Assembly: GCA_037893245.1 (NCBI GenBank)
Contig: JBAIAA010000667.1
Coordinates: 230,138-294,137, forward strand
DNA from: Crossaster papposus
Lineage: Eukaryota; Echinodermata; Asteroidea; Velatida; Solasteridae
DNA: 64,000 nt
Reading direction: 5' to 3'
The notes beneath the pieces were generated by a model. It was not told the DNA's origin, ran no database searches, and saw only the letters and a list, made by a program, of their open reading frames with translations. Position numbers and translations under genes: made by a program. Positions 1-64,000 of the stretch are shown here, piece by piece (the first letter of the stretch is position 1; every line of letters begins with the position of its first letter).

Positions 1-235
1 AAAACTGCTCACTCGACTCTACTAAAATGCACACTGCGACTTTATTCGACCCTATACTGACCCTTATGTCTCAACTCGACTCGAGTGATTTCCCTAAGAC
101 GGCTCGACTGCAGCCGAATCACTTAATACGGTAAGTCGTAATACTCTGGTTAATTATCACAGTTAATGCACTGAGATACATAATACGCACGAGCACCATT
201 TAAAAAACCAAAATTAAATACAAAATTAAACAAAA
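1..235. repeat. Partial spacer at left window edge
   Basis: This is a spacer cut by the window edge; the neighbouring tRNA gene that would lie to its left is outside. Near position 210 it has one A fewer than the usual spacer and an A-for-G change. No gene is visible in it. Confidence 0.9.
232..235 (-). terminator. Pol III T4 terminator (representative, copy 1)
   Basis: Directly after discriminator base A the minus strand has TTTT followed by G. A second TTTT lies ten bases further on, at 222-225. This arrangement recurs after the genes; the backup run is broken left of copy 45. T4 is enough for pol III in animals and plants but usually weak in budding yeast. Confidence 0.8.
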
Positions 236-246
236 TGCGTTGGCCG

Positions 247-257
247 GGAGTTGAACC
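247..257 (-). promoter_or_regulatory. B box of tRNA gene (representative, copy 1)
   Basis: The minus strand reads GGTTCAACTCC, a full match to the eukaryotic B-box pattern GGTTCRANTCC bound by TFIIIC. It spans the T stem and loop. The same site is present in every consensus copy; copies 113, 153 and 155 carry changes inside it. Confidence 0.9.
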
Positions 258-289
258 CGGGTCAATTGCTTGGAAGGCAACTATTCTAA

Positions 290-300
290 CCGCTATACCA
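290..300 (-). promoter_or_regulatory. A box of tRNA gene (representative, copy 1)
   Basis: The minus strand reads TGGTATAGCGG, which fits the pol III A-box pattern TRGYNNARNNG. Copies 6, 29, 31 and 108 are altered within it. Confidence 0.85.
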
Positions 301-307
301 CCAACGC

Positions 308-592
308 TTCGGGAGGGGATACGGAATGCCTAGCACCATATCCAAGCCGGGTGGCAAAAACTGCTCGCTCGACTCTACTAAAATGCACACTGCGACTTTA
401 TTCGACCCTATACTGACCCTTATGTCTCAACTCGACTCGAGTGATTTCCCTAAGACGGCTCGACTGCAGCCGAATCACTTAATACGGTAAGTCGTAATAC
501 TCTGGTTAATTATCACAGTTAATGCACTGAGATACATAATACGCACGAGCACCATTTAAAGAAACCGAAATTAAATACAAAATTAAACAAAA
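308..592. repeat. Representative intergenic spacer
   Basis: The spacer between tRNA genes 1 and 2 is typical of the array. Its right part, downstream of gene 2 on the minus strand, is AT-rich. Its middle is richer in CGAC-type motifs and contains PstI, XhoI and similar palindromes. I see no second tRNA, no 5S-like promoter, no SINE tail and no credible reading frame in it. It may only be satellite filler; its function is unknown. Confidence 0.8.
336..343 (-). promoter_or_regulatory. Weak TATA-like site about 30 bp upstream of tRNA (representative)
   Basis: The minus strand reads GGATATGG, with the ATAT core 31-34 bp upstream of tRNA base 1. TFIIIB often prefers an AT-rich site there. The match is poor, so this is only a possibility. 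It is kept in most units but deleted in the 250-bp units. Confidence 0.2.
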
Positions 593-664
593 TGCGTTGG
601 CCGGGAGTTGAACCCGGGTCAATTGCTTGGAAGGCAACTATTCTAACCGCTATACCACCAACGC
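593..664 (-). tRNA. trnG(ucc): tRNA-Gly (UCC), copy 2
   Basis: Consensus. Spacer to its left carries an A-to-G change in the motif after the upstream poly-A (near 368). Confidence 0.96.
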
Positions 665-949
665 TTCGGGAGGGGATACGGAATGCCTAGCACCATATCC
701 AAGCCGGGTGGCAAAAACTGCTCACTCGACTCTACTAAAATGCACACTGCGACTTTATTCGACCCTATACTGACCCTTATGTCTCAACTCGACTCGAGTG
801 ATTTCCCTAAGACGGCTCGACTGCAGCCGAATCACTTAATACGGTAAGTCGTAATACTCTGGTTAATTATCACAGTTAATGCACTGAGATACATAATACG
901 CACGAGCACCATTTAAAGAAACCAAAATTAAATACAAAATTAAACAAAA

Positions 950-1021
950 TGCGTTGGCCGGGAGTTGAACCCGGGTCAATTGCTTGGAAGGCAACTATTC
1001 TAACCGCTATACCACCAACGC
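950..1021 (-). tRNA. trnG(ucc): tRNA-Gly (UCC), copy 3
   Basis: Consensus. Confidence 0.96.
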
Positions 1022-1306
1022 TTCGGGAGGGGATACGGAATGCCTAGCACCATATCCAAGCCGGGTGGCAAAAACTGCTCACTCGACTCTACTAAAATGC
1101 ACACTGCGACTTTATTCGACCCTATACTGACCCTTATGTCTCAACTCGACTCGAGTGATTTCCCTAAGACGGCTCGACTGCAGCCGAATCACTTAATACG
1201 GTAAGTCGTAATACTCTGGTTAATTATCACAGTTAATGCACTGAGATACATAATACGCACGAGCACCATTTAAAGAAACCGAAATTAAATACAAAATTAA
1301 ACAAAA

Positions 1307-1378
1307 TGCGTTGGCCGGGAGTTGAACCCGGGTCAATTGCTTGGAAGGCAACTATTCTAACCGCTATACCACCAACGC
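1307..1378 (-). tRNA. trnG(ucc): tRNA-Gly (UCC), copy 4
   Basis: Consensus. Confidence 0.96.
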
Positions 1379-1663
1379 TTCGGGAGGGGATACGGAATGC
1401 CTAGCACCATATCCAAGCCGGGTGGCAACAACTGCTCACTCGACTCTACTAAAATGCACACTGCGACTTTATTCGACCCTATACTGACCCTTATGTCTCA
1501 ACTCGACTCGAGTGATTTCCCTAAGACGGCTCGACTGCAGCCGAATCACTTAATACGGTAAGTCGTAATACTCTGGTTAATTATCACAGTTAATGCACTG
1601 AGATACATAATACGCACGAGCACCATTTAAAGAAACCGAATTTAAATACAAAATTAAACAAAA

Positions 1664-1735
1664 TGCGTTGGCCGGGAGTTGAACCCGGGTCAATTGCTTG
1701 GAAGGCAACTATTCTAACCGCTATACCACCAACGC
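1664..1735 (-). tRNA. trnG(ucc): tRNA-Gly (UCC), copy 5
   Basis: Consensus. Left spacer has the common CAACAAC variant instead of CAAAAAC. Confidence 0.96.
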
Positions 1736-2020
1736 TTCGGGAGGGGATACGGAATGCCTAGCACCATATCCAAGCCGGGTGGCAAAAACTTCTCACTCGA
1801 CTCTACTAAAATGCACACTGCGACTTTATTCGACCCTATACTGACCCTTATGTCTCAACTCGACTCGAGTGATTTCCCTAAGACGGCTCGACTGCAGCCG
1901 AATCACTTAATACGGTAAGTCGTAATACTCTGGTTAATTATCACAGTTAATGCACTGAGATACATAATACGCACGAGCACCATTTAAAGAAACCGAAATT
2001 AAATACAAAATTAAACAAAA

Positions 2021-2092
2021 TGCGTTGGCCGGGAGTTGAACCCGGGTCAATTGCTTGGAAGGCAACTATTCTAACTGCTATACCACCAACGC
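2021..2092 (-). tRNA. trnG(ucc): tRNA-Gly (UCC), copy 6, D-loop variant G18A
   Basis: One change at 2076 turns the first G of the conserved D-loop GG (G18) to A. G18 normally stacks and pairs with position 55 of the T loop, so folding may be weakened. The A box is also altered. The same change recurs in copy 108. Confidence 0.9.
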
Positions 2093-2377
2093 TTCGGGAG
2101 GGGATACGGAATGCCTAGCACCATATCCAAGCCGGGTGGCAAAAACTGCTCACTCGACTCTACTAAAATGCACACTGCGACTTTATTTGACCCTATACTG
2201 ACCCTTATGTCTCAACTCGACTCGAGTGATTTCCCTAAGACGGCTCGACTGCAGCCGAATCACTTAATACGGTAAGTCGTAATACTCTGGTTAATTATCA
2301 CAGTTAATGCACTGAGATACATAATACGCACGAGCACCATTTAAAGAAACCGAAATTAAATACAAAATTAAACAAAA

Positions 2378-2449
2378 TGCGTTGGCCGGGAGTTGAACCC
2401 GGGTCAATTGCTTGGAAGGCAACTATTCTAACCGCTATACCACCAACGC
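2378..2449 (-). tRNA. trnG(ucc): tRNA-Gly (UCC), copy 7
   Basis: Consensus. Confidence 0.96.
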
Positions 2450-2734
2450 TTCGGGAGGGGATACGGAATGCCTAGCACCATATCCAAGCCGGGTGGCAAC
2501 AACTGCTCACTCGACTCTACTAAAATGCACACTGCGACTTTATTCGACCCTATACTGACCCTTATGTCTCAACTCGACTCGAGTGATTTCCCTAAGACGG
2601 CTCGGCTGCAGCCGAATCACTTAATACGGTAAGTCGTAATACTCTGGTTAATTATCACAGTTAATGCACTGAGATACATAATACGCACGAGCACCATTTA
2701 AAGAAACCGAAATTAAATACAAAATTAAACAAAA

Positions 2735-2806
2735 TGCGTTGGCCGGGAGTTGAACCCGGGTCAATTGCTTGGAAGGCAACTATTCTAACCGCTATACCAC
2801 CAACGC
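2735..2806 (-). tRNA. trnG(ucc): tRNA-Gly (UCC), copy 8
   Basis: Consensus. Left spacer has CAACAAC and an A-to-G change just before the PstI site. Confidence 0.96.
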
Positions 2807-3091
2807 TTCGGGAGGGGATACGGAATGCCTAGCACCATATCCAAGCCGGGTGGCAACAACTGCTCACTCGACTCTACTAAAATGCACACTGCGACTTTAT
2901 TCGACCCTATACTGACCCTTATGTCTCAACTCGACTCGAGTGATTTCCCTAAGACGGCTCGACTGCAGCCGAATCACTTAATACGGTAAGTCGTAATACT
3001 CTGGTTAATTATCACAGTTAATGCACTGAGATACATAATACGCATGAGCACCATTTAAAGAAACCAAAATTAAATACAAAATTAAACAAAA

Positions 3092-3163
3092 TGCGTTGGC
3101 CGGGAGTTGAACCCGGGTCAATTGCTTGGAAGGCAACTATTCTAACCGCTATACCACCAACGC
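3092..3163 (-). tRNA. trnG(ucc): tRNA-Gly (UCC), copy 9
   Basis: Consensus. Confidence 0.96.
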
Positions 3164-3448
3164 TTCGGGAGGGGATACGGAATGCCTAGCACCATATCCA
3201 AGCCGGGTGGCAAAAACTGCTCACTCGACTCTACTAAAATGCACACTGCGACTTTATTCGACCCTATACTGACACTTATGTCTCAACTCGACTCGAGTGA
3301 TTTCCCTAAGACGGCTCGACTGCAGCCGAATCACTTAATACGGTAAGTCGTAATACTCTGGTTAATTATCACAGTTAATGCACTGAGATACATAATACGC
3401 ACGAGCACCATTTAAAGAAACCGAAATTAAATACAAAATTAAACAAAA

Positions 3449-3520
3449 TGCGTTGGCCGGGAGTTGAACCCGGGTCAATTGCTTGGAAGGCAACTATTCT
3501 AACCGCTATACCACCAACGC
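3449..3520 (-). tRNA. trnG(ucc): tRNA-Gly (UCC), copy 10
   Basis: Consensus. The first 250-bp short unit lies to its right, so its own 5' flank is shortened. Confidence 0.96.
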
Positions 3521-3698
3521 TTCGGGAGGGAATACGGAATGCCTAGCACTAGCACCTAAGACGGCTCGACTGCAGCCGAATCACTTAATACGGTAAGTCG
3601 TAATACTCTGGTTAATTATCACAGTTAATGCACTGAGATACATAATACGCACGAGCACCATTGAAAGAAACCGAAATTAAATACAAAATTAAACAAAA
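3521..3698. repeat. Short spacer (250-bp unit), first of five
   Basis: The spacer lacks 113 bp of the normal middle part and has 6 bp (TAGCAC) repeated at the join, net minus 107. The join reads CTAGCACTAGCACCTAAG. A linked G-to-A (GAGGGAATACGG) lies just before it. The TATA-like site of the gene to the left (copy 10) is removed. Confidence 0.92.
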
Positions 3699-3770
3699 TG
3701 CGTTGGCCGGGAGTTGAACCCGGGTCAATTGCTTGGAAGGCAACTATTCTAACCGCTATACCACCAACGC
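3699..3770 (-). tRNA. trnG(ucc): tRNA-Gly (UCC), copy 11
   Basis: Consensus, 250 bp from copy 10. Confidence 0.96.
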
Positions 3771-4055
3771 TTCGGGAGGGGATACGGAATGCCTAGCACC
3801 ATATCCAAGCCGGGTGGCAAAAACTGCTCACTCGACTCTACTAAAATGCACACTGCGACTTTATTCGACCCTATACTGACCCTTATGTCTCAACTCGACT
3901 CGAGTGATTTCCCTAAGACGGCTCGACTGCAGCCGAATCACTTAATACGGTAAGTCGTAATACTCTGGTTAATTATAACAGTTAATGCACTGAGATACAT
4001 AATACGCACGAGCACCATTTAAAGAAACCGAAATTAAATACAAAATTAAACAAAA

Positions 4056-4127
4056 TGCGTTGGCCGGGAGTTGAACCCGGGTCAATTGCTTGGAAGGCAA
4101 CTATTCTAACCGCTATACCACCAACGC
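4056..4127 (-). tRNA. trnG(ucc): tRNA-Gly (UCC), copy 12
   Basis: Consensus. Left spacer has the TTATAACAG marker. Confidence 0.96.
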
Positions 4128-4412
4128 TTCGGGAGGGGATACGGAATGCCTAGCACCATATCCAAGCCGGGTGGCAAAAACTGCTCACTCGACTCTACTA
4201 AAATGCACACTGCGACTTTATTCGACCCTATACTGACCCATATGTCTCAACTCGACTCGAGTGATTTCCCTAAGACGGCTCGACTGCAGCCGAATCACTT
4301 AATACGGTAAGTCGTAATACTCTGGTTAATTATCACAGTTAATGCACTGAGATACATAATACGCACGAGCACCATTTAAAGAAACCGAAATTAAATACAA
4401 AATTAAACAAAA

Positions 4413-4484
4413 TGCGTTGGCCGGGAGTTGAACCCGGGTCAATTGCTTGGAAGGCAACTATTCTAACCGCTATACCACCAACGC
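4413..4484 (-). tRNA. trnG(ucc): tRNA-Gly (UCC), copy 13
   Basis: Consensus. Confidence 0.96.
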
Positions 4485-4769
4485 TTCGGGAGGGGATACG
4501 GAATGCCTAGCACCATATCCAAGCCGGGTGGCAACAACTGCTCACTCGACTCTACTAAAATGCACACTGCGACTTTATTCGACCCTATACTGACCCTTAT
4601 GTCTCAACTCTACTCGAGTGATTTCCCTAAGACGGCTCGACTGCAGCCGAATCACTTAATACGGTAAGTCGTAATACTCTGGTTAATTATCACAGTTAAT
4701 GCACTGAGATACATAATACGCACGAGCACCATTTAAAGAAACCGAAATTAAATACAAAATTAAACAAAA

Positions 4770-4841
4770 TGCGTTGGCCGGGAGTTGAACCCGGGTCAAT
4801 TGCTTGGAAGGCAACTATTCTAACCGCTATACCACCAACGC
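4770..4841 (-). tRNA. trnG(ucc): tRNA-Gly (UCC), copy 14
   Basis: Consensus. Confidence 0.96.
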
Positions 4842-5126
4842 TTCGGGAGGGGATACGGAATGCCTAGCACCATATCCAAGCCGGGTGGCAAAAACTGCTC
4901 ACTCGACTCTACTAAAATGCACACTGCGACTTTATTCGACCCTATACTGACCCTTATGTCTCAACTCGACTCGAGTGATTTCCCTAAGACGGCTCGACTG
5001 CAGCCGAATCACTTAATACGGTAAGTCGTAATACTCTGGTTAATTATCACAGTTAATGCACTGAGATACATAATACGCACGAGCACCATTTAAAGAAACC
5101 GAAATTAAATACAAAATTAAACAAAA

Positions 5127-5198
5127 TGCGTTGGCCGGGAGTTGAACCCGGGTCAATTGCTTGGAAGGCAACTATTCTAACCGCTATACCACCAACGC
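5127..5198 (-). tRNA. trnG(ucc): tRNA-Gly (UCC), copy 15
   Basis: Consensus. Confidence 0.96.
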
Positions 5199-5483
5199 TT
5201 CGGGAGGGGATACGGAATGCCTAGCACCATATACAAGCCGGGTGGCAAAAACTGCTCACTCGACTCTACTAAAATGCACACTGCAACTTTATTCGACCCT
5301 ATACTGACCCTTATGTCTCAACTCGACTCGAGTGATTTCCCTAAGACGGCTCGACTGCAGCCGAATCACTTAATACGGTAAGTCGTAATACTCTGGTTAA
5401 TTATCACAGTTAATGCACTGAGATACATAATACGCACGAGCACCATTTAAAGAAACCGAAATTAAATACAAAATTAAACAAAA

Positions 5484-5555
5484 TGCGTTGGCCGGGAGTT
5501 GAACCCGGGTCAATTGCTTGGAAGGCAACTATTCTAACCGCTATACCACCAACGC
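5484..5555 (-). tRNA. trnG(ucc): tRNA-Gly (UCC), copy 16
   Basis: Consensus; a short unit lies to its right. Confidence 0.96.
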
Positions 5556-5733
5556 TTCGGGAGGGAATACGGAATGCCTAGCACTAGCACCTAAGACGGC
5601 TCGACTGCAGCCGAATCACTTAATACGGTAAGTCGTAATAATCTGGTTAATTATCACAGTTAATGCACTGAGATACATAATACGCACGAGAACCATTTAA
5701 AGAAACCGAAATTAAATACAAAATTAAACAAAA
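5556..5733. repeat. Short spacer (250-bp unit), second
   Basis: Same join and linked G-to-A as the one at 3.5 kb, plus private changes at 5641 and 5691. Confidence 0.92.
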
Positions 5734-5805
5734 TGCGTTGGCCGGGAGTTGAACCCGGGTCAATTGCTTGGAAGGCAACTATTCTAACCGCTATACCACC
5801 AACGC
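5734..5805 (-). tRNA. trnG(ucc): tRNA-Gly (UCC), copy 17
   Basis: Consensus, 250 bp from copy 16. Confidence 0.96.
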
Positions 5806-6090
5806 TTCGGGAGGGGATACGGAATGCCTAGCACCATATCCAAGCCGGGTGGCAAAAACTGCTCACTCGACTCTACTAAAATGCACACTGCGACTTTATT
5901 CGACCCTATACTGACCCTTATGTCTCAACTCGACTCGAGTGATTTCCCTAAGACGGCTCGACTGCAGCCGAATCACTTAATACGGTAAGTCGTAATACTC
6001 TGGTTAATTATCACAGTTAATGCACTGAGATACATAATACGCACGAGCACCATTTAAAGAAACCGAAATTAAATACAAAATTAAACAAAA

Positions 6091-6162
6091 TGCGTTGGCC
6101 GGGAGTTGAACCCGGGTCAATTGCTTGGAAGGCAACTATTCTAACCGCTATACCACCAACGC
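6091..6162 (-). tRNA. trnG(ucc): tRNA-Gly (UCC), copy 18
   Basis: Consensus. Confidence 0.96.
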
Positions 6163-6447
6163 TTCGGGAGGGGATACGGAATGCCTAGCACCATATCCAA
6201 GCCGGGTGGCAAAAACTGCTCACTCGACTCTACTAAAATGCACACTGCGACTTTATTCGACCCTATACTGACCCTTATGTCTCAACTCGACTCGAGTGAT
6301 TTCCCTAAGACGGCTCGACTGCAGCCGAATCACTTAATACGGTAAGTCGTAATACTCTGGTTAATTATCACAGTTAATGCACTGAGATACATAATACGCA
6401 CGAGCACCATTTAAAGAAACCGAAATTAAATACAAAATTAAACAAAA

Positions 6448-6519
6448 TGCGTTGGCCGGGAGTTGAACCCGGGTCAATTGCTTGGAAGGCAACTATTCTA
6501 ACCGCTATACCACCAACGC
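6448..6519 (-). tRNA. trnG(ucc): tRNA-Gly (UCC), copy 19
   Basis: Consensus; counterpart of copy 10 in the 2,999-bp duplication. Confidence 0.96.
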
Positions 6520-6697
6520 TTCGGGAGGGAATACGGAATGCCTAGCACTAGCACCTAAGACGGCTCGACTGCAGCCGAATCACTTAATACGGTAAGTCGT
6601 AATACTCTGGTTAATTATCACAGTTAATGCACTGAGATACATAATACGCACGAGCACCATTGAAAGAAACCGAAATTAAATACAAAATTAAACAAAA
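6520..6697. repeat. Short spacer (250-bp unit), third
   Basis: Copy of the first short spacer at an offset of 2,999 bp, including its TTGAAAG change. Confidence 0.92.
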
Positions 6698-6769
6698 TGC
6701 GTTGGCCGGGAGTTGAACCCGGGTCAATTGCTTGGAAGGCAACTATTCTAACCGCTATACCACCAACGC
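6698..6769 (-). tRNA. trnG(ucc): tRNA-Gly (UCC), copy 20
   Basis: Consensus, 250 bp from copy 19. Confidence 0.96.
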
Positions 6770-7054
6770 TTCGGGAGGGGATACGGAATGCCTAGCACCA
6801 TATCCAAGCCGGGTGGCAAAAACTGCTCACTCGACTCTACTAAAATGCACACTGCGACTTTATTCGACCCTATACTGACCCTTATGTCTCAACTCGACTC
6901 GAGTGATTTCCCTAAGACGGCTCGACTGCAGCCGAATCACTTAATACGGTAAGTCGTAATACTCTGGTTAATTATAACAGTTAATGCACTGAGATACATA
7001 ATACGCACGAGCACCATTTAAAGAAACCGAAATTAAATACAAAATTAAACAAAA

Positions 7055-7126
7055 TGCGTTGGCCGGGAGTTGAACCCGGGTCAATTGCTTGGAAGGCAAC
7101 TATTCTAACCGCTATACCACCAACGC
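7055..7126 (-). tRNA. trnG(ucc): tRNA-Gly (UCC), copy 21
   Basis: Consensus. TTATAACAG marker in left spacer. Confidence 0.96.
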
Positions 7127-7411
7127 TTCGGGAGGGGATACGGAATGCCTAGCACCATATCCAAGCCGGGTGGCAAAAACTGCTCACTCGACTCTACTAA
7201 AATGCACACTGCGACTTTATTCGACCCTATACTGACCCTTATGTCTCAACTCGACTCGAGTGATTTCCCTAAGACGGCTCGACTGCAGCCGAATCACTTA
7301 ATACGGTAAGTCGTAATACTCTGGTTAATTATCACAGTTAATGCACTGAGATACATAATACGCACGAGCACCATTTAAAGAAACCGAAATTAAATACAAA
7401 ATTAAACAAAA

Positions 7412-7483
7412 TGCGTTGGCCGGGAGTTGAACCCGGGTCAATTGCTTGGAAGGCAACTATTCTAACCGCTATACCACCAACGC
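7412..7483 (-). tRNA. trnG(ucc): tRNA-Gly (UCC), copy 22
   Basis: Consensus. Confidence 0.96.
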
Positions 7484-7768
7484 TTCGGGAGGGGATACGG
7501 AATGCCTAGCACCATATCCAAGCCGGGTGGCAACAACTGCTCACTCGACTCTACTAAAATGCACACTGCGACTTTATTCGACCCTATACTGACCCTTATG
7601 TCTCAACTCGACTCGAGTGATTTCCCTAAGACGGCTCGACTGCAGCCGAATCACTTAATACGGTAAGTCGTAATACTCTGGTTAATTATCACAGTTAATG
7701 CACTGAGATACATAATACGCACGAGCACCATTTAAAGAAACCGAAATTAAATACAAAATTAAACAAAA

Positions 7769-7840
7769 TGCGTTGGCCGGGAGTTGAACCCGGGTCAATT
7801 GCTTGGAAGGCAACTATTCTAACCGCTATACCACCAACGC
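7769..7840 (-). tRNA. trnG(ucc): tRNA-Gly (UCC), copy 23
   Basis: Consensus. Confidence 0.96.
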
Positions 7841-8125
7841 TTCGGGAGGGGATACGGAATGCCTAGCACCATATCCAAGCCGGGTGGCAAAAACTGCTCA
7901 CTCGACTCTACTAAAATGCACACTGCGACTTTATTCGACCCTATACTGACCCTTATGTCTCAACTCGACTCGAGTGATTTCCCTAAGACGGCTCGACTGC
8001 AGCCGAATCACTTAATACGGTAAGTCGTAATACTCTGGTTAATTATCACAGTTAATGCACTGAGATACATAATACGCACGAGCACCATTTAAAGAAACCG
8101 AAATTAAATACAAAATTAAACAAAA

Positions 8126-8197
8126 TGCGTTGGCCGGGAGTTGAACCCGGGTCAATTGCTTGGAAGGCAACTATTCTAACCGCTATACCACCAACGC
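8126..8197 (-). tRNA. trnG(ucc): tRNA-Gly (UCC), copy 24
   Basis: Consensus. Confidence 0.96.
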
Positions 8198-8482
8198 TTC
8201 GGGAGGGGATACGGAATGCCTAGCACCATATACAAGCCGGGTGGCAAAAACTGCTCACTCGACTCTACTAAAATGCACACTGCGACTTTATTCGACCCTA
8301 TACTGACCCTTATGTCTCAACTCGACTCGAGTGATTTCCCTAAGACGGCTCGACTGCAGCCGAATCACTTAATACGGTAAGTCGTAATACTCTGGTTAAT
8401 TATCACAGTTAATGCACTGAGATACATAATACGCACGAGCACCATTTAAAGAAACCGAAATTAAATACAAAATTAAACAAAA

Positions 8483-8554
8483 TGCGTTGGCCGGGAGTTG
8501 AACCCGGGTCAATTGCTTGGAAGGCAACTATTCTAACCGCTATACCACCAACGC
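8483..8554 (-). tRNA. trnG(ucc): tRNA-Gly (UCC), copy 25
   Basis: Consensus; a short unit lies to its right. Confidence 0.96.
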
Positions 8555-8732
8555 TTCGGGAGGGAATACGGAATGCCTAGCACTAGCACCTAAGACGGCT
8601 CGACTGCAGCCGAATCACTTAATACGGTAAGTCGTAATAATCTGGTTAATTATCACAGTTAATGCACTGAGATACATAATACGCACGAGAACCATTTAAA
8701 GAAACCGAAATTAAATACAAAATTAAACAAAA
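8555..8732. repeat. Short spacer (250-bp unit), fourth
   Basis: Copy of the second short spacer at an offset of 2,999 bp, with the same private changes at 8640 and 8690. Confidence 0.92.
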
Positions 8733-8804
8733 TGCGTTGGCCGGGAGTTGAACCCGGGTCAATTGCTTGGAAGGCAACTATTCTAACCGCTATACCACCA
8801 ACGC
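8733..8804 (-). tRNA. trnG(ucc): tRNA-Gly (UCC), copy 26
   Basis: Consensus. The fused unit without a gene starts to its right. Confidence 0.96.
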
Positions 8805-9266
8805 TTCGGGAGGGGATACGGAATGCCTAGCACCATATCCAAGCCGGGTGGCAAAAACTGCTCACTCGACTCTACTAAAATGCACACTGCGACTTTATTC
8901 GACCCTATACTGACCCTTATGTCTCAACTCGACTCGAGTGATTTCCCTAAGACGGCTCGACTGCAGCCGAATCACTTAATACGGTAAGTCGTAATACTCT
9001 GGTTAATTATCATATCCAAGCCGGGTGGCAAAAACTGCTCACTCGACTCTACTAAAATGCACACTGCGACTTTATTCGACCCTATACTGACCCTTATTTC
9101 TCAACTCGACTCGAGTGATTTCCCTAAGACGGCTCGACTGCAGCCGAATCACTTAATACGGTAAGTCGTAATACTCTGGTTAATTATCACAGTTAATGCA
9201 CTGAGATACATAATACGCACGAGCACCATTTAAAGAAACCGAAATTAAATACAAAATTAAACAAAA
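8805..9266. repeat. Fused spacer without a tRNA gene
   Basis: The longest stretch without a gene. A normal spacer runs to about 9012 (TTAATTATCA) and then joins TATCCAAGCC, a point just upstream of a tRNA in the next unit. The missing 180 bp would have held the rest of one spacer and one whole tRNA gene. Only a two-base overlap (CA) is shared at the join, pointing to end joining or slippage and not homologous exchange. No other gene is present. Confidence 0.9.
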
Positions 9267-9338
9267 TGCGTTGGCCGGGAGTTGAACCCGGGTCAATTGC
9301 TTGGAAGGCAACTATTCTAACCGCTATACCACCAACGC
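9267..9338 (-). tRNA. trnG(ucc): tRNA-Gly (UCC), copy 27
   Basis: Consensus; 534 bp from copy 26, the largest gap between genes. Confidence 0.96.
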
Positions 9339-9623
9339 TTCGGGAGGGGATACGGAATGCCTAGCACCATATCCAAGCCGGGTGGCAAAAACTGCTCACT
9401 CGAATCTACTAAAATGCACACTGCGACTTTATTCGACCCTATACTGACCCTTATGTCTCAACTCGACTCGAGTGATTTCCCTAAGACGGCTCGACTGCAG
9501 CCGAATCACTTAATACGGTAAGTCGTAATACTCTGGTTAATTATAACAGTTAATGCACTGAGATACATAATACGCACGAGCACCATTTAAAGAAACCGAA
9601 ATTAAATACAAAATTAAACAAAA

Positions 9624-9695
9624 TGCGTTGGCCGGGAGTTGAACCCGGGTCAATTGCTTGGAAGGCAACTATTCTAACCGCTATACCACCAACGC
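9624..9695 (-). tRNA. trnG(ucc): tRNA-Gly (UCC), copy 28
   Basis: Consensus. Confidence 0.96.
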
Positions 9696-9980
9696 TTCGG
9701 GAGGGGATACGGAATGCCTAGCACCATATCCAAGCCGGGTGGCAACAACTGCTCACTCGACTCTACTAAAATGCACACTGCGACTTTATTCGACCCTATA
9801 CTGACCCTTATGTCTCAACTCGACTCGAGTGATTTCCCTAAGACGGCTCGGCTGCAGCCGAATCACTTAATACGGTAAGTCGTAATACTCTGGTTAATTA
9901 TCACAGTTAATGCACTGAGATACATAATACGCACGAGCACCATTTAAAGAAACCGAAATTAAATACAAAATTAAACAAAA

Positions 9981-10052
9981 TGCGTTGGCCGGGAGTTGAA
10001 CCCGGGTCAATTGCTTGGAAGGCAACTATTCTAACCGGAATACCACCAACGC
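9981..10052 (-). tRNA. trnG(ucc): tRNA-Gly (UCC), copy 29, D-loop AG-to-TC
   Basis: Two adjacent changes at 10038-10039 convert A14 G15 to T14 C15. This removes the near-universal U8-A14 contact, alters the position 15-48 pair and breaks the A box core. This copy is likely weak or dead; the anticodon is unchanged. Confidence 0.85.
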
Positions 10053-10337
10053 TTCGGGAGGGGATACGGAATGCCTAGCACCATATCCAAGCCGGGTGGC
10101 AAAAACTGCTCACTCGACTCTACTAAAATGCACACTGCGACTTTATTCGACCCTATACTGACCCTTATGTCTCAACTCGACTCGAGTGATTTCCCTAAGA
10201 CGGCTCGACTGCAGCCGAATCACTTAATACGGTAAGTCGTAATACTCTGGTTAATTATCACAGTTAATGCACTGAGATACATAATACGCACGAGCACCAT
10301 TTAAAGAAACCGAAATTAAATACAAAATTAAACAAAA

Positions 10338-10409
10338 TGCGTTGGCCGGGAGTTGAACCCGGGTCAATTGCTTGGAAGGCAACTATTCTAACCGCTATAC
10401 CACCAACGC
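10338..10409 (-). tRNA. trnG(ucc): tRNA-Gly (UCC), copy 30
   Basis: Consensus. Confidence 0.96.
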
Positions 10410-10694
10410 TTCGGGAGGGGATACGGAATGCCTAGCACCATATCCAAGCCGGGTGGCAAAAACTGCTCACTCGACTCTACTAAAATGCACACTGCGACTT
10501 TATTCGACCCTATACTGACCCTTATGTCTCAACTCGACTCGAGTGATTTCCCTAAGACGGCTCGACTGCAGCCGAATCACTTAATACGGTAAGTCGTAAT
10601 ACTCTGGTTAATTATAACAGTTAATGCACTGAGATACATAATACGCACGAGCACCATTTAAAGAAACCGAAATTAAATACAAAATTAAACAAAA

Positions 10695-10766
10695 TGCGTT
10701 GGCCGGGAGTTGAACCCGGGTCAATTGCTTGGAAGGCAACTATTCTAACCGCTATGCCACCAACGC
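10695..10766 (-). tRNA. trnG(ucc): tRNA-Gly (UCC), copy 31, D-stem T11C
   Basis: A change at 10756 makes T11 a C, so the U11-A24 pair becomes C-A in a D stem that already has only weak pairs. Confidence 0.9.
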
Positions 10767-11051
10767 TTCGGGAGGGGATACGGAATGCCTAGCACCATAT
10801 CCAAGCCGGGTGGCAAAAACTGCTCACTCGACTCTACTAAAATGCACACTGCGACTTTATTCGACCCTATACTGACCCTTATGTCTCAACTCGACTCGAG
10901 TGATTTCCCTAAGACGGCTCGACTGCAGCCGAATCACTTAATACGGTAAGTCGTAATACTCTGGTTAATTATCACAGTTAATGCACTGAGATACATAATA
11001 CGCACGAGCACCATTTAAAGAAACCGAAATTAAATACAAAATTAAACAAAA

Positions 11052-11123
11052 TGCGTTGGCCGGGAGTTGAACCCGGGTCAATTGCTTGGAAGGCAACTAT
11101 TCTAACCGCTATACCACCAACGC
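11052..11123 (-). tRNA. trnG(ucc): tRNA-Gly (UCC), copy 32
   Basis: Consensus. Confidence 0.96.
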
Positions 11124-11408
11124 TTCGGGAGGGGATACGGAATGCCTAGCACCATATCCAAGCCGGGTGGCAAAAACTGCTCACTCGACTCTACTAAAAT
11201 GCACACTGCGACTTTATTCGACCCTATACTGACCCTTATGTCTCAACTCGACTCGAGTGATTTCCCTAAGACGGCTCGACTGCAGCCGAATCACTTAATA
11301 CGGTAAGTCGTAATACTCTGGTTAATTATCACAGTTAATGCACTGAGATACATAATACGCACGAGCACCATTTAAAGAAACCGAAATTAAATACAAAATT
11401 AAACAAAA

Positions 11409-11480
11409 TGCGTTGGCCGGGAGTTGAACCCGGGTCAATTGCTTGGAAGGCAACTATTCTAACCGCTATACCACCAACGC
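11409..11480 (-). tRNA. trnG(ucc): tRNA-Gly (UCC), copy 33
   Basis: Consensus; the last 250-bp short unit lies to its right. Confidence 0.96.
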
Positions 11481-11658
11481 TTCGGGAGGGAATACGGAAT
11501 GCCTAGCACTAGCACCTAAGACGGCTCGACTGCAGCCGAATCACTTAATACGGTAAGTCGTAATACTCTGGTTAATTATCACAGTTAATGCACTGAGATA
11601 CATAATACGCACGAGCACCATTTAAAGAAACCGAAATTAAATACAAAATTAAACAAAA
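11481..11658. repeat. Short spacer (250-bp unit), fifth
   Basis: Same join and G-to-A as the others but without the private changes, so it may be closest to the founding form. Confidence 0.92.
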
Positions 11659-11730
11659 TGCGTTGGCCGGGAGTTGAACCCGGGTCAATTGCTTGGAAGG
11701 CAACTATTCTAACCGCTATACCACCAACGC
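11659..11730 (-). tRNA. trnG(ucc): tRNA-Gly (UCC), copy 34
   Basis: Consensus, 250 bp from copy 33. Confidence 0.96.
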
Positions 11731-12015
11731 TTCGGGAGGGGATACGGAATGCCTAGCACCATATCCAAGCTGGGTGGCAAAAACTGCTCACTCGACTCTA
11801 CTAAAATGCACACTGCGACTTTATTCGACCCTATACTGACCCTTATGTCTCAACTCGACTCGAGTGATTTCCCTAAGACGGCTCGACTGCAGCCGAATCA
11901 CTTAATACGGTAAGTCGTAATACTCTGGTTAATTATCACAGTTAATGCACTGAGATACATAATACGCACGAGCACCATTTAAAGAAACCGAAATTAAATA
12001 CAAAATTAAACAAAA

Positions 12016-12087
12016 TGCGTTGGCCGGGAGTTGAACCCGGGTCAATTGCTTGGAAGGCAACTATTCTAACCGCTATACCACCAACGC
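12016..12087 (-). tRNA. trnG(ucc): tRNA-Gly (UCC), copy 35
   Basis: Consensus. Confidence 0.96.
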
Positions 12088-12372
12088 TTCGGGAGGGGAT
12101 ACGGAATGCCTAGCACCATATCCAAGCCGGGTGGCAAAAACTGCTCACTCGACTCTACTAAAATGCACACTGCGACTTTATTCGACCCTATACTGACCCT
12201 TATGTCTCAACTCGACTCGAGTGATTTCCCTAAGACGGCTCGACTGCAGCCGAATCACTTAATACGGTAAGTCGTAATACTCTGGTTAATTATCACAGTT
12301 AATGCACTGAGATACATAATACGCACGAGCACCATTTAAAGAAACCGAAATTAAATACAAAATTAAACAAAA

Positions 12373-12444
12373 TGCGTTGGCCGGGAGTTGAACCCGGGTC
12401 AATTGCTTGGAAGGCAACTATTCTAACCGCTATACCACCAACGC
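12373..12444 (-). tRNA. trnG(ucc): tRNA-Gly (UCC), copy 36
   Basis: Consensus. Confidence 0.96.
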
Positions 12445-12729
12445 TTCGGGAGGGGATACGGAATGCCTAGCACCATATCCAAGCCGGGTGGCAAAAACTG
12501 CTCACTCGACTCTACTAAAATGCACACTGCGACTTTATTCGACCCTATACTGACCCTTATGTCTCAACTCGACTCGAGTGATTTCCCTAAGACGGCTCGA
12601 CTGCAGCCGAATCACTTAATACGGTAAGTCGTAATACTCTGGTTAATTATAACAGTTAATGCACTGAGATACATAATACGCACGAGCACCATTTAAAGAA
12701 ACCGAAATTAAATACAAAATTAAACAAAA

Positions 12730-12801
12730 TGCGTTGGCCGGGAGTTGAACCCGGGTCAATTGCTTGGAAGGCAACTATTCTAACCGCTATACCACCAACG
12801 C
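12730..12801 (-). tRNA. trnG(ucc): tRNA-Gly (UCC), copy 37
   Basis: Consensus. Confidence 0.96.
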
Positions 12802-13091
12802 TTCGGGAGGGGATACGGAATGCCTAGCACCATATCCAAGCCGGGTGGCAACAACTGCTCACTCGACTCTACTAAAATGCACACTGCGACTTTATTCGAC
12901 CCTATACTGACCCTTATGTCTCAACTCGACTCGAGTGATTTCCCTAAGACGGCTCGGCTCGACTGCAGCCGAATCACTTAATACGGTAAGTCGTAATACT
13001 CTGGTTAATTATCACAGTTAATGCACTGAGATACATAATACGCACGAGCACCATTTAAAGAAACCGAAATTAAATACAAAATTAAACAAAA

Positions 13092-13163
13092 TGCGTTGGC
13101 CGGGAGTTGAACCCGGGTCAATTGCTTGGAAGGCAACTATTCTAACCGCTATACCACCAACGC
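13092..13163 (-). tRNA. trnG(ucc): tRNA-Gly (UCC), copy 38
   Basis: Consensus. Left spacer is the first with the 5-bp GGCTC insertion. Confidence 0.96.
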
Positions 13164-13448
13164 TTCGGGAGGGGATACGGAATGCCTAGCACCATATCCA
13201 AGCCGGGTGGCAAAAACTGCTCACTCGACTCTACTAAAATGCACACTGCGACTTTATTCGACCCTATACTGACCCTTATGTCTCAACTCGACTAGAGTGA
13301 TTTCCCTAAGACGGCTCGACTGCAGCCGAATCACTTAATACGGTAAGTCGTAATACTCTGGTTAATTATCACAGTTAATGCACTGAGATACATAATACGC
13401 ACGAGCACCATTTAAAGAAACCGAAATTAAATACAAAATTAAACAAAA

Positions 13449-13520
13449 TGCGTTGACCGGGAGTTGAACCCGGGTCAATTGCTTGGAAGGCAACTATTCT
13501 AACCGCTATACCACCAACGC
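13449..13520 (-). tRNA. trnG(ucc): tRNA-Gly (UCC), copy 39, acceptor C66T
   Basis: The change at 13456 turns acceptor pair G7-C66 into G-U, which should be tolerated. Copy 44 shares it. Confidence 0.94.
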
Positions 13521-13805
13521 TTCGGGAGGGGATACGGAATGCCTAGCACCATATCCAAGCCGGGTGGCAAAAACTGCTCACTCGACTCTACTAAAATGCA
13601 CACTGCGACTTTATTCGACCCTATACTGACCCTTATGTCTCAACTCGACTCGAGTGATTTCCCTAAGACGGCTCGGCTGCAGCCGAATCACTTAATACGG
13701 TAAGTCGTAATACTCTGGTTAATTATAACAGTTAATGCACTGAGATACATAATACGCACGAGCACCATTTAAAGAAACCGAAATTAAATACAAAATTAAA
13801 CAAAA

Positions 13806-13877
13806 TGCGTTGGCCGGGAGTTGAACCCGGGTCAATTGCTTGGAAGGCAACTATTCTAACCGCTATACCACCAACGC
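13806..13877 (-). tRNA. trnG(ucc): tRNA-Gly (UCC), copy 40
   Basis: Consensus. Confidence 0.96.
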
Positions 13878-14167
13878 TTCGGGAGGGGATACGGAATGCC
13901 TAGCACCATATCCAAGCCGGGTGGCAAAAACTGCTCACTCGACTCTACTAAAATGCACACTGCGACTTTATTCCACCCTATACTGACCCTTATGTCTCAA
14001 CTCGACTCGAGTGATTTCCCTAAGACGGCTCGGCTCGACTGCAGCCGAATCACTTAATACGGTAAGTCGTAATACTCTGGTTAATTATCACAGTTAATGC
14101 ACTGAGATACATAATACGCACGAGCACCATTTAAAGAAACCGAAATTAAATACAAAATTAAACAAAA

Positions 14168-14239
14168 TGCGTTGGCCGGGAGTTGAACCCGGGTCAATTG
14201 CTTGGAAGGCAACTATTCTAACCGCTATACCACCAACGC
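14168..14239 (-). tRNA. trnG(ucc): tRNA-Gly (UCC), copy 41
   Basis: Consensus. Left spacer has +5 bp and the TTCCACCC marker. Confidence 0.96.
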
Positions 14240-14529
14240 TTCGGGAGGGGATACGGAATGCCTAGCACCATATCCAAGCCGGGTGGCAAAAACTGCTCAC
14301 TCGACTCTACTAAAATGCACACTGCGACTTTATTCCACCCTATACTGACCCTTATGTCTCAACTCGACTCGAGTGATTTCCCTAAGACGGCTCGGCTCGA
14401 CTGCAGCCGAATCACTTAATACGGTAAGTCGTAATACTCTGGTTAATTATCACAGTTAATGCACTGAGATACATAATACGCACGAGCACCATTTAAAGAA
14501 ACCGAAATTAAATACAAAATTAAACAAAA

Positions 14530-14601
14530 TGCGTTGGCCGGGAGTTGAACCCGGGTCAATTGCTTGGAAGGCAACTATTCTAACCGCTATACCACCAACG
14601 C
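14530..14601 (-). tRNA. trnG(ucc): tRNA-Gly (UCC), copy 42
   Basis: Consensus. Left spacer repeats the +5 bp and TTCCACCC markers of the previous one. Confidence 0.96.
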
Positions 14602-14891
14602 TTCGGGAGGGGATACGGAATGCCTAGCACCATATCCAAGCCGGGTGGCAACAACTGCTCACTCGACTCTACTAAAATGCACACTGCGACTTTATTCGAC
14701 CCTATACTGACCCTTATGTCTCAACTCGACTCGAGTGATTTCCCTAAGACGGCTCGGCTCGACTGCAGCCGAATCACTTAATACGGTAAGTCGTAATACT
14801 CTGGTTAATTATCACAGTTAATGCACTGAGATACATAATACGCACGAGCACCATTTAAAGAAACCGAAATTAAATACAAAATTAAACAAAA

Positions 14892-14963
14892 TGCGTTGGC
14901 CGGGAGTTGAACCCGGGTCAATTGCTTGGAAGGCAACTATTCTAACCGCTATACCACCAACGC
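14892..14963 (-). tRNA. trnG(ucc): tRNA-Gly (UCC), copy 43
   Basis: Consensus. Left spacer +5 bp, the third such spacer in a row. Confidence 0.96.
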
Positions 14964-15248
14964 TTCGGGAGGGGATACGGAATGCCTAGCACCATATCCA
15001 AGCCGGGTGGCAACAACTGCTCACTCGACTCTACTAAAATGCACACTGCGACTTTATTCGACCCTATACTGACCCTTATGTCTCAACTCGACTCGAGTGA
15101 TTTCCCTAAGACGGCTCGACTGCAGCCGAATCACTTAATACGGTAAGTCGTAATACTCTGGTTAATTATCACAGTTAATGCACTGAGATACATAATACGC
15201 ACGAGCACCATTTAAAGAAACCGAAATTAAATACAAAATTAAACAAAA

Positions 15249-15320
15249 TGCGTTGACCGGGAGTTGAACCCGGGTCAATTGCTTGGAAGGCAACTATTCT
15301 AACCGCTATACCACCAACGC
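15249..15320 (-). tRNA. trnG(ucc): tRNA-Gly (UCC), copy 44, acceptor C66T
   Basis: Same G7-U66 wobble as copy 39, from a change at 15256. Confidence 0.94.
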
Positions 15321-15552
15321 TTCGGGAGGGGATACGGAATGCCTAGCACCATATCCAAGCCGGGTGGCAAAAACTGCTCACTCGACTCTACTAAAATGCA
15401 CACTGCGACTTTATTCCACCCTACTGCAGCCGAATCACTTAATACGGTAAGTCGTAATACTCTGGTTAATTATCACAGTTAATGCACTGAGATACATAAT
15501 ACGCACGAGCACCATTTAAAGAAACCGAAATTAAATACACAATTAAACAAAA
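15321..15552. repeat. Short spacer (304-bp unit)
   Basis: An independent deletion joins TTCCACCCTA to CTGCAGCC near 15420, removing 53 bp relative to a 357-bp unit, or 58 bp if the parent had the 5-bp insertion like its neighbours. Seen once. Confidence 0.9.
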
Positions 15553-15624
15553 TGCGTTGGCCGGGAGTTGAACCCGGGTCAATTGCTTGGAAGGCAACTA
15601 TTCTAACCGCTATACCACCAACGC
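15553..15624 (-). tRNA. trnG(ucc): tRNA-Gly (UCC), copy 45
   Basis: Consensus; 304 bp from copy 44. An A-to-C change left of the gene breaks the backup terminator T run, but the primary T4 is intact. Confidence 0.96.
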
Positions 15625-15914
15625 TTCGGGAGGGGATACGGAATGCCTAGCACCATATCCAAGCCGGGTGGCAAAAACTGCTCACTCGACTCTACTAAAA
15701 TGCACACTGCGACTTTATTCGACCCTATACTGACCCTTATGTCTCAACTCGACTCGAGTGATTTCCCTAAGACGGCTCGGCTCGACTGCAGGCGAATCAC
15801 TTAATACGGTAAGTCGTAATACTCTGGTTAATTATCAGAGTTAATGCACTGAGATACATAATACGCACGAGCACCATTTAAAGAAACCGAAATTAAATAC
15901 AAAATTAAACAAAA

Positions 15915-15986
15915 TGCGTTGGCCGGGAGTTGAACCCGGGTCAATTGCTTGGAAGGCAACTATTCTAACCGCTATACCACCAACGC
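15915..15986 (-). tRNA. trnG(ucc): tRNA-Gly (UCC), copy 46
   Basis: Consensus. Left spacer +5 bp with the GCAGGCG and TCAGAG markers. Confidence 0.96.
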
Positions 15987-16271
15987 TTCGGGAGGGGATA
16001 CGGAATGCCTAGCACCATATCCAAGCCGGGTGGCAACAACTGCTCACTCGACTCTACTAAAATGCACACTGCGACTTTATTCGACCCTATACTGACCCTT
16101 ATGTCTCAACTCGACTCGAGTGATTTCCCTAAGACGGCTCGACTGCAGCCGAATCACTTAATACGGTAAGTCGTAATACTCTGGTTAATTATCACAGTTA
16201 ATGCACTGAGATGCATAATACGCACGAGCACCATTTAAAGAAACCGAAATTAAATACAAAATTAAACAAAA

Positions 16272-16343
16272 TGCGTTGGCCGGGAGTTGAACCCGGGTCA
16301 ATTGCTTGGAAGGTAACTATTCTAACCGCTATACCACCAACGC
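16272..16343 (-). tRNA. trnG(ucc): tRNA-Gly (UCC), copy 47, anticodon-stem G30A
   Basis: The change at 16314 makes G30 an A, so G30-C40 becomes an A-C mismatch in the anticodon stem. First of six copies with this change; a linked C-to-T (CCAAGTCGGG) follows in the right spacer. Confidence 0.9.
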
Positions 16344-16628
16344 TTCGGGAGGGGATACGGAATGCCTAGCACCATATCCAAGTCGGGTGGCAAAAACTGC
16401 TCACTCGACTCTACTAAAATGCACACTGCGACTTTATTCGACCCTATACTGACCCTTATGTCTCAACTCGACTCGAGTGATTTCCCTAAGACGGCTCGAC
16501 TGCAGCCGAATCACTTAATACGGTAAGTCGTAATACTCTGGTTAATTATCACAGTTAATGCACTGAGATACATAATACGCACGAGCACCATTTAAAGAAA
16601 CCGAAATTAAATACAAAATTAAACAAAA

Positions 16629-16700
16629 TGCGTTGGCCGGGAGTTGAACCCGGGTCAATTGCTTGGAAGGCAACTATTCTAACCGCTATACCACCAACGC
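16629..16700 (-). tRNA. trnG(ucc): tRNA-Gly (UCC), copy 48
   Basis: Consensus. Confidence 0.96.
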
Positions 16701-16985
16701 TTCGGGAGGGGATACGGAATGCCTAGCACCATATCCAAGCCGGGTGGCAAAAACTGCTCACTCGACTCTACTAAAATGCACACTGCGACTTTATTCGACC
16801 CTATACTGACCCTTATGTCTCAACTCGACTCGAGTGATTTCCCTAAGACGGCTCGACTGCAGCCGAATCACTTAATACGGTAAGTCGTAATACTCTGGTT
16901 AATTATCACAGTTAATGCACTGAGATACATAATACGCACGAGCACCATTTAAAGAAACCGAAATTAAATACAAAATTAAACAAAA

Positions 16986-17057
16986 TGCGTTGGCCGGGAG
17001 TTGAACCCGGGTCAATTGCTTGGAAGGCAACTATTCTAACCGCTATACCACCAACGC
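16986..17057 (-). tRNA. trnG(ucc): tRNA-Gly (UCC), copy 49
   Basis: Consensus. Confidence 0.96.
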
Positions 17058-17348
17058 TTCGGGAGGGGATACGGAATGCCTAGCACCATATCCAAGCCGA
17101 ATGGCAAAAACTGCTCACTCGACTCTACTAAAATGCACACTGCGACTTTATTCGACCCTATACTGACCCTTATGTCTCAACTCAACTCGAGTGATTTCCC
17201 TAAGACGGCTCGGCTCGACTGCAGCCGAATCACTTAATACGGTAAGTCGTAATACTCTGGTTAATTATCAGAGTTAATGCACTGAGATACATAATACGCA
17301 CGAGCACCATTTAAAGAAAACCGAAATTAAATACAAAATTAAACAAAA

Positions 17349-17420
17349 TGCGTTGGCCGGGAGTTGAACCCGGGTCAATTGCTTGGAAGGCAACTATTCT
17401 AACCGCTATACCACCAACGC
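17349..17420 (-). tRNA. trnG(ucc): tRNA-Gly (UCC), copy 50
   Basis: Consensus; 363 bp from copy 49 because the left spacer has the 5-bp insertion plus one extra A. Confidence 0.96.
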
Positions 17421-17705
17421 TTCGGGAGGGGATACGGAATGCCTAGCACCATATCCAAGCCGGGTGGCAACAACTGCTCACTCGACTCTACTAAAATGCA
17501 CACTGCGACTTTATTCGACCCTATACTGACCCTTATGTCTCAACTCGACTCGAGTGATTTCCCTAAGACGGCTCGACTGCAGCCGAATCACTTAATACGG
17601 TAAGTCGTAATACTCTGGTTAATTATCACAGTTAATGCACTGAGATACATAATACGCACGAGCACCATTTAAAGAAACCGAAATTAAATACAAAATTAAA
17701 CAAAA

Positions 17706-17777
17706 TGCGTTGGCCGGGAGTTGAACCCGGGTCAATTGCTTGGAAGGCAACTATTCTAACCGCTATACCACCAACGC
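17706..17777 (-). tRNA. trnG(ucc): tRNA-Gly (UCC), copy 51
   Basis: Consensus. Confidence 0.96.
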
Positions 17778-18062
17778 TTCGGGAGGGCATACGGAATGCC
17801 TAGCACCATATCCAAGCCGGGTGGCAACAACTGCTCACTCGACTCTACTAAAATGCACACTGCGACTTTATTCGACCCTATACTGACCCTTATGTCTCAA
17901 CTCGACTCGAGTGATTTCCCTAAGACGGCTCGACTGCAGCCGAATCACTTAATACGGTAAGTCGTAATACTCTGGTTAATTATCAGAGTTAATGCACTGA
18001 GATACATAATACGCACGAGCACCATTTAAAGAAACCGAAATTAAATACAAAATTAAACAAAA

Positions 18063-18134
18063 TGCGTTGGCCGGGAGTTGAACCCGGGTCAATTGCTTGG
18101 AAGGCAACTATTCTAACCGCTATACCACCAACGC
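18063..18134 (-). tRNA. trnG(ucc): tRNA-Gly (UCC), copy 52
   Basis: Consensus. Confidence 0.96.
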
Positions 18135-18419
18135 TTCGGGAGGGGATACGGAATGCCTAGCACCATATCCAAGCCGGGTGGCAACAACTGCTCACTCGAC
18201 TCTACTAAAATGCACACTGCGACTTTATTCGACCCTATACTGACCCTTATGTCTCAACTCGACTCGAGTGATTTCCCTAAGACGGCTCGACTGCAGCCGA
18301 ATCACTTAATACGGTAAGTCGTAATACTCTGGTTAATTATCACAGTTAATGCACTGAGATACATAATACGCACGAGCACCATTTAAAGAAACCGAAATTA
18401 AATACAAAATTAAACAAAA

Positions 18420-18491
18420 TGCGTTGGCCGGGAGTTGAACCCGGGTCAATTGCTTGGAAGGCAACTATTCTAACCGCTATACCACCAACGC
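18420..18491 (-). tRNA. trnG(ucc): tRNA-Gly (UCC), copy 53
   Basis: Consensus. Confidence 0.96.
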
Positions 18492-18776
18492 TTCGGGAGG
18501 GGATACGGAATGCCTAGCACCATATCCAAGCCGGGTGGCAACAACTGCTCACTCGACTCTACTAAAATGCACACTGCGACTTTATTCGACCCTATACTGA
18601 CCCTTATGTCTCAACTCGACTCGAGTGATTTCCCTAAGACGGCTCGACTGCAGCCGAATCACTTAATACGGTAAGTCGTAATACTCTGGTTAATTATCAC
18701 AGTTAATGCACTGAGATACATAATACGCACGAGCACCATTTAAAGAAACCGAAATTAAATACAAAATTAAACAAAA

Positions 18777-18848
18777 TGCGTTGGCCGGGAGTTGAACCCG
18801 GGTCAATTGCTTGGAAGGCAACTATTCTAACCGCTATACCACCAACGC
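18777..18848 (-). tRNA. trnG(ucc): tRNA-Gly (UCC), copy 54
   Basis: Consensus. Confidence 0.96.
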
Positions 18849-19133
18849 TTCGGGAGGGGATACGGAATGCCTAGCACCATATCCAAGCCGGGTGGCAAAA
18901 ACTGCTCACTCGACTCTACTAAAATGCACACTGCGACTTTATTCGACCCTATACTGACCCTTATGTCTCAACTCGACTCGAGTGATTTCCCTAAGACGGC
19001 TCGACTGCAGCCGAATCACTTAATACGGTAAGTCGTAATACTCTGGTTAATTATCACAGTTAATGCACTGAGATACATAATACGCACGAGCACCATTTAA
19101 AGAAACCGAAATTAAATACAAAATTAAACAAAA

Positions 19134-19205
19134 TGCGTTGGCCGGGAGTTGAACCCGGGTCAATTGCTTGGAAGGCAACTATTCTAACCGCTATACCACC
19201 AACGC
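19134..19205 (-). tRNA. trnG(ucc): tRNA-Gly (UCC), copy 55
   Basis: Consensus. Confidence 0.96.
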
Positions 19206-19490
19206 TTCGGGAGGGGATACGGAATGCCTAGCACCATATCCAAGCCGGGTGGCAAAAACTGCTCACTCGACTCTACTAAAATGCACACTGCGACTTTATT
19301 CGACCCTATACTGACCCTTATGTCTCAACTCGACTCGAGTGATTTCCCTAAGACGGCTCGACTGCAGCCGAATCACTTAATACGGTAAGTCGTAATACTC
19401 TGGTTAATTATCACAGTTAATGCACTGAGATACATAATACGCACGAGCACCATTTAAAGAAACCGAAATTAAATACAAAATTAAACAAAA

Positions 19491-19562
19491 TGCGTTGGCC
19501 GGGAGTTGAACCCGGGTCAATTGCTTGGAAGGCAACTATTCTAACCGCTATACCACCAACGC
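19491..19562 (-). tRNA. trnG(ucc): tRNA-Gly (UCC), copy 56
   Basis: Consensus. Confidence 0.96.
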
Positions 19563-19847
19563 TTCGGGAGGGGATACGGAATGCCTAGCACCATATCCAA
19601 GCCGGGTGGCAAAAACTGCTCACTCGACTCTACTAAAATGCACACTGCGACTTTATTCGACCCTATACTGACCCTTATGTCTCAACTCGACTCGAGTGAT
19701 TTCCCTAAGACGGCTCGACTGCAGCCGAATCACTTAATACGGTAAGTCGTAATACTCTGGTTAATTATCACAGTTAATGCACTGAGATACATAATACGCA
19801 CGAGCACCATTTAAAGAAACCGAAATTAAATACAAAATTAAACAAAA

Positions 19848-19919
19848 TGCGTTGGCCGGGAGTTGAACCCGGGTCAATTGCTTGGAAGGCAACTATTCTA
19901 ACCGCTATACCACCAACGC
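19848..19919 (-). tRNA. trnG(ucc): tRNA-Gly (UCC), copy 57
   Basis: Consensus. Confidence 0.96.
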
Positions 19920-20204
19920 TTCGGGAGGGGATACGGAATGCCTAGCACCATATCCAAGCCGGGTGGCAAAAACTGCTCACTCGACTCTACTAAAATGCAC
20001 ACTGCGACTTTATTCGACCCTATACTGACCCTTATGTCTCAACTCGACTCGAGTGATTTCCCTTAGACGGCTCGACTGCAGCCGAATCACTTAATACGGT
20101 AAGTCGTAATACTCTGGTTAATTATCACAGTTAATGCACTGAGATACATAATACGCACGAGCACCATTTAAAGAAACCGAAATTAAATACAAAATTAAAC
20201 AAAA

Positions 20205-20276
20205 TGCGTTGGCCGGGAGTTGAACCCGGGTCAATTGCTTGGAAGGCAACTATTCTAACCGCTATACCACCAACGC
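20205..20276 (-). tRNA. trnG(ucc): tRNA-Gly (UCC), copy 58
   Basis: Consensus. Left spacer has the CCTTAGACGG marker, seen again left of copies 76 and 80. Confidence 0.96.
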
Positions 20277-20561
20277 TTCGGGAGGGGATACGGAATGCCT
20301 AGCACCATATCCAAGCCGGGTGGCAGAAACTGCTCACTCGACTCTACTAAAATGCACACTGCGACTTTATTCGACCCTATACTGACCCTTATGTCTCAAC
20401 TCGACTCGAGTGATTTCCCTAAGACGGCTCGACTGCAGCCGAATCACTTAATACGGTAAGTCGTAATACTCTGGTTAATTATCACAGTTAATGCACTGAG
20501 ATACATAATACGCACGAGCACCATTTAAAGAAACCGAAATTAAATACAAAATTAAACAAAA

Positions 20562-20633
20562 TGCGTTGGCCGGGAGTTGAACCCGGGTCAATTGCTTGGA
20601 AGGCAACTATTCTAACCGCTATACCACCAACGC
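20562..20633 (-). tRNA. trnG(ucc): tRNA-Gly (UCC), copy 59
   Basis: Consensus. Confidence 0.96.
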
Positions 20634-20923
20634 TTCGGGAGGGGATACGGAATGCCTAGCACCATATCCAAGCCGGGTGGCAAAAACTGCTCACTCGACT
20701 CTACTAAAATGCACACTGCGACTTTATTCGACCCTATACTGACCCTTATGTCTCAACTCAACTCGAGTGATTTCCCTAAGACGGCTCGGCTCGACTGCAG
20801 GCGAATCACTTAATACGGTAAGTCGTAATACTCTGGTTAATTATCAGAGTTAATGCACTGAGATACATAATACGCACGAGCACCATTTAAAGAAACCGAA
20901 ATTAAATACAAAATTAAACAAAA

Positions 20924-20995
20924 TGCGTTGGCCGGGAGTTGAACCCGGGTCAATTGCTTGGAAGGCAACTATTCTAACCGCTATACCACCAACGC
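20924..20995 (-). tRNA. trnG(ucc): tRNA-Gly (UCC), copy 60
   Basis: Consensus. Left spacer +5 bp. Confidence 0.96.
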
Positions 20996-21280
20996 TTCGG
21001 GAGGGGATACGGAATGCCTAGCACCATATCCAAGCCGGGTGGCAACAACTGCTCACTCGACTCTACTAAAATGCACACTGCGACTTTATTCGACCCTATA
21101 CTGACCCTTATGTCTCAACTCGACTCGAGTGATTTCCCTAAGACGGCTCGACTGCAGCCGAATCACTTAATACGGTAAGTCGTAATACTCTGGTTAATTA
21201 TCACAGTTAATGCACTGAGATGCATAATACGCACGAGCACCATTTAAAGAAACCGAAATTAAATACAAAATTCAACAAAA

Positions 21281-21352
21281 TGCGTTGGCCGGGAGTTGAA
21301 CCCGGGTCAATTGCTTGGAAGGCAACTATTCTAACCGCTATACCACCAACGC
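21281..21352 (-). tRNA. trnG(ucc): tRNA-Gly (UCC), copy 61
   Basis: Consensus. Left spacer has the TTCAAC marker near the terminator, shared with copy 83. Confidence 0.96.
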
Positions 21353-21637
21353 TTCGGGAGGGCATACGGAATGCCTAGCACCATATCCAAGCCGGGTGGC
21401 AACAACTGCTCACTCGACTCTACTAAAATGCACACTGCGACTTTATTCGACCCTATACTGACCCTTATGTCTCAACTCGACTCGAGTGATTTCCCTAAGA
21501 CGGCTCGACTGCAGCCGAATCACTTAATACGGTAAGTCGTAATACTCTGGTTAATTATCAGAGTTAATGCACTGAGATACATAATACGCACGAGCACCAT
21601 TTAAAGAAACCGAAATTAAATACAAAATTAAACAAAA

Positions 21638-21709
21638 TGCGTTGGCCGGGAGTTGAACCCGGGTCAATTGCTTGGAAGGCAACTATTCTAACCGCTATAC
21701 CACCAACGC
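21638..21709 (-). tRNA. trnG(ucc): tRNA-Gly (UCC), copy 62
   Basis: Consensus. Confidence 0.96.
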
Positions 21710-21994
21710 TTCGGGAGGAGATACGGAATGCCTAGCACCATATCCAAGCCGGGTGGCAACAACTGCTCACTCGACTCTACTAAAATGCACACTGCGACTT
21801 TATTCGACCCTATACTGACCCTTATGTCTCAACTCGACTCGAGTGATTTCCCTAAGACGGCTCGACTGCAGCCGAATCACTTAATACGGTAAGTCGTAAT
21901 ACTCTGGTTAATTATCACAGTTAATGCACTGAGATACATAATACGCACGAGCACCATTTAAAGAAACCGAAATTAAATACAAAATTAAACAAAA

Positions 21995-22066
21995 TGCGTT
22001 GGCCGGGAGTTGAACCCGGGTCAATTGCTTGGAAGGTAACTATTCTAACCGCTATACCACCAACGC
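21995..22066 (-). tRNA. trnG(ucc): tRNA-Gly (UCC), copy 63, G30A
   Basis: A30-C40 mismatch from a change at 22037, with the linked CCAAGTCGGG spacer. Confidence 0.9.
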
Positions 22067-22351
22067 TTCGGGAGGGGATACGGAATGCCTAGCACCATAT
22101 CCAAGTCGGGTGGCAAAAACTGCTCACTCGACTCTACTAAAATGCACACTGCGACTTTATTCGACCCTATACTGACCCTTATGTCTCAACTCGACTCGAG
22201 TGATTTCCCTAAGACGGCTCGACTGCAGCCGAATCACTTAATACGGTAAGTCGTAATACTCTGGTTAATTATCACAGTTAATGCACTGAGATACATAATA
22301 CGCACGAGCACCATTTAAAGAAACCGAAATTAAATACAAAATTAAACAAAA

Positions 22352-22423
22352 TGCGTTGGCCGGGAGTTGAACCCGGGTCATTTGCTTGGAAGGCAACTAT
22401 TCTAACCGCTATACCACCAACGC
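22352..22423 (-). tRNA. trnG(ucc): tRNA-Gly (UCC), copy 64, T43A
   Basis: A change at 22381 replaces T43 with A, opening the lowest pair (27-43) of the anticodon stem. Confidence 0.9.
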
Positions 22424-22713
22424 TTCGGGAGGGGATACGGAATGCCTAGCACCATATCCAAGCCGGGTGGCAAAAACTGCTCACTCGACTCTACTAAAAT
22501 GCACACTGCGACTTTATTCGACCCTATACTGACCCTTATGTCTCAACTCAACTCGAGTGATTTCCCTAAGACGGCTCGGCTCGACTGCAGCCGAATCACT
22601 TAATACGGTAAGTCGTAATACTCTGGTTAATTATCACAGTTAATGCACTGAGATACATAATACGCACGAGCACCATTTAAAGAAACCGAAATTAAATACA
22701 AAATTAAACAAAA

Positions 22714-22785
22714 TGCGTTGGCCGGGAGTTGAACCCGGGTCAATTGCTTGGAAGGTAACTATTCTAACCGCTATACCACCAACGC
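22714..22785 (-). tRNA. trnG(ucc): tRNA-Gly (UCC), copy 65, G30A
   Basis: A30-C40 mismatch from a change at 22756. Left spacer +5 bp. Confidence 0.9.
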
Positions 22786-23070
22786 TTCGGGAGGGGATAC
22801 GGAATGCCTAGCACCATATCCAAGTCGGGTGGCAAAAACTGCTCACTCGACTCTACTAAAATGCACACTGCGACTTTATTCGACCCTATACTGACCCTTA
22901 TGTCTCAACTCGACTCGAGTGATTTCCCTAAGACGGCTCGACTGCAGCCGAATCACTTAATACGGTAAGTCGTAATACTCTGGTTAATTATCACAGTTAA
23001 TGCACTGAGATACATAATACGCACGAGCACCATTTAAAGAAACCGAAATTAAATACAAAATTAAACAAAA

Positions 23071-23142
23071 TGCGTTGGCCGGGAGTTGAACCCGGGTCAA
23101 TTGCTTGGAAGGCAACTATTCTAACCGCTATACCACCAACGC
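23071..23142 (-). tRNA. trnG(ucc): tRNA-Gly (UCC), copy 66
   Basis: Consensus. Confidence 0.96.
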
Positions 23143-23427
23143 TTCGGGAGGGGATACGGAATGCCTAGCACCATATCCAAGCCGGGTGGCAAAAACTGCT
23201 CACTCGACTCTACTAAAATGCACACTGCGACTTTATTCGACCCTATACTGACCCTTATGTCTCAACTCGACTCGAGTGATTTCCCTAAGACGGCTCGACT
23301 GCAGCCGAATCACTTAATACGGTAAGTCGTAATACTCTGGTTAATTATCACAGTTAATGCACTGAGATACATAATACGCACGAGCACCATTTAAAGAAAC
23401 CGAAATTAAATACAAAATTAAACAAAA

Positions 23428-23499
23428 TGCGTTGGCCGGGAGTTGAACCCGGGTCAATTGCTTGGAAGGCAACTATTCTAACCGCTATACCACCAACGC
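23428..23499 (-). tRNA. trnG(ucc): tRNA-Gly (UCC), copy 67
   Basis: Consensus. Confidence 0.96.
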
Positions 23500-23789
23500 T
23501 TCGGGAGGGGATACGGAATGCCTAGCACCATATCCAAGCCGGGTGGCAAAAACTGCTCACTCGACTCTACTAAAATGCACACTGCGACTTTATTCGACCC
23601 TATACTGACCCTTATGTCTCAACTCAACTCGAGTGATTTCCCTAAGACGGCTCGGCTCGACTGCAGCCGAATCACTTAATACGGTAAGTCGTAATACTCT
23701 GGTTAATTATCACAGTTAATGCACTGAGATACATAATACGCACGAGCACCATTTAAAGAAACCGAAATTAAATACAAAATTAAACAAAA

Positions 23790-23861
23790 TGCGTTGGCCG
23801 GGAGTTGAACCCGGGTCAATTGCTTGGAAGGCAACTATTCTAACCGCTATACCACCAACGC
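23790..23861 (-). tRNA. trnG(ucc): tRNA-Gly (UCC), copy 68
   Basis: Consensus. Left spacer +5 bp. Confidence 0.96.
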
Positions 23862-24146
23862 TTCGGGAGGGGATACGGAATGCCTAGCACCATATCCAAG
23901 CCGGGTGGCAACAACTGCTCACTCGACTCTACTAAAATGCACACTGCGACTTTATTCGACCCTATACTGACCCTTATGTCTCAACTCGACTCGAGTGATT
24001 TCCCTAAGACGGCTCGACTGCAGCCGAATCACTTAATACGGTAAGTCGTAATACTCTGGTTAATTATCACAGTTAATGCACTGAGATACATAATACGCAC
24101 GAGCACCATTTAAAGAAACCGAAATTAAATACAAAATTAAACAAAA

Positions 24147-24218
24147 TGCGTTGGCCGGGAGTTGAACCCGGGTCAATTGCTTGGAAGGTAACTATTCTAA
24201 CCGCTATACCACCAACGC
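24147..24218 (-). tRNA. trnG(ucc): tRNA-Gly (UCC), copy 69, G30A
   Basis: A30-C40 mismatch from a change at 24189. Confidence 0.9.
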
Positions 24219-24503
24219 TTCGGGAGGGGATACGGAATGCCTAGCACCATATCCAAGTCGGGTGGCAAAAACTGCTCACTCGACTCTACTAAAATGCACA
24301 CTGCGACTTTATTCGACCCTATACTGACCCTTATGTCTCAACTCGACTCGAGTGATTTCCCTAAGACGGCTCGACTGCAGCCGAATCACTTAATACGGTA
24401 AGTCGTAATACTCTGGTTAATTATCACAGTTAATGCACTGAGATACATAATACGCACGAGCACCATTTAAAGAAACCGAAATTAAATACAAAATTAAACA
24501 AAA

Positions 24504-24575
24504 TGCGTTGGCCGGGAGTTGAACCCGGGTCAATTGCTTGGAAGGCAACTATTCTAACCGCTATACCACCAACGC
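24504..24575 (-). tRNA. trnG(ucc): tRNA-Gly (UCC), copy 70
   Basis: Consensus. Confidence 0.96.
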
Positions 24576-24860
24576 TTCGGGAGGGGATACGGAATGCCTA
24601 GCACCATATCCAAGCCGGGTGGCAAAAACTGCTCACTCGACTCTACTAAAATGCACACTGCGACTTTATTCGACCCTATACTGACCCTTATGTCTCAACT
24701 CGACTCGAGTGATTTCCCTAAGACGGCTCGACTGCAGCCGAATCACTTAATACGGTAAGTCGTAATACTCTGGTTAATTATCACAGTTAATGCACTGAGA
24801 TACATAATACGCACGAGCACCATTTAAAGAAACCGAAATTAAATACAAAATTAAACAAAA

Positions 24861-24932
24861 TGCGTTGGCCGGGAGTTGAACCCGGGTCAATTGCTTGGAA
24901 GGCAACTATTCTAACCGCTATACCACCAACGC
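24861..24932 (-). tRNA. trnG(ucc): tRNA-Gly (UCC), copy 71
   Basis: Consensus. Confidence 0.96.
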
Positions 24933-25222
24933 TTCGGGAGGGGATACGGAATGCCTAGCACCATATCCAAGCCGGGTGGCAAAAACTGCTCACTCGACTC
25001 TACTAAAATGCACACTGCGACTTTATTCGACCCTATACTGACCCTTATGTCTCAACTCAACTCGAGTGATTTCCCTAAGACGGCTCGGCTCGACTGCAGC
25101 CGAATCACTTAATACGGTAAGTCGTAATACTCTGGTTAATTATCACAGTTAATGCACTGAGATACATAATACGCACGAGCACCATTTAAAGAAACCGAAA
25201 TTAAATACAAAATTAAACAAAA

Positions 25223-25294
25223 TGCGTTGGCCGGGAGTTGAACCCGGGTCAATTGCTTGGAAGGCAACTATTCTAACCGCTATACCACCAACGC
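25223..25294 (-). tRNA. trnG(ucc): tRNA-Gly (UCC), copy 72
   Basis: Consensus. Left spacer +5 bp. Confidence 0.96.
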
Positions 25295-25579
25295 TTCGGG
25301 AGGGGATACGGAATGCCTAGCACCATATCCAAGCCGGGTGGCAAAAACTGCTCACTCGACTCTACTAAAATGCACACTGCGACTTTATTCGACCCTATAC
25401 TGACCCTTATGTCTCAACTCGACTCGAGTGATTTCCCTAAGACGGCTCGACTGCAGCCGAATCACTTAATACGGTAAGTCGTAATACTCTGGTTAATTAT
25501 CACAGTTAATGCACTGAGATACATAATACGCACGAGCACCATTTAAAGAAACCGAAATTAAATACAAAATTAAACAAAA

Positions 25580-25651
25580 TGCGTTGGCCGGGAGTTGAAC
25601 CCGGGTCAATTGCTTGGAAGGCAACTATTCTAACCGCTATACCACCAACGC
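25580..25651 (-). tRNA. trnG(ucc): tRNA-Gly (UCC), copy 73
   Basis: Consensus. Confidence 0.96.
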
Positions 25652-25936
25652 TTCGGGAGGGGATACGGAATGCCTAGCACCATATCCAAGCCGGGTGGCA
25701 AAAACTGCTCACTCGACTCTACTAATATGCACACTGCGACTTTATTCGACCCTATACTGACCCTTATGTCTCAACTCGACTCGAGTGATTTCCCTAAGAC
25801 GGCTCGACTGCAGCCGAATCACTTAATACGGTAAGTCGTAATACTCTGGTTAATTATCACAGTTAATGCACTGAGATACATAATACGCACGAGCACCATT
25901 TAAAGAAACCGAAATTAAATACAAAATTAAACAAAA

Positions 25937-26008
25937 TGCGTTGGCCGGGAGTTGAACCCGGGTCAATTGCTTGGAAGGCAACTATTCTAACCGCTATACC
26001 ACCAACGC
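25937..26008 (-). tRNA. trnG(ucc): tRNA-Gly (UCC), copy 74
   Basis: Consensus. Left spacer has the CTAATATGC marker at 25726. Confidence 0.96.
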
Positions 26009-26293
26009 TTCGGGAGGGGATACGGAATGCCTAGCACCATATCCAAGCCGGGTGGCAAAAACTGCTCACTCGACTCTACTAAAATGCACACTGCGACTTT
26101 ATTCGACCCTATACTGACCCTTATGTCTCAACTCGACTCGAGTGATTTCCCTAAGACGGCTCGACTGCAGCCGAATCACTTAATACGGTAAGTCGTAATA
26201 CTCTGGTTAATTATCACAGTTAATGCACTGAGATACATAATACGCACGAGCACCATTTAAAGAAACCGAAATTAAATACAAAATTAAACAAAA

Positions 26294-26365
26294 TGCGTTG
26301 GCCGGGAGTTGAACCCGGGTCAATTGCTTGGAAGGCAACTATTCTAACCGCTATACCACCAACGC
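26294..26365 (-). tRNA. trnG(ucc): tRNA-Gly (UCC), copy 75
   Basis: Consensus. Confidence 0.96.
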
Positions 26366-26650
26366 TTCGGGAGGGGATACGGAATGCCTAGCACCATATC
26401 CAAGCCGGGTGGCAAAAACTGCTCACTCGACTCTACTAAAATGCACACTGCGACTTTATTCGACCCTATACTGACCCTTATGTCTCAACTCGACTCGAGT
26501 GATTTCCCTTAGACGGCTCGACTGCAGCCGAATCACTTAATACGGTAAGTCGTAATACTCTGGTTAATTATCACAGTTAATGCACTGAGATACATAATAC
26601 GCACGAGCACCATTTAAAGAAACCGAAATTAAATACAAAATTAAACAAAA

Positions 26651-26722
26651 TGCGTTGGCCGGGAGTTGAACCCGGGTCAATTGCTTGGAAGGCAACTATT
26701 CTAACCGCTATACCACCAACGC
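26651..26722 (-). tRNA. trnG(ucc): tRNA-Gly (UCC), copy 76
   Basis: Consensus. Confidence 0.96.
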
Positions 26723-27007
26723 TTCGGGAGGGGATACGGAATGCCTAGCACCATATCCAAGCCGGGTGGCAAAAACTGCTCACTCGACTCTACTAAAATG
26801 CACACTGCGACTTTATTCGACCCTATACTGACCCTTATGTCTCAACTCGACTCGAGTGATTTCCCTAAGACGGCTCGACTGCAGCCGAATCACTTAATAC
26901 GGTAAGTCGTAATACTCTGGTTAATTATCACAGTTAATGCACTGAGATACATAATACGCACGAGCACCATTTAAAGAAACCGAAATTAAATACAAAATTA
27001 AACAAAA

Positions 27008-27079
27008 TGCGTTGGCCGGGAGTTGAACCCGGGTCAATTGCTTGGAAGGCAACTATTCTAACCGCTATACCACCAACGC
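27008..27079 (-). tRNA. trnG(ucc): tRNA-Gly (UCC), copy 77
   Basis: Consensus. Confidence 0.96.
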
Positions 27080-27369
27080 TTCGGGAGGGGATACGGAATG
27101 CCTAGCACCATATCCAAGCCGGGTGGCAAAAACTGCTCACTCGACTCTACTAAAATGCACACTGCGACTTTATTCGACCCTATACTGACCCTTATGTCTC
27201 AACTCGACTCGAGTGATTTCCCTAAGACGGCTCGGCTCGACTGCAGGCGAATCACCTAATACGGTAAGTCGTAATACTCTGGTTAATTATCAGAGTTAAT
27301 GCACTGAGATACATAATACGCACGAGCACCATTTAAAGAAACCGAAATTAAATACAAAATTAAACAAAA

Positions 27370-27441
27370 TGCGTTGGCCGGGAGTTGAACCCGGGTCAAT
27401 TGCTTGGAAGGCAACTATTCTAACCGCTATACCACCAACGC
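27370..27441 (-). tRNA. trnG(ucc): tRNA-Gly (UCC), copy 78
   Basis: Consensus. Left spacer +5 bp, but lacks the CAACTCAACTC change that goes with most later +5 spacers. Confidence 0.96.
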
Positions 27442-27726
27442 TTCGGGAGGGGATACGGAATGCCTAGCACCATATCCAAGCCGGGTGGCAAAAACTGCTC
27501 ACTCGACTCTACTAAAATGCACACTGCGACTTTATTCGACCCTATACTGACCCTTATGTCTCAACTCGACTCGAGTGATTTCCCTAAGACGGCTCGACTG
27601 CAGCCGAATCACTTAATACGGTAAGTCGTAATACTCTGGTTAATTATCAGAGTTAATGCACTGAGATACATAATACGCACGAGCACCATTTAAAGAAACC
27701 GAAATTAAATACAAAATTAAACAAAA

Positions 27727-27798
27727 TGCGTTGGCCGGGAGTTGAACCCGGGTCAATTGCTTGGAAGGCAACTATTCTAACCGCTATACCACCAACGC
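27727..27798 (-). tRNA. trnG(ucc): tRNA-Gly (UCC), copy 79
   Basis: Consensus. Confidence 0.96.
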
Positions 27799-28083
27799 TT
27801 CGGGAGGGGATACGGAATGCCTAGCACCATATCCAAGCCGGGTGGCAAAAACTGCTCACTCGACTCTACTAAAATGCACACTGCGACTTTATTCGACCCT
27901 ATACTGACCCTTATGTCTCAACTCGACTCGAGTGATTTCCCTTAGACGGCTCGACTGCAGCCGAATCACTTAATACGGTAAGTCGTAATACTCTGGTTAA
28001 TTATCACAGTTAATGCACTGAGATACATAATACGCACGAGCACCATTTAAAGAAACCGAAATTAAATACAAAATTAAACAAAA

Positions 28084-28155
28084 TGCGTTGGCCGGGAGTT
28101 GAACCCGGGTCAATTGCTTGGAAGGCAACTATTCTAACCGCTATACCACCAACGC
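28084..28155 (-). tRNA. trnG(ucc): tRNA-Gly (UCC), copy 80
   Basis: Consensus. Confidence 0.96.
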
Positions 28156-28440
28156 TTCGGGAGGGGATACGGAATGCCTAGCACCATATCCAAGCCGGGT
28201 GGCAAAAACTGCTCACTCGACTCTACTAAAATGCACACTGCGACTTTATTCGACCCTATACTGACCCTTATGTCTCAACTCGACTCGAGTGATTTCCCTA
28301 AGACGGCTCGACTGCAGCCGAATCACTTAATACGGTAAGTCGTAATACTCTGGTTAATTATCACAGTTAATGCACTGAGATACATAATACGCACGAGCAC
28401 CATTTAAAGAAACCGAAATTAAATACAAAATTAAACAAAA

Positions 28441-28512
28441 TGCGTTGGCCGGGAGTTGAACCCGGGTCAATTGCTTGGAAGGCAACTATTCTAACCGCTA
28501 TACCACCAACGC
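28441..28512 (-). tRNA. trnG(ucc): tRNA-Gly (UCC), copy 81
   Basis: Consensus. Confidence 0.96.
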
Positions 28513-28802
28513 TTCGGGAGGGGATACGGAATGCCTAGCACCATATCCAAGCCGGGTGGCAAAAACTGCTCACTCGACTCTACTAAAATGCACACTGCGA
28601 CTTTATTCGACCCTATACTGACCCTTATGTCTCAACTCAACTCGAGTGATTTCCCTAAGACGGCTCGGCTCGACTGCAGGCGAATCACTTAATACGGTAA
28701 GTCGTAATACTCTGGTTAATTATCAGAGTTAATGCACTGAGATACATAATACGCACGAGCACCATTTAAAGAAACCGAAATTAAATACAAAATTAAACAA
28801 AA

Positions 28803-28874
28803 TGCGTTGGCCGGGAGTTGAACCCGGGTCAATTGCTTGGAAGGCAACTATTCTAACCGCTATACCACCAACGC
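28803..28874 (-). tRNA. trnG(ucc): tRNA-Gly (UCC), copy 82
   Basis: Consensus. Left spacer +5 bp. Confidence 0.96.
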
Positions 28875-29159
28875 TTCGGGAGGGGATACGGAATGCCTAG
28901 CACCATATCCAAGCCGGGTGGCAACAACTGCTCACTCGACTCTACTAAAATGCACACTGCGACTTTATTCGACCCTATACTGACCCTTATGTCTCAACTC
29001 GACTCGAGTGATTTCCCTAAGACGGCTCGACTGCAGCCGAATCACTTAATACGGTAAGTCGTAATACTCTGGTTAATTATCACAGTTAATGCACTGAGAT
29101 ACATAATACGCACGAGCACCATTTAAAGAAACCGAAATTAAATACAAAATTCAACAAAA

Positions 29160-29231
29160 TGCGTTGGCCGGGAGTTGAACCCGGGTCAATTGCTTGGAAG
29201 GCAACTATTCTAACCGCTATACCACCAACGC
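29160..29231 (-). tRNA. trnG(ucc): tRNA-Gly (UCC), copy 83
   Basis: Consensus. Confidence 0.96.
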
Positions 29232-29516
29232 TTCGGGAGGGCATACGGAATGCCTAGCACCATATCCAAGCCGGGTGGCAAAAACTGCTCACTCGACTCT
29301 ACTAAAATGCACACTGCGACTTTATTCGACCCTATACTGACCCTTATGTCTCAACTCGACTCGAGTGATTTCCCTAAGACGGCTCGACTGCAGCCGAATC
29401 ACTTAATACGGTAAGTCGTAATACTCTGGTTAATTATCAGAGTTAATGCACTGAGATACATAATACGCACGAGCACCATTTAAAGAAACCGAAATTAAAT
29501 ACAAAATTAAACAAAA

Positions 29517-29588
29517 TGCGTTGGCCGGGAGTTGAACCCGGGTCAATTGCTTGGAAGGGAACTATTCTAACCGCTATACCACCAACGC
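29517..29588 (-). tRNA. trnG(ucc): tRNA-Gly (UCC), copy 84, G30C
   Basis: A change at 29559 makes G30 a C, giving a C30-C40 mismatch: same site as the G30A copies but a different base. Repeated in copy 92. Confidence 0.9.
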
Positions 29589-29873
29589 TTCGGGAGGGGA
29601 TACGGAATGCCTAGCACCATATCCAAGCCGGGTGGCAACAACTGCTCACTCGACTCTACTAAAATGCACACTGCGACTTTATTCGACCCTATACTGACCC
29701 TTATGTCTCAACTCGACTCGAGTGATTTCCCTAAGACGGCTCGACTGCAGCCGAATCACTTAATACGGTAAGTCGTAATACTCTGGTTAATTATCACAGT
29801 TAATGCACTGAGATACATAATACGCACGAGCACCATTTAAAGAAACCGAAATTAAATACAAAATTAAACAAAA

Positions 29874-29945
29874 TGCGTTGGCCGGGAGTTGAACCCGGGT
29901 CAATTGCTTGGAAGGTAACTATTCTAACCGCTATACCACCAACGC
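29874..29945 (-). tRNA. trnG(ucc): tRNA-Gly (UCC), copy 85, G30A
   Basis: A30-C40 mismatch from a change at 29916; sits directly next to the G30C copy. Confidence 0.9.
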
Positions 29946-30230
29946 TTCGGGAGGGGATACGGAATGCCTAGCACCATATCCAAGTCGGGTGGCAAAAACT
30001 GCTCACTCGACTCTACTAAAATGCACACTGCGACTTTATTCGACCCTATACTGACCCTTATGTCTCAACTCGACTCGAGTGATTTCCCTAAGACGGCTCG
30101 ACTGCAGCCGAATCACTTAATACGGTAAGTCGTAATACTCTGGTTAATTATCACAGTTAATGCACTGAGATACATAATACGCACGAGCACCATTTAAAGA
30201 AACCGAAATTAAATACAAAATTAAACAAAA

Positions 30231-30302
30231 TGCGTTGGCCGGGAGTTGAACCCGGGTCAATTGCTTGGAAGGCAACTATTCTAACCGCTATACCACCAAC
30301 GC
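30231..30302 (-). tRNA. trnG(ucc): tRNA-Gly (UCC), copy 86
   Basis: Consensus. Confidence 0.96.
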
Positions 30303-30587
30303 TTCGGGAGGGGATACGGAATGCCTAGCACCATATCCAAGCCGGGTGGCAAAAACTGCTCACTCGACTCTACTAAAATGCACACTGCGACTTTATTCGA
30401 CCCTATACTGACCCTTATGTCTCAACTCGACTCGAGTGATTTCCCTAAGACGGCTCGACTGCAGCCGAATCACTTAATACGGTAAGTCGTAATACTCTGG
30501 TTAATTATCACAGTTAATGCACTGAGATACATAATACGCACGAGCACCATTTAAAGAAACCGAAATTAAATACAAAATTAAACAAAA

Positions 30588-30659
30588 TGCGTTGGCCGGG
30601 AGTTGAACCCGGGTCAATTGCTTGGAAGGCAACTATTCTAACCGCTATACCACCAACGC
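30588..30659 (-). tRNA. trnG(ucc): tRNA-Gly (UCC), copy 87
   Basis: Consensus. Confidence 0.96.
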
Positions 30660-30949
30660 TTCGGGAGGGGATACGGAATGCCTAGCACCATATCCAAGCC
30701 GGGTGGCAAAAACTGCTCACTCGACTCTACTAAAATGCACACTGCGACTTTATTCGACCCTATACTGACCCTTATGTCTCAACTCAACTCGAGTGATTTC
30801 CCTAAGACGGCTCGGCTCGACTGCAGCCGAATCACTTAATACGGTAAGTCGTAATACTCTGGTTAATTATCACAGTTAATGCACTGAGATACATAATACG
30901 CACGAGCACCATTTAAAGAAACCGAAATTAAATACAAAATTAAACAAAA

Positions 30950-31021
30950 TGCGTTGGCCGGGAGTTGAACCCGGGTCAATTGCTTGGAAGGCAACTATTC
31001 TAACCGCTATACCACCAACGC
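30950..31021 (-). tRNA. trnG(ucc): tRNA-Gly (UCC), copy 88
   Basis: Consensus. Left spacer +5 bp. Confidence 0.96.
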
Positions 31022-31306
31022 TTCGGGAGGGGATACGGAATGCCTAGCACCATATCCAAGCCGGGTGGCAAAAACTGCTCACTCGACTCTACTAAAATGC
31101 ACACTGCGACTTTATTCGACCCTATACTGACCCTTATGTCTCAACTCGACTCGAGTGATTTCCCTAAGACGGCTCGACTGCAGCCGAATCACTTAATACG
31201 GTAAGTCGTAATACTCTGGTTAATTATCACAGTTAATGCACTGAGATACATAATACGCACGAGCACCATTTAAAGAAACCGAAATTAAATACAAAATTAA
31301 ACAAAA

Positions 31307-31378
31307 TGCGTTGGCCGGGAGTTGAACCCGGGTCAATTGCTTGGAAGGCAACTATTCTAACCGCTATACCACCAACGC
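31307..31378 (-). tRNA. trnG(ucc): tRNA-Gly (UCC), copy 89
   Basis: Consensus. Confidence 0.96.
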
Positions 31379-31663
31379 TTCGGGAGGGGATACGGAATGC
31401 CTAGCACCATATCCAAGCCGGGTGGCAAAAACTGCTCACTCGACTCTACTAATATGCACACTGCGACTTTATTCGACCCTATACTGACCCTTATGTCTCA
31501 ACTCGACTCGAGTGATTTCCCTAAGACGGCTCGACTGCAGCCGAATCACTTAATACGGTAAGTCGTAATACTCTGGTTAATTATCACAGTTAATGCACTG
31601 AGATACATAATACGCACGAGCACCATTTAAAGAAACCGAAATTAAATACAAAATTAAACAAAA

Positions 31664-31735
31664 TGCGTTGGCCGGGAGTTGAACCCGGGTCAATTGCTTG
31701 GAAGGCAACTATTCTAACCGCTATACCACCAACGC
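31664..31735 (-). tRNA. trnG(ucc): tRNA-Gly (UCC), copy 90
   Basis: Consensus. CTAATATGC marker in left spacer. Confidence 0.96.
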
Positions 31736-32020
31736 TTCGGGAGGGGATACGGAATGCCTAGCACCATATCCAAGCCGGGTGGCAACAACTGCTCACTCGA
31801 CTCTACTAAAATGCACACTGCGACTTTATTCGACCCTATACTGACCCTTATGTCTCAACTCGACTCGAGTGATTTCCCTAAGACGGCTCGACTGCAGCCG
31901 AATCACTTAATACGGTAAGTCGTAATACTCTGGTTAATTATCACAGTTAATGCACTGAGATACATAATACGCACGAGCACCATTTAAAGAAACCGAAATT
32001 AAATACAAAATTAAACAAAA

Positions 32021-32092
32021 TGCGTTGGCCGGGAGTTGAACCCGGGTCAATTGCTTGGAAGGCAACTATTCTAACCGCTATACCACCAACGC
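32021..32092 (-). tRNA. trnG(ucc): tRNA-Gly (UCC), copy 91
   Basis: Consensus. Confidence 0.96.
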
Positions 32093-32377
32093 TTCGGGAG
32101 GGGATACGGAATGCCTAGCACCATATCCAAGCCGGGTGGCAAAAACTGCTCACTCGACTCTACTAAAATGCACACTGCGACTTTATTCGACCCTATACTG
32201 ACCCTTATGTCTCAACTCGACTCGAGTGATTTCCCTAAGACGGCTCGACTGCAGCCGAATCACTTAATACGGTAAGTCGTAATACTCTGGTTAATTATCA
32301 GAGTTAATGCACTGAGATACATAATACGCACGAGCACCATTTAAAGAAACCGAAATTAAATACAAAATTAAACAAAA

Positions 32378-32449
32378 TGCGTTGGCCGGGAGTTGAACCC
32401 GGGTCAATTGCTTGGAAGGGAACTATTCTAACCGCTATACCACCAACGC
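32378..32449 (-). tRNA. trnG(ucc): tRNA-Gly (UCC), copy 92, G30C
   Basis: C30-C40 mismatch from a change at 32420; duplicate of copy 84 at an offset of 2,861 bp. Confidence 0.9.
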
Positions 32450-32734
32450 TTCGGGAGGGGATACGGAATGCCTAGCACCATATCCAAGCCGGGTGGCAAC
32501 AACTGCTCACTCGACTCTACTAAAATGCACACTGCGACTTTATTCGACCCTATACTGACCCTTATGTCTCAACTCGACTCGAGTGATTTCCCTAAGACGG
32601 CTCGACTGCAGCCGAATCACTTAATACGGTAAGTCGTAATACTCTGGTTAATTATCACAGTTAATGCACTGAGATACATAATACGCACGAGCACCATTTA
32701 AAGAAACCGAAATTAAATACAAAATTAAACAAAA

Positions 32735-32806
32735 TGCGTTGGCCGGGAGTTGAACCCGGGTCAATTGCTTGGAAGGTAACTATTCTAACCGCTATACCAC
32801 CAACGC
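32735..32806 (-). tRNA. trnG(ucc): tRNA-Gly (UCC), copy 93, G30A
   Basis: A30-C40 mismatch from a change at 32777; duplicate of copy 85. Confidence 0.9.
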
Positions 32807-33091
32807 TTCGGGAGGGGATACGGAATGCCTAGCACCATATCCAAGTCGGGTGGCAAAAACTGCTCACTCGACTCTACTAAAATGCACACTGCGACTTTAT
32901 TCGACCCTATACTGACCCTTATGTCTCAACTCGACTCGAGTGATTTCCCTAAGACGGCTCGACTGCAGCCGAATCACTTAATACGGTAAGTCGTAATACT
33001 CTGGTTAATTATCACAGTTAATGCACTGAGATACATAATACGCACGAGCACCATTTAAAGAAACCGAAATTAAATACAAAATTAAACAAAA

Positions 33092-33163
33092 TGCGTTGGC
33101 CGGGAGTTGAACCCGGGTCAATTGCTTGGAAGGCAACTATTCTAACCGCTATACCACCAACGC
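33092..33163 (-). tRNA. trnG(ucc): tRNA-Gly (UCC), copy 94
   Basis: Consensus. Confidence 0.96.
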
Positions 33164-33448
33164 TTCGGGAGGGGATACGGAATGCCTAGCACCATATCCA
33201 AGCCGGGTGGCAAAAACTGCTCACTCGACTCTACTAAAATGCACACTGCGACTTTATTCGACCCTATACTGACCCTTATGTCTCAACTCGACTCGAGTGA
33301 TTTCCCTAAGACGGCTCGACTGCAGCCGAATCACTTAATACGGTAAGTCGTAATACTCTGGTTAATTATCACAGTTAATGCACTGAGATACATAATACGC
33401 ACGAGCACCATTTAAAGAAACCGAAATTAAATACAAAATTAAACAAAA

Positions 33449-33520
33449 TGCGTTGGCCGGGAGTTGAACCCGGGTCAATTGCTTGGAAGGCAACTATTCT
33501 AACCGCTATACCACCAACGC
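33449..33520 (-). tRNA. trnG(ucc): tRNA-Gly (UCC), copy 95
   Basis: Consensus. Confidence 0.96.
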
Positions 33521-33810
33521 TTCGGGAGGGGATACGGAATGCCTAGCACCATATCCAAGCCGGGTGGCAAAAACTGCTCACTCGACTCTACTAAAATGCA
33601 CACTGCGACTTTATTCGACCCTATACTGACCCTTATGTCTCAACTCAACTCGAGTGATTTCCCTAAGACGGCTCGGCTCGACTGCAGCCGAATCACTTAA
33701 TACGGTAAGTCGTAATACTCTGGTTAATTATCACAGTTAATGCACTGAGATACATAATACGCACGAGCACCATTTAAAGAAACCGAAATTAAATACAAAA
33801 TTAAACAAAA

Positions 33811-33882
33811 TGCGTTGGCCGGGAGTTGAACCCGGGTCAATTGCTTGGAAGGCAACTATTCTAACCGCTATACCACCAACGC
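33811..33882 (-). tRNA. trnG(ucc): tRNA-Gly (UCC), copy 96
   Basis: Consensus. Left spacer +5 bp. Confidence 0.96.
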
Positions 33883-34167
33883 TTCGGGAGGGGATACGGA
33901 ATGCCTAGCACCATATCCAAGCCGGGTGGCAAAAACTGCTCACTCGACTCTACTAAAATGCACACTGCGACTTTATTCGACCCTATACTGACCCTTATGT
34001 CTCAACTCGACTCGAGTGATTTCCCTAAGACGGCTCGACTGCAGCCGAATCACTTAATACGGTAAGTCGTAATACTCTGGTTAATTATCACAGTTAATGC
34101 ACTGAGATACATAATACGCACGAGCACCATTTAAAGAAACCGAAATTAAATACAAAATTAAACAAAA

Positions 34168-34239
34168 TGCGTTGGCCGGGAGTTGAACCCGGGTCAATTG
34201 CTTGGAAGGCAACTATTCTAACCGCTATACCACCAACGC
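34168..34239 (-). tRNA. trnG(ucc): tRNA-Gly (UCC), copy 97
   Basis: Consensus. Confidence 0.96.
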
Positions 34240-34524
34240 TTCGGGAGGGGATACGGAATGCCTAGCACCATATCCAAGCCGGGTGGCAAAAACTGCTCAC
34301 TCGACTCTACTAATATGCACACTGCGACTTTATTCGACCCTATACTGACCCTTATGTCTCAACTCGACTCGAGTGATTTCCCTAAGACGGCTCGACTGCA
34401 GCCGAATCACTTAATACGGTAAGTCGTAATACTCTGGTTAATTATCACAGTTAATGCACTGAGATACATAATACGCACGAGCACCATTTAAAGAAACCGA
34501 AATTAAATACAAAATTAAACAAAA

Positions 34525-34596
34525 TGCGTTGGCCGGGAGTTGAACCCGGGTCAATTGCTTGGAAGGCAACTATTCTAACCGCTATACCACCAACGC
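34525..34596 (-). tRNA. trnG(ucc): tRNA-Gly (UCC), copy 98
   Basis: Consensus. CTAATATGC marker in left spacer. Confidence 0.96.
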
Positions 34597-34881
34597 TTCG
34601 GGAGGGGATACGGAATGCCTAGCACCATATCCAAGCCGGGTGGCAACAACTGCTCACTCGACTCTACTAAAATGCACACTGCGACTTTATTCGACCCTAT
34701 ACTGACCCTTATGTCTCAACTCGACTCGAGTGATTTCCCTAAGACGGCTCGACTGCAGCCGAATCACTTAATACGGTAAGTCGTAATACTCTGGTTAATT
34801 ATCACAGTTAATGCACTGAGATACATAATACGCACGAGCACCATTTAAAGAAACCGAAATTAAATACAAAATTAAACAAAA

Positions 34882-34953
34882 TGCGTTGGCCGGGAGTTGA
34901 ACCCGGGTCAATTGCTTGGAAGGCAACTATTCTAACCGCTATACCACCAACGC
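34882..34953 (-). tRNA. trnG(ucc): tRNA-Gly (UCC), copy 99
   Basis: Consensus. Confidence 0.96.
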
Positions 34954-35238
34954 TTCGGGAGGGGATACGGAATGCCTAGCACCATATCCAAGCCGGGTGG
35001 CAACAACTGCTCACTCGACTCTACTAAAATGCACACTGCGACTTTATTCGACCCTATACTGACCCTTATGTCTCAACTCGACTCGAGTGATTTCCCTAAG
35101 ACGGCTCGACTGCAGCCGAATCACTTAATACGGTAAGTCGTAATACTCTGGTTAATTATCACAGTTAATGCACTGAGATACATAATACGCACGAGCACCA
35201 TTTAAAGAAACCGAAATTAAATACAAAATTAAACAAAA

Positions 35239-35310
35239 TGCGTTGGCCGGGAGTTGAACCCGGGTCAATTGCTTGGAAGGCAACTATTCTAACCGCTATA
35301 CCACCAACGC
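35239..35310 (-). tRNA. trnG(ucc): tRNA-Gly (UCC), copy 100
   Basis: Consensus. Confidence 0.96.
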
Positions 35311-35595
35311 TTCGGGAGGGGATACGGAATGCCTAGCACCATATCCAAGCCGGGTGGCAAAAATTGCTCACTCGACTCTACTAAAATGCACACTGCGACT
35401 TTATTCGACCCTATACTGACCCTTATGTCTCAACTCGACTCGAGTGATTTTCCTAAGACGGCTCGACTGCAGCCGAATCACTTAATACGGTAAGTCGTAA
35501 TACTCTGGTTAATTATCAGAGTTAATGCACTGAGATACATAATACGCACGAGCACCATTTAAAGAAACCGAAATTAAATACAAAATTAAACAAAA

Positions 35596-35667
35596 TGCGT
35601 TGGCCGGGAGTTGAACCCGGGTCAATTGCTTGGAAGGCAACTATTCTAACCGCTATACCACCAACGC
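35596..35667 (-). tRNA. trnG(ucc): tRNA-Gly (UCC), copy 101
   Basis: Consensus. Confidence 0.96.
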
Positions 35668-35952
35668 TTCGGGAGGGGATACGGAATGCCTAGCACCATA
35701 TCCAAGCCGGGTGGCAACAACTGCTCACTCGACTCTACTAAAATGCACACTGCGACTTTATTCGACCCTATACTGACCCTTATGTCTCAACTCGACTCGA
35801 GTGATTTCCCTAAGACGGCTCGACTGCAGCCGAATCACTTAATACGGTAAGTCGTAATACTCTTGTTAATTATCACAGTTAATGCACTGAGATACATAAT
35901 ACGCACGAGCACCATTTAAAGAAACCGAAATTAAATACAAAATTAAACAAAA

Positions 35953-36024
35953 TGCGTTGGCCGGGAGTTGAACCCGGGTCAATTGCTTGGAAGGCAACTA
36001 TTCTAACCGCTATACCACCAACGC
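35953..36024 (-). tRNA. trnG(ucc): tRNA-Gly (UCC), copy 102
   Basis: Consensus. Confidence 0.96.
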
Positions 36025-36309
36025 TTCGGGAGGGGATACGGAATGCCTAGCACCATATCCAAGCCGGGTGGCAACAACTGCTCACTCGACTCTACTAAAA
36101 TGCACACTGCGACTTTATTCGACCCTATACTGACCCTTATGTCTCAACTCGACTCGAGTGATTTCCCTAAGACGGCTCGACTGCAGCCGAATCACTTAAT
36201 ACGGTAAGTCGTAATACTCTGGTTAATTATCACAGTTAATGCAATGAGATACATAATACGCACGAGCACCATTTAAAGAAACCGAAATTAAATACAAAAT
36301 TAAACAAAA

Positions 36310-36381
36310 TGCGTTGGCCGGGAGTTGAACCCGGGTCAATTGCTTGGAAGGCAACTATTCTAACCGCTATACCACCAACGC
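36310..36381 (-). tRNA. trnG(ucc): tRNA-Gly (UCC), copy 103
   Basis: Consensus. Confidence 0.96.
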
Positions 36382-36666
36382 TTCGGGAGGGGATACGGAA
36401 TGCCTAGCACCATATCCAAGCCGGGTGGCAAAAACTGCTCACTCGACTCTACTAAAATGCACACTGCGACTTTATTCGACCCTATACTGACCCTTATGTC
36501 TCAACTCGACTCGAGTGATTTCCCTAAGACGGCTCGACTGCAGCCGAATCACTTAATACGGTAAGTCGTAATACTCTGGTTAATTATCACAGTTAATGCA
36601 CTGAGATACATAATACGCACGAGCACCATTTAAAGAAACCGAAATTAAATACAAAATTAAACAAAA

Positions 36667-36738
36667 TGCGTTGGCCGGGAGTTGAACCCGGGTCAATTGC
36701 TTGGAAGGCAACTATTCTAACCGCTATACCACCAACGC
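36667..36738 (-). tRNA. trnG(ucc): tRNA-Gly (UCC), copy 104
   Basis: Consensus. Confidence 0.96.
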
Positions 36739-37028
36739 TTCGGGAGGGGATACGGAATGCCTAGCACCATATCCAAGCCGGGTGGCAAAAACTGCTCACT
36801 CGACTCTACTAAAATGCACACTGCGACTTTATTCGACCCTATACTGACCCTTATGTCTCAACTCAACTCGAGTGATTTCCCTAAGACGGCTCGGCTCGAC
36901 TGCAGCCGAATCACTTAATACGGTAAGTCGTAATACTCTGGTTAATTATCACAGTTAATGCACTGAGATACATAATACGCACGAGCACCATTTAAAGAAA
37001 CCGAAATTAAATACAAAATTAAACAAAA

Positions 37029-37100
37029 TGCGTTGGCCGGGAGTTGAACCCGGGTCAATTGCTTGGAAGGCAACTATTCTAACCGCTATACCACCAACGC
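37029..37100 (-). tRNA. trnG(ucc): tRNA-Gly (UCC), copy 105
   Basis: Consensus. Left spacer +5 bp. Confidence 0.96.
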
Positions 37101-37385
37101 TTCGGGAGGGGATACGGAATGCCTAGCACCATATCCAAGCCGGGTGGCAACAACTGCTCACTCGACTCTACTAAAATGCACACTGCGACTTTATTCGACC
37201 CTATACTGACCCTTATGTCTCAACTCGACTCGAGTGATTTCCCTAAGACGGCTCGACTGCAGCCGAATCACTTAATACGGTAAGTCGTAATACTCTGGTT
37301 AATTATCACAGTTAATGCACTGAGATACATAATACGCACGAGCACCATTTAAAGAAACCGAAATTAAATACAAAATTAAACAAAA

Positions 37386-37457
37386 TGCGTTGGCCGGGAG
37401 TTGAACCCGGGTCAATTGCTTGGAAGGCAACTATTCTAACCGCTATACCACCAACGC
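37386..37457 (-). tRNA. trnG(ucc): tRNA-Gly (UCC), copy 106
   Basis: Consensus. Confidence 0.96.
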
Positions 37458-37742
37458 TTCGGGAGGGGATACGGAATGCCTAGCACCATATCCAAGCCGG
37501 GTGGCAAAAACTGCTCACTCGACTCTACTAAAATGCACACTGCGACTTTATTCGACCCTATACTGACCCTTATGTCTCAACTCGACTCGAGTGATTTCCC
37601 TAAGACGGCTCGACTGCAGCCGAATCACTTAATACGGTAAGTCGTAATACTCTGGTTAATTATCACAGTTAATGCACTGAGATACATAATACGCACGAGC
37701 ACCATTTAAAGAAACCGAAATTAAATACAAAATTAAACAAAA

Positions 37743-37814
37743 TGCGTTGGCCGGGAGTTGAACCCGGGTCAATTGCTTGGAAGGCAACTATTCTAACCGC
37801 TATACCACCAACGC
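37743..37814 (-). tRNA. trnG(ucc): tRNA-Gly (UCC), copy 107
   Basis: Consensus. Confidence 0.96.
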
Positions 37815-38099
37815 TTCGGGAGGGGATACGGAATGCCTAGCACCATATCCAAGCCGGGTGGCAAAAACTGCTCACTCGACTCTACTAAAATGCACACTGC
37901 AACTTTATTCGACCCTATACTGACCCTGATGTCTCAACTCGACTCGAGTGATTTCCCTAAGACGGCTCGACTGCAGCCGAATCACTTAATACGGTAAGTC
38001 GTAATACTCTGGTTAATTATCACAGTTAATGCACTGAGATACATAATACGCACGAGCACCATTTAAAGAAACCGAAATTAAATACAAAATTAAACAAAA

Positions 38100-38171
38100 T
38101 GCGTTGGCCGGGAGTTGAACCCGGGTCAATTGCTTGGAAGGCAACTATTCTAACTGCTATACCACCAACGC
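38100..38171 (-). tRNA. trnG(ucc): tRNA-Gly (UCC), copy 108, D-loop G18A
   Basis: G18 to A from a change at 38155, as in copy 6 some 36 kb away. Left spacer has the CTGCAAC and CTGATG markers. Confidence 0.9.
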
Positions 38172-38456
38172 TTCGGGAGGGGATACGGAATGCCTAGCAC
38201 CATATCCAAGCCGGGTGGCAAAAACTGCTCACTCGACTCTACTAAAATGCACACTGCGACTTTATTCGACCCTATACTGACCCTTATGTCTCAACTCGAC
38301 TCGAGTGATTTCCCTAAGACGGCTCGACTGCAGCCGAATCACTTAATACGGTAAGTCGTAATACTCTGGTTAATTATCACAGTTAGTGGACTGAGATACA
38401 TAATACGCACGAGCACCATTTAAAGAAACCGAAATTAAATACAAAATTAAACAAAA

Positions 38457-38528
38457 TGCGTTGGCCGGGAGTTGAACCCGGGTCAATTGCTTGGAAGGCA
38501 ACTATTCTAACCGCTATACCACCAACGC
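38457..38528 (-). tRNA. trnG(ucc): tRNA-Gly (UCC), copy 109
   Basis: Consensus. Confidence 0.96.
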
Positions 38529-38814
38529 TTCGGGAGGGGATACGGAATGCCTAGCACCATATCCAAGCCGGGTGGCTAAAAACTGCTCACTCGACTCTAC
38601 TAAAATGCACACTGCGACTTTATTCGACCCTATACTGACCCTTATGTCTCAACTCGACTCGAGTGATTTCCCTAAGACGGCTCGACTGCAGCCGAATCAC
38701 TTAATACGGTAAGTCGTAATACTCTGGTTAATTATCACAGTTAATGCACTGAGATACATAATACGCACGAGCACCATTTAAAGAAACCGAAATTAAATAC
38801 AAAATTAAACAAAA

Positions 38815-38886
38815 TGCGTTGGCCGGGAGTTGAACCCGGGTCAATTGCTTGGAAGGCAACTATTCTAACCGCTATACCACCAACGC
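38815..38886 (-). tRNA. trnG(ucc): tRNA-Gly (UCC), copy 110
   Basis: Consensus. Left spacer is the first with one extra T (GGCTAAAAAC), 358 bp. Confidence 0.96.
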
Positions 38887-39171
38887 TTCGGGAGGGGATA
38901 CGGAATGCCTAGCACCATATCCAAGCCGGGTGGCAAAAACTGCTCACTCGACTCTACTAAAATGCACACTGCGACTTTATTCGACCCTATACTGACCCTG
39001 ATGTCTCAACTCGACTCGAGTGATTTCCCTAAGACGGCTCGACTGCAGCCGAATCACTTAATACGGTAAGTCGTAATACTCTGGTTAATTATCACAGTTA
39101 ATGCACTGAGATACATAATACGCACGAGCACCATTTAAAGAAACCGAAATTAAATACAAAATTAAACAAAA

Positions 39172-39243
39172 TGCGTTGGCCGGGAGTTGAACCCGGGTCA
39201 ATTGCTTGGAAGGCAACTATTCTAACCGCTATACCACCAACGC
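39172..39243 (-). tRNA. trnG(ucc): tRNA-Gly (UCC), copy 111
   Basis: Consensus. Confidence 0.96.
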
Positions 39244-39528
39244 TTCGGGAGGGGATACGGAATGCCTAGCACCATATCCAAGCCGGGTGGCAAAAACTGC
39301 TCACTCGACTCTACTAAAATGCACACTGCGACTTTATTCGACCCTATACTGACCCTTATGTCTCAACTCGACTCGAGTGATTTCCCTAAGACGGCTCGAC
39401 TGCAGCCGAATCACTTAATACGGTAAGTCGTAATACTCTGGTTAATTATCACAGTTAATGCACCGAGATACATAATACGCACGAGCACCATTTAAAGAAA
39501 CCGAAATTAAATACAAAATTAAACAAAA

Positions 39529-39600
39529 TGCGTTGGCCGGGAGTTGAACCCGTGTCAATTGCTTGCAAGGCAACTATTCTAACCGCTATACCACCAACGC
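39529..39600 (-). tRNA. tRNA with Gly body and UGC (Ala) anticodon, copy 112
   Basis: Two changes. At 39566 position 35 goes from C to G, so the anticodon loop reads CTTGCAA and the anticodon is UGC, which reads alanine GCA. At 39553 position 49 goes from C to A, opening the first T-stem pair (A49-G65). C35 and C36 are main glycine identity bases in known systems, so glycyl-tRNA synthetase would probably charge this poorly; the acceptor lacks the G3-U70 pair (it has G3-C70) that marks alanine tRNAs. It is therefore most likely a decayed copy. If charged with glycine it would misread GCA as glycine. Other parts match the consensus. Confidence 0.85.
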
Positions 39601-39885
39601 TTCGGGAGGGGATACGGAATGCCTAGCACCATATCCAAGCCGGGTGGCAAAAACTGCTCACTCGACTCTACTAAAATGCACACTGCGACTTTATTCGACC
39701 CTATACTGACCCTTATGTCTTAACTCGACTCGAGTGATTTCCCTAAGACGGCTCGACTGCAGCCGAATCACTTAATACGGTAAGTCGTAATACTCTGGTT
39801 AATTATCACAGTTAATGCACTGAGATACATAATACGCACGAGCACCATTTAAAGAAACCGAAATTAAATACAAAATTAAACAAAA

Positions 39886-39957
39886 TGCGTTGGCCGAGAG
39901 TTGAACCCGGGTCAATTGTTTGGAAGGCAACTATTCTAACCGCTATACCACCAACGC
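39886..39957 (-). tRNA. trnG(ucc): tRNA-Gly (UCC), copy 113, G39A and C62T
   Basis: At 39919 G39 becomes A, giving a C31-A39 mismatch at the top of the anticodon stem. At 39897 C62 becomes T, a G52-U62 wobble that also alters the last base of the B box. Confidence 0.88.
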
Positions 39958-40243
39958 TTCGGGAGGGGATACGGAATGCCTAGCACCATATCCAAGCCGG
40001 GTGGCTAAAAACTGCTCACTCGACTCTACTAAAATGCACACTGCGACTTTATTCGACCCTATACTGACCCTTATGTCTCAACTCGACTCGAGTGATTTCC
40101 CTAAGACGGCTTGACTGCAGCCGAATCACTTAATACGGTAAGTCGTAATACTCTGGTTAATTATCACAGTTAATGCACTGAGATACATAATACGCACGAG
40201 CACCATTTAAAGAAACCGAAATTAAATACAAAATTAAACAAAA

Positions 40244-40315
40244 TGCGTTGGCCGGGAGTTGAACCCGGGTCAATTGCTTGGAAGGCAACTATTCTAACCG
40301 CTATACCACCAACGC
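40244..40315 (-). tRNA. trnG(ucc): tRNA-Gly (UCC), copy 114
   Basis: Consensus. Left spacer has the extra T and a C-to-T (GGCTTGAC). Confidence 0.96.
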
Positions 40316-40600
40316 TTCGGGAGGGGATACGGAATGCCTAGCACCATATCCAAGCCGGGTGGCAAAAACTGCTCACTCGACTCTACTAAAATGCACACTG
40401 CGACTTTATTCGACCCTATACTGACCCTTATGTCTCAACTCGACTCGAGTGATTTCCCTAAGACGGCTCGACTGCAGCCGAATCACTTAATACGGTAAGT
40501 CGTAATACTCTGGTTAATTATCACAGTTAATGCACTGAGATACATAATACGCACGAGCACCATTTAAAGAAACCGAAATTAAATACAAAATTAAACAAAA

Positions 40601-40672
40601 TGCGTTGGCCGGGAGTTGAACCCGGGTCAATTGCTTGGAAGGCAACTATTCTAACCGCTATACCACCAACGC
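40601..40672 (-). tRNA. trnG(ucc): tRNA-Gly (UCC), copy 115
   Basis: Consensus. Confidence 0.96.
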
Positions 40673-40957
40673 TTCGGGAGGGGATACGAAATGCCTAGCA
40701 CCATATCCAAGCCGGGTGGCAAAAACTGCTCACTCGACTCTACTAAAATGCACACTGCGACTTTATTCGACCCTATACTGACCCTTATGTCTCAACTCGA
40801 CTCGAGTGATTTCCCTAAGACGGCTCGACTGCAGCCGAATCACTTAATACGGTAAGTCGTAATACTCTGGTTAATTATCACAGTTAATGCACTGAGATAC
40901 ATAATACGCACGAGCACCATTTAAAGAAACCGAAATTAAATACAAAATTAAACAAAA

Positions 40958-41029
40958 TGCGTTGGCCGGGAGTTGAACCCGGGTCAATTGCTTGGAAGGC
41001 AACTATTCTAACCGCTATACCACCAACGC
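40958..41029 (-). tRNA. trnG(ucc): tRNA-Gly (UCC), copy 116
   Basis: Consensus. Confidence 0.96.
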
Positions 41030-41319
41030 TTCGGGAGGGGATACGGAATGCCTAGCACCATATCCAAGCCGGGTGGCAAAAACTGCTCACTCGACTCTAC
41101 TAAAATGCACACTGCGACTTTATTCGACCCTATACTGACCCTTATGTCTCAACTCAACTCGAGTGATTTCCCTAAGACGGCTCGGCTCGACTGCAGCCGA
41201 ATCACTTAATACGGTAAGTCGTAATACTCTGGTTAATTATCAGAGTTAATGCACTGAGATACATAATACGCACGAGCACCATTTAAAGAAACCGAAATTA
41301 AATACAAAATTAAACAAAA

Positions 41320-41391
41320 TGCGTTGGCCGGGAGTTGAACCCGGGTCAATTGCTTGGAAGGCAACTATGCTAACCGCTATACCACCAACGC
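41320..41391 (-). tRNA. trnG(ucc): tRNA-Gly (UCC), copy 117, A23C
   Basis: The change at 41369 makes the D-stem 3' strand GCAT in place of GAAT. GCAT is the form I remember for animal Gly-UCC tRNAs, so this should be neutral. Left spacer +5 bp. Confidence 0.94.
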
Positions 41392-41676
41392 TTCGGGAGG
41401 GGATACGGAATGCCTAGCACCATATCCAAGCCGGGTGGCAAAAACTGCTCACTCGACTCTACTAAAATGCACACTGCGATTTTATTCGACCCTATACTGA
41501 CCCTTATGTCTCAACTCGACTCGAGTGATTTCCCTAAGACGGCTCGACTGCAGCCGAATCACTTAATACGGTAAGTCGTAATACTCTGGTTAATTATCAC
41601 AGTTAATGCACTGAGATACATAATACGCACGAGCACCATTTAAAGAAACCGAAATTAAATACAAAATTAAACAAAA

Positions 41677-41748
41677 TGCGTTGGCCGGGAGTTGAACCCG
41701 GGTCAATTGCTTGGAAGGCAACTATTCTAACCGCTATACCACCAACGC
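41677..41748 (-). tRNA. trnG(ucc): tRNA-Gly (UCC), copy 118
   Basis: Consensus. Confidence 0.96.
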
Positions 41749-42033
41749 TTCGGGAGGGGATACGGAATGCCTAGCACCATATCCAAGCCGGGTGGCAAAA
41801 ACTGCTCACTCGACTCTACTAAAATGCACACTGCGACTTTATTCGACCCTATACTGACCCTTATGTCTCAACTCGACTCGAGTGATTTCCCTAAGACGGC
41901 TCGACTGCAGCCGAATCACTTAATACGGTAAGTCGTAATACTCTGGTTAATTATCAAAGTTAATGCACTGAGATACATAATACGCACGAGCACCATTTAA
42001 AGAAACCGAAATTAAATACAAAATTAAACAAAA

Positions 42034-42105
42034 TGCGTTGGCCGGGAGTTGAACCCGGGTCAATTGCTTGGAAGGCAACTATTCTAACCGCTATACCACC
42101 AACGC
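42034..42105 (-). tRNA. trnG(ucc): tRNA-Gly (UCC), copy 119
   Basis: Consensus. Confidence 0.96.
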
Positions 42106-42390
42106 TTCGGGAGGGGATACGGAATGCCTAGCACCATATCCAAGCCGGGTGGCAAAAACTGCTCACTCGACTCTACTAAAATGCACACTGCGACTTTATT
42201 CGACCATATACTGACCCTTATGTCTCAACTCGACTCGAGTGATTTCCCTAAGACGGCTCGACTGCAGCCGAATCACTTAATACGGTAAGTCGTAATACTC
42301 TGGTTAATTATCACAGTTAATGCACTGAGATACATAATACGCACGAGCACCATTTAAAGAAACCGAAATTAAATACAAAATTAAACAAAA

Positions 42391-42462
42391 TGCGTTGGCC
42401 GGGAGTTGAACCCGGGTCAATTGCTTGGAAGGCAACTATTCTAACCGCTATACCACCAACGC
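42391..42462 (-). tRNA. trnG(ucc): tRNA-Gly (UCC), copy 120
   Basis: Consensus. Left spacer has the GACCATATAC marker. Confidence 0.96.
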
Positions 42463-42747
42463 TTCGGGAGGGGATACGGAATGCCTAGCACCATATCCAA
42501 GCCGGGTGGCAACAACTGCTCACTCGACTCTACTAAAATGCACACTGCGACTTTATTCGACCCTATACTGACCCTTATGTCTCAACTCGACTCGAGTGAT
42601 TTCCCTAAGACGGCTCGACTGCAGCCGAATCACTTAATACGGTAAGTCGTAATACTCTGGTTAATTATCACAGTTAATGCACTGAGATACATAATACGCA
42701 CGAGCACCATTTAAAGAAACCGAAATTAAATACAAAATTAAACAAAA

Positions 42748-42819
42748 TGCGTTGGCCGGGAGTTGAACCCGGGTCAATTGTTTGGAAGGCAACTATTCTA
42801 ACCGCTATACCACCAACGC
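42748..42819 (-). tRNA. trnG(ucc): tRNA-Gly (UCC), copy 121, G39A
   Basis: C31-A39 mismatch from a change at 42781, shared with copy 113. Confidence 0.9.
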
Positions 42820-43104
42820 TTCGGGAGGGGATACGGAATGCCTAGCACCATATCCAAGCCGGGTGGCAAAAACTGCTCACTCGACTCTACTAAAATGCAC
42901 ACTGCAACTTTATTCGACCCTATACTGACCCTGATGTCTCAACTCGACTCGAGTGATTTCCCTAAGACGGCTCGACTGCAGCCGAATCACTTAATACGGT
43001 AAGTCGTAATACTCTGGTTAATTATCACAGTTAATGCACTGAGATACATAATACGCACGAGCACCATTTAAAGAAACCGAAATTAAATACAAAATTAAAC
43101 AAAA

Positions 43105-43176
43105 TGCGTTGGCCGGGAGTTGAACCCGGGTCAATTGCTTGGAAGGCAACTATTCTAACCGCTATACCACCAACGC
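43105..43176 (-). tRNA. trnG(ucc): tRNA-Gly (UCC), copy 122
   Basis: Consensus. Left spacer has CTGCAAC and CTGATG. Confidence 0.96.
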
Positions 43177-43461
43177 TTCGGGAGGGGATACGGAATGCCT
43201 AGCACCATATCCAAGCCGGGTGGCAAAAACTGCTCACTCGACTCTACTAAAATGCACACTGCGACTTTATTCGACCCTATACTAACCCTTATGTTTCAAC
43301 TCGACTCGAGTGATTTCCCTAAGACGGCTCGACTGCAGCCGAATCACTTAATACGGTAAGTCGTAATACTCTGGTTAATTATCACAGTTAATGCACTGAG
43401 ATACATAATACGCACGAGCACCATTTAAAGAAACCGAAATTAAATACAAAATTAAACAAAA

Positions 43462-43533
43462 TGCGTTGGCCGGGAGTTGAACCCGGGTCAATTGCTTGGA
43501 AGGCAACTATTCTAACCGCTATACCACCAACGC
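43462..43533 (-). tRNA. trnG(ucc): tRNA-Gly (UCC), copy 123
   Basis: Consensus. Left spacer has ACTAACCC and TGTTTC. Confidence 0.96.
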
Positions 43534-43817
43534 TTCGGGAGGGGATACGGAATGCCTAGCACCATATCCAAGCCGGGTGGCAACAACTGCTCACTCGACT
43601 CTACTAAAATGCACACTGCGACTTTATTCGACCCTATACTGACCCTTATGATCAACTCGACTCGAGTGATTTCCCTAAGACGGCTCGACTGCAGCCGAAT
43701 CACTTAATACGGTAAGTCGTAATACTCTGGTTAATTATCACAGTTAATGCACTGAGATACATAATACGCACGAGCACCATTTAAAGAAACCGAAATTAAA
43801 TACAAAATTAAACAAAA

Positions 43818-43889
43818 TGCGTTGGCCGGGAGTTGAACCCGGGTCAATTGCTTGGAAGGCAACTATTCTAACCGCTATACCACCAACGC
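43818..43889 (-). tRNA. trnG(ucc): tRNA-Gly (UCC), copy 124
   Basis: Consensus; 356 bp from copy 123, the only unit one base short (ATGATCAAC). Confidence 0.96.
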
Positions 43890-44174
43890 TTCGGGAGGGG
43901 ATACGGAATGCCTAGCACCATATCCAAGCCGGGTGGCAAAAACTGCTCACTCGACTCTACTAAAATGCACACTGCGACTTTATTCGACCCTATACTGACC
44001 CTGATGTCTCAACTCGACTCGAGTGATTTCCCTAAGACGGCTCGACTGCAGCCGAATCACTTAATACGGTAAGTCGTAATACTCTGGTTAATTATCACAG
44101 TTAATGCACTGAGATACATAATACGCACGAGCACCATTTAAAGAAACCGAAATTAAATACAAAATTAAACAAAA

Positions 44175-44246
44175 TGCGTTGGCCGGGAGTTGAACCCGGG
44201 TCAATTGCTTGGAAGGCAACTATTCTAACCGCTATACCACCAACGC
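44175..44246 (-). tRNA. trnG(ucc): tRNA-Gly (UCC), copy 125
   Basis: Consensus. Confidence 0.96.
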
Positions 44247-44536
44247 TTCGGGAGGGGATACGGAATGCCTAGCACCATATCCAAGCCGGGTGGCAAAAAC
44301 TGCTCACTCGACTCTACTAAAATGCACACTGCGACTTTATTCGACCCTATACTGACCCTTATGTCTCAACTCAACTCGAGTGATTTCCCTAAGACGGCTC
44401 GGCTCGACTGCAGCCGAATCACTTAATACGGTAAGTCGTAATACTCTGGTTAATTATCACAGTTAATGCACTGAGATACATAATACGCACGAGCACCATT
44501 TAAAGAAACCGAAATTAAATACAAAATTAAACAAAA

Positions 44537-44608
44537 TGCGTTGGCCGGGAGTTGAACCCGGGTCAATTGCTTGGAAGGCAACTATTCTAACCGCTATACC
44601 ACCAACGC
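44537..44608 (-). tRNA. trnG(ucc): tRNA-Gly (UCC), copy 126
   Basis: Consensus. Left spacer is the last with +5 bp. Confidence 0.96.
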
Positions 44609-44893
44609 TTCGGGAGGGGATACGGAATGCCTAGGACCATATCCAAGCCGGGTGGCAAAAACTGCTCACTCGACTCTACTAAAATGCACACTGCGACTTT
44701 ATTCGACCCTATACTGACCCTTATGTCTCAACTCGACTCGAGTGATTTCCCTAAGACGGCTCGACTGCAGCCGAATCACTTAATACGGTAAGTCGTAATA
44801 CTCTGGTTAATTATCACAATTAATGCACTGAGATACATAATACGCACGAGCACCATTTAAAGAAACCGAAATTAAATACAAAATTAAACAAAA

Positions 44894-44965
44894 TGCGTTG
44901 GCCGGGAGTTGAACCCGGGTCAATTGCTTGGAAGGCAACTATTCTAACCGCTATACCACCAACGC
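44894..44965 (-). tRNA. trnG(ucc): tRNA-Gly (UCC), copy 127
   Basis: Consensus. Left spacer has CTAGGACC and CACAATTAATG. Confidence 0.96.
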
Positions 44966-45250
44966 TTCGGGAGGGGATACGGAATGCCTAGCACCATATC
45001 CAAGCCGGGTGGCAAAAACTGCTCACTCGACTCTACTAAAATGCACACTGCGACTTTATTCGACCCTATACTGACCCTTATGTCTCAACTCGACTCGAGT
45101 GATTTCCCTAAGACGGCTCGACTGCAGCCGAATCACTTAATACGGTAAGTCGTAATACTCTGGTTAATTATCACAGTTAATGCACTGAGATACATAATAC
45201 GCACGAGCACCATTTAAAGAAACCGAAATTAAATACAAAATTAAACAAAA

Positions 45251-45322
45251 TGCGTTGGCCGGGAGTTGAACCCGGGTCAATTGCTTGGAAGGCAACTATT
45301 CTAACCGCTATACCACCAACGC
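45251..45322 (-). tRNA. trnG(ucc): tRNA-Gly (UCC), copy 128
   Basis: Consensus. Confidence 0.96.
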
Positions 45323-45607
45323 TTCGGGAGGGGATACGGAATGCCTAGCACCATATCCAAGCCGGGTGGCAAAAACTGCTCACTCGACTCTACTAAAATG
45401 CACACTGCGACTTTATTCGACCATATACTGACCCTTATGTCTCAACTCGACTCGAGTGATTTCCCTAAGACGGCTCGACTGCAGCCGAATCACTTAATAC
45501 GGTAAGTCGTAATACTCTGGTTAATTATCACAGTTAATGCACTGAGATACATAATACGCACGAGCACCATTTAAAGAAACCGAAATTAAATACAAAATTA
45601 AACAAAA

Positions 45608-45679
45608 TGCGTTGGCCGGGAGTTGAACCCGGGTCAATTGCTTGGAAGGCAACTATTCTAACCGCTATACCACCAACGC
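45608..45679 (-). tRNA. trnG(ucc): tRNA-Gly (UCC), copy 129
   Basis: Consensus. GACCATATAC marker at left. Confidence 0.96.
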
Positions 45680-45964
45680 TTCGGGAGGGGATACGGAATG
45701 CCTAGCACCATATCCAAGCCGGGTGGCAACAACTGCTCACTCGACTCTACTAAAATGCACACTGCGACTTTATTCGACCCTATACTGACCCTTATGTCTC
45801 AACTCGACTCGAGTGATTTCCCTAAGACGGCTCGACTGCAGCCGACTCACTTAATACGGTAAGTCGTAATACTCTGGTTAATTATCACAGTTAATGCACT
45901 GAGATACATAATACGCACGAGCACCATTTAAAGAAACCGAAATTAAATACAAAATTAAACAAAA

Positions 45965-46036
45965 TGCGTTGGCCGGGAGTTGAACCCGGGTCAATTGCTT
46001 GGAAGGCAACTATTCTAACCGCTATACCACCAACGC
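45965..46036 (-). tRNA. trnG(ucc): tRNA-Gly (UCC), copy 130
   Basis: Consensus. CAACAAC and GCCGACTCAC markers at left. Confidence 0.96.
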
Positions 46037-46321
46037 TTCGGGAGGGGATACGGAATGCCTAGCACCATATCCAAGCCGGGTGGCAAAAACTGCTCACTCG
46101 ACTCTACTAAAATGCACACTGCGACTTTATTCGACCCTATACTGACCCTTATGTCTCAACTCGACTCGAGTGATTTCCCTAAGACGGCTCGACTGCAGCC
46201 GAATCACTTAATACGGTAAGTCGTAATACTCTGGTTAATTATCACAATTAATGCACTGAGATACATAATACGCACGAGCACCATTTAAAGAAACCGAAAT
46301 TAAATACAAAATTAAACAAAA

Positions 46322-46393
46322 TGCGTTGGCCGGGAGTTGAACCCGGGTCAATTGCTTGGAAGGCAACTATTCTAACCGCTATACCACCAACGC
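46322..46393 (-). tRNA. trnG(ucc): tRNA-Gly (UCC), copy 131
   Basis: Consensus. CACAATTAATG marker at left. Confidence 0.96.
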
Positions 46394-46678
46394 TTCGGGA
46401 GGGGATACGGAATGCCTAGCACCATATCCAAGCCGGGTGGCAAAAACTGCTCACTCGACTCTACTAAAATGCACACTGCGACTTTATTCGACCCTATACT
46501 GACCCTTATGTCTCAACTCGACTCGAGTGATTTCCCTAAGACGGCTCGACTGCAGCCGACTCACTTAATACGGTAAGTCGTAATACTCTGGTTAATTATC
46601 ACAGTTAATGCACTGAGATACATAATACGCACGAGCACCATTTAAAGAAACCGAAATTAAATACAAAATTAAACAAAA

Positions 46679-46750
46679 TGCGTTGGCCGGGAGTTGAACC
46701 CGGGTCAATTGCTTGGAAGGCAACTATTCTAACCGCTATACCACCAACGC
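46679..46750 (-). tRNA. trnG(ucc): tRNA-Gly (UCC), copy 132
   Basis: Consensus. GCCGACTCAC without CAACAAC at left, so this unit looks like a recombinant of two types. Confidence 0.96.
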
Positions 46751-47035
46751 TTCGGGAGGGGATACGGAATGCCTAGGACCATATCCAAGCCGGGTGGCAA
46801 AAACTGCTCACTCGACTCTACTAAAATGCACACTGCGACTTTATTCGACCCTATACTGACCCTTATGTCTCAACTCGACTCGAGTGATTTCCCTAAGACG
46901 GCTCGACTGCAGCCGAATCACTTAATACGGTAAGTCGTAATACTCTGGTTAATTATCACAATTAATGCACTGAGATACATAATACGCACGAGCACCATTT
47001 AAAGAAACCGAAATTAAATACAAAATTAAACAAAA

Positions 47036-47107
47036 TGCGTTGGCCGGGAGTTGAACCCGGGTCAATTGCTTGGAAGGCAACTATTCTAACCGCTATACCA
47101 CCAACGC
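47036..47107 (-). tRNA. trnG(ucc): tRNA-Gly (UCC), copy 133
   Basis: Consensus. CTAGGACC and CACAATTAATG at left, as for copy 127. Confidence 0.96.
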
Positions 47108-47392
47108 TTCGGGAGGGGATACGGAATGCCTAGCACCATATCCAAGCCGGGTGGCAAAAACTGCTCACTCGACTCTACTAAAATGCACACTGCGACTTTA
47201 TTCGACCCTATACTGACCCTTATGTCTCAACTCGACTCGAGTGATTTCCCTAAGACGGCTCGACTGCAGCCGAATCACTTAATACGGTAAGTCGTAATAC
47301 TCTGGTTAATTATCACAGTTAATGCACTGAGATACATAATACGCACGAGCACCATTTAAAGAAACCGAAATTAAATACAAAATTAAACAAAA

Positions 47393-47464
47393 TGCGTTGG
47401 CCGGGAGTTGAACCCGGGTCAATTGCTTGGAAGGCAACTATTCTAACCGCTATACCACCAACGC
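47393..47464 (-). tRNA. trnG(ucc): tRNA-Gly (UCC), copy 134
   Basis: Consensus. Confidence 0.96.
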
Positions 47465-47749
47465 TTCGGGAGGGGATACGGAATGCCTAGCACCATATCC
47501 AAGCCGGGTGGCAAAAACTGCTCACTCGACTCTACTAAAATGCACACTGCGACTTTATTCGACCATATACTGACCCTTATGTCTCAACTCGACTCGAGTG
47601 ATTTCCCTAAGACGGCTCGACTGCAGCCGAATCACTTAATACGGTAAGTCGTAATACTCTGGTTAATTATCACAGTTAATGCACTGAGATACATAATACG
47701 CACGAGCACCATTTAAAGAAACCGAAATTAAATACAAAATTAAACAAAA

Positions 47750-47821
47750 TGCGTTGGCCGGGAGTTGAACCCGGGTCAATTGCTTGGAAGGCAACTATTC
47801 TAACCGCTATACCACCAACGC
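47750..47821 (-). tRNA. trnG(ucc): tRNA-Gly (UCC), copy 135
   Basis: Consensus. GACCATATAC at left. Confidence 0.96.
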
Positions 47822-48106
47822 TTCGGGAGGGGATACGGAATGCCTAGCACCATATCCAAGCCGGGTGGCAACAACTGCTCACTCGACTCTACTAAAATGC
47901 ACACTGCGACTTTATTCGACCCTATACTGACCCTTATGTCTCAACTCGACTCGAGTGATTTCCCTAAGACGGCTCGACTGCAGCCGACTCACTTAATACG
48001 GTAAGTCGTAATACTCTGGTTAATTATCACAGTTAATGCACTGAGATACATAATACGCACGAGCACCATTTAAAGAAACCGAAATTAAATACAAAATTAA
48101 ACAAAA

Positions 48107-48178
48107 TGCGTTGGCCGGGAGTTGAACCCGGGTCAATTGCTTGGAAGGCAACTATTCTAACCGCTATACCACCAACGC
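48107..48178 (-). tRNA. trnG(ucc): tRNA-Gly (UCC), copy 136
   Basis: Consensus. CAACAAC and GCCGACTCAC at left. Confidence 0.96.
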
Positions 48179-48463
48179 TTCGGGAGGGGATACGGAATGC
48201 CTAGCACCATATCCAAGCCGGGTGGCAAAAACTGCTCACTCGACTCTACTAAAATGCACACTGCGACTTTATTCGACCCTATACTGACCCTTATGTCTCA
48301 ACTCGACTCGAGTGATTTCCCTAAGACGGCTCGACTGCAGCCGAATCACTTAATACGGTAAGTCGTAATACTCTGGTTAATTATCACAATTAATGCACTG
48401 AGATACATAATACGCACGAGCACCATTTAAAGAAACCGAAATTAAATACAAAATTAAACAAAA

Positions 48464-48535
48464 TGCGTTGGCCGGGAGTTGAACCCGGGTCAATTGCTTG
48501 GAAGGCAACTATTCTAACCGCTATACCACCAACGC
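48464..48535 (-). tRNA. trnG(ucc): tRNA-Gly (UCC), copy 137
   Basis: Consensus. CACAATTAATG at left. Confidence 0.96.
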
Positions 48536-48820
48536 TTCGGGAGGGGATACGGAATGCCTAGCACCATATCCAAGCCGGGTGGCAAAAACTGCTCACTCGA
48601 CTCTACTAAAATGCACACTGCGACTTTATTCGACCCTATACTGACCCTTATGTCTCAACTCGACTCGAGTGATTTCCCTAAGACGGCTCGACTGCAGCCG
48701 AATCACTTAATACGGTAAGTCGTAATACTCTGGTTAATTATCACAGTTAATGCACTGAGATACATAATACGCACGAGCACCATTTAAAGAAACCGAAATT
48801 AAATACAAAATTAAACAAAA

Positions 48821-48892
48821 TGCGTTGGCCGGGAGTTGAACCCGGGTCAATTGCTTGGAAGGCAACTATTCTAACCGCTATACCACCAACGC
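48821..48892 (-). tRNA. trnG(ucc): tRNA-Gly (UCC), copy 138
   Basis: Consensus. Confidence 0.96.
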
Positions 48893-49177
48893 TTCGGGAG
48901 GGGATACGGAATGCCTAGCACCATATCCAAGCCGGGTGGCAAAAACTGCTCACTCGACTCTACTAAAATGCACACTGCGACTTTATTCGACCATATACTG
49001 ACCCTTATGTCTCAACTCGACTCGAGTGATTTCCCTAAGACGGCTCGACTGCAGCCGAATCACTTAATACGGTAAGTCGTAATACTCTGGTTAATTATCA
49101 CAGTTAATGCACTGAGATACATAATACGCACGAGCACCATTTAAAGAAACCGAAATTAAATACAAAATTAAACAAAA

Positions 49178-49249
49178 TGCGTTGGCCGGGAGTTGAACCC
49201 GGGTCAATTGCTTGGAAGGCAACTATTCTAACCGCTATACCACCAACGC
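49178..49249 (-). tRNA. trnG(ucc): tRNA-Gly (UCC), copy 139
   Basis: Consensus. GACCATATAC at left. Confidence 0.96.
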
Positions 49250-49534
49250 TTCGGGAGGGGATACGGAATGCCTAGCACCATATCCAAGCCGGGTGGCAAC
49301 AACTGCTCACTCGACTCTACTAAAATGCACACTGCGACTTTATTCGACCCTATACTGACCCTTATGTCTCAACTCGACTCGAGTGATTTCCCTAAGACGG
49401 CTCGACTGCAGCCGACTCACTTAATACGGTAAGTCGTAATACTCTGGTTAATTATCACAGTTAATGCACTGAGATACATAATACGCACGAGCACCATTTA
49501 AAGAAACCGAAATTAAATACAAAATTAAACAAAA

Positions 49535-49606
49535 TGCGTTGGCCGGGAGTTGAACCCGGGTCAATTGCTTGGAAGGCAACTATTCTAACCGCTATACCAC
49601 CAACGC
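49535..49606 (-). tRNA. trnG(ucc): tRNA-Gly (UCC), copy 140
   Basis: Consensus. CAACAAC and GCCGACTCAC at left. Confidence 0.96.
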
Positions 49607-49891
49607 TTCGGGAGGGGATACGGAATGCCTAGCACCATATCCAAGCCGGGTGGCAAAAACTGCTCACTCGACTCTACTAAAATGCACACTGCGACTTTAT
49701 TCGACCCTATACTGACCCTTATGTCTCAACTCGACTCGAGTGATTTCCCTAAGACGGCTCGACTGCAGCCGAATCACTTAATACGGTAAGTCGTAATACT
49801 CTGGTTAATTATCACAGTTAATGCACTGAGATACATAATACGCACGAGCACCATTTAAAGAAACCGAAATTAAATACAAAATTAAACAAAA

Positions 49892-49963
49892 TGCGTTGGC
49901 CGGGAGTTGAACCCGGGTCAATTGCTTGGAAGGCAACTATTCTAACCGCTATACCACCAACGC
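49892..49963 (-). tRNA. trnG(ucc): tRNA-Gly (UCC), copy 141
   Basis: Consensus. Confidence 0.96.
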
Positions 49964-50248
49964 TTCGGGAGGGGATACGGAATGCCTAGCACCATATCCA
50001 AGCCGGGTGGCAAAAACTGCTCACTCGACTCTACTAAAATGCACACTGCAACTTTATTCGACCCTATACTGACCCTGATGTCTCAACTCGACTCGAGTGA
50101 TTTCCCTAAGACGGCTCGACTGCAGCCGAATCACTTAATACGGTAAGTCGTAATACTCTGGTTAATTATCACAGTTAATGCACTGAGATACATAATACGC
50201 ACGAGCACCATTTAAAGAAACCGAAATTAAATACAAAATTAAACAAAA

Positions 50249-50320
50249 TGCGTTGGCCGGGAGTTGAACCCGGGTCAATTGCTTGGAAGGCAACTATTCT
50301 AACCGCTATACCACCAACGC
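50249..50320 (-). tRNA. trnG(ucc): tRNA-Gly (UCC), copy 142
   Basis: Consensus. CTGCAAC and CTGATG at left. Confidence 0.96.
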
Positions 50321-50605
50321 TTCGGGAGGGGATACGGAATGCCTAGCACCATATCCAAGCCGGGTGGCAAAAACTGCTCACTCGACTCTACTAAAATGCA
50401 CACTGCGACTTTATTCGACCCTATACTAACCCTTATGTTTCAACTCGACTCGAGTGATTTCCCTAAGACGGCTCGACTGCAGCCGAATCACTTAATACGG
50501 TAAGTCGTAATACTCTGGTTAATTATCACAGTTAATGCACTGAGATACATAATACGCACGAGCACCATTTAAAGAAACCGAAATTAAATACAAAATTAAA
50601 CAAAA

Positions 50606-50677
50606 TGCGTTGGCCAGGAGTTGAACCCGGGTCAATTGCTTGGAAGGCAACTATTCTAACCGCTATACCACCAACGC
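50606..50677 (-). tRNA. trnG(ucc): tRNA-Gly (UCC), copy 143, C63T
   Basis: The change at 50616 makes T-stem pair G51-C63 a G-U wobble; probably tolerated. Left spacer has ACTAACCC and TGTTTC. Confidence 0.94.
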
Positions 50678-50962
50678 TTCGGGAGGGGATACGGAATGCC
50701 TAGCACCATATCCAAGCCGGGTGGCAAAAACTGCTCACTCGACTCTACTAAAATGCACACTGCGACTTTATTCGACCCTATACTGACCCTTATGTCTCAA
50801 CTCGACTCGAGTGATTTCCCTAAGACGGCTCGACTGCAGCCGAATCACTTAATACGGTAAGTCGTAATACTCTGGTTAATTATCACAGTTAATGCACTGA
50901 GATACATAATACGCACGAGCACCATTTAAAGAAACCGAAATTAAATACAAAATTAAACAAAA

Positions 50963-51034
50963 TGCGTTGGCCGGGAGTTGAACCCGGGTCAATTGCTTAG
51001 AAGGCAACTATTCTAACCGCTATACCACCAACGC
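50963..51034 (-). tRNA. tRNA with Gly body and UCU (Arg) anticodon, copy 144
   Basis: One change at 50999 turns position 36 from C to T. The anticodon loop reads CTTCTAA and the anticodon is UCU, which reads arginine AGA. Everything else, including stems, A box, B box, discriminator A and T4 terminator, matches the consensus, so the gene could be transcribed. C36 is a glycine identity base in known systems, which should lower glycylation; arginine identity in eukaryotes rests partly on C35 and U36, which this copy now has. It could be a mischarged tRNA, a glycine-for-arginine missense suppressor, or simply a new mutation. Confidence 0.87.
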
Positions 51035-51320
51035 TTCGGGAGGGGATACGGAATGCCTAGCACCATATCCAAGCCGGGTGGCTAAAAACTGCTCACTCGA
51101 CTCTACTAAAATGCACACTGCGACTTTATTCGACCCTATACTGACCCTTATGTCTCAACTCGACTCGAGTGATTTCCCTAAGACGGCTCGACTGCAGCCG
51201 AATCACTTAATACGGTAAGTCGTAATACTCTGGTTAATTATCACAGTTAATGCACTGAGATACATAATACGCACGAGCACCATTTAAAGAAACCGAAATT
51301 AAATACAAAATTAAACAAAA

Positions 51321-51392
51321 TGCGTTGGCCGGGAGTTGAACCCGGGTCAATTGCTTGGAAGGCAACTATTCTAACCGCTATACCACCAACGC
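51321..51392 (-). tRNA. trnG(ucc): tRNA-Gly (UCC), copy 145
   Basis: Consensus. Left spacer +1 T. Confidence 0.96.
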
Positions 51393-51678
51393 TTCGGGAG
51401 GTGATACGGAATGCCTAGCACCATATCCAAGCCGGGTGGCTAAAAACTGCTCACTCGACTCTACTAAAATGCACACTGCGACTTTATTCGACCCTATACT
51501 GACCCTTATGTCTCAACTCGACTCGAGTGATTTCCCTAAGACGGCTTGACTGCAGCCGAATCACTTAATACGGTAAGTCGTAATACTCTGGTTAATTATC
51601 ACAGTTAATGCACTGAGATACATAATACGCACGAGCACCATTTAAAGAAACCGAAATTAAATACAAAATTAAACAAAA

Positions 51679-51750
51679 TGCGTTGGCCGGGAGTTGAACC
51701 CGGGTCAATTGCTTGGAAGGCAACTATTCTAACCGCTATACCACCAACGC
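51679..51750 (-). tRNA. trnG(ucc): tRNA-Gly (UCC), copy 146
   Basis: Consensus. Left spacer +1 T with GGCTTGAC. Confidence 0.96.
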
Positions 51751-52035
51751 TTCGGGAGGGGATACGGAATGCCTAGCACCATATCCAAGCCGGGTGGCAA
51801 AAACTGCTCACTCGACTCTACTAAAATGCACACTGCGACTTTATTCGACCCTATACTGACCCTTATGTCTCAACTCGACTCGAGTGATTTCCCTAAGACG
51901 GCTCGACTGCAGCCGAATCACTTAATACGGTAAGTCGTAATACTCTGGTTAATTATCACAGTTAATGCACTGAGATACATAATACGCACGAGCACCATTT
52001 AAAGAAACCGAAATTAAATACAAAATTAAACAAAA

Positions 52036-52107
52036 TGCGTTGGCCGGGAGTTGAACCCGGGTCAATTGCTTGGAAGGCAACTATTCTAACCGCTATACCA
52101 CCAACGC
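52036..52107 (-). tRNA. trnG(ucc): tRNA-Gly (UCC), copy 147
   Basis: Consensus. Confidence 0.96.
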
Positions 52108-52393
52108 TTCGGGAGGGGATACGGAATGCCTAGCACCATATCCAAGCCGGGTGGCTAAAAACTGCTCACTCGACTCTACTAAAATGCACACTGCGACTTT
52201 ATTCGACCCTATACTGACCCTTATGTCTCAACTCGACTCGAGTGATTTCCCTAAGACGGCTCGACTGCAGCCGAATCACTTAATACGGTAAGTCGTAATA
52301 CTCTGGTTAATTATCACAGTTAATGCACTGAGATACATAATACGCACGAGCACCATTTAAAGAAACCGAAATTAAATACAAAATTAAACAAAA

Positions 52394-52465
52394 TGCGTTG
52401 GCCGGGAGTTGAACCCGGGTCAATTGCTTGGAAGGCAACTATTCTAACCGCTATACCACCAACGC
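52394..52465 (-). tRNA. trnG(ucc): tRNA-Gly (UCC), copy 148
   Basis: Consensus. Left spacer +1 T. Confidence 0.96.
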
Positions 52466-52751
52466 TTCGGGAGGGGATTCGGAATGCCTAGCACCATATC
52501 CAAGCCGGGTGGCTAAAAACTGCTCACTCGACTCTACTAAAATGCACACTGCGACTTTATTCGACCCTATACTGACCCTTATGTCTCAACTCGACTCGAG
52601 TGATTTCCCTAAGACGGCTCGACTGCAGCCGAATCACTTAATACGGTAAGTCGTAATACTCTGGTTAATTATCACAGTTAATGCACTGAGATACATAATA
52701 CGCACGAGCACCATTTAAAGAAACCGAAATTAAATACAAAATTAAACAAAA

Positions 52752-52823
52752 TGCGTTGGCCGGGAGTTGAACCCGGGTCAATTGCTTGGAAGGCAACTAT
52801 TCTAACCGCTATACCACCAACGC
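52752..52823 (-). tRNA. trnG(ucc): tRNA-Gly (UCC), copy 149
   Basis: Consensus. Left spacer +1 T with GGATTCGG. Confidence 0.96.
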
Positions 52824-53108
52824 TTCGGGAGGGGATACGGAATGCCTAGCACCATATCCAAGCCGGGTGGCAAAAACTGCTCACTCGACTCTACTAAAAT
52901 GCACACTGCAACTTTATTCGACCCTATACTGACCCTGATGTCTCAACTCGACTCGAGTGATTTCCCTAAGACGGCTCGACTGCAGCCGAATCACTTAATA
53001 CGGTAAGTCGTAATACTCTGGTTAATTATCACAGTTAATGCACTGAGATACATAATACGCACGAGCACCATTTAAAGAAACCGAAATTAAATACAAAATT
53101 AAACAAAA

Positions 53109-53180
53109 TGCGTTGGCCGGGAGTTGAACCCGGGTCAATTGCTTGGAAGGCAACTATTCTAACCGCTATACCACCAACGC
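53109..53180 (-). tRNA. trnG(ucc): tRNA-Gly (UCC), copy 150
   Basis: Consensus. CTGCAAC and CTGATG at left. Confidence 0.96.
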
Positions 53181-53465
53181 TTCTGGAGGGGATACGGAAT
53201 GCCTAGCACCATATCCAAGCCGGGTGGCAAAAACTGCTCACTCGACTCTACTAAAATGCACACTGCGACTTTATTCGACCCTATACTAACCCTTATGTTT
53301 CAACTCGACTCGAGTGATTTCCCTAAGACGGCTCGACTGCAGCCGAATCACTTAATACGGTAAGTCGTAATACTCTGGTTAATTATCACAGTTAATGCAC
53401 TGAGATACATAATACGCACGAGCACCATTTAAAGAAACCGAAATTAAATACAAAATTAAACAAAA

Positions 53466-53537
53466 TGCGTTGGCCGGGAGTTGAACCCGGGTCAATTGCT
53501 TGGAAGGCAACTATTCTAACCGCTATACCACCAACGC
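53466..53537 (-). tRNA. trnG(ucc): tRNA-Gly (UCC), copy 151
   Basis: Consensus. ACTAACCC and TGTTTC at left. Confidence 0.96.
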
Positions 53538-53823
53538 TTCGGGAGGGGATACGGAATGCCTAGCACCATATCCAAGCCGGGTGGCTAAAAACTGCTCACT
53601 CGACTCTACTAAAATGCACACTGCGACTTTATTCGACCCTATACTGACCCTTATGTCTCAACTCGACTCGAGTGATTTCCCTAAGACGGCTCGACTGCAG
53701 CCGAATCACTTAATACGGTAAGTCGTAATACTCTGGTTAATTATCACAGTTAATGCACTGAGATACATAATACGCACGAGCACCATTTAAAGAAACCGAA
53801 ATTAAATACAAAATTAAACAAAA

Positions 53824-53895
53824 TGCGTTGGCCGGGAGTTGAACCCGGGTCAATTGCTTGGAAGGCAACTATTCTAACCGCTATACCACCAACGC
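53824..53895 (-). tRNA. trnG(ucc): tRNA-Gly (UCC), copy 152
   Basis: Consensus. Left spacer +1 T. Confidence 0.96.
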
Positions 53896-54180
53896 TTCGG
53901 GAGGGGATACGGAATGCCTAGCACCATATCCAAGCCGGGTGGCAAAAACCGCTCACTCGACTCTACTAAAATGCACACTGCGACTTTATTCGACCCTATA
54001 CTGACCCTTATGTCTCAACTCGACTCGAGTGATTTCCCTAAGACGGCTCGACTGCAGCCGAATCACTTAATACGGTAAGTCGTAATACTCTGGTTAATTA
54101 TCACAGTTAATGCACTGAGATACATAATACGCACGAGCACCATTTAAAGAAACCGAAATTAAATACAAAATTAAACAAAA

Positions 54181-54252
54181 TGCGTTGGCCGGAAGTTGAA
54201 TCCGGGTCAATTGCTTGGAAGGCAACTATTCTAACCGCTATACCACCAACGC
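54181..54252 (-). tRNA. trnG(ucc): tRNA-Gly (UCC), copy 153, G53A with C61T
   Basis: Two changes, at 54201 and 54193, convert the near-universal G53-C61 pair closing the T loop into A53-U61. Pairing is kept, but both bases belong to the B box, so TFIIIC binding may suffer. Confidence 0.9.
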
Positions 54253-54537
54253 TTCGGGAGGGGATACGGAATGCCTAGCACCATATCCAAGCCGGGTGGC
54301 AAAAACTGCTCACTCGACTCTACTAAAATGCACACTGCGACTTTATTCGACCCTATACTGACCCTGATGTCTCAACTCGACTCGAGTGATTTCCTTAAGA
54401 CGGCTCGACTGCAGCCGAATCACTTAATACGGTAAGTCGTAATACTCTGGTTAATTATCACAGTTAATGCACTGAGATACATAATACGCACGAGCACCAT
54501 TTAAAGAAACCGAAATTAAATACAAAATTAAACAAAA

Positions 54538-54609
54538 TGCGTTGGCCGGGAGTTGAACCCGGGTCAATTGCTTGGAAGGCAACTATTCTAACCGCTATAC
54601 CACCAACGC
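54538..54609 (-). tRNA. trnG(ucc): tRNA-Gly (UCC), copy 154
   Basis: Consensus. CTGATG at left. Confidence 0.96.
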
Positions 54610-54894
54610 TTCGGGAGGGGATACGGAATGCCTAGCACCATATCCAAGCCGGGTGGCAAAAACTGCTCACTCGACTCTACTAAAATGCACACTGCGACTT
54701 TATTCGACCCTATACTGACCCTTATGTCTCAACTCGACTCGAGTGATTTCCCTAAGACGGCTCGACTGCAGCCGAATCACTTAATACGGTAAGTCGTAAT
54801 ACTCTGGTTAATTATCACAGTTAAATTACTGTGATACATAATACGCACGAGCACCATTTAAAGAAACCGAAATTAAATACAAAATTAAACAAAA

Positions 54895-54966
54895 TGCGTT
54901 GGCCGGCAGTTGAACCCGGGTCAATTGCTTGGAAGGCAACTATTCTAACCGCTATACCACCAACGC
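54895..54966 (-). tRNA. trnG(ucc): tRNA-Gly (UCC), copy 155, C61G
   Basis: The change at 54907 makes C61 a G. It opens the G53-C61 pair and hits the B box. The left spacer has a cluster of changes near 54826-54833. Likely a weak or dead copy. Confidence 0.85.
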
Positions 54967-55251
54967 TTCGGGAGGGGATACGGAATGCCTAGCACCATAT
55001 CCAAGCCGGGTGGCAAAAACTGCTCACTCGACTCTACTAAAATGCACACTGCGACTTTATTCGACCCTATACTGACCCTTATGTCTCAACTCGACTCGAG
55101 TGATTTCCCTAAGACGGCTCGACTGCAGCCGAATCACTTAATACGGTAAGTCGTAATACTCTGGTTAATTATCACAGTTAATGCACTGAGATACATAATA
55201 CGCACGAGCACCATTTAAAGAAACCGAAATTAAATACAAAATTAAACAAAA

Positions 55252-55323
55252 TGCGTTGGCCGGGAGTTGAACCCGGGTCAATTGCTTGGAAGGCAACTAT
55301 TCTAACCGCTATACCACCAACGC
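55252..55323 (-). tRNA. trnG(ucc): tRNA-Gly (UCC), copy 156
   Basis: Consensus. Confidence 0.96.
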
Positions 55324-55609
55324 TTCGGGAGGGGATACGGAATGCCTAGCACCATATCCAAGCCGGGTGGCTAAAAACTGCTCACTCGACTCTACTAAAA
55401 TGCACACTGCGACTTTATTCGACCCTATACTGACCCTTATGTCTCAACTCGACTCGAGTGATTTCCCTAAGACGGCTTGACTGCAGCCGAATCACTTAAT
55501 ACGGTAAGTCGTAATACTCTGGTTAATTATCACAGTTAATGCACTGAGATACATAATACGCACGAGCACCATTTAAAGAAACCGAAATTAAATACAAAAT
55601 TAAACAAAA

Positions 55610-55681
55610 TGCGTTGGCCGGGAGTTGAACCCGGGTCAATTGCTTGGAAGGCAACTATTCTAACCGCTATACCACCAACGC
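55610..55681 (-). tRNA. trnG(ucc): tRNA-Gly (UCC), copy 157
   Basis: Consensus. Left spacer +1 T with GGCTTGAC. Confidence 0.96.
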
Positions 55682-55966
55682 TTCGGGAGGGGATACGGAA
55701 TGCCTAGCACCATATCCAAGCCGGGTGGCAAAAACTGCTCACTCGACTCTACTAAAATGCTCACTGCGACTTTATTCGACCCTATACTGACCCTTATGTC
55801 TCAACTCGACTCGAGTGATTTCCCTAAGACGGCTCGACTGCAGCCGAATCACTTAATACGGTAAGTCGTAATACTCTGGTTAATTATCACAGTTAATGCA
55901 CTGAGATACATAATACGCACGAGCACCATTTAAAGAAACCGAAATTAAATACAAAATTAAACAAAA

Positions 55967-56038
55967 TGCGTTGGCCGGGAGTTGAACCCGGGTCAATTGC
56001 TTGGAAGGCAACTATTCTAACCGCTATACCACCAACGC
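55967..56038 (-). tRNA. trnG(ucc): tRNA-Gly (UCC), copy 158
   Basis: Consensus. Confidence 0.96.
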
Positions 56039-56323
56039 TTCGGGATGGGATACGAAATGCCTAGCACCATATCCAAGCCGGGTGGCAAAAACTGCTCACT
56101 CGACTCTACTAAAATGCACACTGCGACTTTATTCGACCCTATACTGACCCTTATGTCTCAACTCGACTCGAGTGATTTCCCTAAGACGGCTCGACTGCAG
56201 CCGAATCACTTAATACGGTAAGTCGTAATACTCTGGTTAATTATCACAGTTAATGCACTGAGATACATAATACGCACGAGCACCATTTAAAGAAACCGAA
56301 ATTAAATACAAAATTAAACAAAA

Positions 56324-56395
56324 TGCGTTGGCCGGGAGTTGAACCCGGGTCAATTGCTTGGAAGGCAACTATTCTAACCGCTATACCACCAACGC
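56324..56395 (-). tRNA. trnG(ucc): tRNA-Gly (UCC), copy 159
   Basis: Consensus. GGATGGG marker at left, also left of copy 162. Confidence 0.96.
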
Positions 56396-56680
56396 TTCGG
56401 GAGGGGATACGGAATGCCTAGCACCATATCCAAGCCGGGTGGCAAAAACTGCTCACTCGACTCTACTAAAATGCACACTGCGACTTTATTCGACCCTATA
56501 CTGACCCTTATGTCTCAACTCGACTCGAGTGATTTCCCTAAGACGGCTCGACTGCAGCCGAATCACTTAATACGGTAAGTCGTAATACTCTGGTTAATTA
56601 TCACAGTTAATGCACTGAGATACATAATACGCACGAGCACCATTTAAAGAAACCGAAATTAAATACAAAATTAAACAAAA

Positions 56681-56752
56681 TGCGTTGGCCGGGAGTTGAA
56701 CCCGGGTCAATTGCTTGGAAGGCAACTATTCTAACCGCTATACCACCAACGC
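56681..56752 (-). tRNA. trnG(ucc): tRNA-Gly (UCC), copy 160
   Basis: Consensus. Confidence 0.96.
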
Positions 56753-57038
56753 TTCGGGAGGGGATACGGAATGCCTAGCACCATATCCAAGCCGGGTGGC
56801 TAAAAACTGCTCACTCGACTCTACTAAAATGCACACTGCGACTTTATTCGACCCTATACTGACCCTTATGTCTCAACTCGACTCGAGTGATTTCCCTAAG
56901 ACGGCTCGACTGCAGCCGAATCACTTAATACGGTAAGTCGTAATACTCTGGTTAATTATCACAGTTAATGCACTGAGATACATAATACGCACGAGCACCA
57001 TTTAAAGAAACCGAAATTAAATACAAAATTAAACAAAA

Positions 57039-57110
57039 TGCGTTGGCCGGGAGTTGAACCCGGGTCAATTGCTTGGAAGGCAACTATTCTAACCGCTATA
57101 CCACCAACGC
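57039..57110 (-). tRNA. trnG(ucc): tRNA-Gly (UCC), copy 161
   Basis: Consensus. Left spacer +1 T. Confidence 0.96.
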
Positions 57111-57395
57111 TTCGGGATGGGATACGAAATGCCTAGCACCATATCCAAGCCGGGTGGCAAAAACTGCTCATTCGACTCTACTAAAATGCACACTGCGACT
57201 TTATTCGACCCTATACTGACCCTTATGTCTCAACTCGACTCGAGTGATTTCCCTAAGACGGCTCGACTGCAGCCGAATCACTTAATACGGTAAGTCGTAA
57301 TACTCTGGTTAATTATCACAGTTAATGCACTGAGATACATAATACGCACGAGCACCATTTAAAGAAACCGAAATTAAATACAAAATTAAACAAAA

Positions 57396-57467
57396 TGCGT
57401 TGGCCGGGAGTTGAACCCGGGTCAATTGCTTGGAAGGCAACTATTCTAACCGCTATACCACCAACGC
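57396..57467 (-). tRNA. trnG(ucc): tRNA-Gly (UCC), copy 162
   Basis: Consensus. Confidence 0.96.
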
Positions 57468-57752
57468 TTCGGGAGGGGATACGGAATGCCTAGCACCATA
57501 TCCAAGCCGGGTGGCAAAAACTGCTCACTCGACTCTACTAAAATGCACACTGCGACTTTATTCGACCCTATACTGACCCTTATGTCTCAACTCGACTCGA
57601 GTGATTTCCCTAAGACGGCTCAACTGCAGCCGAATCACTTAATACGGTAAGTCGTAATACTCTGGTTAATTATCACAGTTAATGCACTGAGATACATAAT
57701 ACGCACGAGCACCATTTAAAGAAACCGAAATTAAATACAAAATTAAACAAAA

Positions 57753-57824
57753 TGCGTTGGCCGGGAGTTGAACCCAGGTCAATTGCTTGGAAGGCAACTA
57801 TTCTAACCGCTATACCACCAACGC
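57753..57824 (-). tRNA. trnG(ucc): tRNA-Gly (UCC), copy 163, C50T
   Basis: The change at 57776 makes T-stem pair C50-G64 a U-G wobble; probably tolerated. Confidence 0.94.
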
Positions 57825-58110
57825 TTCGGGAGGGGATACGGAATGCCTAGCACCATATCCAAGCCGGGTGGCTAAAAACTGCTCACTCGACTCTACTAAA
57901 ATGCACACTGCGACTTTATTCGACCCTATACTGACCCTTATGTCTCAACTCGACTCGAGTGATTTCCCTAAGACGGCTCGACTGCAGCCGAATCACTTAA
58001 TACGGTAAGTCGTAATACTCTGGTTAATTATCACAGTTAATGCACTGAGATACATAATACGCACGAGCACCATTTAAAGAAACCGAAATTAAATACAAAA
58101 TTAAACAAAA

Positions 58111-58182
58111 TGCGTTGGCCGGGAGTTGAACCCGGGTCAATTGCTTGGAAGGCAACTATTCTAACCGCTATACCACCAACGC
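58111..58182 (-). tRNA. trnG(ucc): tRNA-Gly (UCC), copy 164
   Basis: Consensus. Left spacer +1 T. Confidence 0.96.
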
Positions 58183-58467
58183 TTCGGGAGGGGATACGGA
58201 ATGCCTAGCACCATATCCAAGCCGGGTGGCAAAAACTGCTCACTCGACTCTACTAAAATGCACACTGCGACTTTATTCGACCCTATACTGACCCTTATGT
58301 CTCAACTCGACTCGAGTGATTTCCCTAAGACGGCTCGACTGCAGCCGAATCACTTAATACGGTAAGTCGTAATACTCTGGTTAATTATCACAGTTAATGC
58401 ACTGAGATACATAATACGCACGAGCACCATTTAAAGAAACCGAAATTAAATACAAAATTAAACAAAA

Positions 58468-58539
58468 TGCGTTGGCCGGGAGTTGAACCCGGGTCAATTG
58501 CTTGGAAGGCAACTATTCTAACCGCTATACCACCAACGC
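58468..58539 (-). tRNA. trnG(ucc): tRNA-Gly (UCC), copy 165
   Basis: Consensus. Confidence 0.96.
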
Positions 58540-58824
58540 TTCGGGAGGGGATACGGAATGCCTAGCACCATATCCAAGCCGGGTGGCAAAAACTGCTCAC
58601 TCGACTCTACTAAAATGCACACTGCGACTTTATTCGACCCTATACTGACCCTTATGTCTCAACTCGACTCGAGTGATTTCCCTAAGACGGCTCGACTGCA
58701 GCCGAATCACTTAATACGGTAAGTCGTAATACTCTGGTTAATTATCAAAGTTAATGCACTGAGATACATAATACGCACGAGCACCATTTAAAGAAACCGA
58801 AATTAAATACAAAATTAAACAAAA

Positions 58825-58896
58825 TGCGTTGGCCGGGAGTTGAACCCGGGTCAATTGCTTGGAAGGCAACTATTCTAACCGCTATACCACCAACGC
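58825..58896 (-). tRNA. trnG(ucc): tRNA-Gly (UCC), copy 166
   Basis: Consensus. TCAAAG marker at left, shared with copy 119. Confidence 0.96.
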
Positions 58897-59181
58897 TTCG
58901 GGAGGTGATACGGAATGCCTAGCACCATATCCAAGCCGGGTGGCAAAAACTGCTCACTCGACTCTACTAAAATGCACACTGCGACTTTATTCGACCCTAT
59001 ACTGACCCTTATGTCTCAACTAGACTCGAGTGATTTCCCTAAGACGGCTCGACTGCAGCCGAATCACTTAATACCGTAAGTCGTAATACTCTGGTTAATT
59101 ATCACAGTTAAGGCACTGAGATACATAATACGCACGAGCACCATTTAAAGAAACCGAAATTAAATACAAAATTAAACAAAA

Positions 59182-59253
59182 TGCGTTGGCCGGGAGTTGA
59201 ACCCGGGTCAATTGCTTGGAAGGCAACTATTCTAACCGCTATACCACCAACGC
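59182..59253 (-). tRNA. trnG(ucc): tRNA-Gly (UCC), copy 167
   Basis: Consensus. Confidence 0.96.
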
Positions 59254-59538
59254 TTCGGGAGGGGATACGGAATGCCTAGCACCATATCCAAGCCGGGTGG
59301 CAACAACTGCTCACTCGACTCTACTAAAATGCACACTGCGACTTTATTCGACCCTATACTGACCCTTATGTCTCAACTCGACTCGAGTGATTTCCCTAAG
59401 ACGGCTCGACTGCAGCCGAATCACTTAATACGGTAAGTCGTAATACTCTGGTTAATTATCACAGTTAATGCACTGAGATACATAATACGCACGAGCACCA
59501 TTTAAAGAAACCGAAATTAAATACAAAATTAAACAAAA

Positions 59539-59610
59539 TGCGTTGGCCGGGAGTTGAACCCGGGTCAATTGCTTGGAAGGCAACTATTCTAACCGCTATA
59601 CCACCAACGC
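59539..59610 (-). tRNA. trnG(ucc): tRNA-Gly (UCC), copy 168
   Basis: Consensus. Confidence 0.96.
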
Positions 59611-59895
59611 TTCGGGAGGGGATACGGAATGCCTAGCACCATATCCAAGCCGGGTGGCAAAAACTGCTCACTCGACTCTACTAAAATGCACACTGCGACT
59701 TTATTCGACCCTATACTGACCCTTATGTCTCAACTCGACTCGAGTGATTTCCCTAAGACGGCTCGACTGCAGCCGAATCACTTAATACGGTAAGTCGTAA
59801 TACTCTGGTTAATTATCACAGTTAATGCACTGAGATACATAATACGCACGAGCACCATTTAAAGAAACCGAAATTAAATACAAAATTAAACAAAA

Positions 59896-59967
59896 TGCGT
59901 TGGCCGGGAGTTGAACCCGGGTCAATTGCTTGGAAGGCAACTATTCTAACCGCTATACCACCAACGC
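59896..59967 (-). tRNA. trnG(ucc): tRNA-Gly (UCC), copy 169
   Basis: Consensus. Confidence 0.96.
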
Positions 59968-60252
59968 TTCGGGAGGGGATACGGAATGCCTAGCACCATA
60001 TCCAAGCCGGGTGGCAAAAACTGCTCACTCGACTCTACTAAAATGCACACTGCGACTTTATTCGACCCTATACTGACCCTTATGTCTCAACTCGACTCGA
60101 GTGATTTCCCTAAGACGGCTCGACTGCAGCCGAATCACTTAATACGGTAAGTCGTAATACTCTGGTTAATTATCACAGTTAATGCACTGAGATACATAAT
60201 ACGCACGAGCACCATTTAAAGAAACCGAAATTAAATACAAAATTAAACAAAA

Positions 60253-60324
60253 TGCGTTGGCCGGGAGTTGAACCCGGGTCAATTGCTTGGAAGGCAACTA
60301 TTCTAACCGCTATACCACCAACGC
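60253..60324 (-). tRNA. trnG(ucc): tRNA-Gly (UCC), copy 170
   Basis: Consensus. Confidence 0.96.
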
Positions 60325-60609
60325 TTCGGGAGGGGATACGGAATGCCTAGCACCATATCCAAGCCGGGTGGCAAAAACTGCTCACTCGACTCTACTAAAA
60401 TGCACACTGCGACTTTATTCGACCCTATAATGACCCTGATGTCTCAACTCGACTCGAGTGATTTCCCTAAGACGGCTCGACTGCAGCCGAATCACTTAAT
60501 ACGGTAAGTCGTAATACTCTGGTTAATTATCACAGTTAATGCACTGAGATACATAATACGCACGAGCACCATTTAAAGAAACTGAAATTAAATACAAAAT
60601 TAAACAAAA

Positions 60610-60681
60610 TGCGTTGGCCGGGAGTTGAACCCGGGTCAATTGCTTGGAAGGCAACTATTCTAACCGCTATACCACCAACGC
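60610..60681 (-). tRNA. trnG(ucc): tRNA-Gly (UCC), copy 171
   Basis: Consensus. CTGATG at left. Confidence 0.96.
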
Positions 60682-60967
60682 TTCGGGAGGGGATACGGAA
60701 TGCCTAGCACCATATCCAAGCCGGGTGGCTAAAAACTGCTCACTCGACTCTACTAAAATGCACACTGCGACTTTATTCGACCCTATACTGACCCTTATGT
60801 CTCAACTCGACTCGAGTGATTTTCCTAAGACGGCTCGACTGCAGCCGAATCACTTAATACGGTAAGTCGTAATACTCTGGTTAATTATCACAGTTAATGC
60901 ACTGAGATACATAATACGCACGAGCACCATTTAAAGAAACCGAAATTAAATACAAAATTAAACAAAA

Positions 60968-61039
60968 TGCGTTGGCCGGGAGTTGAACCCGGGTCAATTG
61001 CTTGGAAGGCAACTATTCTAACCGCTATACCACCAACGC
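60968..61039 (-). tRNA. trnG(ucc): tRNA-Gly (UCC), copy 172
   Basis: Consensus. Left spacer is the last with +1 T. Confidence 0.96.
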
Positions 61040-61324
61040 TTCGGGAGGGGATACGGAATGCCTAGCACCATATCCAAGCCGGGTGGCAAAAACTGCTCAC
61101 TCGACTCTACTAAAATGCACACTGCGACTTTATTCGACCCTATACTGACCCTGATGTCTCAACTCGACTCGAGTGATTTCCCTAAGACGGCTCGACTGCA
61201 GCCGAATCACTTAATACGGTAAGTCGTAATACTCTGGTTAATTATCACAGTTAATGCACTGAGATACATAATACGCACGAGCACCATTTAAAGAAACCGA
61301 AATTAAATACAAAATTAAACAAAA

Positions 61325-61396
61325 TGCGTTGGCCGGGAGTTGAACCCGGGTCAATTGCTTGGAAGGCAACTATTCTAACCGCTATACCACCAACGC
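61325..61396 (-). tRNA. trnG(ucc): tRNA-Gly (UCC), copy 173
   Basis: Consensus. CTGATG at left. Confidence 0.96.
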
Positions 61397-61681
61397 TTCG
61401 GGAGGGGATACGGAATGCCTAGCACCATATCCAAGCCGGGTGGCAAAAACTGCTCACTCGACTCTACTAAAATGCACACTGCGACTTTATTCGACCCTAT
61501 ACTGACCCTTATGTCTCAACTCGACTCGAGTGATTTCCCTAAGACGGCTCGACTGCAGCCGAATCACTTAATACGGTAAGTCGTAATACTCTGGTTAATT
61601 ATCACAGTTAATGCACTGAGATACATAATACGCACGAGCACCATTTAAAGAAACCGAAATTAAATACAAAATTAAACAAAA

Positions 61682-61753
61682 TGCGTTGGCCGGGAGTTGA
61701 ACCCGGGTCAATTGCTTGGAAGGCAACTATTCTAACCGCTATACCACCAACGC
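61682..61753 (-). tRNA. trnG(ucc): tRNA-Gly (UCC), copy 174
   Basis: Consensus. Confidence 0.96.
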
Positions 61754-62038
61754 TTCGGGAGGGGATACGGAATGCCTAGCACCATATCCAAGCCGGGTGG
61801 CAACAACTGCTCACTCGACTCTACTAAAATGCACACTGCGACTTTATTCGACCCTATACTGACCCTTATGTCTCAACTCGACTCGAGTGATTTCCCTAAG
61901 ACGGCTCGACTGCAGCCGAATCACTTAATACGGTAAGTCGTAATACTCTGGTTAATTATCACAGTTAATGCACTGAGATACATAATACGCACGAGCACCA
62001 TTTAAAGAAACCGAAATTAAATACAAAATTAAACAAAA

Positions 62039-62110
62039 TGCGTTGGCCGGGAGTTGAACCCGGGTCAATTGCTTGGAAGGCAACTATTCTAACCGCTATA
62101 CCACCAACGC
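62039..62110 (-). tRNA. trnG(ucc): tRNA-Gly (UCC), copy 175
   Basis: Consensus. Confidence 0.96.
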
Positions 62111-62395
62111 TTCGGGAGGGGATACGGAATGCCTAGCACCATATCCAAGCCGGGTGGCAAAAACTGCTCACTCGACTCTACTAAAATGCACACTGCGACT
62201 TTATTCGACCCTATACTGACCCTTATGTCTCAACTCGACTCGAGTGATTTCCCTAAGACGGCTCGACTGCAGCCGAATCACTTAATACGGTAAGTCGTAA
62301 TACTCTGGTTAATTATCACAGTTAATGCACTGAGATACATAATACGCACGAGCACCATTTAAAGAAACCGAAATTAAATACAAAATTAAACAAAA

Positions 62396-62467
62396 TGCGT
62401 TGGCCGGGAGTTGAACCCGGGTCAATTGCTTGGAAGGCAACTATTGTAACCGCTATACCACCAACGC
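62396..62467 (-). tRNA. trnG(ucc): tRNA-Gly (UCC), copy 176, G22C
   Basis: The change at 62446 replaces G22 with C, losing the U13-G22 wobble at the top of the D stem. Confidence 0.91.
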
Positions 62468-62752
62468 TTCGGGAGGGGATACTGAATGCCTAGCACCATA
62501 TCCAAGCCGGGTGGCAAAAACTGCTCACTCGACTCTACTAAAATGCACACTGCGACTTTATTCGACCCTATACTGACCCTTATGTCTCAACTCGACTCGA
62601 GTGATTTCCCTAAGACGGCTCGACTGCAGCCGAATCACTTAATACGGTAAGTCGTAATACTCTGGTTAATTATCACAGTTAATGCACTGAGATACATAAT
62701 ACGCACGAGCACCATTTAAAGAAACCGAAATTAAATACAAAATTAAACAAAA

Positions 62753-62824
62753 TGCGTTGGCCGGGAGTTGAACCCGGGTCAATTGCTTGGAAGGCAACTA
62801 TTCTAACCGCTATACCACCAACGC
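62753..62824 (-). tRNA. trnG(ucc): tRNA-Gly (UCC), copy 177
   Basis: Consensus. Confidence 0.96.
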
Positions 62825-63109
62825 TTCGGGAGGGGATACGGAATGCCTAGCACCATATCCAAGCCGGGTGGCAAAAACTGCTCACTCGACTCTACTAAAA
62901 TGCACACTCCGACTTTATTCGACCCTATACTGACCCTTATGTCTCAACTCGACTCGAGTGATTTCCCTAAGACGGCTCGACTGCAGCCGAATCACTTAAT
63001 ACGGTAAGTCGTAATACTCTGGTTAATTATCACAGTTAATGCACTGAGATACATAATACGCACGAGCACCATTTAAAAAAACCGAAATTAAATACAAAAT
63101 TAAACAAAA

Positions 63110-63181
63110 TGCGTTGGCCGGGAGTTGAACCCGGGTCAATTGCTTGGAAGGCAACTATTCTAACCGCTATACCACCAACGC
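63110..63181 (-). tRNA. trnG(ucc): tRNA-Gly (UCC), copy 178
   Basis: Consensus. Confidence 0.96.
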
Positions 63182-63466
63182 TTCGGGAGGGGATACGGAA
63201 TGCCTAGCACCATATCCAAGCCGGGTGGCAAAAACTGCTCACTCGACTCTACTAAAATGCACACTGCGACTTTATTCGACCCTATACTGACCCTTATGTC
63301 TCAACTCGACTCGAGTGATTTCCCTAAGACGGCTCGACTGCAGCCGAATCACTTAATACGGTAAGTCGTAATACTCTGGTTAATTATCACAGTTAATGCA
63401 CTGAGATACATAATACGCACGAGCACCATTTAAAGAAACCGAAATTAAATACAAAATTAAACAAAA

Positions 63467-63538
63467 TGCGTTGGCCGGGAGTTGAACCCGGGTCAATTGC
63501 TTGGAAGGCAACTATTCTAACCGCTATACCACCAACGC
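63467..63538 (-). tRNA. trnG(ucc): tRNA-Gly (UCC), copy 179
   Basis: Consensus. Confidence 0.96.
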
Positions 63539-63823
63539 TTCGGGAGGGGATACGGAATGCCTAGCACCATATCCAAGCCGGGTGGCAAAAACTGCTCACT
63601 CGACTCTACTAAAATGCACACTGCGACTTTATTCGACCCTATACTGACCCTTATGTCTCAACTCGACTCGAGTGATTTCCCTAAGACGGCTCGACTGCAG
63701 CCGAATCACTTAATACGGTAAGTCGTAATACTCTGGTTAATTATCACAGTTAATGCACTGAGATACATAATACGCACGAGCACCATTTAAAGAAACCGAA
63801 ATTAAATACAAAATTAAACAAAA

Positions 63824-63895
63824 TGCGTTGGCCGGGAGTTGAACCCGGGTCAATTGCTTGGAAGGCAACTATTCTAACCGCTATACCACCAACGC
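63824..63895 (-). tRNA. trnG(ucc): tRNA-Gly (UCC), copy 180
   Basis: Consensus; last complete gene in the window. Confidence 0.96.
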
Positions 63896-64000
63896 TTCGG
63901 GAGGGGATACGGAATGCCTAGCACCATATCCAAGCCGGGTGGCAAAAACTGCTCACTCGACTCTACTAAAATGCACACTGCGACTTTATTCGACCCTATA
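63896..64000. repeat. Partial spacer at right window edge
   Basis: First 105 bp of a normal spacer, cut by the window end. The array continues in phase, so its right edge is not here. Confidence 0.95.

What the first reader, a model, noticed from the sequence alone, without database searches (positions are those of the whole stretch)
1..64000. A 64-kb satellite made of 180 tRNA-Gly(UCC) genes
Seen: 180 intact-looking glycine tRNA genes of a single isoacceptor in head-to-tail 357-bp units, no other gene, all on one strand, both edges outside the window. Known: repeated tRNA clusters exist (Entamoeba tRNA arrays, the Xenopus tDNA repeat, Arabidopsis Pro and Ser-Tyr clusters), but those I recall either mix isoacceptors or hold fewer copies. 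Inference: this is a tDNA satellite in which the repeat unit itself is a pol III gene. It may be a dosage device, a chromatin structure, or a selfish expansion.
Basis: partly seen in the sequence, partly recalled or inferred. Interest (0 to 1): 0.88.

Follow-up and report, generated by a model that had tools for sequence, protein, structure and literature searches.

The report
Long tandem array of glycine tRNAs
The window is one piece of a very long, nearly uniform row of glycine tRNA genes in what is probably an echinoderm; long tRNA-gene rows are known elsewhere, but this one is unusually large, and its tRNA sequence has stayed the same between two branches of the row even though single copies seem free to decay.

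Summary
The window carries 180 tRNA genes on one strand: 178 Gly(UCC), one Ala and one Arg anticodon mutant; 143 of 179 spacings are 357 bp. It is the end of a 294-kb contig that is array wherever sampled, apart from inserted elements. About 415, 240 and 200 kb of three other contigs are array where sampled. The 1.02-Gb assembly holds 3,473 copies within 3 mismatches, 2,460 exact. Contig ends overlap exactly and this contig closes on itself, so order and copy number are assembly-dependent. The mitochondrial code points to an echinoderm. Lys(UUU) also forms arrays. Within the array, mutations hit tRNA and spacer equally; between two subfamilies the tRNA consensus differs at 0 of 72 sites, the spacer at 16-22 of about 284. 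Best reading: a tRNA satellite turned over by unequal exchange, its copies individually dispensable, its spreading lineages carrying an intact tRNA; probably a dosage reserve. tRNA satellites are known (maize, Hydractinia). Expression is untested.

The parts
1..64000 (-). Tandem array of 180 tRNA genes (178 Gly-UCC), unit 357 bp; continues to the left through contig C667; base 64000 is the contig end
593..664 (-). Representative consensus tRNA-Gly(UCC) gene, 72 nt, followed by TTTT; A- and B-box sequences match the recalled pol III consensus
   Evidence: RF00005, 61.8 bits; box consensus recalled
39529..39600 (-). Copy with anticodon UGC (ARAGORN: Ala) plus one further change
50963..51034 (-). 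Copy with anticodon UCU (ARAGORN: Arg)
3521..3770 (-). Shortened 250-bp unit (others at 5556-5805, 6520-6769, 8555-8804, 11481-11730); tRNA kept, spacer shorter
8805..9338 (-). 534-bp unit (177 bp longer)
15321..15624 (-). 304-bp unit
12802..44608 (-). Stretch within which the 17 units with a 5-bp spacer insertion (16 of 362 bp, one of 363) are scattered
40517..64000 (.). Overlap with the start of contig C800: C800:1-3000 identical to 40517-43516; C800:15001-15300 identical, and only at the expected place; still in phase at C800:25001 (a 300-mer that is not unique)
54819..55818 (.). Identical to the last 1000 bases of contig C321, reverse complement; out of phase further on
59626..64000 (.). 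Identical (0 mismatches in 4,375) to C667:1-4375, the other end of the same contig: the contig closes on itself

Best explanation
This is a tRNA satellite. A functional tRNA-Gly(UCC) gene with its 5' flank and terminator became the repeat unit of an array of about 1.1 Mb (assembly count) and about 3,400 copies, probably in an echinoderm nucleus. Unequal exchange and block duplication expand and homogenise it (supported by local variants, unit-length variants, similarity at lags of 3, 6, 8 and 9 units, and one decayed edge). Single copies mutate freely (shown), yet the variants that found and replace subfamilies keep the tRNA intact (shown as a consensus difference in one diverged subfamily; inferred to be selection on the array's total output of functional tRNA). 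The most likely use is a dosage reserve of one isoacceptor, perhaps drawn on in a restricted stage or cell type (inference by analogy with the Arabidopsis SYY cluster and the Xenopus oocyte tRNA arrays; no expression data here).
For: Intact genes with a terminator: 155 of 180 in the window and 548 of 696 in the pool are identical over 72 nt. Genome-wide 2,460 exact and 3,473 within 3 mismatches, control 0. Polymorphism within the 357-bp family is equal in tRNA and spacer (3.79 against 3.49 variant cells per kb; single-versus-shared spectra p=0.62 and 0.67), and variants that break a stem pair are not rarer than expected (49 of 87, expected 41.6), so copies are individually dispensable. Between the 357-bp family and the 355-bp subfamily the tRNA consensus differs at 0 of 72 sites, against 17, 16 and 22 of about 284 spacer sites at three places. 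Fixed-versus-polymorphic Fisher p=0.003 and by sites p=0.011, both computed only for the most diverged place (22 of 284). Individual units of that zone: 25 of 2,579 tRNA positions differ against 678 of 9,955 spacer positions (my sums over 5 loci). The C165 edge runs 82, 96, 99, 100, 100 and 97.5% identity going in.
Against: No expression, chromatin or read-depth data. The contrast rests on one diverged subfamily sampled at five places of one contig, and the site count is small (0 of 72). Individual tRNAs in that zone do vary (0 to 2 differences each in the units listed), and anticodon mutants are common in two of the loci (7 of 20 genes). The C321 edge is abrupt, not decayed (100, 100, 100 and 97.5% right behind it). 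Of the eight variants with 10 or more carriers, several are dispersed over distant stretches (T213A, G355A, T85G). The pool counts about 20 of 696 genes twice where contigs overlap. A constant consensus could also come from gene conversion with functional copies elsewhere (three exact copies on C118), or because pol III factor binding itself favours amplification. Demand for Gly GGA codons was not tested.
Confidence: 0.55

Rival explanations
1. Neutral or selfish satellite: the tRNA gene is a passenger, and the array grew by unequal exchange without any benefit.
For: Mutations in single tRNA copies look neutral: density, spectrum and structural effect are as expected by chance. Anticodon mutants are tolerated. 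Mobile elements sit inside the array.
Against: The tRNA consensus is unchanged between subfamilies while the spacer changed at 16-22 of about 284 sites.
Confidence: 0.25
2. Pol III-dependent selfish expansion: binding of TFIIIC or pol III at the A and B boxes promotes breakage, pausing or exchange, so that only units with intact boxes amplify. The tRNA would be conserved as a recombination signal, not as a tRNA.
For: It explains equally well why the consensus is kept while single copies drift.
Against: The unchanged consensus covers all 72 sites, not only the boxes. There are no data on breakage.
Confidence: 0.1
3. Chromatin element: the array works as an insulator, boundary or centromere-like block, as proposed for the human 1q23.3 tRNA repeat.
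For: 357 bp is close to two nucleosome repeats (inference). The human tDNA repeat is linked to CTCF and a domain boundary (PMC4041453, passages).
Against: Nothing was measured; the chromosomal position is unknown; the longest unchanged block between subfamily consensuses is the tRNA with the bases just after it.
Confidence: 0.06
4. Assembly inflation: the real array is much smaller, or the assembly counts two haplotypes and overlapping contig ends.
For: The contig closes on itself over 4,375 bp without a mismatch, and two other contigs start inside the window. Three different non-array flanks adjoin array ends. Many 300-bp pieces match over 100 places exactly.
Against: Five 3.7-kb loci of C800 and C321 have no match closer than 15 to 28 mismatches in the other fetched stretches, apart from L008's own place. 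The overlaps found so far come to about 30 kb at most of about 1.15 Mb, though not all contig stretches were compared. Halving for haplotypes would still leave over 1,700 copies.
Confidence: 0.04

Closest known systems
Maize tRNA satellite (tRNASAT_ZM; 91.95-kb array on chr4L of Mo17, PMC10335936; passages seen)
   Same: A tRNA satellite array on one chromosome arm
   Different: Plant; about a twelfth of the summed length here; the passages do not say which tRNA or whether the genes are intact
Hydractinia tRNA tandem arrays (PMC11067881; passages seen)
   Same: Roughly evenly spaced arrays of near-identical tRNA genes with near-identical spacers in an animal genome, for all 20 amino acids
   Different: Tens to hundreds of copies per array as described; here about 3,400 of one isoacceptor over several contigs, with Lys(UUU) as a second arrayed gene
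Arabidopsis SYY cluster (PMC12308677; abstract and passages seen)
   Same: Tandem repeated tDNA, redundant; reported as silent in most tissues, active in root cap cells, and its deletion alters a Ser/Tyr/Pro-rich transgenic glycoprotein
   Different: Mixes Ser and Tyr genes; 27 units (PMC12652284, passage)
Xenopus oocyte-type tandem tRNA arrays (commentary PMC11500080; passages seen)
   Same: Tandemly arrayed tRNA genes in an animal; reported as activated at zygotic genome activation
   Different: Expression is reported there and is only a guess here
Human 1q23.3 tRNA VNTR (PMC4041453; abstract and passages seen)
   Same: tRNA macrosatellite with variable copy number, tRNAs conserved to mouse and spacer not
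   Different: 7.3-kb unit, five tRNA genes per unit, 9-43 copies
Entamoeba tRNA arrays (PMC2652664; search listing with the start of the abstract only)
   Same: tRNA genes organised as tandem arrays, over 10% of the genome there
   Different: Up to 5 tRNA genes per unit, STR spacers

Membership tests
Cytosolic tRNA-Gly(UCC) gene | Scores as tRNA in a covariance model, UCC anticodon | tested here: met
   RF00005 61.8 bits on 2 of 2 copies tested; ARAGORN Gly-TCC 178 of 180
Cytosolic tRNA-Gly(UCC) gene | Internal A and B boxes and a T-run terminator | tested here: met
   Box sequences printed and compared by eye with a recalled consensus; TTTT after the gene
Cytosolic tRNA-Gly(UCC) gene | Transcribed and aminoacylated | not testable with these tools
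   No RNA data
tRNA satellite / tandem tRNA array | Head-to-tail copies with near-identical spacers over tens of kb or more | tested here: met
tRNA satellite / tandem tRNA array | Concerted evolution: variants spread locally, edges decay | tested here: inconclusive
   For: subfamily consensus, block lags, C165 edge, some clustered variants. Against: C321 edge abrupt, some variants dispersed
tRNA satellite / tandem tRNA array | Copy number confirmed independently of the assembly | not testable with these tools
   No reads held
tRNA-derived SINE | tRNA-like head with a non-tRNA body, retroposed and dispersed copies | tested here: not met
   Copies are tandem and the tRNA is intact with its terminator directly behind it. 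Outside the array contigs only three exact copies (C118) appear among the listed places, and the listing is partial
Stage-specific dosage array (SYY- or oocyte-type) | Expression restricted to a stage or tissue | not testable with these tools
   No expression data
Chromatin boundary tDNA repeat (1q23.3 type) | CTCF or boundary association | not tested
   No chromatin data

The most novel reading that the evidence does not exclude
In this animal, part of the tRNA supply is organised like rDNA: single-isoacceptor arrays of hundreds to thousands of genes (Gly-UCC, Lys-UUU), kept functional as a population and not copy by copy, and switched on as a bank in oogenesis or early development. The contig that closes on itself would be a real extrachromosomal circle of about 290 kb, a tRNA counterpart of oocyte rDNA amplification.
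Probability: 0.06. Interest if true: 0.85.

Novelty: new member of a known kind. Interest (0 to 1): 0.52.

Why it matters
It gives a natural test of how selection acts on a gene family far larger than seems needed: copies look free to decay, yet the consensus is held between subfamilies. It also shows that one satellite can dominate a tRNA gene count, and that more than one isoacceptor is arrayed in the same genome. If the arrays prove to be stage-specific, they would be an animal model for tRNA dosage by copy number.

Tried and rejected
Considered and rejected: chance (reversed-pattern control 0); a tRNA-derived SINE array (tandem, intact gene with terminator). Silk or collagen demand as the driver was only an idea from the Gly codon and was not tested. 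CpG content (observed/expected 1.19; 12 CpG transitions among 109 distinct substitution variants) gave no sign of methylation decay, which does not decide methylation. Protein searches for the organism's name gave no species: the best named hits of the piggyBac piece were Lytechinus pictus (48%), below several unnamed hits of 51-75%; the zinc-knuckle ORF had a weak Amphiura filiformis hit (E 9.9e-5); the COX1 piece, for which only 7,995 candidates were scored, listed octopus, flies, an anemone, Trichoplax and a fungus among its named hits, with an unnamed 62% hit on top. The ten paper searches found no report of this array, in a library that lacks most subscription journals. Counting all isoacceptors failed: only 63 of 213,984 tRNA candidates were scored, and the Gly array itself is absent from the 61 hits, so that list is a small and skewed sample. 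The initiator-Met count did not complete. The exact Lys 73-mer that I used as a query occurs once only; the 740 copies are within 3 mismatches.
Full report
WHAT IS THERE. The window is a head-to-tail array with 180 tRNA genes on the - strand: 178 Gly(UCC), one Ala(UGC) at 39529 and one Arg(UCU) at 50963. 155 of 180 genes are identical over 72 nt. 143 of 179 intervals are 357 bp; the rest are 362 (16), 358 (11), 250 (5), 356, 363, 304 and 534 (one each). Rfam's tRNA model gives 61.8 bits on both copies tested, against a gathering score of 29. A TTTT run follows each gene directly, and in nearly all a second one lies 10 bp on.

HOW FAR IT EXTENDS. The window is G000:C667:230138-294137 of a 1,023,315,904-base assembly in 1841 contigs. 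C667 is 294,137 bases long. I read 17 full 10-kb stretches of it outside the window (bases 1-100,000 and seven further stretches up to 230,000), and each carries the array, interrupted by mobile elements in two of them. C800 (1,239,835 bases) is array from base 1 to about 415,524 in the places sampled. C165 (1,269,795) is array from between 1,029,380 and 1,030,101 to its end, and C321 (1,395,822) from about 1,195,548 to its end, in the places sampled. The sum is about 1.15 Mb with overlaps counted twice. The exact 72-mer occurs 2,460 times in the genome (607 forward, 1,853 reverse), and 3,473 times with up to 3 mismatches (819 and 2,654); the control pattern gave 0 each time. These counts include the overlapped contig ends. 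Three exact copies lie on C118, outside the four contigs (only the first places are listed).

WHAT THE ASSEMBLY DOES NOT SETTLE. The first 4,375 bases of C667 are identical to its last 4,375 (window 59626-64000), so the contig closes on itself. C800:1-3000 equals window 40517-43516; C800:15001-15300 matches once, at the expected place; phase is kept at C800:25001 (a 300-mer with 145 exact matches, so weak on its own) and lost at C800:32001. The last 1000 bases of C321 equal window 54819-55818 on the other strand and are out of phase further on. This looks like a fork in an assembly graph: C165 is one flank, C800 and C321 are two different opposite flanks, and C667 is a loop. It may be one locus in two haplotypes or two loci. 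A real circle of about 290 kb is not excluded. Copy number and order are therefore those of the assembly.

WHY I TAKE THE ARRAY AS REAL. Some variants are clustered by place (T307G: 31 of 36 carriers in the window; G27A: all 12 in three neighbouring stretches), while others with 10 or more carriers are dispersed (T213A, G355A, T85G). Units are more alike at lags of 3, 6, 8 and 9 units than at lag 1, as block duplication predicts. The C165 edge decays outwards (82, 96, 99, 100, 100, 97.5% going in); the C321 edge is abrupt. Five 3.7-kb loci from C800 and C321 have no match closer than 15-28 mismatches in the other fetched stretches, L008's own place apart. A piggyBac transposon flanked by TTAA on both sides sits in one unit, a reverse-transcriptase element interrupts the array near C667:177,984, and a zinc-knuckle ORF element adjoins the array end on C800, about 14 bp upstream of the last tRNA.

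SELECTION. I pooled 696 tRNA genes from the window, 17 other C667 stretches and one stretch each of C800, C165 and C321; 548 are exact. In 550 ungapped 357-bp units (one of 551 dropped as too different), variant cells per kb are 3.79 in the tRNA and 3.49 in the spacer, and the ratios of single to shared variants do not differ (p=0.62 for at least 5 copies, 0.67 for at least 2). 49 of 87 tRNA variants break a stem pair, with 41.6 expected. About 20 of the 696 genes are counted twice because of the contig overlaps. Single variants could include sequencing errors, but shared ones show the same balance. So a single copy is not visibly selected. Between subfamilies the picture reverses. A 355-bp subfamily in C800 (consensus from 9, 7 and 10 units at 200, 300 and 390 kb) has the same 72-nt consensus (0 of 72 differences), while the spacer differs at 17 of 283, 16 of 283 and 22 of 284 sites. 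For the last of these, Fisher p=0.011 by sites and p=0.003 for fixed against polymorphic; the other two were not tested. Individual units of that zone differ from the 357 consensus at 25 of 2,579 tRNA positions against 678 of 9,955 spacer positions (my sum over L028, L029, L030, L033, L053). Anticodon mutants occur there too (6 CCC and 1 TTC among 20 genes of L029 and L030).

HOST. COX1 on C1841 (16,330 bp) has 13 in-frame TGA. In the 233 codons fetched, six AAA codons fall where COX1 has Asn (that those sites are Asn in most animals is recalled), which fits the echinoderm code. Flatworms share that code, but this COX1 is 77-83% identical to the named animals listed, and the best named piggyBac relative is from Lytechinus pictus (48%). 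I call it probably an echinoderm; no species was identified. C8 carries a COX1 in a 682-aa frame without TGA, in a contig of more than 5.2 Mb, and is probably bacterial.

NOT ALONE. A tRNA search scored 63 of 213,984 candidates. 30 of its 61 hits lie on C479 between 24,360 and 485,654, all on one strand; 9 of the 29 intervals are exact multiples of 572 bp, the others deviate by up to 270. The three copies fetched, one each from C479, C424 and C55, are Lys(UUU). Within 3 mismatches of the C479 copy there are 740 matches (37 and 703, control 0), among the listed places on C479 (572- and 576-bp steps) and on C424 (about 770-bp steps, in two opposite orientations). The exact 73-mer occurs once.

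MECHANISM. Shown: intact genes, near-identical units, one decayed edge, free drift of copies, an unchanged tRNA consensus in one diverged subfamily. Inferred: turnover by unequal exchange; selection on the summed output of the array, or on which variants spread; a dosage reserve. Analogues: the Arabidopsis SYY cluster, silent in most tissues and active in root-cap cells (PMC12308677), and the Xenopus oocyte tRNA arrays active at zygotic genome activation (commentary PMC11500080). Rivals are a neutral satellite, a pol III-driven selfish expansion, a chromatin element and assembly inflation (see the fields).

NOVELTY. tRNA satellites are known: maize, 91.95 kb (PMC10335936, passages); Hydractinia, tens to hundreds of copies, all 20 amino acids (PMC11067881, passages); the human 1q23.3 repeat (PMC4041453, passages); Entamoeba (PMC2652664, listing only). 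Plant clusters reach 110 genes (PMC12652284, passages). Zebrafish and Nematostella have about 20,000 and over 17,000 tDNAs in total, with mostly mixed neighbouring pairs (PMC2888827, passages). In ten paper searches I found no single-isoacceptor array of this size, in a library that lacks most subscription papers. I file it as a new member of a known kind, large in degree.

Noticed in passing
G000 contig C479:24360-485654 (L101) and C424:1269129-1376202 (L102): Further tRNA arrays, Lys(UUU): 572-576-bp steps on C479, about 770-bp steps on C424 in two opposite orientations; 740 matches within 3 mismatches genome-wide.
   Followed up: partly
G000:C8 (>5.2 Mb): Probably a bacterial contig in the assembly: a COX1 with a 682-aa open frame without TGA, and high-scoring tRNAs.
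   Followed up: no
L020, about 1905-5095 (C667:130001-140000): piggyBac transposon (PF13843, E 9.9e-82) inserted in a tRNA unit, TTAA on both sides, with a 483-codon stretch open in the transposase frame.
   Followed up: partly
L073:25-1733 (C800:415525 on): An element with a zinc-knuckle ORF (PF00098) adjoins the end of the array; possibly a retroelement that targets tRNA arrays, as Dewa does for a tRNA-Leu spacer in zebrafish (PMC3706591, passage), but target specificity was not tested.
   Followed up: partly
L022:7985-10000 (C667:177985 on): Element with reverse transcriptase (PF00078) and weak RNase H matches inserted in the array; a DIRS-like affiliation is only a guess.
   Followed up: no
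C165:1226590-1226661: One exact Gly tRNA copy on the + strand inside the C165 array, whose other listed copies are on the - strand; the genome-wide forward count (819) also exceeds the roughly 560 units that C321 can hold. Inversions inside the arrays are likely.
   Followed up: no
window 1-64000 and pooled C667, C800, C165, C321 units: Transitions are only about 40% of substitution variants (singletons 47 against 68 transversions, 2-4 copies 47 against 72, 5 or more copies 13 against 18), low for animal DNA as I recall it.
   Followed up: no
L029, L030 (C800:300001-303000, 390001-394000): Gly-bodied copies with CCC (6) and TTC (1) anticodons among 20 genes; if transcribed, the TTC one here and the TCT and TGC ones in the window could misread codons.
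   Followed up: no
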